Positions 1 through 39,384 of a DNA stretch of 39,384 nt are shown here, piece by piece (position 1 is the stretch's first letter; every line of letters begins with the position of its first letter). The notes under the pieces are model-generated. The model was not told the DNA's origin. It ran no database searches and saw only the letters and a list, made by a program, of their open reading frames with translations. The stretch comes from Caldimonas tepidiphila (GTDB taxonomy: Bacteria; Pseudomonadota; Gammaproteobacteria; Burkholderiales; Burkholderiaceae_C), in NCBI RefSeq assembly GCF_003569765.1, contig NZ_QXMG01000051.1:1-39384 (forward strand), in the 5' to 3' direction. A program made the translations under genes and the position numbers.

Positions 1-503
1 TCGAAGGGCACCGCGCAGGCCAGCGGCCCGAAGGGCTCCTCCTGCATGGCCGGCGCGTCGGACGGGACGTCGGCCAGCAGCGTCGGCGCGACGAAGCAGC
101 CGCCGTCGTCCGCGTCGAAGCCGGTGAGCTGCCGCGCACCCGCCGCCACCGTTCGGGACACCAGCGACTGCACCGCCTCCTGCCGGCGCCCGCTGGCGAC
201 CGGCCCCATCTGCGTGCCGGGCTGCAGGCCGGCGCCGAGCTTTAGCCCTGTCGCGGCCGCCGTGAAGGTGTCCAGGAAGGCGCCGTAGAGCCGGCGCTGC
301 ACGTAGAAGCGCGTCGGCGCGAGGCAGGCCTGCCCCGCGTTGCGGAACTTCTGCGCAACGAGCATCGGCACCGCGCGGTCCAGGTCCGCATCAGCGCAGA
401 TCAGCACCGGTGCATGGCCGCCCAGCTCCAGCGTGATGCGCTTGAGGTGCCGGCCCGACTGCTCGGCGAGCAGCCGCCCCACCGGCACCGCGCTTGATCC
501 TGT
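1..503 (-). pseudogene. NAD(P)-dependent aldehyde dehydrogenase, N-terminally truncated remnant
   Basis: Reading the minus strand from about 503 to the left edge gives an uninterrupted aldehyde dehydrogenase segment. It begins at the conserved TGSSAVPVGR stretch (the usual FTGS..VG cofactor-loop motif), then the general-base LELGG motif, then NAGQACLAPTRF with the catalytic Cys, then the MGPV and QEEPFGP motifs. The N-terminal half of the roughly 480-residue family is absent: just before TGSS the homology stops and the frame meets a TGA (510-512). The 3' end lies outside the window. I call it a gene remnant cut at a recombination scar; a role in oxidising semialdehydes is only a family-level statement. 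Confidence 0.8.
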
Positions 504-515
504 CCAACATCAAGC
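492..515. repeat. 7-bp inverted repeat at the aldehyde dehydrogenase break point
   Basis: GCTTGAT (492-498) and ATCAAGC (509-515) are perfect inverted arms with a 10-base spacer, exactly where aldehyde dehydrogenase homology ends. They could be a hairpin, a recombination site or the trace of a mobile-element end. There is no matching copy at the right edge of the window. Confidence 0.4.
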
Positions 516-652
516 TAGCCCTTGTGGTGCAAGGCGTAGATTTGCATGCCGCTGGAAAGGCAGGTTTCGGCCAACAGCGGACCGTTGCGTTGCTTGGGAC
601 ACAAAACAAATGCTGGGTTCTTGACTACGCAGGGTCCATCTACGGGGGTCAT
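515..652 (-). CDS. possible small ORF downstream of the SulP gene (45 aa, doubtful)
   Basis: An ATG at 652-650 overlaps the SulP stop in a TGATG arrangement and opens 45 codons ending at TAG (515-517). The product contains two cysteines (DGPCVV, VLCPKQ) and no domain I recognise. There is no clear Shine-Dalgarno, and the stretch has lower GC than its neighbours. It sits between SulP and the aldehyde dehydrogenase break, so it may be a fragment brought in by the rearrangement instead of a gene. Apart from this ORF I see nothing in the interval. Confidence 0.2.
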   Translation of the reverse strand: MTPVDGPCVVKNPAFVLCPKQRNGPLLAETCLSSGMQIYALHHKG

Positions 653-2457
653 CAAATTACCGCGGCACTCATGGCAGGAAGCTTGGTACGCTGCTCCACG
701 GGCCTGCTGTCCGACAGCTTTTCCACAGGCTCCGACACACATTCCTGGAACAGCCGCCTCTGGCAGCCTACGCAGACGACCGGATCCAGGCGGCGGTAGA
801 TGCTCCCGATCGCACTGCGCTTGTCGCGGAAGACGTGGTCTGGGCCCAGCTCGTCGAGAAAGCCGTCGCGCTGCCACTGCGCCAGCACGGCCGGGCGCGG
901 GCGGTGGAAGTAGAGGTCACCGCCCAAGGAGCGGTGTGCGCGCAGCTCCTGCCGCCACAGCTGCGAGCCGGCCACGTCGATGAAGTTCATGCTCTTGGCC
1001 ATCACCAGCAGGTGGCGCTGCGGGGCTGGTTGCTCGCGCAACGCCTGCAGCCGGTCGGAGACATGCGCGGTGGCGCCGAAATAGACCGAGCCCTCCATGC
1101 GCAGCAGCTTCAGTTGCGGGCACTCGGGCAGTGCGCCGGGCGTGTCCTCCACCACGACAAAGGGCCGGTCGGGCTCGCGGTTGTCGAAACCCATGCTGCG
1201 CATGGCCGGGCGCGAACTGCGGTGCAGGTATAAGCCCAGCGACAGCGCGCTGCCGATGAGCACGGCAATCTCCAGCCGCACGGTGAGCGTGGCGAGGAAG
1301 GTGATCGCAGCCACGGCCAGTTCCTGCCGGCTGGCGCGTGCAAGCTGGCGCCAGCGCGGGAGGTTGAGTAGCGTCCAGCCCACCAGTACCAGCAGCCCGG
1401 CGATGGCGGCCATCGGGATGCGCGCCAGCAGCGGCGCGGACAGCGCCACCAACGGCACCAGCAGCAGCGCGGAGAAGACGGCGGCCAGCGGCGTGCGCGC
1501 GCCGGCTTCCAGATTGGGCATCGAGCGGTTGAGCGAGCCGCAGGAAACGTAGCTGGAGAAGAAGCCGCCGGCCAGGTTGGCCAGACCCTGGCCGAGGAAC
1601 TCGCGGTTGGCGTCGATGCGCTGGCCGGCGCGCTCGCCCACGGCCTTGGCAATCGCGATGGACTGCGCCAGCGCCACCACGGTGAGCGCCGCGGCGATGC
1701 CCAGCAGCTGCGGCAGCTGCTCCAGCGCCACGCTGGGCACGTGGAACGGCGGCAGCGGCGAGGGCAGGGGACCGAGCAGCCGCACATGCCAGGCCGGCGG
1801 CGCCCAGGCCGACAGCGCCCAGGCTACCAGCGTGCCCAGCGCCAGCGCCGCGAGCATGAAGGGCGAGCGCGGGCGCCAGCGCCGCAGCGCGGCCGCGCAG
1901 GCCAGCGTTGCGAGCGCAACCAGCAGCGCGCCCGGGTGCGGCGCGTGCGTGAGTGCAGCGGCCATGACGGCGGCTGCCCCCTGGCCGGCGGGGATGTCCA
2001 GCGCCAGCGCTTCCTTGAGCGCGTGCACGGCGATCAGCATCGCCGCCCCGCCCGTGAAGCCCAGCAGCGCGGTGGGCGAAATGAAATTGGCAATCGAACC
2101 CAGGCGCAGCGCGCCGGTGGCGAACTGCAGCAGCCCCACTAGCACCGTCACCGCGAGTGCCAGCTCGATGTAGGCGGGGCTGCCCACGACCGCCAGCGGC
2201 GCGAGCATGGCAAACAGCGCCAGCGAGTTGGCGTTGGTCGGTCCGGACACCACGTGGCGGCTGGAGCCGCAGAGCGCCGCCACGATGCAGGGCACCACGG
2301 CCGCGTACAGCCCGTACTGGGGCGGCATGCCGGCCAGCGTGGCGAAGGCGATGCCCTGCGGCAGCACCAGCACGGCGCCCAGCAGGCCGGCCAGCAGGTC
2401 CGCACGCAGGCTCTGGCCGCTGAAATGCCTTCCGGCAGGCAGGGGTAACGGGGACAT
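652..2457 (-). CDS. SulP family anion (sulfate) permease with STAS domain
   Basis: An inner-membrane permease of the SulP/SLC26 family, expected to import sulfate or another oxyanion. The N-terminal half carries the family signature (GxxxxPQGIAFATLAGMPPQYGLYAA) followed by roughly a dozen hydrophobic segments to about residue 400. The C-terminal third is a cytoplasmic STAS domain containing FIDVAGSQLW. After it comes a Cys-rich tail (VCVGCQRRLFQEC) of a kind seen in some proteobacterial SulP proteins. I chose ATG at 2457 (601 aa) because the following residues match the usual SulP start. A TTG at 2493 overlapping the upstream stop (TTGA) would add 12 residues. It is the last gene of a sulfatase-Bug-SulP unit, which fits uptake of sulfate released by the sulfatase. 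Confidence 0.9.
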   Translation of the reverse strand: MSPLPLPAGRHFSGQSLRADLLAGLLGAVLVLPQGIAFATLAGMPPQYGLYAAVVPCIVAALCGSSRHVVSGPTNANSLALFAMLAPLAVVGSPAYIELALAVTVLVGLLQFATGALRLGSIANFISPTALLGFTGGAAMLIAVHALKEALALDIPAGQGAAAVMAAALTHAPHPGALLVALATLACAAALRRWRPRSPFMLAALALGTLVAWALSAWAPPAWHVRLLGPLPSPLPPFHVPSVALEQLPQLLGIAAALTVVALAQSIAIAKAVGERAGQRIDANREFLGQGLANLAGGFFSSYVSCGSLNRSMPNLEAGARTPLAAVFSALLLVPLVALSAPLLARIPMAAIAGLLVLVGWTLLNLPRWRQLARASRQELAVAAITFLATLTVRLEIAVLIGSALSLGLYLHRSSRPAMRSMGFDNREPDRPFVVVEDTPGALPECPQLKLLRMEGSVYFGATAHVSDRLQALREQPAPQRHLLVMAKSMNFIDVAGSQLWRQELRAHRSLGGDLYFHRPRPAVLAQWQRDGFLDELGPDHVFRDKRSAIGSIYRRLDPVVCVGCQRRLFQECVSEPVEKLSDSRPVEQRTKLPAMSAAVI

Positions 2458-2489
2458 CGCGCGCGGTCGTTTGTGTCTGGGGCAGGGGG

Positions 2490-3449
2490 TCAATCGTCCG
2501 GCGTGAACCCGCTTGCCTGGACCAGCGGGGTCCAGAACGCCTGTTCACGCTGCTGCAGTGCGGCGAGTTGGGCTGGGGTGCTGGCGGCGGCCTCCAGGCT
2601 CAGGCGAGCCAGCCGCTCACGCAGCGTTGGCGTGGCCAGTACGGCCGCCAGCGCCTGCTGGAGTTCTTCCGTCTGGGCTTTGGCCATCCCGGCCGGCCCG
2701 TAGAGCGCAAACCAGCCAGCCAGTTCCACGTCGATGCCGTATTCCTTGAACGTCGGTGTACGTGGCGTGGCGCTGCCGCGGCGCGCGCCACTGGTGGCCA
2801 GGATCCGCACCTTGCCGGCCTGCGCCAGCTCCGCAGCGTCGGCGGTGGGCGCGAACGCCAGCGGGATGACACCACCCACCACGTCCACCATCGCCGGTGC
2901 AGCGCCACGGTACGGCACATGCGTCATGGGCACATCCAGCGCGCGCGCCACCGAAACGCCGAGGAAGTGCGGCACCGTGCCTGCACCGGGAGAGCCATAG
3001 CTGGCGCGCGTGCCGGCGCCACCCAGCCAGCGCTTGAGCGCCTGTGCATTGGGGAGTTGCATTGATGGATGCGCGATCAACGCATAGTCGTAGCCCACCG
3101 CCTGCCCGATGGGAGTGAAGTCGCGCGCCGGGTCGTAACGCAACTTGCGATACAGGGCCGGGAACAGCGCCATCGGCCCGTGCGGCACCAACATCAGCGT
3201 CTGGCCGTCGGGCGCGGCGCGGGCTACCTGCTCGGGCGCGAGCCGGCCACCGGCCCCGGCACGGTTGTCCACGATGAAGGTGCGGCTGAGCTGACGCTGC
3301 AGCCCCTCGGCCACCAGCCTGGCCGTGGTGTCCACAGAGCCGCCGGGGGCGAAGCCGACAACGATCTTCGTGGCGCCGGCTTGTGCGTACGCCACCAACG
3401 GGGCCAGCAGTGTGGCCAGTGCGCCGAGTTGGAACTGTCTGCGATTCAT
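2490..3449 (-). CDS. Bug/TctC family periplasmic substrate-binding protein (copy 1)
   Basis: A 319-residue extracytoplasmic solute-binding protein of the Bug (tripartite tricarboxylate transporter, TctC) family. Residues 1-22 form a signal peptide (NRR, hydrophobic core, AYAQA cleavage region). Then come the family hallmarks: IVVGFAPGGSVDTTARLVAE, DNRAGAGGR, and YDPARDFTPIG near residue 100. It lies 23 bases downstream of the sulfatase and just ahead of SulP, so it probably binds the sulfated or desulfated organic acid handled by that unit. No TctA/TctB membrane partners are in the window, so it must use a transporter encoded elsewhere or act as a sensor. Ligand unknown. Confidence 0.92.
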   Translation of the reverse strand: MNRRQFQLGALATLLAPLVAYAQAGATKIVVGFAPGGSVDTTARLVAEGLQRQLSRTFIVDNRAGAGGRLAPEQVARAAPDGQTLMLVPHGPMALFPALYRKLRYDPARDFTPIGQAVGYDYALIAHPSMQLPNAQALKRWLGGAGTRASYGSPGAGTVPHFLGVSVARALDVPMTHVPYRGAAPAMVDVVGGVIPLAFAPTADAAELAQAGKVRILATSGARRGSATPRTPTFKEYGIDVELAGWFALYGPAGMAKAQTEELQQALAAVLATPTLRERLARLSLEAAASTPAQLAALQQREQAFWTPLVQASGFTPDD

Positions 3450-3472
3450 GTGGGGAATCCTTGGTATCAGAG

Positions 3473-4777
3473 TCAGTGCGAGGGGCGGGGAATGTCGGCG
3501 TCGCTGAACACCAGCGTGGCGCGTGCATCAGGCGGGATCGCGGGCAGGCGGGCGTTCCATTCGGCCCAGGTCTCGCGCATGCTGGCGAGCCGCTGGGCCT
3601 GGCATTGCGCCAAATTGGCGCGCTCGCGCTCGTCGGCGGCCAAGTCGAAGAGGTACTCGTGGCCGTCCATAGCCAGGTACTTCCAGCGGCCGTCGCGCAG
3701 CGCCGCCTGCTGCCGGTGCAGCATGCGCCAGTAGAGCCGGCGTTGCGGCTCCCAGGCCGGGTCGGCGAACAGCGGCAGCAGGCTCATGCCGTCGAGTGGG
3801 TACTCTGGATGCGGAGCTACGCCGGCCGCCGCCAGCATCGTCGCGCACCAGTCCATGGTGATCGCGGGCGTGGCAGTTGTGCTGCCGGCACGGATGCACG
3901 CCGGCCAGCGCGCGATCAGCGGTACACGGATGCCTCCCTCCAGCAGGTCCATCTTCTGCCCCACGAAGGGCCAGTTGTCCGAAAAGCGCTCGCCGCCGTT
4001 GTCGCTGGTAAAGACGACCAGCGTGTCGTCGGCCAGCCCCTTGGACTCCAGCGCCGCCAGTACGCGGCCGATGCCCTCGTCCATCTGTTGAATCATGCGG
4101 TGGTACGTCGCCAGCGAACCTCCATCCAGGTGGCTGATGCGACCGCCGATGCGCTCGGACTCGGCCCGATCCTCGCGCGTTTCCCAGGGCCAGTGCGGCG
4201 CGGTGTAGTGCAGGCTCAGCAGGAAGGGTGCATCCTCAACCGACTCGATGAAGCGCACGGCGCGGTCGCTGAGCGCGTCGGTGAGGTAGCCGTGGTCACC
4301 GGCGGGGATTTCGCCGTCCCACAGGTCTGGCGTGCCGGCGCTGCTGGTGTAGCTGAAGTAGTCCACGCCGCCCGACAGTGGGCCGAAGAACTCCTGGTAG
4401 CCGCTCTTGAGCGGTCCGAAGTGCGGTGGGTAGCCCAGGTGCCACTTGCCCACCAGCGCGGTGCGGTAGCCGGCGTCGCGCAGCAGCGAGGGCAGTGTGG
4501 GGTGTTCGGGTGGCAGGCCGACCACCTTGTCGCCGCGAAAGCGCCCGGTCATGGGCTCCTCGGCCGCCCCGCGCAGCCGGTACTGCCAGCGCCCTGTGAT
4601 GAGGGCGAAGCGTGTGGGCGAGCACACCGGCGAGTTGGCGTAGCCGTGCGTGAACAGCATCCCGTCGGCCGCCATGCGATCCAGATTCGGGGACACCTGA
4701 GCACGCGCACCGGTACAGCCCAGGTCGGCGTAGCCAAGATCGTCGGCCAGGATGAAGAGGAAGTTGGGGCGTCTCAA
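3473..4777 (-). CDS. Type I sulfatase (arylsulfatase family)
   Basis: Hydrolyses sulfate esters using a formylglycine made from the cysteine of the C-S-P-T-R motif, which is present (Cys 52, Arg 56 from the chosen start). Metal-site residues are visible in FILADDLGYADLG near the N-terminus and in VVFTSDNGGE near residue 290; GKWHLG lies near residue 110. The length of 434 aa is usual. The start is probably TTG at 4777, with AGGAGA placed 7 bases upstream; a GTG at 4795 lacks a ribosome-binding site and would add 6 residues. There is no signal peptide, so the enzyme should be cytoplasmic and depend on uptake of the sulfate ester. It is first in the sulfatase-Bug-SulP unit and divergent from a LysR gene that probably controls it. 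Confidence 0.93.
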   Translation of the reverse strand: MRRPNFLFILADDLGYADLGCTGARAQVSPNLDRMAADGMLFTHGYANSPVCSPTRFALITGRWQYRLRGAAEEPMTGRFRGDKVVGLPPEHPTLPSLLRDAGYRTALVGKWHLGYPPHFGPLKSGYQEFFGPLSGGVDYFSYTSSAGTPDLWDGEIPAGDHGYLTDALSDRAVRFIESVEDAPFLLSLHYTAPHWPWETREDRAESERIGGRISHLDGGSLATYHRMIQQMDEGIGRVLAALESKGLADDTLVVFTSDNGGERFSDNWPFVGQKMDLLEGGIRVPLIARWPACIRAGSTTATPAITMDWCATMLAAAGVAPHPEYPLDGMSLLPLFADPAWEPQRRLYWRMLHRQQAALRDGRWKYLAMDGHEYLFDLAADERERANLAQCQAQRLASMRETWAEWNARLPAIPPDARATLVFSDADIPRPSH

Positions 4778-4876
4778 GGGGCTGTCTCCTGTCACGGTGC
4801 GGTGCCGTTGGTCTTGTGCTGGCTCAAATGGTCAGCCGGTTCGCCGCTGGGAACAATCCGGTTCAGAGTTTTTGTT

Positions 4877-4891
4877 ATAAGCGTGACTTAT
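4877..4891. promoter_or_regulatory. LysR-type box (T-N11-A) overlapping the LysR start codon
   Basis: ATAAG-CGTGA-CTTAT is a perfect 5-bp dyad with a T-N11-A core, the pattern of LysR-family binding sites. It lies in the sulfatase/LysR divergent gap and its last two bases are the first two of the LysR start codon. That position suits autorepression. Confidence 0.5.
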
Positions 4892-5786
4892 GTATCTGAG
4901 GCACCTGTGGTACCTGCGGCTCGTGGTCGAGCATGGCAGCCAGACGGCGGCGGCACGGGCCGCCGGCGTGAGCCAGAGCGCTATCGCGCAGGCGATGCAG
5001 GCGCTGGAGCGGCGCATGGAGTGCGTGCTGTTCGAGTCGCACGGGCGCCGCAAGCAGCCCACCGCGGCGGCGATCGAGGCCGCGCGCCGTGCCGACGAAC
5101 TGCAACGCGGGGTGCAGGCGCTGCAGGGCGACAGTGGCAGCGCGCTACAGGCCGCCGGACCGGGACCGGGAGAGTTGCGCCTGCGCGTGGGCATGGCGCC
5201 GGCGGCGGCCCTGCTTTATGCGCCGGCCATCGAGCGGCACTGGCGGGAAGTGGCGCCCCAGGGGCTGCTGCGCATCACCGGCGGGCCGGCGCTGGAGCAA
5301 CTCGTGGCGCTGGAGCGCGATGAACTCGATTTGGCGATCGTGCCGCGTCCGCGCGGCTGGCGCGGCAGCGGCCTGGGCAACCGGTTGCTGCACACAGCGA
5401 CGCCCTTCGTGGTCGCGCGGCGTGGCCATGCGCTGGCCCGGGCACGCTCGCTGGAACAGATCACACAGGCGGGCTGGGCCGTGGCCGGCCGCGTCGGCAC
5501 GGCAGGCCACACCATCGAGGAGGCGTACCGCGTGCGTGGCTGGCCCCCACCGCGCATCCTGGTCCAGTGCACCGACTACGCCGCTCTGCTGAACTTGGTC
5601 GCGCACAGCGAACTGCTGTGCGTGCTCCCGCACGCGGCGCTGCTGCACCAGCCCGAGCAGGCGGGGCTGGTGCAGTTGCCGTTGCGCGAGGGCCTGCCCC
5701 GCTACGAGGTCTGCGCCTTCTGGCGCATGCCGCCGCCGCCGATGCTGCAGGCGCTGCTGCGAACGCTCAAAGCGCTGAGCCGGTAG
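4890..5786 (+). CDS. LysR family transcriptional regulator
   Basis: A 298-residue LysR-type regulator. The N-terminal winged helix-turn-helix spans about residues 1-60 (LRHLWYLRLVVEHGSQTAAARAAGVSQSAIAQAMQALE, given here only as the family pattern), followed by a linker helix and a substrate-binding effector domain from about residue 90. The start is fixed by the usual helix-1 sequence right after Met. No Shine-Dalgarno is visible, so the message may be leaderless or poorly translated. It is divergent from the sulfatase across about 110 bases that hold a T-N11-A dyad, and probably controls the sulfatase-Bug-SulP unit in response to an aromatic or sulfur-related signal. Confidence 0.93.
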   Translation: MYLRHLWYLRLVVEHGSQTAAARAAGVSQSAIAQAMQALERRMECVLFESHGRRKQPTAAAIEAARRADELQRGVQALQGDSGSALQAAGPGPGELRLRVGMAPAAALLYAPAIERHWREVAPQGLLRITGGPALEQLVALERDELDLAIVPRPRGWRGSGLGNRLLHTATPFVVARRGHALARARSLEQITQAGWAVAGRVGTAGHTIEEAYRVRGWPPPRILVQCTDYAALLNLVAHSELLCVLPHAALLHQPEQAGLVQLPLREGLPRYEVCAFWRMPPPPMLQALLRTLKALSR

Positions 5787-5787
5787 G

Positions 5788-5811
5788 GCGCGCCGGCTGC
5801 TGGTGGCGCGC
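5788..5811. terminator. GC hairpin between the convergent LysR and IclR genes
   Basis: GCGCGCC (5788-5794) and GGCGCGC (5805-5811) form a 7-bp stem with a 10-base loop 2 bases after the LysR stop. There is no U-tract, so it is only a candidate terminator or transcript-end structure. The rest of the 128-base gap shows nothing else. Confidence 0.3.
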
Positions 5812-5914
5812 AACAAAGGCTTGCCGGGCAGAGGCTGGGTTGCGCCCGACATCCCACCGGCCGTCTGGAGCGCCGGCGCCATCTCGAACACAACGGATTT
5901 CGGTGCCGCTCACA

Positions 5915-6739
5915 TCAGTTCTCTACCCACGCCCGGCTGCCGCGCCCGATGGTGTCGGCCAGGCGCTGCAGCGCGGGCACGAAGCGCTGCCGCAACTCCC
6001 GGTCGGAGACGGCCGCCTTCGGAAACACCAGGTTGAGCGCGGCCAGCAGCCGCTCTCCCGCATGCACCGGCACCGCCACGGCAGCGAAGTCGGCCTCGCG
6101 GATCCACTCGCCCTCGTTGACCGCGTAACCGCGCGTGCGCGTCTGCCGTAGCAGCCGGCGCACGAAGGCGGCGTCGCGTGCCAGTTCGCCCAGCCGGTCG
6201 TCGCGCCGGCGCAGCAGCTCCAGCAGCGCCTCGCGCTCGGCCTCGTCGGCCCAGGCCAGGTAGGCACGGCCGATCGCGGTCTGCAGCAGCGGCAGCCGCT
6301 CCCCGATCATGGCCCGGTGCTGCGACAGCGCGCTCCAGCGGTGGGTGGACTCGCGCACCACCATGAAGCCCGCCTCCGCCGTGGCTAAGTCGCACGGCCA
6401 TACCAGCTCGCGCACCGCAGCCTGCATCGCGGGTGAGGCGATGCGTGCCACCCAGGCCTCGTCCTCGAAGCCTTCACTCAGTCGCCGCACCTCGAAGGTT
6501 AGGTAGTACTGCCCCTCGCGCTCGCCTTGGCGCACGAAGCCCTGCGCGCGCAGCGTCTCCAACAACCGCTTAGTGGTGGTGCGGTCCAAACCGCAGGCGC
6601 GCGCGAGTTCGCTGGTCGAGCTGATGCCGCCGGGCAGCCGGTTCAGTGCCTTGAGCAGCGTCAGCCCCCGCGCCAAGCCACGCACTTCCTTGTAGGGCGC
6701 CGGCGCGTCCTCTTCAGCAAAAAAGTTCATGGCCTTCAT
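5915..6739 (-). CDS. mhpR: IclR family regulator, MhpR-like activator of the mhp operon
   Basis: A 274-residue IclR-family protein: an N-terminal winged helix-turn-helix at about residues 20-80 (VRGLARGLTLLKAL, then STSELARACGLDRTTTKRLLETL) and the C-terminal GAF-like effector domain (RGYAVNEGEW, AAVAVPVHAGERLLAALNLVF). It is divergent from mhpA across 123 bases. In E. coli the IclR protein MhpR activates mhp genes with 3-(3-hydroxyphenyl)propionate as inducer, and the same geometry and a matching palindrome occur here. Starts at Met 1 (6739) and Met 4 are both possible. It is slightly shorter than E. coli MhpR. I am sure of the family and fairly sure of the target. Confidence 0.88.
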   Translation of the reverse strand: MKAMNFFAEEDAPAPYKEVRGLARGLTLLKALNRLPGGISSTSELARACGLDRTTTKRLLETLRAQGFVRQGEREGQYYLTFEVRRLSEGFEDEAWVARIASPAMQAAVRELVWPCDLATAEAGFMVVRESTHRWSALSQHRAMIGERLPLLQTAIGRAYLAWADEAEREALLELLRRRDDRLGELARDAAFVRRLLRQTRTRGYAVNEGEWIREADFAAVAVPVHAGERLLAALNLVFPKAAVSDRELRQRFVPALQRLADTIGRGSRAWVEN

Positions 6740-6745
6740 TGATCA

Positions 6746-6755
6746 GGGTTAACCC
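6746..6755. promoter_or_regulatory. 10-bp palindrome in the mhpR-mhpA gap
   Basis: GGGTTAACCC is a perfect palindrome 7 bases upstream of the mhpR start codon and 8 bases from the larger MhpR-like operator. It may be a second regulator site acting on mhpR, or chance. Confidence 0.25.
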
Positions 6756-6763
6756 GATGCGCA

Positions 6764-6782
6764 GTGTGCACCAGGTGCACAC
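6764..6782. promoter_or_regulatory. MhpR-type operator palindrome upstream of mhpA
   Basis: GTGTGCACCAGGTGCACAC is a perfect dyad with 9-bp arms around a single A. Its centre is 90 bases upstream of the mhpA start and 34 upstream of the mhpR start. From memory, it matches the reverse complement of the E. coli MhpR operator (GGTGCACCTGGTGCACA) at all but one position. This supports activation of mhpA by the adjacent IclR protein. Core promoter boxes are not clear. Confidence 0.7.
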
Positions 6783-6862
6783 AGTTTACGACTTGATCCA
6801 GCGCAACGACAGTTCGGTCACCGCGGCAGAGCGCCGCCCCAGCCCCTCCCGCAGGAGACCGC

Positions 6863-8659
6863 ATGACTTCAACCCCCTTCGACGCCGACGTGCTGATCGT
6901 CGGTGCCGGCCCGGTCGGACTGACCATCGCCAACACGCTTGGCCTCTACGGCGTGCGCGTGCTGGTGATCGAGAAGCTTGACAGCATCATCGACTACCCG
7001 CGCGCGATTGGCATTGACGACGAGTCGTTGCGCACACTGCAGGCCATCGGCTTAGCCGAGCAGGTGCAAGCACATATCACGCCCGACCACGCCATGCGCT
7101 TCGTCACTGCAGGCGGGCGCTGCTTCGCCGACATCGACCCGCGCACCGACGAGTTCGGTTGGTCGCGCCGCAACGCCTTCATCCAGCCGCAGATCGACCA
7201 CCTGCTCTACCGCGGCCTCGCGCGCTTCCCGCACGTGCAGGTGCTGTTCAGCCACGAGGTGGCGTCCCTGGCTCAGGACGAGGCCGGCGTGACACTGCAA
7301 CTCCAGGGCGCGCAGGGCAAGATGCGCCGTGTGCGCGGCCGCTGGCTGGTGGCCTGCGACGGCGGCAACAGCTTCATCCGCCGCAGCCTGGACGTGGCCT
7401 TCGAAGGCCGCACCAAGCCCAACCAGTGGATCGTGATTGACGTGCGCAACGACCCGTTGGGCACGCCCCACATCTACATGCACTGCGACCCCGAGCGCCC
7501 CTACGTCTCCGCAGCGCTGCCACACGGCATCCGGCGCTTCGAGTTCATGGTGATGCCCGGCGAGACGGAGGAGGAACTCAGCAAGCCCGAGAACATGGCG
7601 CGCCTGATGCGCAAGGTGGTGGCCGAGCCCGACAAGCTTGACTACATTCGCAAGCGCGTCTACACGCACAACGCTCGGCTAGCCGTGACCTTCCGCGTGC
7701 AGCGCGTGCTGCTGGCTGGCGACGCAGCGCACATCATGCCGGTGTGGCAGGGCCAGGGCTACAACAGCGGCCTGCGCGACGCGAGCAACTTGGCGTGGAA
7801 GCTGGCTCACGTGGCCAAGGGCCTGGCCGGCGAGGCGCTGCTGGACAGCTACGGGCAGGAGCGGCGCAGCCATGCGCGCTCGATGATCCACCTGTCGGAA
7901 GTTGCGGGCGACATCTTCTCGCCCGCCACCCGCCTGGGGTCGACGCTGCGTGACGGCCTGACCCGCATCCTTGGCGGCTTCCCATCGGTCAAGCGCTACT
8001 TCGTGGAAATGCGCTTCAAGCCCATGCCGCGCTACCGTCAGGGCGCCGTGCTGGCGGCGGCCCCCGTGCCGGCACAGGGTCTGCTGGCGCGGCTTCTGGA
8101 GCGATCAGGCGGCTCTGCGTTGGGCCGGCTGCTGGGCTTGATGGCCGAGAAGGAGGGCAGCATGCTGCACCGCCTCGTACACGGCCGCCAGATCGACGAG
8201 GGCACCCCGGTGGGTCGCATGTTCATCCAGCCACGCGTGCTGTGCGAGGACGGCCAGACGCGGCTGCTCGACGACCTGGTCGGGCTGAACTTCGCCATCT
8301 TGGCCTGGGGCACCGATCCCACGCACGGTATGAGCCCCGAGGCCCGCGCCTTCTGGGAGCGGCTGGGCGCGCGCTTCATCACCGTCAAGCCTACGGTGCA
8401 GATGACCCACCGCGACGACGAGCGCCCCGGCGTTATCGCTATCGGCGACCTCGGCAACCGGCTCAAGGCCTGGTTTGCGCAGCAGCCGAACTCAGTGGTG
8501 TTCATGCGACCCGACCGCTTCGTCGCCGCCACCTGCACACCGCAGCAGGTGGACGATACCACCCGTGCACTGGCCGCGGTGATGGCGATGCCGCTGGTGT
8601 CGTTGACAGCACAACCAGGCAAGGCCCAACACCCCGAACTCGCGGAGGCTGCCGCATGA
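6863..8659 (+). CDS. mhpA: MhpA-like FAD-dependent 3-(3-hydroxyphenyl)propionate hydroxylase
   Basis: A class A flavoprotein monooxygenase expected to ortho-hydroxylate 3-(3-hydroxyphenyl)propionate (and the cinnamate analogue) to the 2,3-dihydroxy acid with NADH and O2. The Rossmann GxGxxG motif is at residues 14-19 (VGAGPVGL). The DG motif ([14 protein letters not shown]) lies near residue 170 and the FAD-ribityl GD motif ([32 protein letters not shown] pattern) near residue 285. At 598 aa it is longer than E. coli MhpA (about 554), with the extra length in the C-terminal thioredoxin-like region. The upstream CAGGAG 9 bases before ATG supports the start. It is first gene of the mhp operon and overlaps mhpB by ATGA. 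Confidence 0.93.
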
Positions 8660-9609
8660 GCAGTAAGCAACGCGCCTTCCTCGGCCTGTCACACACGCCG
8701 CTAATGGGGATCAATCCCGTCGCCGCCACGGTCGAGCAGCCGCTGCAGGCCGCGCTGGCCGAGGCCCGCGCACAGGTGATGGCGTTCGCGCCGGAACTGG
8801 TCGTGCTAATCGCGCCCGACCACTACAACGGCTTCTTCAACGAGCTGATGCCGCCGCTATGCATCGGCACCGCGGCGCGCTCGGTGGGCGACTACCTCAC
8901 CCCCCCGGGCGAGCTGCATGTGGACGGCGACGCAGCCCTCGCGCTGGCGACACAGCTGATGGACGAGGACTTCGACATTGCTATTTCGCGCCGCATGGTG
9001 GTGGACCACGGCTTCGCGCAGGCGCTGCAGATGCTGTGGGGCAGCTTGGACACGCCGCCGGTGCTGCCGGTCTTTCTCAACGCCGTGGCCCAGCCCGGCA
9101 TTCCGCGCCTGCACCGCTGCCGGCAGCTCGGTGCGGCCATCGGCCGTTTCCTCGACGGGCTGCCGCGGCGCACGCTGCTCATCGGCTCGGGCGGGCTGTC
9201 GCACGAGCCGCCGGTGCCCACGCTGGCCCACCCCGACCCGGCGGTGCGCGAGCGCATCACCTTCAAGCGCGAGCCCACCCCGGCCGAGCGCGACGCCAAG
9301 ACGCAGCGCGTCATGGCCGCGGGCCGAGCGCTGGCCGCGGGCGACTCCTCGATGAAGCCCCTCAACCCCGGCTGGGACCGTAGCTGGATGGAGGCGCTTG
9401 CAACCGGCGGCGCGGCGCTGGACGCCCTGTGCACGATGGACGAGGCCAGCATCGAACGCGAGGCGGGCCTGTCCGCCCACGAGTCCAAGACCTGGCTGGT
9501 GGCGCGCAGCGCGTTGCCCACCGAGCGCGTGCTGCCCTGCACGCTGCGCCACTACCAGGCCATTCCTGAATACATCGCCGGTTTCGGCGTGATGTTCCTG
9601 CACGATTGA
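8656..9609 (+). CDS. mhpB: MhpB-like 2,3-dihydroxyphenylpropionate 1,2-dioxygenase
   Basis: A class III (LigB-fold) extradiol dioxygenase that opens the catechol ring next to the side chain, giving 2-hydroxy-6-oxonona-2,4-dienedioate. At 317 aa it is close to E. coli MhpB (314). All expected residues are visible: His 13 (LSHTPL), His 56 (APDHYNGFF), Glu 276 (AHESKTW) as iron ligands, and His 118 (VDHGF) and His 183 (GGLSHEPP) as catalytic residues. The ATG overlaps the mhpA stop (ATGA), so translation is coupled. An ORF in this frame extends much further upstream but overlaps mhpA and is not the gene start. Confidence 0.94.
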
Positions 9610-9623
9610 AACAAGGAGACAGC

Positions 9624-10418
9624 ATGGATTCCCTTATTGAACAGTGGGCGCAGCGGCTGCGCCAAGCCGAGGCCCAGCGCGAGCCAATCGAGCACCTCCG
9701 CGAAGAGATTGGCAGCGGTGCCGACGCCGAGCGCATCGCCTACGCCATCCAGCAGGCCAACGTCGAATACGCCCTGGCGCAGGGCAAGCGCATCGTCGGC
9801 CGCAAGATCGGTTTGACCTCCCCCGCAGTGCAGAAGCAGCTGGGCGTGGATCAGCCCGACTTCGGCACCCTCTTCGCCGACATGCTCTATGGCGACGACG
9901 AGGAAATCCCGCTCGAGCGCACGCTGCAGCCCAAGGTCGAGGCCGAAGTTGCGCTGGTGCTGGAGCGCGACCTGCCCGCAGCCGACACCACGCTGGTGGA
10001 GCTCATCAACGCCACTGCCTACGTGCTGCCAGCCATTGAGGTCGTGGGCAGCCGCATCGCCGGCTGGAACATCCGCTTCACCGATACCGTGGCCGACAAC
10101 GCCTCCAGCGGCCTGGTGGTACTGGGCGGCGTGCCGACCAAGCTCGACGGGCTGGACCTCAAGCTATGCGCGATGGCGATGACCCGCGGCGATGGCGGAA
10201 CCGTCTCCAGTGGCAGCGGCGCGGCCTGCCTGGGCCACCCGCTCAACGCGGCAGTGTGGCTGGCACGCAAGCTCGCCAGCCTCGGCCAGCCGCTGCTTGC
10301 CGGCGACCTGGTTCTCACCGGCGCCCTTGGCCCCATGGTGGCCGTGCAGCCGGGCGACCGTTTTGAAGCCCGCATTGACGGCGTCGGCAGCGTGCGTGCG
10401 CGCTTTGCCGCGGCCTGA
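9624..10418 (+). CDS. mhpD: MhpD-like 2-keto-4-pentenoate (2-hydroxypenta-2,4-dienoate) hydratase
   Basis: Adds water to 2-hydroxypenta-2,4-dienoate to form 4-hydroxy-2-oxovalerate. A 264-residue protein of the MhpD/DmpE/fumarylacetoacetate hydrolase-like family: [23 protein letters not shown] near residue 50 and [11 protein letters not shown] near residue 105 (metal-binding Glu region), then [12 protein letters not shown] and [10 protein letters not shown]. The start at 9624 is chosen because AAGGAG lies 6 bases upstream; an in-frame ATG at 9606 overlaps mhpB and lacks a site. It follows mhpB by 14 bases in the operon. Confidence 0.93.
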
Positions 10419-10463
10419 TCGTTTCTCTCCCGTAACACCCCGTTTTTCAGAAAGACCCTTGCA

Positions 10464-11438
10464 ATGAACACCACCCGTCGCCGGTCCCTGGGTGCCCTCG
10501 CTGGTGCCGCCCTGATGGCGCTGGCCGGCCCTGCCGCTGCGCAGCCCTTTCCCAGCAGGACCGTCACCATCGTCGTGCCCTTCCCGGCCGGTGGCGTCAC
10601 TGACCAGATCGCGCGCGTGCTCGCGGGCAAGATGCAGGACCATTTGGGCAAGACCGTTGTGGTCGACAACAAGCCTGGCGCCGGCGGCCAGATCGCCGCG
10701 CAGGCCGTCAAGGCGGCCGAGGCCGACGGCCACACGCTGTTCATCGGCGCGACCGAGATGTTCGCGATCAACCCGAGGCTGTTCCGCAAGTTCAGCTACG
10801 ACCCGGTCAAGGACTTCCAGCCGGTCACGACGCTGATCTCCTCTCCGCTGGTGCTAGTGGTGCCCAAGGACAGCCCGGTGAACTCCGTGGCTGAGCTAGT
10901 GGCCGCCGGCAAGAAGAAGGAGCTGCACTTCGCCTCGCAGGGCGTGGGCTCCATCGGCCACCTGCTGGGCGAGCTCTTCCGCGGCAAGACCAGCGGCCAG
11001 TTCGCCCACGTGGCCTACAAGGGATCGGCGCCCGCGCTGCAGGATCTCATGGGCGGCCAGTTGGACATGATGTTCGACCCGGTCATCACCACCTCGCCGC
11101 TGATCGCCGGCGGCAGGCTCAAGCCGCTGGCCATTGCCTCCCCGAAGCGCGCCGCGCAGCTGCCCGAGGTGCGCACGCTGGCCGAGTTGGGCATTTCCGG
11201 CGTGGACGCTGCAGTGTGGTTCGGCGCCGTGGTCAAGGCCGGCACGCCGGAGCCGGTGGTTGCCAGGCTCAACGAGTCGCTAGTCAAGGCTCTGCAGAGC
11301 CCCGACGTCGTCAAGCGCTTCACCGATCAGGGCCTGCAGCCCATCCCCTCCACCCCGCAGGCCTTTGGCAGCTTTATGAAGGACGAGATCACGCGCTGGG
11401 GCGCTCTTGTCAAGAGCAGCGGCGCCTCCGTAGATTGA
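10464..11438 (+). CDS. Bug/TctC family periplasmic substrate-binding protein (copy 2, inside mhp operon)
   Basis: A 324-residue Bug protein with a signal peptide at residues 1-27 (TTRRRS, hydrophobic core, GPAAAQP) and the hallmarks [32 protein letters not shown] and [11 protein letters not shown]. It sits between mhpD and mhpF, 45 bases after mhpD and 17 before mhpF, so it is co-expressed with the pathway. The likely ligand is a phenylpropionate-type acid or a pathway intermediate; this is inference from position only. No membrane components of a TTT transporter are nearby. Confidence 0.92.
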
Positions 11439-11455
11439 GCAAAGGAACTACTCCC

Positions 11456-12397
11456 ATGAGCCAGAAACTCAAGGCCGCGATCATTGGCAGCGGCAATATC
11501 GGCACGGACCTGATGATCAAGATCCTGCGCCACGGCCGCCATATCGAGGTCGTGGCGATGGTGGGCATCGATGCCGCTTCCGACGGCTTGGCCCGCGCCG
11601 CGCGTTTGGGCGTGGCGACCACGCACGAGGGTGTCGAAGGCCTGACCCGACTGCCGGTGTTCGCGGACATCGACATCGTCTTCGATGCCACCAGCGCCTC
11701 GGCGCACGTGAAAAACGACGCCTTCCTGCGCGGCGTGAAACCCGGCATCCGCTTGGTGGACCTTACGCCCGCGGCGATCGGCCCGTACTGCATCCCGGTG
11801 GTCAACGGCGAGCAGCACTTGAACGCGCCTAACGTCAACATGGTCACCTGCGGCGGCCAAGCCACCATCCCGATGGTGGCGGCCGTGAGCCGGGTGGCGA
11901 AGGTGCACTACGGCGAGATCGTCGCCTCCATCGCCAGCAAGAGCGCGGGGCCGGGCACGCGCGCCAACATCGACGAGTTCACCGAGACCACCTCGCGCGC
12001 CATCGAGCAGGTTGGGGGTGCAGCCAAGGGCAAGGCCATCATCGTGCTCAACCCGGCCGAGCCGCCACTGATCATGCGTGACACGGTGTACACGCTCAGC
12101 GACTTCGCCGACGAGGATGCTATCGCCACCTCCGTGGCGCGCATGGCCGCCGACGTGCAGACCTACGTGCCGGGCTACCGCCTCAAGCAGCAGGTGCAGT
12201 TCGACCGCATCGAGCAGCCGATCCTGATCCCAGGCGTAGGCCGTATCGCGGGCCTCAAGACCTCCGTCTTCCTGGAGGTCGAAGGCGCCGCGCACTACCT
12301 GCCCGCCTACGCCGGCAACCTCGACATTATGACCAGCGCCGCACTGCGCACGGCCGAAGCCATGGCAGAACAGCTGCTGCAGCCGCTGACCGCCTGA
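11456..12397 (+). CDS. mhpF: MhpF-like acetaldehyde dehydrogenase (CoA-acylating)
   Basis: Converts acetaldehyde, CoA and NAD+ to acetyl-CoA; family members form a channelling complex with the aldolase MhpE, encoded next. A 313-residue protein with the NAD-binding GSGNIGTD motif at residues 11-18 and the catalytic Cys 132 in [13 protein letters not shown], the same position as in the characterised family members. The start at 11456 is supported by AAAGGAA about 8 bases upstream and by homology beginning at the first residues. A longer ORF in frame overlaps the Bug gene and is not used. Confidence 0.95.
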
Positions 12398-12408
12398 AGG
12401 AGCCCCGC

Positions 12409-13437
12409 ATGAAAAAGCTCTATATCTCCGACGTCACGCTGCGCGACGGCAGCCACGCCATCCGTCACCAGTACTCGGTCGCGCAGGCCAAGCAGATCTC
12501 CAAGGCGCTTGATGACGCCAAGGTGGACTCCATCGAGGTCGCCCATGGTGACGGCCTGCAAGGCGGCAGTTTCAACTACGGCTTCGGCGCCCACACAGAC
12601 GTGGAGTGGATCGAGGCCGTGGCCAGCGTGGTCAAGCATGCCAAGATCGCCACGCTGCTGCTGCCGGGCATCGGCACCGTGCACGACCTCAAGGCTGCCT
12701 ATGACGCCGGCGCGCGCATCGTGCGCGTGGCCACGCACTGCACCGAAGCTGACATCTCGAAGCAGCACATCGAGTACGCCCGCCACCTCGGGATGGAGGC
12801 CGTCGGTTTCCTGATGATGAGCCACATGACCACGCCGCAGAAGCTGGCCGAACAGGCCAAGCTGATGGAGGGCTATGGGGCGACCTGCTGCTACGTCGTG
12901 GACTCGGGCGGCGCCTTGGGCATGCAGGACGTGCGCGACCGCTTCCGTGCCTTCAAGGATGTGCTCAAGCCCGAGACGCAGACCGGCATGCACGCTCACC
13001 ACAACCTGAGCCTGGGCGTGGCCAACTCCATCGTCGCGGTGGAAGAAGGTTGCGACCGCATCGACGCAAGTCTTGCCGGCATGGGCGCGGGCGCGGGCAA
13101 CGCACCGCTGGAAGTGTTCATCGCTGCGGCCGAGCGCCTAGGGTGGAACCACGGCACGGACCTGATGCGGCTGATGGACGCCGCCGACGACATCGTGCGG
13201 CCGCTGCAGGACCGCCCGGTGCGCGTGGACCGCGAGACGCTGGCGCTGGGCTATGCCGGCGTGTATTCCAGCTTCCTGCGTCACTCGGAAGCCGCGGCGA
13301 AGAAGTACGGCCTGCCCACCGTGGACATCCTGGTGGAGTTGGGCCGCCGGCGCATGGTCGGCGGCCAGGAAGACATGATCGTGGACGTGGCGCTCGACCT
13401 GCTGCGCAAGCGCGACGCTGCAAATACCCAAGCCTAA
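12409..13437 (+). CDS. mhpE: MhpE-like 4-hydroxy-2-oxovalerate aldolase
   Basis: Splits 4-hydroxy-2-oxovalerate to pyruvate and acetaldehyde. A 342-residue HMGL-type TIM-barrel aldolase followed by the DmpG communication domain. Metal and catalytic residues are in [13 protein letters not shown] (Arg 12, Asp 13, catalytic His 16) and in [11 protein letters not shown] (His 195, His 197). AAGGAG lies 6 bases before ATG. It is 11 bases after mhpF, matching the paired complex known for this family. Confidence 0.95.
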
Positions 13438-13448
13438 AGGGACCATCG

Positions 13449-14312
13449 ATGAGCAACGCAATCCTCACCGAAGCCGCCACCAGCCGTTTCGTCCGCATCC
13501 TGGAGGGCGACCTCGACCTGCGGCTGCACTACAACGACTGCGGCAGCGGGTCTGAAACCGTCGTCATGCTGCACGGCTCGGGCCCCGGAGCCAGCGGCTG
13601 GGCCAATTTCAATCGCAACGTCGAGCCCCTGGTGGCGGCTGGCTACCGTGTGATCCTCATGGACTGTCCGGGCTGGAGCAAGAGCGATCCGATCGTGTGC
13701 ACCGGCTCGCGCTCCGAGCTCAACGCCCGCGCCCTCAAGGGCCTGATGGACGCCCTCGGCCTGGGCAAGGTCCACCTTATCGGCAACTCGATGGGCGGGC
13801 ACAGCGCGGTGGCCTTCGCGCTGGCCAACCCGCAGCGCGTGGGCAAGCTCGTGCTCATGGGCGGCGGCACCGGCGGCGTGAGCGCCTTCGTGCCCATGCC
13901 CACCGAGGGCATCAAGCTCATCGGCGCCCTCTACCGCCAGCCCACCATCGAGAACCTCAAGCGCATGATGAACGTGTTCGTGTATGACACGAGCGCGCTT
14001 ACCGAGGAGCTGTTCCAGGCGCGGCTGGACAACATGCTCACGCGTCGTGACCACCTGGAGAATTTCGTCAAGAGCAGCGAGGCAAACCCGAAGCAGTTTC
14101 CCGATGTCGGTCACCGCCTGGGCGAGATCGCCGCGCCGGCGCTGGTGATCTGGGGCCGCGACGACCGCTTCGTGCCGCTGGACGTGGGCCTGCGCCTGGT
14201 GGCCGGGCTGCAGAACGCGGAGCTGCACGTGTTCAGCCGCTGCGGCCATTGGGCGCAGTGGGAGCACGCGGAGAAGTTCAACCGCATGGTGGTGGATTTT
14301 CTGACGCACTGA
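13449..14312 (+). CDS. mhpC: MhpC-like 2-hydroxy-6-oxonona-2,4-dienedioate hydrolase
   Basis: An alpha/beta hydrolase that cleaves the C-C bond of the meta-fission product, giving 2-hydroxypenta-2,4-dienoate and succinate (or fumarate from the cinnamate route). The oxyanion-hole motif is [10 protein letters not shown] (residues 42-51), the nucleophile Ser 114 is in [10 protein letters not shown], the acid Asp 239 is in GRDDRFVP and His 267 is in CGHWAQWEH. At 287 aa it matches the family. Start at 13449 fits the first family-conserved residues. Although it acts between MhpB and MhpD, it is last of the enzyme genes, an arrangement unlike E. coli, where mhpC precedes mhpD. Confidence 0.94.
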
Positions 14313-14335
14313 CACGCGTCCCTGCAACCCTGGCC

Positions 14336-14377
14336 TGCGCCTCCGCGCCCGCGGCCCTGCGGCGGTCCGGAGGCGCA
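14336..14377. other. 10-bp stem, 22-base loop between mhpC and the next Bug gene
   Basis: TGCGCCTCCG (14336-14345) and CGGAGGCGCA (14368-14377) are perfect inverted arms. With no following U-tract it is a weak terminator candidate; it could instead reduce or stabilise read-through from mhpC to the following Bug gene. Confidence 0.35.
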
Positions 14378-14415
14378 TCTGTTGCGGCAATCACAAAAAA
14401 GAGGAGGAGACGACG

Positions 14416-15393
14416 ATGGAGACAAGACTGATGTCCCGCCGCGGCTTCGCGACCTGGCTGGCCGCGCTTGCAGGGACTGCCGTCCAGGCCCAGCCCATGG
14501 CCACCGCACGGCCGCTGCGCTTGGTGGTGCCCTATGCGCCGGGCGCCGCCGCCGATCAGCTCGCACGAACGCTGGAGCGGCCGCTGACCCAGGCCTTGGC
14601 GCAGCCCATCGTGGTGGACAACCGAGCCGGCGCCGGCGGCACGCTAGGCGCCGACATGGTGGCCAAGGCCGCACCGGACGGACTGACGCTGGTGCTGGGC
14701 AACGACGCCACGCACGCAACCAATCTCCACTTGGCGCGCAGCTTCCCCTACGATCCGGTGCGGCACTTCACGCCGGTCGCACTGGTGGCGTTCAACCCGA
14801 TCGTGCTGGTAGTGCACCCCTCGCTGCCGGTGCGCACTGTGGACGAGTTGCTGCGCCACGTCCGCGCCCACCCGCGCGAGCTGAGCTTCGGCAGCTCGGG
14901 CATCGGCACGCCCTACCACTTAGCGGGCGCGCTGCTCAACGAGCGGGCAGGCCTCGACCTGGTGCATGTGCCCTACAAGGGAGGCGCTCCCGCGCTGACG
15001 GACCTCCTCGGCGGCAACATCCAGGTGCTGTTCGCCAGCCTAGCCACCGTGCTGCCACACATGCAGCGCGGCCACGTGCGCGCGCTAGCCACGACCGGTT
15101 CCAAGCGCCTGGACGCCCTGCCCCAGCTGCCCACGATGGCCGAGACGCTGCCCGGCTACGCGCTGGGCGGCTGGCTGGCGCTCTTCGCCCCGGCCGAACT
15201 GCCGACCCCACAGCAGGCACGGCTCAACGCCGCAGTGAATCAGGTGCTGGGACGCGAGGACATCCGTACGGCACTGCTGCAGGCCGGCCAGATGCCCGCG
15301 GGGGGAACGCCCCAGGCACTGGCAGAACTGGTGGCCGCAGAACTGGTCCAGAGGAGCCGGCTGGTGAAGGCGGCAGGCATCGACGCGGAGTAG
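14416..15393 (+). CDS. Bug/TctC family periplasmic substrate-binding protein (copy 3)
   Basis: A 325-residue Bug protein. The leader has SRRGF before a hydrophobic stretch, close to a twin-arginine pattern, and ends near AVQAQP. Family motifs: LVVPYAPGAAADQLARTLE, DNRAGAGGTLGADMVAKAAPDG and YDPVRHFTPVA. A strong GAGGAG site precedes ATG. It follows mhpC by about 100 bases that include a hairpin, so it is probably the last, less expressed gene of the mhp unit. Its stop is 12 bases from that of the convergent thioesterase gene, leaving almost no room for terminators. Confidence 0.92.
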   Translation: METRLMSRRGFATWLAALAGTAVQAQPMATARPLRLVVPYAPGAAADQLARTLERPLTQALAQPIVVDNRAGAGGTLGADMVAKAAPDGLTLVLGNDATHATNLHLARSFPYDPVRHFTPVALVAFNPIVLVVHPSLPVRTVDELLRHVRAHPRELSFGSSGIGTPYHLAGALLNERAGLDLVHVPYKGGAPALTDLLGGNIQVLFASLATVLPHMQRGHVRALATTGSKRLDALPQLPTMAETLPGYALGGWLALFAPAELPTPQQARLNAAVNQVLGREDIRTALLQAGQMPAGGTPQALAELVAAELVQRSRLVKAAGIDAE

Positions 15394-15405
15394 CCGTAGC
15401 TGGGG

Positions 15406-15852
15406 TCAGCGACTGCGCACGACCATGCAGGTCGCCGTGGCGGTGGCCACCAGCCGCCCGTCCTGCACCAGCTCGCCGGCGACGTGACAGACGTCGCGGC
15501 CGCGGCGCACGATGCGCGCGCACCCACGCAGCCCGCCGGCGTGCGCCGGGCGCAGGAACGACAGATGCAGGTCCAGCGTGGCGCAGTGCTCGCCCGCGCC
15601 CAGCGTGGCGGTGACGAGAAAGGCCGTCACGTCGTCGAGCATCGCGCCCAGCATGCCGCCCTGCACCTGCCCGGCCGGGTTGAGAAAGGCCTCGCCCGCG
15701 CGGTAGTCGGACTCCAGCACGCCGGCCTCCAGATCTACGTTGACGATGCAACCGCCCAGCGTGGTGCTCACCGGGGGCGGCGTTGCCTCGCCGCGGCTCA
15801 GTCGGGCGAAGTAGCTGTCGCCTGCCAGGGGGAAAAGGGTGTCAGTGGCCAT
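15406..15852 (-). CDS. PaaI-type hotdog-fold thioesterase
   Basis: A 148-residue hotdog thioesterase. The active-site pattern N-P-x-G-x-V-Q-G-G-M-L-G-A-M-L-D-D is at residues 58-74 and the strand pattern LDLHLSFLRPAHAGGLRGCARIVRRGRDV follows in the second half. Such enzymes hydrolyse acyl- or aryl-CoA to free CoA, often when a pathway stalls. The ATG at 15852 is chosen because it overlaps the enoyl-CoA hydratase end by 11 bases and begins the conserved domain; the frame upstream of it is non-homologous. It is the last gene of the long minus-strand operon. Confidence 0.85.
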   Translation of the reverse strand: MATDTLFPLAGDSYFARLSRGEATPPPVSTTLGGCIVNVDLEAGVLESDYRAGEAFLNPAGQVQGGMLGAMLDDVTAFLVTATLGAGEHCATLDLHLSFLRPAHAGGLRGCARIVRRGRDVCHVAGELVQDGRLVATATATCMVVRSR

Positions 15853-16624
15853 GGAACTCGGGGGGGCGTTTCTGCAGACGGGCGGCCACGCCCTCGCGCT
15901 GGTCCTGGGAGGCGTCGGCACGGGCGATGTCGCGGGCCAGCGTCGCCGCGTCGAGCGTGCCGGCCGCGATGGCGTCTAGGTGCCGCTTCATCGGCAGCAG
16001 CGCCAGCGGCGCCATGCCGGCCAAGCGCTCGCTGAGAGCCGTAACGGCCGCCTCCAGCGCTTCGGGTTCCACCACCTCATCCAGAAAACCGCAGTCCAGC
16101 ATCTGTCGGGCGTCGAGTTCCTCCGCGGCCAGCAGCACCCGCTTGGCGGGGCCCAGGCCCAGACGGCGCACGTAGCGCTCCAGGCCGCCGCGGTAGAACA
16201 CGAGGCCGATCTGCGCTGCGGGCACGAACATGCGCGCCCCGGTCACGCCGATGCGGAAGTCGCAGGCCAGTGCCAGGTCGGTGGCGCCGCCGTGAAAGCC
16301 GCCGTTGATGGCGGCGATGGTGACCGGGCGCACCCGCTCGATCTCGCTGGCCAGCGCCTCGAACGAAGCGCCGGCGGTGGCCACTGCGCCCTCCGACGCG
16401 GCCTGCGCTAGGTTAAAGCCGCTGCAGAAGTGGCGGCCCTGTCCCCGCAGGCGCAGCACCAACACCTCTTTACGATCGTTCACCAGGCACAGTTGCTCGC
16501 GCAACAACGCCAGGTCCTCCAGTTCCAGCCGGTTGCCCACCTCCGGGCGGCGCAGCGTAATGGTGGCGATGCGGCCGTCCAGGGCCAGCTCGGGCGGCAG
16601 CCCGGGGGACTTGCTGTTGCTCAC
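15842..16624 (-). CDS. Enoyl-CoA hydratase/isomerase family protein (copy 1)
   Basis: A 260-residue crotonase-fold protein. The oxyanion-hole segments are visible: GRHFCSGFNLAQAA near residue 65 and AAINGGFHGGATDLALACDFRIG near residue 107. The usual catalytic Glu region is AAQIGLVFYRGGLERYVRRLG, where the first Glu of hydratases (P-E-x-x-x-G) is Gln (AAQIGL), so hydratase activity is uncertain and an isomerase, hydrolase or other crotonase activity is possible. It lies 12 bases after the first RraA paralogue in the operon. Confidence 0.85.
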   Translation of the reverse strand: MSNSKSPGLPPELALDGRIATITLRRPEVGNRLELEDLALLREQLCLVNDRKEVLVLRLRGQGRHFCSGFNLAQAASEGAVATAGASFEALASEIERVRPVTIAAINGGFHGGATDLALACDFRIGVTGARMFVPAAQIGLVFYRGGLERYVRRLGLGPAKRVLLAAEELDARQMLDCGFLDEVVEPEALEAAVTALSERLAGMAPLALLPMKRHLDAIAAGTLDAATLARDIARADASQDQREGVAARLQKRPPEFHGH

Positions 16625-16636
16625 GCCGTTACTCCG

Positions 16637-17299
16637 TCAACGAAAACCGTAAACCTGCATGGTGCTCTCGCCCGCGCGCAGTCGCTGCAAGATCGCGGCC
16701 TCCTCGGCCTCGCGCCGCTGGGCGCGGTCCACGATGGCTGCGGCCTGCTGCCGCGGCAGCACGCACACGCCGTCGCCGTCGGCTGCCACCAGATCGCCGG
16801 CATGGACCGTGACGTTACCCACCAGCACCGGCGCGCCGATCCAGCCCGTGGCGCCGTAGTCCTTGCCGGTGCCGCGGATGCACAGCCCGCGCGAGAAGAC
16901 GGGAAAACCAATCTCCTGCAGCAGTATGCCGTCGCGCACGCAACCGTCGATGACCAGACCGGCCAGGCCTCGGGCCTGCGCCATGGTGCTCATGATCTCG
17001 CCCCAGTACCCGTGCTCGAAGGCGCCGCCCACGTGCACCACCAGCACATCGTCCGGCCGCGCCACCGCCAGCGCCCGGTGCAGCCACAGGTTATCGCCGG
17101 GCGGTGAGTGCACTGTCAGCGCCGACCCGCAGGCGCGCATCGCGGCACCCACCGGCTTGATGGCCGAGGGCAGTGCGCCCACCTTCCCGCCGGCCTCGTG
17201 CAACGTCGCGGTGGGCAGCGCCGCCGCGGCGTCCACCAGCGCAGGCGGCAGGCGCTCGAAATCAGCTCGAGTAGTCAGGGCAGGGTCGATCCGGTTCAT
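16637..17299 (-). CDS. RraA-like / 4-carboxy-4-hydroxy-2-oxoadipate aldolase family protein (paralogue A)
   Basis: A 220-residue member of the RraA fold that includes the class II pyruvate aldolases LigK/GalC (CHA to pyruvate plus oxaloacetate). The signature W-G-E-I...G-L-A-G-L-V-I-D-G-C-V-R-D places the Arg-Asp pair used for substrate and metal binding. The FPVFSRG motif follows, and the C-terminal GDLVAADGDGVCVLPR is family-typical. Of the three tandem paralogues this one looks most like the true aldolases (Glu after WG, VRDG). Its ATG overlaps the preceding paralogue's stop (ATGA). Methyltransferase labels sometimes given to this family are historical mistakes. Confidence 0.85.
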   Translation of the reverse strand: MNRIDPALTTRADFERLPPALVDAAAALPTATLHEAGGKVGALPSAIKPVGAAMRACGSALTVHSPPGDNLWLHRALAVARPDDVLVVHVGGAFEHGYWGEIMSTMAQARGLAGLVIDGCVRDGILLQEIGFPVFSRGLCIRGTGKDYGATGWIGAPVLVGNVTVHAGDLVAADGDGVCVLPRQQAAAIVDRAQRREAEEAAILQRLRAGESTMQVYGFR

Positions 17300-17970
17300 G
17301 TAGCCTCGCGCGTTTGCAGCTGGTGGTACTTGAATTGCTTGCGCGCCTCGTCCAGGCGCATGCCACCACGCACGGCTTGGCGGATGCGGTCCTCGGCGGC
17401 TTCGATCGCTTCAGCCGTGTCCAGCACCTGGGCCTCGTGCTCCCTAGGGATCACGACGGCGCCATCGGCGTCCCCCTTGACAATGTCACCGGGCGCCACC
17501 CGCGCGTCGCCGATGTTCACCGGCACGCCAGTGGCCTCGACCTGCACCCGGTCCTTGCCGGTGCGCATCCAGTGGTCCTTGCTGAAAACCGGGTAGCCCA
17601 GCGACAGGCACAGGTGCGTGTCACGGCACACACCATCGATCAGGGTGCCCGCGATGCCACGGCGATGGGCAATCTCGGTGAGGATGTCGCCCCACACAGT
17701 GGCGTTATCGCGGCCTCCGTTGTCCAGCACGATCACGCTGCCGGGCGGCACGTCGTCGATGTAGTCGCCCACCGTGCCCGAAGGCTTGCCCGATGGGCCG
17801 TACAGCAGGGTCCAGGCGCGGCCGGCCATGCGGAAACCGCTGTCGCGCGGCTTGATGCGGTAACACTGGCCGGCGATGCCGAGCTTGTCGAGCGCATCGC
17901 TCAGGGTCGCGGTGTCCAGCTTCGCGGCACGTGCGACGTTGACGTCCTGCACGTTGTCGGTCGGATTCAT
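17296..17970 (-). CDS. RraA-like family protein (paralogue B)
   Basis: A 224-residue RraA/CHA-aldolase-fold protein. It carries WGDILTEIAHRRGIAGTLIDGVCRD and then YPVFSKD, so the Arg-Asp pair is kept while the flanking residues differ from paralogue A. The C-terminal GDIVKGDADGAVVIPRE matches the family. It starts at 17970 with GGAGAAC just upstream and ATGA overlap with the preceding gene, and its own stop overlaps the next start, giving three genes translated in tight succession. It may be a second aldolase, or a subunit or decarboxylase-type homologue; RraA proteins are usually trimers. Confidence 0.83.
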   Translation of the reverse strand: MNPTDNVQDVNVARAAKLDTATLSDALDKLGIAGQCYRIKPRDSGFRMAGRAWTLLYGPSGKPSGTVGDYIDDVPPGSVIVLDNGGRDNATVWGDILTEIAHRRGIAGTLIDGVCRDTHLCLSLGYPVFSKDHWMRTGKDRVQVEATGVPVNIGDARVAPGDIVKGDADGAVVIPREHEAQVLDTAEAIEAAEDRIRQAVRGGMRLDEARKQFKYHQLQTREAT

Positions 17971-18647
17971 TTGTTCTCCAGCATGTGTTCGTAGTTGCCG
18001 CCCATCACCTCGCCAATGGGCGTGCCTGCCAAGATGGCCTTGGCCATCGCCGCCTCGCGCCCGGCGATCAACTCGGCCGTCTCCAGCACGCGCTCGATGT
18101 CGGCGGCTGCAATGACGATGACCGCGCTGCGGTCGGCCAACACATAGTCGCCCGGGCACACCGTCATCTGGCCGCCGGCCTCGGGAGCGGCGCCGATTAC
18201 CACCGGCACCTGCGTGCCCAGCTCCACCACCCGGCCGCGCGCGGTGCGCGAGCTCAGGCTGCGGCTGAACACCGGGAATTCGTAGGCAATGGCCTCGTCC
18301 ACGTCGCGCAGCGGGCCATCGGCCACCACGCCGGCGACGCCGCGCACCTTGGCGCCCAGCGTGAGCAGGCCCCCCCAGCAGCCGGCCTCCACGCCGCTGC
18401 GCTGCTCGACGACGATCACGTCCTCGGGGCCGGCGACCTCGATGGCGGTGCAGCCCAGGTGCCGGGGCGGGCCGGGCGGCGGCTGGCCGGGGCCCACCTT
18501 CATGGTCACAGCCCGGCCGGCGATACGGCCGGCGCCGCTGCGTTGCGGTAAGCCGGTGATGGCGCCGGGCAGGCCCAGCTTGTCCAGCGCGTCGGACACC
18601 GCGCAGGCATCGAGCCGGCGCAAGCGTTGCACGTGGGGATTGGTCAT
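17967..18647 (-). CDS. RraA-like family protein (paralogue C)
   Basis: A 226-residue RraA-fold protein, first of three tandem copies in transcription order. AAAGGAG lies 6 bases before ATG. The core motif is WGGLLTLGAKVRGVAGVVADGPLRD followed by FPVFSRS, so Arg-Asp is conserved but the acidic residue after WG is Gly. The first 45 residues include a Pro-rich loop (GPGQPPPGPP) not seen in the other two. It follows the LigB-fold gene by 28 bases. The role is probably in the same oxo-acid cleavage as its neighbours, but divergence at the active-site rim suggests another substrate or a structural role. Confidence 0.82.
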   Translation of the reverse strand: MTNPHVQRLRRLDACAVSDALDKLGLPGAITGLPQRSGAGRIAGRAVTMKVGPGQPPPGPPRHLGCTAIEVAGPEDVIVVEQRSGVEAGCWGGLLTLGAKVRGVAGVVADGPLRDVDEAIAYEFPVFSRSLSSRTARGRVVELGTQVPVVIGAAPEAGGQMTVCPGDYVLADRSAVIVIAAADIERVLETAELIAGREAAMAKAILAGTPIGEVMGGNYEHMLENK

Positions 18648-18675
18648 GCGGTATCTCCTTTGTCTCTCGCGTGTG

Positions 18676-19677
18676 TCAGTCCAGGGTCTTCCATGCGGCG
18701 AAGGCCAGCCCGGTGCCGGTCAGCGCCGGGCTGCGGTAGCCCGGGATGTACTCGACCCATTCCAGGTCCAGCTCGCGGGCCATCTCGCCCACCACCAGCC
18801 AGTTGCGGATCTCGGAGCTGCCGGCCTGCAACTGCCTGGGATCAAAGCGGGCCAGGGCCTCGCTGTCCTTGTCGCGGATCGCCCGCAGCACGCGTTGGTC
18901 CAGTTCCTCGTCCACCACGAAGTGGCTCAGGCCGCCGGAAGCAATCACGCCCACGCGCAGGTCCTGCGGCCACTGTGCGATCAGTTCGCGCAGCGCGCGG
19001 CCTAGCGCCACGCAGCGCCGTGGCGTAGGCTGGTTGGGCGGATCGAAGGTATTGAGAATCACCGGGATAACCGGGAGCTCGGCGCCCTTGAGGATGCGGC
19101 GGTGGATGAACTGAAAAGCATGCCCCTCGGACTGCCCGCGCTCCAGGCCGTCCATGGCCGCGATGTCGAAATCGCGCTCACACAGGCGCCGGATCAGCCA
19201 CTCGGCCAAATCCGCGCGCACCGGGTACTCGCGGTCCACTTCTGGCTCGTGGCGCCGCATGCGCGCTGACTTGACCCAGTTGTCCGACGGCGAGGCCGGC
19301 TCGCGCGCGGTGTTGCGGATGGTGGGGCCGTAATAGAGGGCGACGGCCGGGTTGTTGCTGGTGCGGAACAGCTCGGTCTGGTCGTCGCCAACGATCAGCA
19401 GCACGTCCAGCCGCGCCTTCCGGACGCGCCGGCCGACCTCGTCCATCGCCGCCTCGGCGGCGTCGTAGCGCTCGCCCAGCTTCTCGGGCGAGGCCAGCGC
19501 CTCGCTGCCGGGCGGCGCAGCGGCCAGCAGGGCTTCGTAATCCGTCCTGTTGCCCTGTTTGTCGTAGTAATGGGCGTTCTTCGTGTCGATCACGCGAAAG
19601 CCGTGCTGCCAGTCCTCGCGCCGCGAGACCAGCATGATGCTGTGGGAGGAGCCGAACGCGGCGACCAGTCGTGCCAT
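18676..19677 (-). CDS. LigB-fold (class III extradiol dioxygenase-like) protein with altered metal site
   Basis: A 333-residue protein of the LigB superfamily (protocatechuate 4,5-dioxygenase beta, gallate dioxygenase). Alignable residues: His 12 (GSSHSI) as first iron ligand, Glu 289 (SSEIRNW) as third, and His 186 (EGHAFQF) and His 252 (GGLSHFV) as catalytic His. The second iron ligand, His in family members (DHxxxF; DHYNGFF in MhpB here), is Gln 100 in GDDQTELF. The start at 19677 has AAGGACC upstream; the longer frame overlaps the CoA transferase. No LigA-type small subunit is nearby. It may be a true dioxygenase with an unusual site or a relative with other chemistry; its place beside three aldolase-like genes supports ring-fission-related work. 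Confidence 0.85.
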   Translation of the reverse strand: MARLVAAFGSSHSIMLVSRREDWQHGFRVIDTKNAHYYDKQGNRTDYEALLAAAPPGSEALASPEKLGERYDAAEAAMDEVGRRVRKARLDVLLIVGDDQTELFRTSNNPAVALYYGPTIRNTAREPASPSDNWVKSARMRRHEPEVDREYPVRADLAEWLIRRLCERDFDIAAMDGLERGQSEGHAFQFIHRRILKGAELPVIPVILNTFDPPNQPTPRRCVALGRALRELIAQWPQDLRVGVIASGGLSHFVVDEELDQRVLRAIRDKDSEALARFDPRQLQAGSSEIRNWLVVGEMARELDLEWVEYIPGYRSPALTGTGLAFAAWKTLD

Positions 19678-19697
19678 GAGATAGGGTCCTTCGAAGT

Positions 19698-20903
19698 TCA
19701 AACGACGTGGCACTCGCGCAGCGCCGCAATGCGTTCGGGGCTGTAGCCGAGGCCTGTCAGGATGGCGTCGGTCTGGTCGCCTTGGTGCGGAGCCGGCACC
19801 AAGGGTCCGGCCGCGCGCGGGTGGCGGGAGAACTGCATGGGCAGTCCCACTACCTCGATATCGCCCAGCTCGGGATGCGCCAGGGTCCGCGCGATGCCCA
19901 GGTGGCGCACCTGCGGGTCCTCGAACACCTGGTCCACCGCGTGGATCGGCCCGCAGGGCACGCCGGAGCGGATCAGCCGCTCGGTCCATTCGGCGGTGCT
20001 GCGCGTGCGCAGGATTGCGCCGACCGCCTCATTCACGCGCTCGCGGTTGGCCACACGCTCGGGGTCCGAGCCGAAGCCCGGCTCGTCGATCAACTGCGGC
20101 GCCTCGATTGCCACGCACAGCCGCTTCCACATGGTCTGGCCGATGGCGGCCAGATTCAGATAGCCGTCCAGCGTCGGGAACACACCGGTGGGCACGGTCA
20201 GTGGGTGCTCGTTGCCGGTGGCGCTCGGCACCTTGCCGTCGATCAGCCATTGCGCGGCCTGGAAGTCGAGCATTGCGATCTGGGATTCCAGCAGCGAGGT
20301 CTGCACCCACTGGCCCTCGCCCGTCGCCTCCCGCTCCAGCAGGGCCGCCATGATCGCCTGGGCGCAGAAATGGCCGGCGCACAGGTCGGCCAACGGGATT
20401 CCCACCCGCATCGGCCCGTCCCCGGGCTTGCCAGTGACGCTCATCAGCCCGCCCATGCCTTGGGCGATGGAGTCAAAGCCGGGCCAGCCGGCATAGGGGC
20501 CGTCCTGGCCGAAGCCGGAGATGCTGGCGTAGACCAGGCGCGGGTTGATGGCGCGCAGCTCGTCCGGGCCGATGCCCAGACGGTGCTTGACATCGGGCCG
20601 GTAGTTCTCGATGAACACGTCCGCCTCGCGCACCAGGGCATGCAGGATCTCCAGGCCGGCCCGGTCTTTCATGTTGAGCGTGAGGCTCTCCTTGTTGCGG
20701 TGCAGGTTCTCGTAGTCGGCGCGGTTGTGGTCGCGCCCGCCAATCATGTCGTCACCCCCCGGCGCGCCGGGCGGGATCTCCAGCTTGATGACGCGGGCGC
20801 CCAGGTCGGCGAAGGTGCGCACCGCTGTGGGGCCGGCGCGCACGCGCGAGGCGTCCAGGATGGTGAAGCGCGATAGGGGGCCGCTGCGGGGCGTGGTGCT
20901 CAT
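19698..20903 (-). CDS. Class III (CaiB/BaiF/Frc) CoA transferase
   Basis: A 401-residue family III CoA transferase, moving CoA between carboxylic acids through an enzyme-bound anhydride on an aspartate. The catalytic residue is probably Asp 173 in GIPLADLCAGHF. Family motifs: FADLGARVIKLE near residue 31, DVFIENYRPDV near 95, YASISGFGQDGPYA near 125 and the small-domain R-S-G-V-P-C-G-P-I-H near 310. The start codon overlaps the upstream DUF35 stop (ATGA). It is a second CoA-activating enzyme in the same operon as the ADP-forming synthetase, so it may recycle CoA from an end product to the incoming acid. Confidence 0.93.
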   Translation of the reverse strand: MSTTPRSGPLSRFTILDASRVRAGPTAVRTFADLGARVIKLEIPPGAPGGDDMIGGRDHNRADYENLHRNKESLTLNMKDRAGLEILHALVREADVFIENYRPDVKHRLGIGPDELRAINPRLVYASISGFGQDGPYAGWPGFDSIAQGMGGLMSVTGKPGDGPMRVGIPLADLCAGHFCAQAIMAALLEREATGEGQWVQTSLLESQIAMLDFQAAQWLIDGKVPSATGNEHPLTVPTGVFPTLDGYLNLAAIGQTMWKRLCVAIEAPQLIDEPGFGSDPERVANRERVNEAVGAILRTRSTAEWTERLIRSGVPCGPIHAVDQVFEDPQVRHLGIARTLAHPELGDIEVVGLPMQFSRHPRAAGPLVPAPHQGDQTDAILTGLGYSPERIAALRECHVV

Positions 20904-21295
20904 GCCGCACCTCCTTCGTTTAGGGTGAACATGGGCACGGCCGGGCCGCCCTGCGAGGGCTGGAAGCGCACCTGCACGCGGTCGCCGATGCGCGCGCGCG
21001 CCGGGTCGCAGTCCACCAAGTTGGTCAGGAGGGTGACGCCCTCGTCGAGCGTGACCATCGCCAGAGTGTGGGCGGTATCGCCCTGCCCCATCGTGCTGAA
21101 GGAGTACAGCGTGCCGGTGCCGGCGGACTCGACCCAGTGCGTGTCCTCGCTCAGGCAGAAGGGGCAGATGTCGCGCGGGTAGTGATGCACTTGGCCGCAG
21201 GCGGCGCAGCGCTTGAGCAGCAGCCGGCCCTGGTCGGCGGCGTCCCAGAACGGCTTCGATTCGGGCAGCACGTGCGGAGCGGGAATCTTGCGCAT
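20900..21295 (-). CDS. DUF35 / OB-fold acyl-CoA-associated zinc-ribbon protein
   Basis: A 131-residue DUF35 protein: an N-terminal rubredoxin-like zinc ribbon with two CxxC pairs (KRCAACGQ and ICPFC, about residues 30-50) followed by an OB-fold domain (GTGTLYSFSTMG; GDRVQVRF). Such proteins pair with thiolase-like enzymes and bind acyl-CoA. The start at 21295 has CTGGAGG upstream and fits the conserved beginning; the longer frame starts inside the thiolase. It follows a thiolase-like gene with a tiny ORF between them and overlaps the CoA transferase start. Confidence 0.9.
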   Translation of the reverse strand: MRKIPAPHVLPESKPFWDAADQGRLLLKRCAACGQVHHYPRDICPFCLSEDTHWVESAGTGTLYSFSTMGQGDTAHTLAMVTLDEGVTLLTNLVDCDPARARIGDRVQVRFQPSQGGPAVPMFTLNEGGAA

Positions 21296-21297
21296 GG

Positions 21298-21384
21298 TCA
21301 GACCTCCAGAGGGCCGACCCAAGGCAGGCCAGAGCCCTTTCCGAGGGCGGTGCAGCACGCGAAGTGGCGAGCGAGAGTGTTCAT
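21298..21384 (-). CDS. 28-residue translationally coupled small ORF between thiolase and DUF35 genes
   Basis: ATG at 21384-21382 overlaps the thiolase stop as ATGA, with GGAGAGGA a short distance upstream. 28 codons run to TGA (21300-21298), which lies only 2 bases before the DUF35 ATG (TGACCATG). The product begins MNTLARHF, has adjacent Cys 10-Cys 11 and ends VGPLEV; I recognise no family. Its exact fit between two partner genes suggests a real microprotein or a translational-coupling relay that keeps thiolase and DUF35 production in step; random fit is possible. Confidence 0.4.
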   Translation of the reverse strand: MNTLARHFACCTALGKGSGLPWVGPLEV

Positions 21385-22601
21385 GTCGTCCTCTCCAGGA
21401 TCAGGGTGGCGGCGGTGTGGCGAGACGCCAGAGCGCCGCCGATTCCGCTGGCCAGGGCGAGCGTGCAGCCGGGCACCTGCACGGCAGGATGGGCCTCTCC
21501 GCGCAGCTGGCGCACGGCCTCGATCACCTTGGTCATGCCGCCGCGGTTGGCCGGATGGTTGTTGCACAGGCCACCGCCGTCGGTGTTGAAGGGCAGCCGG
21601 CCGGTGCCAGAGATTAGGTTGCCGTCGGCGACGAAGCGGCCGCCCTCGCCCTTCCGGCAAAAGCCCAGGTCCTCCAGCTGCATCAACACCGTGATGGTGA
21701 AGCTGTCGTAGAGGCTGGCGTACTGGATGTCGGCCGGCGTGACGCCCGCCTCGGCGAAGGCCTTGGGCCCGGACCAGGCGGCGGCCGAGTACGTGAGGTC
21801 AACCCGCCCGCCCATGCCATGCTTGGGCGCCTCGCCGGTGCCCCGCACGACCACGACCGGGCGCTTGAGTTCACGCGCGATCTCGGGTCTCGCCACGATC
21901 AGCGCGCCGCCACCGTCGCTCATGACGCAGCAGTCCAGCCGATGCAGCGGGTCGCTGACCATCGGCGAGTTGACGACGTCCTCCACCGTTACGCGCTTGC
22001 GCAGCAGGGCATGGGGGTTGTGCTGCGCGTGGTGCGAGGCCGCCACCTTGATCCAGGCGAGCTGCTCGGAGGTAGTGCCGAACTCGTGCATGTGACGCTT
22101 GGCCACCAGCGCGTAGAGGTTCTGCGTGGCCGGGCCGTAGGGCAGCTCGAAGGCCAGCTCGGGCGCGTCGGGGTCGGGCGCTTTCAGTGCCAGCGGCGCC
22201 TTGGCGGGCCTGCCCTCGCCTGCCGCCGCGGCGGCGCGGGCCTGGGCCTCGGCCATCGCGGCGCGCGGGCGGCCCGCCAGCGTGATCAGGGCGACGTTGC
22301 AGCGGCCGGCGGCGATCGCCTCGGCCGCGTGCGCCACATGCAGGAGGGGGGCCGAGCCGCCGCATTCGGTGGAGTCAACGTGGCGCAGCTTGAGCCCCAG
22401 GTACTCGGCCATGGTGGCCGCGCCCAGCCCCGGCGCGTCTCCGGCGCAGAAGTAGCCGTCGATGTCGTCCTTCGTCAGGCCGGCATCGACCAGCGCACCC
22501 TTGGCGACATCGGCGTGCAGGCGCACCACCGACAGCTTGTCGGCCAAGCGCGTGGGGTGCTCGTACGCCCCGACGATACAGGCTTTTCCGTTCAGGCTCA
22601 T
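21381..22601 (-). CDS. Thiolase-like (SCP-x type) acyl-CoA acetyltransferase or aldolase
   Basis: A 406-residue thiolase-fold protein of the SCP-x/lipid-transfer-protein group. The nucleophile-position Cys 80 lies in DSTECGGSAP, and the His of the second motif is in CNNHPANRGG near residue 345. The usual second Cys near the C-terminus (C-x-G-G-G) is missing: the segment reads ASGIGGALASRH. Such proteins with a DUF35 partner include thiolases and, in steroid side-chain breakdown, retro-aldolases (Ltp2-type). Retention of Cys 80 favours thiolase, the missing second Cys leaves it open. AAGGAAA precedes the ATG. Operon neighbours are acyl-CoA dehydrogenases and hydratases, so release of a two- or three-carbon CoA unit is likely. 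Confidence 0.87.
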   Translation of the reverse strand: MSLNGKACIVGAYEHPTRLADKLSVVRLHADVAKGALVDAGLTKDDIDGYFCAGDAPGLGAATMAEYLGLKLRHVDSTECGGSAPLLHVAHAAEAIAAGRCNVALITLAGRPRAAMAEAQARAAAAAGEGRPAKAPLALKAPDPDAPELAFELPYGPATQNLYALVAKRHMHEFGTTSEQLAWIKVAASHHAQHNPHALLRKRVTVEDVVNSPMVSDPLHRLDCCVMSDGGGALIVARPEIARELKRPVVVVRGTGEAPKHGMGGRVDLTYSAAAWSGPKAFAEAGVTPADIQYASLYDSFTITVLMQLEDLGFCRKGEGGRFVADGNLISGTGRLPFNTDGGGLCNNHPANRGGMTKVIEAVRQLRGEAHPAVQVPGCTLALASGIGGALASRHTAATLILERTT

Positions 22602-22623
22602 GGGGTTTCCTTGAGGGCGATGC

Positions 22624-23604
22624 TCATTGCTCGGGCTTGAAGCCGGTGGCCTTGATGACGGGCCCCCAGTAGGCGAGCTCCTTGCGCACGACGGCGTCCA
22701 TCTCGGCGGCGGGGCGGAAGTCCGGGTTCAGCGTCGCCCGGTTGACCAGGGTGTCGCGCACTTCGGGCAGGGCCAGCGCATACTTCAGCGCGTTCTGCAC
22801 GCGCTCGAGCTGCGCCGGCGGCGTGCGGGTCGGCGCCCACATGCCGGTCCAGGCGTCGCCGGCATCGATGGCGATGCCCTGCTCCATGAGGGTGGGCACG
22901 TCGGGCATCAGCGGCGAACGCTTGGCGCTGAACACGCCCACCACCTGCACCTTGCCAGCCTTGTGGTGCGGCAGGATGTCGCCGGCGGTCATGATGCCGG
23001 CCGGCACCTGTCCGCCCAGCAGATCGGTGACTAGCGGGCCGTTGCCGCGGAAGGGGACCATTTGCAGGTTCACCCCGATGGCCTTGCTGAGTTGGAGGCC
23101 GGTGAAGTGGGTTTGGCCCCCTGCCCCGGCGGTGCCAAAGCTCGCTTCCATTGGGTGGGCCTTGATGCGGGCGACGTATTCCTTGGCGCTCCGTACGCCG
23201 AGCTGGTTGCCCACGGCCAGCACCATCGGGTAGGACACCAGCATGGCCACTGGTGTGAAGTCCTGCAGCATGTCGTACCGGAGCATCGCCGGCGGGTAGA
23301 GCAAGGCCTGGAACACCGGCGTCGCGTTGGGCGCGATCATGTAAGTCAGGCCGTCGGGCTGCGCCGCCTTGAGCGCCTGGGCCGCCAGGCGCCCGCCGGC
23401 GCCGGGCTTGTTCTCCACAATCACCGGCTGCTTCAGCACGGTGGCCATCTTCTCGGCCAGCACGCGGGCCACCGTGTCAGTGGAGCCGCCGGGCGGAAAG
23501 CCCACCAGCAGCCGGATCGTCTGATCGGACTGCGCCTGCGCTCCCAGCGACAGGCCCAGGGCGCCGGCCAGCAGCGCGGCGTTGAAGGTCTTGCGGGTGA
23601 TCAT
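22624..23604 (-). CDS. Bug/TctC family periplasmic substrate-binding protein (copy 4)
   Basis: A 326-residue Bug protein with a signal peptide at residues 1-24 (ITRKTF, hydrophobic core, GAQAQS). Motifs: LLVGFPPGGSTDTVARVLAE, ENKPGAGGRLAAQALKAAQPDG, YDMLQDFTPVAML and FGTAGAGGQTHFTG. GGAGAGA precedes the ATG. It is placed between the second acyl-CoA dehydrogenase and the thiolase. It is most like copy 5 (APNATP, KRSPLMPD and GWT/AWTGMWA segments are shared), which is in the divergent arm, so the two may bind related ligands of the same pathway. Confidence 0.93.
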   Translation of the reverse strand: MITRKTFNAALLAGALGLSLGAQAQSDQTIRLLVGFPPGGSTDTVARVLAEKMATVLKQPVIVENKPGAGGRLAAQALKAAQPDGLTYMIAPNATPVFQALLYPPAMLRYDMLQDFTPVAMLVSYPMVLAVGNQLGVRSAKEYVARIKAHPMEASFGTAGAGGQTHFTGLQLSKAIGVNLQMVPFRGNGPLVTDLLGGQVPAGIMTAGDILPHHKAGKVQVVGVFSAKRSPLMPDVPTLMEQGIAIDAGDAWTGMWAPTRTPPAQLERVQNALKYALALPEVRDTLVNRATLNPDFRPAAEMDAVVRKELAYWGPVIKATGFKPEQ

Positions 23605-23639
23605 GCTTGTCTCTCTCCTTGGTGTAGCTGGGGGTCAGG

Positions 23640-24776
23640 TCAGGCGAGCGCGTGCGCCGCCGACATCCGCTGCAGGTGCCAGGCGGCGTCCCCGAACAGC
23701 TGGCCGATGACCATCAGGCGCTTGGCGTAGTGCGGCACGCGGCATTCGTCGGTCATGCCCATCGCGCCGTGCATTTGGATGGCCGCCAGCCCCTGGGCCC
23801 GGCCGAGCTGGCCGGCCAGTGCCTTAGCGGCCGAAACCAGGCGGCGGCGCTGGGCCGCGTCGCCGGCATCCACAGCCATTGCGGCGGCGCAGGCCATGGA
23901 CTTGAGCTGTTCCAGCGCGATCGCCATGTCGGCCACGCGGTGCTGCAGCACTTGGAACTTCGCCAGCGGCGCACCGAACTGCCTGCGCGTGCGCAGGTGC
24001 TCGGTGGTGTGCGCCAGCAGCGCGTCCACCGCGCCCGCGGCTTCGGCACATAGGGCGGCGGTGGCCGCGTCCAGCGCCGCCTCCACCGCGTCGGCCGCCC
24101 GGCCCGGCATCCCCAGCACCTGGTCGCTTGGCACCCGCACATCGCGCAGGGTGACGTGCGCGGCACGGCGCCCGTCTAGGGTGTCGAAGCCCTGCACCTT
24201 GACGCCCGGCGCATGCACGTCGACCGCCAGCACGGTGAGGCCCTCGCGATCCGCCGCGTCGCCCGCAGTGCGCGCCACTACCAGCAGCAGGCCGGCGCTG
24301 TCGCCGTGCAGCACCAGGGTCTTGCGCCCCTGCAGCAGCCACCCGTCGCGGGTCTCGCGCGCCCGGGTCTCGACTTGGTGCCAGTCGTAGCGCGTGCCCT
24401 CCTCGTACAGCGCCACGGCAGCCTGCAGCTCGCCGCCGGCCAGCGGCGGCAGCCAGCGCTGGCGCTGGACGTCCGACCCCAGGGTGGCGAGCAGCCAGCC
24501 CGCCATCACGGTACTGGGGACGAAAGCGCCGCCGCCGAGCGCGCGGCCCAGTTCCTGCGCCACCAGCATCACCTCCACGGCGCCCTGGCCGCTGCCGCCC
24601 GCCTCCTCGGGCAGCGGCAGGCCCAGCAGGCCGAGCTCGGCCATGGCGGCCCAGCGCTGGCGCGCCTGCTGCGCGTCCTCCGGCTTGCCGCGGTGCTCGG
24701 CCGGGTATTCGCCATCGCAGAAGCGCTGCACCGCGTCGCGCAGCGCCAGGTGGTCGTCGTTGAATGAGAAGTCCAT
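23640..24776 (-). CDS. Acyl-CoA dehydrogenase family protein, small/partner subunit
   Basis: A 378-residue acyl-CoA dehydrogenase-fold protein. N-terminal helices (FSFNDDHLALRDAVQRFC), then GLPLPEEAGGSG; the middle beta domain is degenerate, lacking the usual flavin-contacting W-I/T-S motif; the C-terminal segment RRQFGAPLAKFQVLQHRVADM and QMHGAMGMTDE is well conserved. The start at 24776 (MDFSFN) is chosen from the conserved first residues. It directly follows the other dehydrogenase by 22 bases. A long/short dehydrogenase pair often forms an alpha2-beta2 heterotetramer in breakdown of steroids and alicyclic or dicarboxylic acids (FadE and PimCD types). The substrate is unknown. Confidence 0.88.
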   Translation of the reverse strand: MDFSFNDDHLALRDAVQRFCDGEYPAEHRGKPEDAQQARQRWAAMAELGLLGLPLPEEAGGSGQGAVEVMLVAQELGRALGGGAFVPSTVMAGWLLATLGSDVQRQRWLPPLAGGELQAAVALYEEGTRYDWHQVETRARETRDGWLLQGRKTLVLHGDSAGLLLVVARTAGDAADREGLTVLAVDVHAPGVKVQGFDTLDGRRAAHVTLRDVRVPSDQVLGMPGRAADAVEAALDAATAALCAEAAGAVDALLAHTTEHLRTRRQFGAPLAKFQVLQHRVADMAIALEQLKSMACAAAMAVDAGDAAQRRRLVSAAKALAGQLGRAQGLAAIQMHGAMGMTDECRVPHYAKRLMVIGQLFGDAAWHLQRMSAAHALA

Positions 24777-24798
24777 CGGGTTTCCTTGCGGCGGGGCG

Positions 24799-25992
24799 TC
24801 AGAAGGAGTCCAGCGCGGCACGTGCGATGAGGTTGCGCTGCACCTCGTTCGTGCCGCCGTAGATCGTGAGCTTGCGCGAGTCGAGGCAGTTGGCCGCCAG
24901 CGCCGCGAGCGCCGGATCGGTGGCCGCCTCCTCCAGGTGCTCCAGCTCCTGCGCGCGCAGCGAGAAGGGCACGGCGTCGGGGCCAGCGATGTCCACCAGG
25001 GCCTCGAAGATGGCCTGGCGCAGCTCAGTGCCGCGCACCTTGAGCAGAGACGCTTCCACAGCCGGGATGCGGCTTTGCTGGTGCGCGCTGAGCAGGCGCA
25101 GCGCGGTGAACTCCAGCGCCATCAGCTCGGCCTCGAACTGCGCCAGCCGCCCCTGCATCACCGCGTCCCGGCCCAGCCCCTGCTGCGCGGCCAGCCGGCG
25201 GGCGCGGGCGAGTTGCTGCTTGCACGAGCCAATGCCGGCGATGCCGGTGCGTTCGTGGCCCAGCAGGTACTTGCCGCAGGACCAGCCCTTGTGCAGCTCG
25301 CCCACCAGGTTCTCCACCGGCACACGCACGTTGTCCAGGAAGCACTCGTTGAGGTCGGTGCCGCCCTCGAGCATGCGGATCGGCCGCACCGTCAGGCCCG
25401 GCGACTTCATGTCGATCAGCAGGAAGGAGATGCCTTCCTGCGGCTTGGCCGCCTGGGGGTCGGTGCGCACCAGCGCGAACATCATCGAGCACCACTGCGC
25501 GTACGAAGTCCAGACTTTGTGGCCATTGACGACGAAGTGCTTGCCGTCGGGCTCCAGCACGGCGGTGGTGCGCACCGCCGCCAGGTCTGAGCCGGCCCCA
25601 GGCTCGGAGAAGCCCTGCGCCCACCAGGTGTTGCTCTGGCGGATGTCGGGCAGGTATTTCCTCTTCTGCGCCTCGGTGCCGAAGGCGATCAGCACCGGCC
25701 CCAGCATCTGGATGCCGCTGGCGATGATGCGCGGCGCGCCCCCCAGCAGCGTCTCCTCGTCGAAGATGTAGCGCTGCACGTGGCTCCAGCCCGGGCCGCC
25801 GTGCTCGACCGGCCAGCCCGGTGTGAGCCAGCCGCGCGACTCAAGGATGCGAAACCAGGTGACGTAGTCGCGGTGCTCGAGCCGCAGGCCGAGTTCGACC
25901 TTGCGCTGGATGTCGGCCGGCAGCCGCTCGCGGACGAAGGCGCGCACTTCCTGGCGGAAGGCCTCCTCCTCGGGGGAAAACTGCAGTCTCAT
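24799..25992 (-). CDS. Acyl-CoA dehydrogenase family protein, large subunit (YGGT type)
   Basis: A 397-residue FAD-dependent acyl-CoA dehydrogenase, oxidising an acyl-CoA to the 2,3-enoyl-CoA and passing electrons to ETF. Motifs: GWPVEHGGPGWS near residue 60, QGFSEPGAGSDLAAVRTTA near 125-140, VNGHKVWTSYAQW (flavin contact) near 160, and the C-terminal IYGGTNEVQRNLIAR. The usual YEG Glu is Gly 379 here (Y-G-G-T-N-E), as in the heterotetramer-type enzymes, so the catalytic Glu must be elsewhere, possibly in LGHERTGIAGIG near residue 245. It is 11 bases after the CoA synthetase gene and before its partner. Confidence 0.92.
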   Translation of the reverse strand: MRLQFSPEEEAFRQEVRAFVRERLPADIQRKVELGLRLEHRDYVTWFRILESRGWLTPGWPVEHGGPGWSHVQRYIFDEETLLGGAPRIIASGIQMLGPVLIAFGTEAQKRKYLPDIRQSNTWWAQGFSEPGAGSDLAAVRTTAVLEPDGKHFVVNGHKVWTSYAQWCSMMFALVRTDPQAAKPQEGISFLLIDMKSPGLTVRPIRMLEGGTDLNECFLDNVRVPVENLVGELHKGWSCGKYLLGHERTGIAGIGSCKQQLARARRLAAQQGLGRDAVMQGRLAQFEAELMALEFTALRLLSAHQQSRIPAVEASLLKVRGTELRQAIFEALVDIAGPDAVPFSLRAQELEHLEEAATDPALAALAANCLDSRKLTIYGGTNEVQRNLIARAALDSF

Positions 25993-26003
25993 AGCTGTGC
26001 TCC

Positions 26004-28148
26004 TCAGTGCGCCACGACCAGCGCGTCGAGCGCGAGCACCGGCTCGGCCGAGCCGGCCGGGTAGGCCACCAGCGGGTTGATGTCGATCTCGGTGAGGCGA
26101 GGGTTGGCGCGCATCTGCGCTCCGACCTGCGCGACCACGCGGGCGATGGCTCCCAGGTCCACACCGGCCGCGCCGCGCACGCCGCGCAGCACCGCCGCGG
26201 CCTTCAGCCGGCCCAGCTCGACCACGATGTCCTCCTCGGCCAGGTCCACCGGGATCAGCCGCACGTCGTGCAGGGCCTCGATCCAGATGCCACCCAGGCC
26301 GACCAGCACCACCGGGCCCCAGTCAGCATCGCGCCGCGCGCCCACCACCAGTTCCAGCCCGCGCGGGCCCATAGCCTCGACCAGCGCACCGTCGAGCTCC
26401 AGCTCCGGCCGGTGCTCACGCACGTTCGCGTGCAGGCGCTCCCAGCCGGCGCGCAGCGCGGCCTCGTCGGCCAGGCCGACCAGGACGCCGCCGACATCGC
26501 TCTTATGCGGCAGCTCGCTGGCCTGGGCCTTGAGCACCACCGGCCAGCCAATGCCGGCGGCCAGCCGCACCGCTTCGTCGGCGCTGCGTGCGAGCCCGCC
26601 GCGCGGCACCGCAAGCCCCGCGGCCGCCAGCCAGGCCTTGCCCTGGTACTCCGCGAAGATGCCGTTGGGCGGCACCACTCCGGGCAGGGGCAGCGCGGGC
26701 GCCTTGCCTGCGCTCGCGCGTTCGGCCCGCGCCAGCGCCTCGCCATAGGCGGCCACGCGCTGCAGCGCGCGCAGGGCCCGGTCGGCCGAGCGGAACAGCG
26801 GCACGCCGCTGCGCTCAATGGCCTCCAAGAAGAAGGGCTCCACCGGGCTGCTGTCGCCGGTGAGAACGAGTACAGCCGGCTTGGTGGCGAGGGCAAAGGC
26901 CGGCACGATGTGCTCGGCCTTATCACGCTGGGCGACGCTGGGCCCAACGGGGATGGCGAGCACCAGGCTGCCGATGCCCTCGTCCTGCAGCAGCGTGAGC
27001 ATCAGTTCGCCGACGATGCCGGGGTTGCGCACGCCGATGGTGGTGTAGTCCAGCGGATTCTCGGCCACGGCGTAGTCGGGCAGCATGGCGTGCAGCCGCT
27101 CCGCCGTGGCGGGAGCCAGCGCGGGCAGGTCCAGGCCGAGCGTGTCGGCGAAATCGAGCGCCAAGTTCTTCATGGCCCCCGAGCCGGTCATGAAGGCGGC
27201 GCCGCCCGCCGGCGGCCGGGGATGGCGCAGCAAGATGGCGGTGGAGTCCAGCAATTCGTCCAGCGACTGCACAGTGACCACGGCCTCGCGCTGCAGCAGG
27301 GTCATCGCGGTGGCATGGTCGCCCGCCAGGGCGCCGGTGTGCGACTGCGCGGCCTCGCGGGCCCGGGCGCTGCGCCCCGGCATCAGCAGCACCAGCGGCT
27401 TGTTCGCGGCGCGAGCGCGGGCCGCCAGTTGCAGGAACAGCTGCGGACGGCGGATCTGCTCAGCATAGGCCGTAATCACGCGCGTCTGCGGGTCATCGAT
27501 GTAGGCGGCGAGCACGTCCTCGATACCGACCGACACCTCGTTGCCCGTGGAGAACACTGTTGTTACCGGCACACCCCGCCCCAGCAGGGCGTCGCGCAGG
27601 TTGGCGGCCATGAAGCCGCTCTGGGCCACGATGCCGACGCCGGGCCGGGTCTCGCGGGCCCGTGCGGCAAGCGGCTCGAAGGTCAGGGGCACGGCGGCGG
27701 CGAGGTTGCTGAACCCCATGCAGTTGGGGCCCACCAGCAGCATGCCGGCCGCTTGTGCCGCCTCGGCCAGCAGGCGCTGGCGGGCCTGGCCTTCCTCGCC
27801 CGCCTCGGCATACCCCGAGGCGAACAGCACGGCGGCGTGACAGCGACGTGCGGCCAGGGCCTGCACCGTGTCGAGCACACCGGCCTCCGGGATGGCCAGC
27901 ACCGCCAGATCGAGGCCCTCGGGCAGCTCGGCCACCGTTTTCACGCAGGCCCGGCCGTTGATCTCGCTGCTGCTGCGGCTGACCAGGTGCAGCTCGCCCT
28001 CATAGCCGAAGCGCTCGAGATTGCCCTGAACGAAGCCGCCGAAGGACCGCGGGTCGGCTGAGGCGCCGACGATGGCAACCGAGCGGGGCCGCAGGACGCG
28101 GTCCAGCGGCCGGGCCGCGAAGGGCAGGGGGGGGGCGGCAACGCTCAT
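26004..28148 (-). CDS. ADP-forming acyl-CoA synthetase (fused alpha-beta, acetate-CoA ligase type)
   Basis: A 714-residue fused NDP-forming acyl-CoA synthetase: CoA-binding domain (RSVAIVGASADPRSFGG, residues 22-38), succinyl-CoA ligase-like alpha domains (VGPNCMGFSN; AQSGFMAANLRDA; FSTGNEVSVGIEDVLAAYIDD), the phosphohistidine motif SHTGALAGD near residue 272, and an ATP-grasp beta part from about 495 (PVVLKAQASELPHKSDVGGV). It would activate a carboxylic acid to its CoA ester, saving one phosphate bond compared with AMP-forming ligases. AAAGG precedes the ATG. First gene of the 13-gene minus operon, divergent from the GntR gene. Feruloyl- or pimeloyl-type substrates are possible; not determinable. 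Confidence 0.92.
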   Translation of the reverse strand: MSVAAPPLPFAARPLDRVLRPRSVAIVGASADPRSFGGFVQGNLERFGYEGELHLVSRSSSEINGRACVKTVAELPEGLDLAVLAIPEAGVLDTVQALAARRCHAAVLFASGYAEAGEEGQARQRLLAEAAQAAGMLLVGPNCMGFSNLAAAVPLTFEPLAARARETRPGVGIVAQSGFMAANLRDALLGRGVPVTTVFSTGNEVSVGIEDVLAAYIDDPQTRVITAYAEQIRRPQLFLQLAARARAANKPLVLLMPGRSARAREAAQSHTGALAGDHATAMTLLQREAVVTVQSLDELLDSTAILLRHPRPPAGGAAFMTGSGAMKNLALDFADTLGLDLPALAPATAERLHAMLPDYAVAENPLDYTTIGVRNPGIVGELMLTLLQDEGIGSLVLAIPVGPSVAQRDKAEHIVPAFALATKPAVLVLTGDSSPVEPFFLEAIERSGVPLFRSADRALRALQRVAAYGEALARAERASAGKAPALPLPGVVPPNGIFAEYQGKAWLAAAGLAVPRGGLARSADEAVRLAAGIGWPVVLKAQASELPHKSDVGGVLVGLADEAALRAGWERLHANVREHRPELELDGALVEAMGPRGLELVVGARRDADWGPVVLVGLGGIWIEALHDVRLIPVDLAEEDIVVELGRLKAAAVLRGVRGAAGVDLGAIARVVAQVGAQMRANPRLTEIDINPLVAYPAGSAEPVLALDALVVAH

Positions 28149-28227
28149 GCAGTGAACCTTTCGGAATGACGGAGGAAGCGGGAATAGGGATCAGGTGAAG
28201 TCATTCTGGCATATCAAAAACAATTTT

Positions 28228-28237
28228 TGGTACACCA
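28228..28237. promoter_or_regulatory. Candidate GntR operator, minus-operon side
   Basis: TGGTACACCA has TGGT/ACCA arms and lies about 80 bases upstream of the CoA synthetase start. FadR-subfamily GntR proteins commonly bind TGGTxxxxACCA-like sites, so it is a plausible operator for the neighbouring regulator. Confidence 0.4.
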
Positions 28238-28390
28238 CAGAACGCTATCTGGCGTTTTTCAGGGTTTGTCCTGAGGGAGTGCCATGAGGCCAAGGCGACC
28301 TGAGGAGTCCTGGATATCTATAGGGGAAGGGTCACCTTCACAGGCAAGAGGTTCCTGGCCGCGTCCTTGTACGAACGAGGGGGGTGCGCT

Positions 28391-28398
28391 GTGTACCA
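28391..28398. promoter_or_regulatory. Candidate GntR operator, GntR-gene side
   Basis: GTGTACCA is the exact reverse complement of the first 8 bases of the other candidate operator and lies about 85 bases upstream of the chosen GntR start. A pair of sites flanking the control region would allow coordinated or looped repression of both arms. Confidence 0.35.
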
Positions 28399-28482
28399 TG
28401 AAGCTTGGTCGGCGATAACCCTTTCGCTGGCATTTTTTTGAAAACTTCTTGCATGCCACAAAGCCGTGGAGATATATTTGCC

Positions 28483-29238
28483 ATGCCTATGGAACACACC
28501 ATCACCCTGCCCCCGGCACTCAACGCCGACGCCGAAGCCCTGCTGAGTGGGGAGGAGGCCCGTCCGCGCGGCGCTCGCGCCATTGAGATCCGTGCCGTCC
28601 TGCAGGGAGAGATCGAGAGCGGCAAGCTGCCGCCCGGCAGCCCACTGGACGAGCGGGCCCTGGCCCTGCGCTTCCAGGTTTCGCGCACCCCGGTGCGCGA
28701 GGCGCTGCAGCAGCTCGCCGCGCACAACCTAGTGCGCATCGCACCGCGCCAGGGGATCACCGTGGCCCGCCTGTCCATCAGCCAGGTGCGGGCCATCATG
28801 GAAGGCGTCGGCGAGCTCGAGGCCACCTGCGCCAAGCTGGCCGCACGCCGCGTGGACGACGAACTGCGTCGCCAGCTCGATGAGGCCCTGCAGCTGTGCC
28901 AGGACGCGGCCGTCGAGGGCGGCACCGAGGAATACGCCCTGGCCAACGGCCGCTTCCACGAGGTGATCTACACCGGCAGCCGCAACCCCTACCTGGCCGA
29001 CCTGATCCGCCACGCCCGTCGGCAGATCTACCGCTACCGGGTGCGTGACTTCGTGACCAAGGCGCAGATCAACCAGTCGCTGCAAGACCACCGCAAGATC
29101 GCTCGCGCCATCCAGGAGGGCGACGAGGTGAGCGCGGGGCAGCAAATGCTGCTGCATGTGCCCTCGGGCTCCACCGGCTTCTCGGAGTTCCTGGCGCGCA
29201 TCCCCATGCACCTGTTCGAGTCCGAGCCCGAGGCCTGA
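28483..29238 (+). CDS. GntR family (FadR/FCD subfamily) transcriptional regulator
   Basis: A 251-residue GntR regulator. The winged helix-turn-helix covers about residues 28-95 (IRAVLQGEIESGKLPPGSPLDERALALRF, VSRTPVREALQQLAAHNLVRI pattern). The C-terminal all-helical FCD effector domain follows, with metal or ligand residues in FHEVIYTGSRNPYL and LQDHRKIARAI...LLHV. The start at 28483 has GTGGAG 11 bases upstream; the frame is open from 28405 but those residues look non-coding. A start at 28489 is also possible. It sits between the two divergent catabolic arms and probably represses both until an acid or CoA ester binds. Confidence 0.92.
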   Translation: MPMEHTITLPPALNADAEALLSGEEARPRGARAIEIRAVLQGEIESGKLPPGSPLDERALALRFQVSRTPVREALQQLAAHNLVRIAPRQGITVARLSISQVRAIMEGVGELEATCAKLAARRVDDELRRQLDEALQLCQDAAVEGGTEEYALANGRFHEVIYTGSRNPYLADLIRHARRQIYRYRVRDFVTKAQINQSLQDHRKIARAIQEGDEVSAGQQMLLHVPSGSTGFSEFLARIPMHLFESEPEA

Positions 29239-29283
29239 ACCGGTTCCACCCCCCGCAGGAAAAGAGACAGGAGACAAGTCACC

Positions 29284-29673
29284 GTGAACCGCCCGCCCCG
29301 TTCCATCGACGTGCCCGGCGCCTCGCACAAGGCACCGATCCCGGCGGCCGCCCGCGTGGCCAACGTGCTGTGCACCTCCGCCGTCTCGGGCAAAGACCCG
29401 GCCGGCGGCGCGCTGCCCGAGGAGGCCGCAGCCCAGGCCCGCAATGCCTTCGCCAACCTGCGCGCGGTGCTGGACGCTGGGGGCGCGGCCCTGGCCGACG
29501 TCGTCAAGCTCTCAGTCACGGTCAACGACGAGTCCGTCCGCGAGGCGGTCAACGAACAGTGGCTGGCCTGCTTCCCCGACCCTCGGGACAGGCCGGCGCG
29601 CCACATCACCGTGCAGGCACTGCAGCATGGCATGCAACTGCAACTGGAAGCCCTGGCCGTGATCGGCGGCTGA
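29284..29673 (+). CDS. ridA: RidA (YjgF/YER057c/UK114) family protein
   Basis: A 129-residue RidA-family protein starting at GTG (29284), with AGGAGA 9 bases upstream. Recognisable features are TSAVSGKDPAGGALPEEAAAQARNAFANLRAVLDAGGAALADVVKLSVTV, the family core pattern, and the C-terminal RPARHITVQAL. Classical RidA deaminates reactive enamines and imines; the catalytic Arg is expected in the RPARH segment. RidA-family genes also occur in aromatic operons for enol or imine hydrolysis, so a role with an oxo-acid enol intermediate is possible. Located 45 bases after the GntR gene. Confidence 0.88.
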   Translation: MNRPPRSIDVPGASHKAPIPAAARVANVLCTSAVSGKDPAGGALPEEAAAQARNAFANLRAVLDAGGAALADVVKLSVTVNDESVREAVNEQWLACFPDPRDRPARHITVQALQHGMQLQLEALAVIGG

Positions 29674-29726
29674 AGCCGCCGCTTTGCGCAATCCGAGCCC
29701 GTAAGACCCACGAAAGACCCTTGCCC

Positions 29727-30725
29727 ATGATCATCGACTCCCACGCCCACATCGTCATGCCGCCCGAGAGCTTCCGCTTCATGGCGGAGCTGGTCGGCGG
29801 CCGCGCCAACCCCAACACGCTCCCAAAGATCCCCGACGAGTCGGTGCGCAAGGTGGCCGAGGAGCTGGTGCGCAGCATGGACAAGGTGGGCACCGACATG
29901 CAGTTCATCTCGCCGCGGCCCTACCTGCAGATGCACTCGGTCAAGCCGGGCCGTGTGACCGAGCTCTGGTCGGTCCACTGCAACGACCTCATTGCGCGCT
30001 TCGTGCAGATGTTCCCGGACCGCTTTCGCGGCGTGGCCGGCCTGCCGCAGTACATGGACGAGCCGCTGGCGCTGCGCGCCATCCCGGAGCTGCGCCGCTG
30101 CGTCGAGCAGCTGGGCTTCGTCGGCTGCCTGATCAACCCGGACCCGACCGAAGGCCTGGGCGACCCGCCCGGCTTGGGCGACCCCTACTGGCATCCGTTG
30201 TACCAGGCGATGACGGAGCTGGACGTGCCCGGCCTGATCCACTCGGCCGGCAGCTGCAGCGCCCGCGAGTCCTACACGCTCAAGTTCATCAACGAGGAGA
30301 GCATCGCCGTGATCTCCCTGCTGGGGGCCAAGACCTTCGACACCTTCCCCGACCTGAAGATCGTGGTGGCCCATGCCGGCGGGGCCATCCCCTACCAGAT
30401 GGGGCGCTTCCGGTCCTGGAACGTGCGCAAGGGCGAGAAGCAGAGCTTCGACGAGCAGCTCAGGAAGCTGTACTTCGACACCTGCAACTACAGCAAGGAG
30501 GCCATCGAGCTGCTATGCAAGGTGGCCGGCACCGACAACGTGCTGTTCGGCACCGAGAAGCCCGGCACCGGCAGCGCGCGCGACCCGTTGAGCGACCGCG
30601 ACTACGACGACATGAAGCCGGTGATCGAGAGCATCGACTGGCTCACCGAGGCCCAGAAGCGCGACATCTTCGAGTGCAACTGCAAGCGTCTCTACACCCG
30701 CGCCTTCCGCCACTACGCCGACTGA
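29727..30725 (+). CDS. Amidohydrolase-2 family protein, LigJ-like (4-oxalomesaconate hydratase type)
   Basis: A 332-residue metal-dependent TIM-barrel amidohydrolase. Zn ligands: His 6 and His 8 (DSHAHI), His 172 (LIHSAGSC), His 216 (VAHAGGAIPYQMGRF) and Glu 277 (FGTEKPGTG). LigJ uses His-x-His, two His and a Glu with nearly identical spacing (from memory, 6, 8, 178, 223, 284). Most decarboxylases of the family have Asp in place of the Glu. This favours hydration of 4-oxalomesaconate to CHA, upstream of the CHA-aldolase homologues encoded in the divergent arm. The start at 29727 begins at the conserved MIIDSH. A decarboxylase or lactonase role is the alternative. Confidence 0.82.
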   Translation: MIIDSHAHIVMPPESFRFMAELVGGRANPNTLPKIPDESVRKVAEELVRSMDKVGTDMQFISPRPYLQMHSVKPGRVTELWSVHCNDLIARFVQMFPDRFRGVAGLPQYMDEPLALRAIPELRRCVEQLGFVGCLINPDPTEGLGDPPGLGDPYWHPLYQAMTELDVPGLIHSAGSCSARESYTLKFINEESIAVISLLGAKTFDTFPDLKIVVAHAGGAIPYQMGRFRSWNVRKGEKQSFDEQLRKLYFDTCNYSKEAIELLCKVAGTDNVLFGTEKPGTGSARDPLSDRDYDDMKPVIESIDWLTEAQKRDIFECNCKRLYTRAFRHYAD

Positions 30726-30761
30726 CCGCGCCCACCGAATCCGGCACGAGGAGACAACGCC

Positions 30762-31997
30762 ATGCCAATGACCCGGGAAGACAACGAGCTGCTCACGCGC
30801 GTCGAGAACGGCGCGCCGATGGGCGAGATGATCCGCCAGCACTACTGGATACCCGCCGTGCCCTCCTTCAAGCTCGAGCCCGACGGCGCGCCAGTGCGCG
30901 TGCGCCTGCTCGGCACGAACTACGTGGCCTTCCGCGCTACCGACGGCAGCGTCGGCGTGCTCGACGAGCAGTGCCCGCACCGCAAGGCTTCGCTGGCCCT
31001 GGCCCGCAACGAGGACAACGGCCTGCGCTGCCTCTACCACGGCTGGAAATTCAACGTGAAGGGCGAGGTAGTCGAGGCACCCAACCACGCGGGCAACCAG
31101 GAGGTGTTCTGCAAGCACGTGCGGGTGAACCGCTACACCACGGTGGACCGCGGCGGCATCGTCTGGGTTTGGCTTGGCAAGGGCGAGGCCCCGCCCCCCT
31201 TCCCCGAGCTGCCCTTCATAGACCTACCGGCCCACCAGCGCTCAGTCACTAGCGTAGAGGTGCCCACCAACTGGGTGCAGGGCGTCGAGGCCTCAATGGA
31301 TTCCTCGCACGTCGGCGTGTTGCACGAGTCCACCACCCAGATCACCGCTGGCGGCGGCAACGAGCGCCTGCTGATGACCCAGGCTCTGGCCCCCAAGCTG
31401 GAGTTCGAGGACCGGCCCTACGGCTACCGCTACGCTGCGCTGCGCTCGCTGCCCGACGACCGGGTTTACGCCCGCGTCAACAACTTCGTGATGCCTTGGT
31501 ACGGCATCATCTGCCCGCCCGACGCCGCCAGCCCCACCACGGTGTTCTTCTCCACCCCGGTGGACGACGTCACCCACCGCGCCTGGTTCGTGCACTACAA
31601 CCCGACGCGCCCGCTGGGCATGACTGTCATGTCGGCCTCGCCCGACGTGTGGAACTTCCCCCCGCTGCCCCCGGGTAAGCCCCGTGACAACTGGGGCCAG
31701 AACCGCGACCTGATGAAGCGCGGCCACAAGACCGGCTTCCCGCAGCACCTGGGCACCGAGGACTTCGCGATGTTCATCAGCCAGGGCCCCATCCACGACC
31801 GCACCGACGAGCAGCTGTGCTCGGCCGATGGCGCCGTGATCCGCGTGCGCCAGCTGCTGCTGCGCGCAGCCCGCGAGTTCATGGAAGGCAAGCTGCCGAG
31901 CTTGGCTCACCACCCCGAGCTGGACTACCGCAAGGTGCGCTCAGTCGGCGGCGTGATTCCCGCAGGCAACGACTGGCGCACCTTGGCCGACGCCTGA
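30762..31997 (+). CDS. Rieske aromatic ring-hydroxylating oxygenase (phthalate 4,5-dioxygenase/VanA type)
   Basis: A 411-residue terminal oxygenase alpha subunit. The Rieske [2Fe-2S] ligands are Cys 71, His 73, Cys 90 and His 93 (CPH, CLYHGW). The mononuclear iron site has the bridging Asp 180 with His 183 and His 188 (DSSHVGVLHES); the third carboxylate is expected near GTEDFAMF at about 330. There is no beta-subunit gene, as in the phthalate/vanillate (homomultimer) class. GAGGAG precedes ATG by 8 bases. Reductase gene is two genes downstream. It may add two oxygens to, or demethylate, an aromatic acid; the substrate is not determinable. Confidence 0.93.
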   Translation: MPMTREDNELLTRVENGAPMGEMIRQHYWIPAVPSFKLEPDGAPVRVRLLGTNYVAFRATDGSVGVLDEQCPHRKASLALARNEDNGLRCLYHGWKFNVKGEVVEAPNHAGNQEVFCKHVRVNRYTTVDRGGIVWVWLGKGEAPPPFPELPFIDLPAHQRSVTSVEVPTNWVQGVEASMDSSHVGVLHESTTQITAGGGNERLLMTQALAPKLEFEDRPYGYRYAALRSLPDDRVYARVNNFVMPWYGIICPPDAASPTTVFFSTPVDDVTHRAWFVHYNPTRPLGMTVMSASPDVWNFPPLPPGKPRDNWGQNRDLMKRGHKTGFPQHLGTEDFAMFISQGPIHDRTDEQLCSADGAVIRVRQLLLRAAREFMEGKLPSLAHHPELDYRKVRSVGGVIPAGNDWRTLADA

Positions 31998-32076
31998 GCG
32001 GCCCTGGTCTCATCGCTCGAGCCGCGCGCAGACGCAGCCGGGCCCCTTCTCCCCCAAGGACACACAGGAGACAACC

Positions 32077-33048
32077 GTGAAGCTCGCTCGCCGCCAACTG
32101 CTAGCTTTCACCGCCCTTGCGCTCGCCGTCCCCGGCGCCGCCTTCGCCCAGAAACCACCGATCCGCGTGGTGGTGGGCTTCCCGCCCGGAGGCGCCACTG
32201 ACGCCATCGCCCGCGCCGTGGTCGACCGCCTGCCCGACATCCTGGGACAGCCGGTGATCGTGGAAAACAAGCCCGGGGCGGGTGGACGCATCGCCGCCGA
32301 CGCGGTGCTGGCCGCCCCCGCCGACGGCTTAACCTTCATGTTGGCGCCCAACGCCACGCCCACCTTCCTGACCCTGGTGCCGGGCCACATCGTCCGCTGG
32401 CACATCCTCAAGGACTTCACCGGCGTCGCCTCGATCGCCAGCTACCCGCTGGGCATGGGCGTGGCGGCGAACATCGGCGTCACCAACGCGCGCGAGTTCA
32501 TCGAGTGGGTCCGCAAGAATCCCAACAAGGCCAGCTACGGCACGCCGGGCCAGGGCGGGCAGAACGCCTTCCTGGGCGAGCAGCTCGCCAAGGCCGCCGG
32601 CATCGAGCTGCCGATGACGCCGTACAAGGGCTCGCCGCCGATGGTGACGGACCTGGTGGGCGGCCACGTGCCCTCGGCGATCAGCCTGATGGACGGCCTG
32701 ATGGTGCACCACCGCTCCGGCCGCATTCGCGTCATTGGCGTCTTCACCAAGAAGCGCTCGCCGCTGATGCCCGACATCCCGACCTTTGCCGAGCAGGGCC
32801 TCGACGTCACCGCCGGCGAGGGCTGGACCGCGATGTGGGCCAAGGCCGGCACGCCGGGGACCGAGGTCCAGCGTATGCAGGCAGCGGTGCGGCAGGTGCT
32901 GGAGATTCCCGAGGTGCGCGAGTTGATGATCAAGCGCTTGTGGGCCTACCCGAGCTACCGCAGCGGCGCCGACACCGAGGCCGCGCAGCGCGCCGAACTG
33001 GCGTACTGGGAGCCGATCATCAAGGCGTCGGGTTTCCGGGCGCAGTGA
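32077..33048 (+). CDS. Bug/TctC family periplasmic substrate-binding protein (copy 5)
   Basis: A 323-residue Bug protein starting at GTG (32077) with CAGGAG 8 bases upstream. Signal peptide at residues 1-23 (LARRQLL, hydrophobic core, GAAFAQ). Motifs: VVVGFPPGGATDAIARAVVD, ENKPGAGGRIAADAVLAAPADG, HILKDFTGVA and YGTPGQGGQNAFLG. Located between the Rieske oxygenase and its reductase, so its ligand is probably the aromatic acid that the oxygenase attacks. It resembles copy 4 of the opposite arm more than the others. Confidence 0.93.
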   Translation: MKLARRQLLAFTALALAVPGAAFAQKPPIRVVVGFPPGGATDAIARAVVDRLPDILGQPVIVENKPGAGGRIAADAVLAAPADGLTFMLAPNATPTFLTLVPGHIVRWHILKDFTGVASIASYPLGMGVAANIGVTNAREFIEWVRKNPNKASYGTPGQGGQNAFLGEQLAKAAGIELPMTPYKGSPPMVTDLVGGHVPSAISLMDGLMVHHRSGRIRVIGVFTKKRSPLMPDIPTFAEQGLDVTAGEGWTAMWAKAGTPGTEVQRMQAAVRQVLEIPEVRELMIKRLWAYPSYRSGADTEAAQRAELAYWEPIIKASGFRAQ

Positions 33049-33062
33049 GGCCAGGACAATTC

Positions 33063-34031
33063 ATGACCACCAGCCCTGCCCTTTCCGTCCGCGTGCGCGC
33101 CACCACCTGGGAGGCCGAGGGGATCCTCGGCTTCGAGTTGGTGCCGCTGTCGCCCGGCGAGCAACTGCCCGCTTTCACAGCCGGCGCCCACATCGACCTG
33201 TACCTGCGCGACGGCATGGTGCGCAGCTATTCGCTGCTCAACGACCCCTGCGAGACCCACCGCTACCGGATCGGCGTCAACCGCGACGCGAAAAGCCGCG
33301 GCGGATCGCAGTACCTGCACGAGGCCCTGCGCACTGGCTCCGTGCTGACCATCTCCGTGCCGCGCAACAACTTCCCGCTGGACGAGTCCTCACCCTTCAA
33401 CGTGTTCATCGCCGGCGGCATCGGCATCACGCCCCTGCTGAGCATGATCGCCCGGTCGCAGGCGCTGGGCACGCCCTGGCGCCTGCACTACGCGGCCCGC
33501 ACTCGGGCCCACGCTGGCTTCCTGGACCTGCTGGAAGGCTGGCGTGGCCAGCCCGGCGCCGAGGTGCAGCTGAACTTCGACCAGGAGCCCGGCGGGCGGA
33601 TGCTGGACCTCGCGGCCGTGATCGCGGAGCTGCCCGAGGGCGCGCACGTGTACTGCTGCGGCCCGCTTCCCATGCTCGAAGCCTACGCGCAGGCCACCGC
33701 CGCCCTGCCGCCCGGGCGGGTGCACCGCGAGTACTTCGCCGCCAAGGAAGCGGCATCCACCGACGGCGGCTTCAGCGTAGTGCTGGCGCGCAGTGGCAGG
33801 ACGGTGCCCGTGCGCGCCGGCCAGACCATCCTGGACAGTCTGATCGAAGCCGGCATCGAACCTACCTACTCGTGCCGTGAGGGCGTGTGCGGCACTTGCG
33901 AGCAGCGCGTTATCGACGGCACCCCCGACCACCGCGACCTAGTCCTCAGCGACGCGCAGAAGGCGGCCAACGACCGGATCCTGATCTGCTGCTCGGGCTC
34001 GCGCAGCCGTCGCCTAGTCCTGGACCTCTAA
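33063..34031 (+). CDS. Phthalate dioxygenase reductase/VanB-type oxidoreductase
   Basis: A 322-residue reductase of the class IA type: FMN-binding barrel (RSYS at 54-57), NAD(P)H domain (GGIGITPLLSM at 118-128; YCCGPLPML near 200) and a C-terminal plant-type [2Fe-2S] ferredoxin domain with Cys 271, 276, 279 (CREGVCGTC) and Cys 309 or 310. It would carry electrons from NAD(P)H to the Rieske oxygenase. Start at 33063 is 14 bases after the Bug stop; no strong Shine-Dalgarno is seen apart from CCAGGAC. Frame upstream of this overlaps Bug and is not coding. Confidence 0.94.
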   Translation: MTTSPALSVRVRATTWEAEGILGFELVPLSPGEQLPAFTAGAHIDLYLRDGMVRSYSLLNDPCETHRYRIGVNRDAKSRGGSQYLHEALRTGSVLTISVPRNNFPLDESSPFNVFIAGGIGITPLLSMIARSQALGTPWRLHYAARTRAHAGFLDLLEGWRGQPGAEVQLNFDQEPGGRMLDLAAVIAELPEGAHVYCCGPLPMLEAYAQATAALPPGRVHREYFAAKEAASTDGGFSVVLARSGRTVPVRAGQTILDSLIEAGIEPTYSCREGVCGTCEQRVIDGTPDHRDLVLSDAQKAANDRILICCSGSRSRRLVLDL

Positions 34032-34045
34032 CCCTTTCACACACC

Positions 34046-34834
34046 ATGACCGACTCCCTGATCACCTACGCCCTTAAGGACAAGGTTGCCTACATCGGCC
34101 TGAACCGGCCCGACAAGCGCAACGCTATCAATGATCCGCTGGTCGACGCGCTGCGTGCCGCCGTGCTGCGCGCCCACGAGGAAGCCGACGTAGCGGTACT
34201 GCACGGCCACGGCAGCAACTTCTGCGCGGGCTTGGATCTGGCCGAGGCACTGGCCCGCGCCACCGGCCAGATCAAGCCGCCGCGCAAGCGCCGCCGCCAC
34301 AACTGGCACGAGGTCTTTGACCTGATTGCACGCGGCCCCATCCCCTTCGTCGCGGCACTGCACGGCGCCGTGGTCGGCGGCGGGCTGGAGCTTGCCATGG
34401 CCGCGCACGTCCGCGTGTGCGACGAGAGCGCGCTGTTCGGCCTGCCCGAGGGCCAGCGCGGCATCTTCGTTGGCGGCGGCGGCACGGTGCGAATCCAGCG
34501 CGTGGTCGGCACCACGGTAATGACAGACATGATGCTCACTGGCCGCCTGCTCTCCCCGGCCGAGGGACTGCAGGAGTGCATCGTGCGCTACGTGGTGCCG
34601 GAGGGCGAGGCCCTGAACAAGGCCGGCGAGATCGCGGCGCGCATCGCGAAGAACAGCATCGAGACCAACTGGATGATCATCAACGTGCTACCGCGCATCC
34701 AGGACATGTCACACGACGACGGGCTGTTCGTCGAGCAGCTCAATTCCGCCCGGGCCCGCCCGCCCGAGGCCGAGGCCCGCCTGCGCGAGTTCGTGGAGGG
34801 CAAGGCCTGCAAGCTGCAAGACAACCAGACCTGA
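34046..34834 (+). CDS. Enoyl-CoA hydratase/isomerase family protein (copy 2)
   Basis: A 262-residue crotonase-fold protein with oxyanion-hole segments GSNFCAGLDLAEAL near residue 57 and AALHGAVVGGGLELAMAAHVRVCDESALFGLPEGQRGIFVGGGG near 110. The catalytic-type Glu is in LPEGQRGIF. A basic insertion (KPPRKRRRHNW) sits at about 82-92. The second catalytic-position residue (usually Glu before G-x-G) is Gly-rich here, so hydratase versus isomerase is unclear. It comes right after the reductase and before the hydroxyacyl-CoA dehydrogenase; together they form the middle of a beta-oxidation series. Confidence 0.88.
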   Translation: MTDSLITYALKDKVAYIGLNRPDKRNAINDPLVDALRAAVLRAHEEADVAVLHGHGSNFCAGLDLAEALARATGQIKPPRKRRRHNWHEVFDLIARGPIPFVAALHGAVVGGGLELAMAAHVRVCDESALFGLPEGQRGIFVGGGGTVRIQRVVGTTVMTDMMLTGRLLSPAEGLQECIVRYVVPEGEALNKAGEIAARIAKNSIETNWMIINVLPRIQDMSHDDGLFVEQLNSARARPPEAEARLREFVEGKACKLQDNQT

Positions 34835-34850
34835 CCGGAGGGACCCACCC

Positions 34851-36200
<1,350 letters not shown>

Positions 36201-36227
36201 GGACACGGAGAGAACGAGGGGGCCTGC

Positions 36228-36371
36228 ATGCAGCAGCTTCAGGAACGCATCGCCGTGGTTACCGGCTCGGCCCGCGGTAGGGGTCAGGGCGCGGCGCTCG
36301 GGCTGGCCAACGAGAGCGGAATGACCGCGGGCCAGTTCCTGCTGCCCGACGGCGGAGGCTGCCTGCTGTAG
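36228..36371 (+). pseudogene. 47-codon short-chain dehydrogenase relic (N-terminus joined to C-terminus)
   Basis: Between the hydroxyacyl-CoA dehydrogenase and the full SDR gene lies an intact 47-codon frame. Its first half is the beginning of an SDR (LQERIAVVTGSARGRGQGAAL, with the TGxxxGxG motif). Its second half is an SDR ending (GMTAGQFLLPDGGG), where the family reads TGQxxxxDGG. About 190 middle codons are missing, in frame, with GAGGGGG upstream. It is best read as the remains of a second SDR gene after an internal deletion. It may still be translated. Confidence 0.75.
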
Positions 36372-36409
36372 CCAAGGCCCCCTCTCGATACGCAAGAAAG
36401 GACGTCACC

Positions 36410-37189
36410 ATGGATCTGGGAATCCGCGGCCGCCGAGCCATCGTCTGCGCCTCCTCTCGGGGCCTCGGTTACGCATGTGCCGAGGCGTTGGCGCGCGAGG
36501 GCTGTGAGATTGTGCTCAACGGCCGCAACGAGGGCCCGCTTCAATTGACCAGCCGGCGCCTGATTGAGGCCACCGGCGCGCGTGTCACCCCAGTGGCGGC
36601 CGACCTCTGCACCGAGGAGGGCCGCCATCGACTGCTGGCGGCCTGCCAAGCGCCGGACATCCTGATCAACAACAACGGCGGACCGCCCCCCGGCCGGCTT
36701 GCCGATTGGGACCACGCAGCCTGGATGCCGGCGCTGGAGGCCAATCTCCTATCGGCCGCGCTGCTGATCCGGGCGGTGGTCCCCGGCATGCGTAAGCGGC
36801 GCTTCGGCCGCATTGTCAACATCACCTCGGCGATGGTGAAGTCGCCCCAGGCGCCGATGGGCCTGTCGGCCGCGGCACGCGCAGGCCTAACGGCGCTGAC
36901 AAAGGCGGTCTCCCGCGAGGTTGCGGTCGACAACGTCACGCTCAACAACCTCCTACCGGAGCGCATCGACACGCCGCGCCAGGAGTTTATGGCGCAGCAG
37001 CTGATGCGGGAGGCTGGCATCGACTGGGAGGAGGCGCGCCGCCGCATTGCCTCGACCCTGCCGGCGCAGCGCTTCGGAATGCCCGAGGAGTTCGGGGCTG
37101 CCTGCGCCTTCCTCTGCAGTGCTCAAGCTGCCTTCATCTCCGGCCAGAGCCTCAGCCTGGATGGCGGCGCCAGCGCGGGGCTGTTCTGA
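36410..37189 (+). CDS. Short-chain dehydrogenase/reductase-fold protein lacking Tyr-x3-Lys
   Basis: A 259-residue SDR-fold protein: ASSRGLG (residues 14-20) for the cofactor loop, INNNGGPPPG near 86 (NNAG position), Asn 112 in EANLLSAAL, Ser 139 in NITSAM, and a C-terminal GQSLSLDGGA. The catalytic Tyr-x3-Lys pair is replaced: the YSASKAGL position reads SAAARAGL, giving Ser 153 and Arg 157. A subgroup of SDR proteins in Burkholderiales shares this change. It may bind NAD(H) without normal oxidoreductase activity or use altered chemistry. Start has AAAGGACG upstream. Confidence 0.88.
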   Translation: MDLGIRGRRAIVCASSRGLGYACAEALAREGCEIVLNGRNEGPLQLTSRRLIEATGARVTPVAADLCTEEGRHRLLAACQAPDILINNNGGPPPGRLADWDHAAWMPALEANLLSAALLIRAVVPGMRKRRFGRIVNITSAMVKSPQAPMGLSAAARAGLTALTKAVSREVAVDNVTLNNLLPERIDTPRQEFMAQQLMREAGIDWEEARRRIASTLPAQRFGMPEEFGAACAFLCSAQAAFISGQSLSLDGGASAGLF

Positions 37190-37243
37190 AACGCGGCAGG
37201 GATGACGGATGAAAAACAGGTTCCAACACAGGAGATGAATTGC

Positions 37244-37993
37244 ATGAAGGCACTGGTCGCAATCAAGCGCGTCGCGGACTACAACGTGAAGGTGCGCGTG
37301 AAATCCGACGGCACGGGGGTGGACATCGCCAACGTCAAGATGAGCATGAACCCCTTTGACGAGATCGCCGTCGAGGAGGCCGTGCGCCTGAAGGAAAAGG
37401 GGGTGCTCTCCGAGGTGGTGGCGGTGTCGTGCGGCGTCGCGCAGTGCCAAGAGACGCTGCGCACGGCGATGGCGATCGGTGCGGACCGCGCGATTCTGGT
37501 CGAGACCGACGCCGAACTACAGCCGTTGGCGGTGGCCAAGATCCTCAAGGCGCTGGTGGACAAGGAGCAGCCCGACCTCGTGTTCTTGGGCAAGCAGGCG
37601 ATCGACGACGACTGCAACCAGACAGGCCAGATGCTCGCGGCTCTGCTCGATTGGCCGCAGGCCACGTTCGCCTCGAAGGTCGAGGTGGCCGACGGCCATT
37701 CGACCGTCACGCGCGAGGTCGACGGCGGTTTGGAGACGGTGAAGCTCAAACTGCCGGCGGTGGTCACGAGTGACCTGCGCCTGAACGAGCCGCGCTACGT
37801 GACGCTGCCCAACATTATGAAGGCCAAGAAGAAGCCGCTGGAGAACGTTAAACCCGACGCGCTGGGCGTGGACGTGACGCCGCGCATCAAGACGCTGAAG
37901 GTCTCCGAGCCGCCGAAGCGCGGCGCCGGCGTGAAGGTGCCCGACGTGGCGACGCTGGTCGCGAAGCTCAAGAACGAAGCCAAGGTGATCTGA
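37244..37993 (+). CDS. etfB: Electron transfer flavoprotein beta subunit
   Basis: A 249-residue ETF beta subunit, the usual length. Begins [19 protein letters not shown] and has [17 protein letters not shown] near residue 30, the AMP/flavin-site pattern [22 protein letters not shown] near 110-130 and the ...KKKPLE segment. The start at 37244 has AGGAGA 8 bases upstream; an in-frame ATG at 37202 would add 14 unlikely residues. With EtfA it carries electrons from the acyl-CoA dehydrogenases to the quinone pool through ETF dehydrogenase, which is not in the window. Confidence 0.96.
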
Positions 37994-38004
37994 GGAGCGA
38001 AACG

Positions 38005-38937
38005 ATGACTGCACTCGTCATTGCCGAACACGACAACGCGGGCCTGAAGGCAGCCACGCTCAACACCGTCACTGCGGCGCTGGCCTGCAGCGGCAAGGTC
38101 CACGTGCTCGTGGCCGGCTCCAATGCCGCGGCCGCAGTCCAGGCCGCCGCGCAGATCCAGGGCGTCGCCAAGGTGCTGCACGCCGACGCGCCGCAACTCG
38201 CCGAAGGCCTGGCCGAGAACTTGGCGGCGCAGGTGCTGGCGGTCACCGTCGGCTACAGCCACATCCTCTTCCCCTCCACCGCCTCGGGAAAGAACGTCGC
38301 ACCGCGTGTCGCGGCCAAGCTCGACGTCGCACAGCTCTCCGACATCACCCAAGTCGTGAGCGCCAACACCTTCGAGCGCCCGATCTACGCCGGCAACGCG
38401 ATCGCAACCGTGCAGAGCGCCGACTCGGTGAAGGTCATTTCCGTGCGCACCACGGCCTTCGAAGCGGCGGCGGCAATTGGCGGCAATGCGGCGGTCGAGA
38501 GCGTTTCCGTCGTGGACGATGCCGGCCTCTCCAGTTTCGTTGGTCGTGAGTTCACCAAGAGCGACCGGCCGGATCTGACGGTGGCCAAGATCATCGTCTC
38601 CGGCGGCCGCGCGCTGGGGAGCAGTGAGAAGTTCATGGAGCTGCTCACGCCACTGGCTGACAAGCTCAATGCCGCGCTCGGCGCTAGCCGAGCGGCCGTC
38701 GATGCGGGTTATGCGCCCAACGACTGGCAAGTGGGCCAGACGGGCAAGATCGTAGCGCCGCAGCTCTACATTGCAGCGGGCATCTCCGGCGCAATCCAAC
38801 ACTTAGCGGGCATGAAGGATGCCAAGGTGATTGTGGCGATCAACAAGGATCCCGAGGCGCCGATCTTCGGCATTGCCGACTATGCACTGGAGGCCGATAT
38901 CTTCACCGCCGTACCCGAGATGCTGGCGGCGCTCTGA
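38005..38937 (+). CDS. etfA: Electron transfer flavoprotein alpha subunit
   Basis: A 310-residue ETF alpha subunit. The C-terminal FAD domain is clear: [13 protein letters not shown] near 210, [61 protein letters not shown] pattern to the end (residues 235-295). The N-terminal domain begins [20 protein letters not shown] lies just before ATG, 11 bases after etfB. Last intact gene of the plus-strand arm; the electron acceptor for the two dehydrogenases of the opposite arm. Confidence 0.96.
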
Positions 38938-38949
38938 GCGAAGCGCCGC
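38926..38949 (+). terminator. 8-bp GC hairpin across the etfA stop codon
   Basis: GCGGCGCT (38926-38933) and AGCGCCGC (38942-38949) form a perfect stem with an 8-base loop that includes the etfA stop. No U-tract follows. It may end the operon transcript or only form an mRNA 3' structure. Confidence 0.35.
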
Positions 38950-39034
38950 TAGGTGGGTGGTCTCGGTATGAGGTGGTGAGGGTTTAGTTTGAACCGGGAC
39001 GACTCCTTGTGAGGTGTACTGTCACCCGTGGACA

Positions 39035-39222
39035 GCGGAAGTTGGTCCGCCCGCGCCCTGTTGCTGAAATGCTGCTGCGCGAAGACCGCCAAGGCCAGGT
39101 AGACACAGACGGCTGTGGCACTGCTGTCGGTTGTAGAAGATCTTGATCCACTCGCAAATCGCTGCCATGGCCTGCGCCCGGGTCGCCCAGCGCCGCTGGT
39201 GCACGAGCTCGGTCTTCAGGCT
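39035..39222 (-). mobile_element. Degenerate 3' end of an IS3-family transposase (orfB)
   Basis: On the minus strand, SLKTELVHQRRWATRAQA...EWIKIFYNRQQCHSRL is the familiar C-terminal pattern of IS3-type integrase-domain transposases (FxSLKTEL, Y-R-S-A-x, FYNRxRRHSxLGY). Near 39103-39112 the frame shifts: the tail YLALAVFAQQHFSNRARA continues in another frame, so it cannot give a working end. The N-terminal part with most DDE residues is missing, and no terminal inverted repeat is clear. It is a relic joined in frame to a permease fragment. Confidence 0.78.
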
Positions 39223-39384
39223 GCCCAGGCCCGCGCCGACCAGCGTGCTCGCGTGCACCCAGGCGACGCTGGCCGCTCCCGTGCCCCACTCCCGGTTGGG
39301 CGGCTTGAGCAGGATCGGCACGGCCGTCACCGCGCCGAAGCCCAGCGAGGCGATCGCCAGCGCGAGCGCCGCGAGCCACCAGCC
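39223..39384 (-). pseudogene. MFS permease N-terminal fragment, truncated by the IS3 relic
   Basis: The minus strand from the right edge reads WWLAALALAIASLGFGAVTAVPILLKP, a transmembrane segment, then NREWGTGAASVAWVHASTLVGAGLG, the typical end of helix 1 and start of helix 2 in major facilitator permeases (LLKPLxxEFGWxR...). At 39222 it runs, without frame change, into transposase sequence. The gene start is beyond the window. It is a broken transporter gene; substrate cannot be inferred. Confidence 0.6.

What the first reader, a model, noticed from the sequence alone, without database searches (positions are those of the whole stretch)
15406..38937. Possible undescribed composite aromatic/alicyclic-acid pathway of about 23 kb divided into two divergent arms around a GntR gene
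Seen: a divergent layout with a Rieske oxygenase plus reductase, LigJ-like hydratase, LigB-fold protein and three CHA-aldolase homologues, mixed with CoA synthetase, CoA transferase, two acyl-CoA dehydrogenases, two crotonases, hydroxyacyl-CoA dehydrogenase, thiolase-DUF35, thioesterase and ETF. Known: LigB, LigJ and CHA aldolase are the steps of gallate/protocatechuate 4,5-cleavage. Inferred: ring attack and CoA side-chain or alicyclic beta-oxidation are combined in one regulon, with no LigC/LigI homologues, so the ring-fission product would be a direct oxalomesaconate-type acid.
Basis: partly seen in the sequence, partly recalled or inferred. Interest (0 to 1): 0.82.

Follow-up and report, generated by a model that had tools for sequence, protein, structure and literature searches.

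The report
LigX/LigZ/LigY-like ring cleavage with beta-oxidation
A conserved two-armed bacterial gene cluster appears to break down a lignin-type, probably biaryl, aromatic acid by trimming a side chain as a CoA ester and then opening the ring; it resembles a known lignin-dimer pathway more than the gallate pathway first proposed.

Summary
In detail: all the named genes are there, on two divergent arms around a GntR gene, and the cluster is conserved. I found 17 clusters in 16 genomes (Ramlibacter, Variovorax, Cupriavidus, Azohydromonas, Paraburkholderia, Vreelandella and others; one rearranged, one reduced). A shared operator-like inverted repeat lies between the arms in 14 of 14 intergenic regions examined.

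The 'LigJ' is in the LigY clade (C-C hydrolase of the DDVA biphenyl pathway), split from the LigJ clade at 100/100 support. The genome has a separate LigJ-clade gene on contig C21. The LigB-fold protein is LigZ-like. SYK-6's ligZ-rraA-rraA-ligY genes are preceded by a CoA synthetase, crotonase, thiolase and DUF35 gene.

Best reading: CoA beta-oxidation of a propanoid side chain, joined to Rieske/LigZ-like/LigY-like opening of a 5-carbon-substituted (probably biaryl) benzoate, with RraA-fold enzymes finishing the C6 fragment. The substrate is not shown. Most novel reading: an RraA pair, at 31 of 49 LigY-clade loci (one or both genes) and 0 of 18 LigJ-clade loci, supplies the hydratase step listed as unidentified for SYK-6.

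The parts
26004..28148 (-). ADP-forming acyl-CoA synthetase (acs), 714 aa
   Evidence: CoA_binding_2, Succ_CoA_lig, ATP-grasp_5; 43% to SYK-6 gene upstream of ligZ
24799..25992 (-). acyl-CoA dehydrogenase, PimC-like large subunit (acadL)
   Evidence: Pfam; TIGR03204 392 bits, below its cut-off
23640..24776 (-). acyl-CoA dehydrogenase, PimD-like small subunit (acadS)
   Evidence: Pfam; TIGR03203 316 bits, below its cut-off
22624..23604 (-). TctC-type solute receptor (TTT4)
   Evidence: PF03401
21381..22601 (-). thiolase, PRK08142 subfamily
   Evidence: NF006010 708 bits, cut-off 462; ECGGSAP or DCGGSAP site in all 14 two-arm loci where it was read
20900..21295 (-). DUF35 / ChsH2-type OB-fold partner of the thiolase
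   Evidence: PF01796, PF12172; start
19698..20903 (-). CaiB-type (family III) CoA transferase
   Evidence: PF02515 383 bits
18676..19677 (-). LigZ-like class III extradiol dioxygenase (LigB fold), 333 aa
   Evidence: PF02900 49.8 bits, cut-off 26.3; 35% to SYK-6 LigZ, conserved H12, GDDQTE, H186, H252, E289
17967..18647 (-). RraA1: RraA-fold paralogue with G at the D position of D-X20-R-D
   Evidence: PF03737; motif
17296..17970 (-). RraA2: RraA-fold paralogue with intact D-X20-R-D
   Evidence: PF03737; motif
16637..17299 (-). RraA3: CHA-aldolase-like, E-X20-R-D
   Evidence: PF03737; NF006731 188.5 bits, cut-off 179, but TIGR02798 174.8 against 304.5; motif
15842..16624 (-). crotonase A (enoyl-CoA hydratase family)
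   Evidence: PF00378
15406..15852 (-). 4HBT-type thioesterase
   Evidence: PF13622, PF03061; start
28207..28237 (.). operator-like inverted repeat TGGCATAT-N16-TACACCA between the arms
   Evidence: equivalent pattern in 14 of 14 orthologous intergenic regions, 0 in 200 shuffles; pattern chosen after seeing the alignment
28483..29238 (+). GntR/FCD regulator
   Evidence: PF00392, PF07729
29284..29673 (+). RidA-family protein
   Evidence: PF01042; present in 13 of 13 two-arm loci
29727..30725 (+).
   Evidence: best PDB matches are LigY 5vn5/6e6i 273 bits against LigJ about 220; LigY clade 100/100
30762..31997 (+). Rieske oxygenase R1, LigXa_C/phthalate-dioxygenase type
   Evidence: PF19301, PF00355; PDB 7fjl 229 bits; keeps equivalents of PDO D178, S179, R244, not R207
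32077..33048 (+). TctC-type solute receptor (TTT5)
   Evidence: PF03401
33063..34031 (+). oxygenase reductase
   Evidence: PF00111 + PF00175
34046..34834 (+). crotonase B, PRK08150
   Evidence: NF006013 356 bits, cut-off 232; 53% to SYK-6 gene upstream of ligZ
34851..36200 (+). 3-hydroxyacyl-CoA dehydrogenase
   Evidence: PF02737, PF00725
36410..37189 (+). SDR oxidoreductase
   Evidence: PF13561; present in 7 of 13 two-arm loci
37202..38937 (+). ETF beta and alpha; probably a general electron carrier, not a conserved member
   Evidence: PF01012, PF00766; etfB seen in 1 of 13 two-arm loci

Best explanation
The cluster encodes one catabolic route with two linked halves. First, an aromatic acid with a C3 (propanoid) side chain is made a CoA ester (acs, CaiB), dehydrogenated if saturated (acadL/acadS), hydrated (crotonase), oxidised (HACDH) and cut by thiolase-DUF35, leaving an aryl-carboxylate (thioesterase/CaiB free the CoA). 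Second, the Rieske oxygenase and its reductase make a catechol on a benzoate ring that carries a carbon substituent R next to the new OH. The LigZ-like dioxygenase opens the ring, and the LigY-like enzyme hydrolyses the C-C bond to R-COOH plus 4-carboxy-2-hydroxypenta-2,4-dienoate (CHPD) or a close analogue. RraA-fold enzymes hydrate and cleave that to pyruvate-type products. By homology with SYK-6, R is most likely an aryl group, i.e. a lignin or cell-wall 5-5'-type dimer. Shown: gene content, conservation, family and clade placement, shared operator-like site. Inferred: every reaction, the order of the two halves, and the substrate.
For: LigY placement by score, motifs and tree. LigZ-like site and similarity. 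Rieske in the LigXa_C/PDO family. 10 of 17 clusters also carry a second Rieske 57-60% identical to SYK-6 LigXa. SYK-6 locus L127 has acs, crotonase, thiolase and DUF35 upstream of ligZ-rraA1-rraA2-ligY. The Paraburkholderia-type loci (L122, L108, L168) put crotonase, thiolase and R1 (about 50%) with LigB and LigY; an AMP-forming ligase was confirmed in L122 and L168 and a DUF35-HACDH fusion in L122. Conserved two-arm cluster. Conserved operator-like repeat. PMC12673573 (abstract and passages) proposes a hydratase plus HMG aldolase, annotated as RraA family, for the CHPD fragment.
Against: No activity or expression data. G110 has R1, LigB and CoA genes on an 18.6 kb contig but no LigY (none at E<=1e-60 in the genome) and no RraA, reductase, CaiB or ACAD match on that contig, so LigY is not universal. 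The window genome has no LigXa orthologue (best match 43% over 187 residues), so methoxylated DDVA itself is unlikely to be its substrate. The LigB is only 35% identical to LigZ. In G129 the CoA set sits with gentisate-dioxygenase-like and 3-hydroxybenzoate-6-hydroxylase-like genes, so its product may be a simple hydroxybenzoate. No LigW-type partner was assigned (14 PF04909 matches in the genome, not sorted), so the fate of R-COOH is open. The Vreelandella cluster is rearranged and shows no crotonase B, HACDH or GntR match in the stretch read.
Confidence: 0.55

Rival explanations
1. Ring opening comes first. LigY releases an alkyl or alicyclic acid R-COOH, and the CoA genes then beta-oxidise that acid, as in steroid or terpenoid degradation.
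For: LigY-type hydrolysis yields a free acid that would need activation; PimC/PimD-like dehydrogenases and a thiolase-DUF35 pair related to Ltp2 and BbsAB suit branched or cyclic acids.
Against: SYK-6, where the other product of LigY is 5-carboxyvanillate (an aryl acid; PMC6874591 passages), still has CoA genes by ligZ. The same CoA set in G129 sits with hydroxybenzoate-type genes, and that genome has no LigB match at E<=1e-20.
Confidence: 0.25
2. One reading: gallate/protocatechuate-type cleavage by LigB to oxalomesaconate, LigJ hydration, CHA aldolase.
For: Amidohydrolase family shared by LigJ and LigY; RraA3 passes one CHA-aldolase model.
Against: LigY clade at 100/100 with a separate LigJ-clade gene in the genome; no RraA1 or RraA2 match at the 18 LigJ-clade loci.
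Confidence: 0.07
3. Two unrelated pathways that only share a promoter region.
For: The CoA set occurs alone in G129; the ring set occurs with no or only weak CoA-gene matches nearby in G097, G109 and G069; the thiolase at 69% or more occurs in 16 of the 150 sampled genomes, 12 of them without a LigB match at 77% or more.
Against: CoA and ring genes are interleaved on both arms; LigB orthologues (60-84%, besides the window's own) are found with all 17 clusters; SYK-6 and Paraburkholderia group the same functions in other arrangements.
Confidence: 0.1

Closest known systems
DDVA (5,5'-dehydrodivanillate) pathway of Sphingobium sp. SYK-6: ligXa, ligZ, ligY
   Same: Rieske, LigZ-type dioxygenase, RraA pair and LigY-type hydrolase; CoA synthetase, crotonase, thiolase and DUF35 lie upstream in SYK-6 too
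   Different: Window has a different Rieske type (R1, 30% to LigXa) and no LigXa orthologue; adds ACADs, HACDH, CaiB, RraA3, RidA and a fused reductase; GntR instead of the MarR-type DdvR named in PMC6874591 (passages)
Protocatechuate 4,5-cleavage / gallate pathway (LigAB or DesB, LigJ, LigK)
   Same: Class III dioxygenase fold, amidohydrolase fold, one CHA-aldolase-like RraA
   Different: Amidohydrolase falls with LigY in the tree; the dioxygenase shares LigZ's DQxE site (comparison with LigB itself is recalled)
3-(3-hydroxyphenyl)propionate (mhp) meta pathway, present next door at 5915-14312
   Same: Class III dioxygenase, C-C hydrolase, hydratase, aldolase logic; phenylpropanoid theme
   Different: Separate operon and regulator; no CoA-ester side-chain step; beside the two-arm cluster in only 3 of 15 clusters whose left flank I read
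Thiolase-DUF35 systems BbsAB and Ltp2-ChsH2
   Same: Thiolase-like protein paired with a ChsH2-type OB-fold protein
   Different: Substrate unknown here; whether it acts by thiolysis or retro-aldol cleavage is not settled

Membership tests
LigJ (4-oxalomesaconate hydratase) | Groups with characterised LigJ rather than LigY | tested here: not met
   LigJ clade (21 rows) and LigY clade (68 rows) separate at 100/100; window in the latter
LigY (meta-cleavage C-C hydrolase) | Groups with SYK-6 LigY and keeps its motifs | tested here: met
   Same clade, in a subclade (24 rows) sister to the one holding SYK-6 LigY; SPRP, INEE and E.PG.GS retained
LigY (meta-cleavage C-C hydrolase) | C-C hydrolase activity on a ring-fission product | not testable with these tools
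   -
LigZ-type class III extradiol dioxygenase | LigB-fold domain above Pfam cut-off and a DQ.E site as in LigZ | tested here: met
   PF02900 49.8 bits against 26.3; site shared with LigZ, though identity to LigZ is only 35%
Rieske oxygenase, LigXa_C/PDO family | Rieske + LigXa_C domains above cut-off | tested here: met
   61.2 and 111.7 bits
LigXa (DDVA O-demethylase) | Orthologue of SYK-6 LigXa | tested here: not met
   R1 30% to LigXa; no close match in the genome with a 57% relative of LigXa as query
HMG/CHA aldolase (RraA fold) | NCBIfam cut-off | tested here: inconclusive
   RraA3 passes NF006731 and fails TIGR02798; RraA1 and RraA2 pass neither
HMG/CHA aldolase (RraA fold) | D-X20-R-D motif (definition recalled; PMC5065237 passages only mention two motifs) | tested here: inconclusive
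   RraA2 D, RraA3 E, RraA1 G
DDVA pathway as a whole | LigXa + LigZ + LigY + LigW | tested here: inconclusive
   LigZ- and LigY-like present, LigXa orthologue absent, LigW not assigned among 14 PF04909 matches

The most novel reading that the evidence does not exclude
LigY-type pathways share a two-protein RraA module that supplies the missing hydratase. RraA1 has lost the aldolase motif residue (G in 44 of 44 distinct sequences) and would hydrate 4-carboxy-2-hydroxypentadienoate. RraA2 (D in 44 of 44) would cleave the resulting HMG to two pyruvates. This would be a new activity for the RraA fold, and it would fill the step listed as 'NI' for SYK-6 in Table 2 of PMC12673573. The two-arm cluster would then be a complete, previously unassigned route from propanoid-bearing biaryls to central metabolism in Burkholderiales.
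Probability: 0.3. Interest if true: 0.75.

Novelty: new variant of a known kind. Interest (0 to 1): 0.58.

Why it matters
In the papers I saw, LigX/LigZ/LigY chemistry is described for Sphingobium SYK-6; here a relative, joined to CoA side-chain degradation, is a conserved regulon-like cluster in many Burkholderiales. It points to a concrete substrate class (propanoid-bearing biaryl or 5-carbon-substituted aromatic acids). It offers a testable function for the CoA genes in the SYK-6 DDVA locus, whose role was not stated in the passages I read. It also names a specific protein pair as candidates for a hydratase step that a 2025 paper lists as unidentified in SYK-6.

Tried and rejected
Rejected: LigJ identity of the amidohydrolase. 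Rejected: the mhp neighbour as a constant part of the cluster (3 of 15 left flanks read). Rejected: ETF as a conserved member (1 of 13). Rejected: the TGGTACACCA palindrome in the window as the operator; it is not conserved as such, whereas the wider repeat is.

Led nowhere: typing LigY/LigJ by short motifs left 24 of 80 loci unassigned, so I used the tree instead. The L122 thiolase was translated in a wrong frame and that row is ignored. The thiolase nucleophile comparison did not settle thiolysis versus retro-aldol: Cys in the two-arm clusters, Ser in L168, Ile in SYK-6. Paper searches for ferB2, diferulate and SLG_076xx/07730 gave nothing on these CoA genes. A search for vceA/vanilloyl acetic acid listed one Novosphingobium paper that I did not open, the rest off topic. 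I did not predict any structure. My home-made gene caller misses some genes that tblastn finds. Recalled, from no call: roles of PDO R207/R244, the wording of the D-X20-R-D motifs, LigB His61 as an iron ligand.

In the neighbour counts the 13 two-arm loci were set apart from the other 49 LigY-clade loci because their flank is too short to reach ligB.


Full report
Gene content. The window is the whole of contig C43 of the held genome. Both arms mix two kinds of gene. The minus arm has the CoA synthetase, two acyl-CoA dehydrogenases, thiolase, DUF35 and CaiB, followed by the LigB-fold protein and three RraA-like proteins. The plus arm has the amidohydrolase, Rieske oxygenase and reductase, followed by crotonase B, 3-hydroxyacyl-CoA dehydrogenase and SDR. 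Next to it, at 5915-14312, lies a 3-(3-hydroxyphenyl)propionate (mhp) cluster that the finding did not mention: MhpA, MhpB, MhpD, MhpE, MhpF and the regulator each pass at least one NCBIfam cut-off; the MhpC-like hydrolase does not.

The amidohydrolase is LigY-like. The best solved relatives are LigY 5vn5/6e6i at 273 bits, then LigJ at about 220 bits. Stretches shared with LigY and not LigJ include GTDMQ.ISPRP, INEE and E.PG.GS. A tree of 89 rows splits a LigJ clade (21 rows, with SYK-6 LigJ and the window genome's own C21 copy) from a LigY clade (68 rows, with SYK-6 LigY and the window protein), both at 100/100. Inside the LigY clade the window's group (24 rows, 98/86) is sister to the group with SYK-6 LigY (44 rows, 97/88). 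So this enzyme most likely cuts a C-C bond in a ring-fission product.

The dioxygenase and the oxygenase. The LigB-fold protein is 35% identical to SYK-6 LigZ. At the DQ.E site it shares with LigZ, 46 of 52 aligned rows have Q, 5 have H and 1 has E, two pairs of rows being duplicates. That this site matches LigB His61 is recalled, not computed. The Rieske protein (R1) has the LigXa_C domain and its nearest PDB relatives are 7fjl and 7fhr; 7fhr is labelled a phthalate 4,5-dioxygenase, and I take 7fjl for one from recall. R1 keeps the equivalents of PDO D178, S179 and R244 but not R207. R244 is kept in all 16 other two-arm R1 proteins aligned and in the 3 Paraburkholderia-type ones, while the 9 LigXa-type proteins aligned have W there. 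The roles of these residues are recalled; the paper was not held. Ten of 17 clusters also carry a second Rieske (R2) 57-60% identical to SYK-6 LigXa: nine inside the plus arm, and one (Vreelandella, L172) beyond the LigB side. The window and six others lack it in the stretch read. The window genome has no orthologue; the other six genomes were not searched whole.

Conservation. In a sample of 150 family genomes, R1 and LigB at 76% identity or more and the thiolase at 86% or more all occur in the same 4 genomes: the own one, G070, G110 and G138. LigY at 83% or more occurs in 3 of those 4. Thirteen of the 80 show the two-arm cluster: 12 of 13 have acs and both ACADs, 13 of 13 have a Rieske gene and RidA, and 12 of 13 have crotonase B and HACDH. 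The exceptions are a contig end (L075) and the rearranged Vreelandella cluster (L079). Together with G070, G110, Paraburkholderia sp. LEh10 (L196) and the window, and counting G138 once (L054 = L075), this makes 17 clusters in 16 genomes. Besides the window's own, LigB at 60-84% is present for the 16 others. In G138 the cluster is split over three contigs.

Regulation. The acs-gntR intergenic regions of 14 of the 17 clusters were examined. All 14 contain TGGCATRY, 16-17 bases, and a TACACCA-like half, against none in 200 sets of dinucleotide shuffles. The pattern was chosen after seeing the alignment and the sequences are related, so this is support, not proof, for joint control by the GntR protein.

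The modules exist apart and are joined elsewhere. The CoA set alone (acs, both ACADs, thiolase, DUF35, with crotonase B and HACDH on the other strand) is present in the same-genus genome G129, beside gentisate-dioxygenase-like and 3-hydroxybenzoate-6-hydroxylase-like genes that fall below their NCBIfam cut-offs. The ring set (RraA genes, LigY, LigB and a LigXa-type Rieske; reductase and RidA each seen in 2 of 3) is in G069, G097 and G109, two of these at contig ends; no CoA-gene match was found around it in G097 and G109, while in G069 a weak crotonase (30%) and CaiB (36%) match lie some 6 kb or more away. But SYK-6 has acs (43%), crotonase B (53%), thiolase (33-34%) and DUF35 (32%), then an alpha/beta hydrolase and a 439-aa ORF that I take to be ddvK without having scanned it, upstream of ligZ-rraA1-rraA2-ligY. 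Paraburkholderia-type loci combine a crotonase, thiolase, R1 at about 50%, LigB and LigY; an AMP-forming ligase was confirmed in L122 and L168, a DUF35-HACDH fusion in L122, and RraA genes were found in L108 and L122. PMC6874591 (passages) describes SLG_07650 (ddvT) as upstream of the DDVA genes. The locus tags of the CoA genes between it and ligZ were inferred by me from gene order, and a search for those tags found no paper in the held library. Three arrangements of similar functions make a single pathway the better reading.

RraA genes. RraA1-like or RraA2-like genes are found at 31 of 49 LigY-clade loci outside the two-arm group and at 0 of 18 LigJ-clade loci; both together are at 26. RraA3-like genes are at 18 of those 49 and at 9 of 18 LigJ-clade loci. 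A label-free clustering of neighbours within 6 kb gave LigB (27 of 49), RraA (25 of 49), Rieske (13 of 49) and one unlabelled group, which I did not scan but which reads like a transporter ATPase (13 of 49), as the commonest partners among the 49. Other unlabelled groups were not annotated, so a rare or unlabelled hydratase is not excluded. At the first position of D-X20-R-D, RraA1 has G in 44 of 44 distinct sequences and RraA2 has D in 44 of 44; assignment to RraA1, 2 or 3 was by best hit. RraA3 outside the 18 LigJ loci has E in 31 of 35 and D in 4 (one of the four is from the window genome's own C21 LigJ-clade neighbourhood). RraA3-like sequences at the LigJ loci have D in 7, E in 1 and no match in 1 of 9. 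PMC12673573 (abstract and passages) proposes hydration then HMG aldolase, annotated as RraA family, for the CHPD fragment, names UxuA as the hydratase of its own strain, and lists the SYK-6 hydratase as 'NI'. That RraA1 is this hydratase is my inference.

What speaks against my reading. G110 keeps R1, LigB and CoA genes without LigY. The gene left of its LigB is a 703-residue alpha/beta-hydrolase-domain protein that might replace LigY, but that is a guess. No enzyme for R-COOH was assigned. The SDR, a possible diol dehydrogenase, is in only 7 of 13 two-arm loci, so R1 as a dioxygenase needing it is not supported. Eighteen of the 49 LigY-clade loci show neither RraA1 nor RraA2 in the stretch held. 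The substrate remains open.

Verdict. The cluster is real and conserved. It is a new variant of a known kind, the LigX/LigZ/LigY-type pathway, joined to CoA side-chain degradation. No description was found in the library searches made; for most of the papers listed there I saw only the listing, and the library holds only open-licence papers.

Noticed in passing
window 5915-14312: mhp cluster (IclR regulator, MhpA, B, D, F, E, and a MhpC/BphD-like hydrolase, plus a TctC receptor); also beside the two-arm cluster in Azohydromonas (L173, L197) and Paraburkholderia sp. LEh10 (L175).
   Followed up: partly
L050 13521-14801 and equivalents: Second Rieske oxygenase, 57-60% identical to SYK-6 LigXa, with 10 of 17 two-arm clusters but missing from the window genome.
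   Followed up: yes
L182 (G129, same genus) 3988-18783: CoA module without LigB/LigY, next to a gentisate-dioxygenase-like and two 3-hydroxybenzoate-6-hydroxylase-like genes.
   Followed up: partly
L127 672-7500 (Sphingobium sp. SYK-6): CoA synthetase, crotonase, thiolase, DUF35, an alpha/beta hydrolase and a 439-aa ORF (taken for ddvK, not scanned) lie upstream of ligZ in the known DDVA locus.
   Followed up: partly
L052 1858-3969 (G110): A 703-aa Abhydrolase_10 protein sits beside LigB where LigY and the RraA genes are missing; possible replacement hydrolase.
   Followed up: no
LigB alignment, window residues 97-102: LigZ-family dioxygenases mostly have DQ.E (46 of 52 rows) where, as recalled, LigB has the iron ligand His61; 5 rows have His and 1 Glu.
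   Followed up: no
G070:C33:139881-141101: A further R1-like Rieske (58% to the window's) with GntR, TctC and reductase matches nearby (L051).
   Followed up: no
L072/L074 and L168 (one MAG, G153): One genome holds two two-arm clusters, and one of them lies beside a Paraburkholderia-type cluster.
   Followed up: no
window 2490-3449, 10464-11438, 14416-15393, 22624-23604, 32077-33048: Five TctC-type solute receptors in 39 kb; TctA/TctB partners were not looked for.
   Followed up: no
window 652-4795: SulP-type sulfate permease, TctC receptor and a sulfatase gene in a row, perhaps for an arylsulfate.
   Followed up: no
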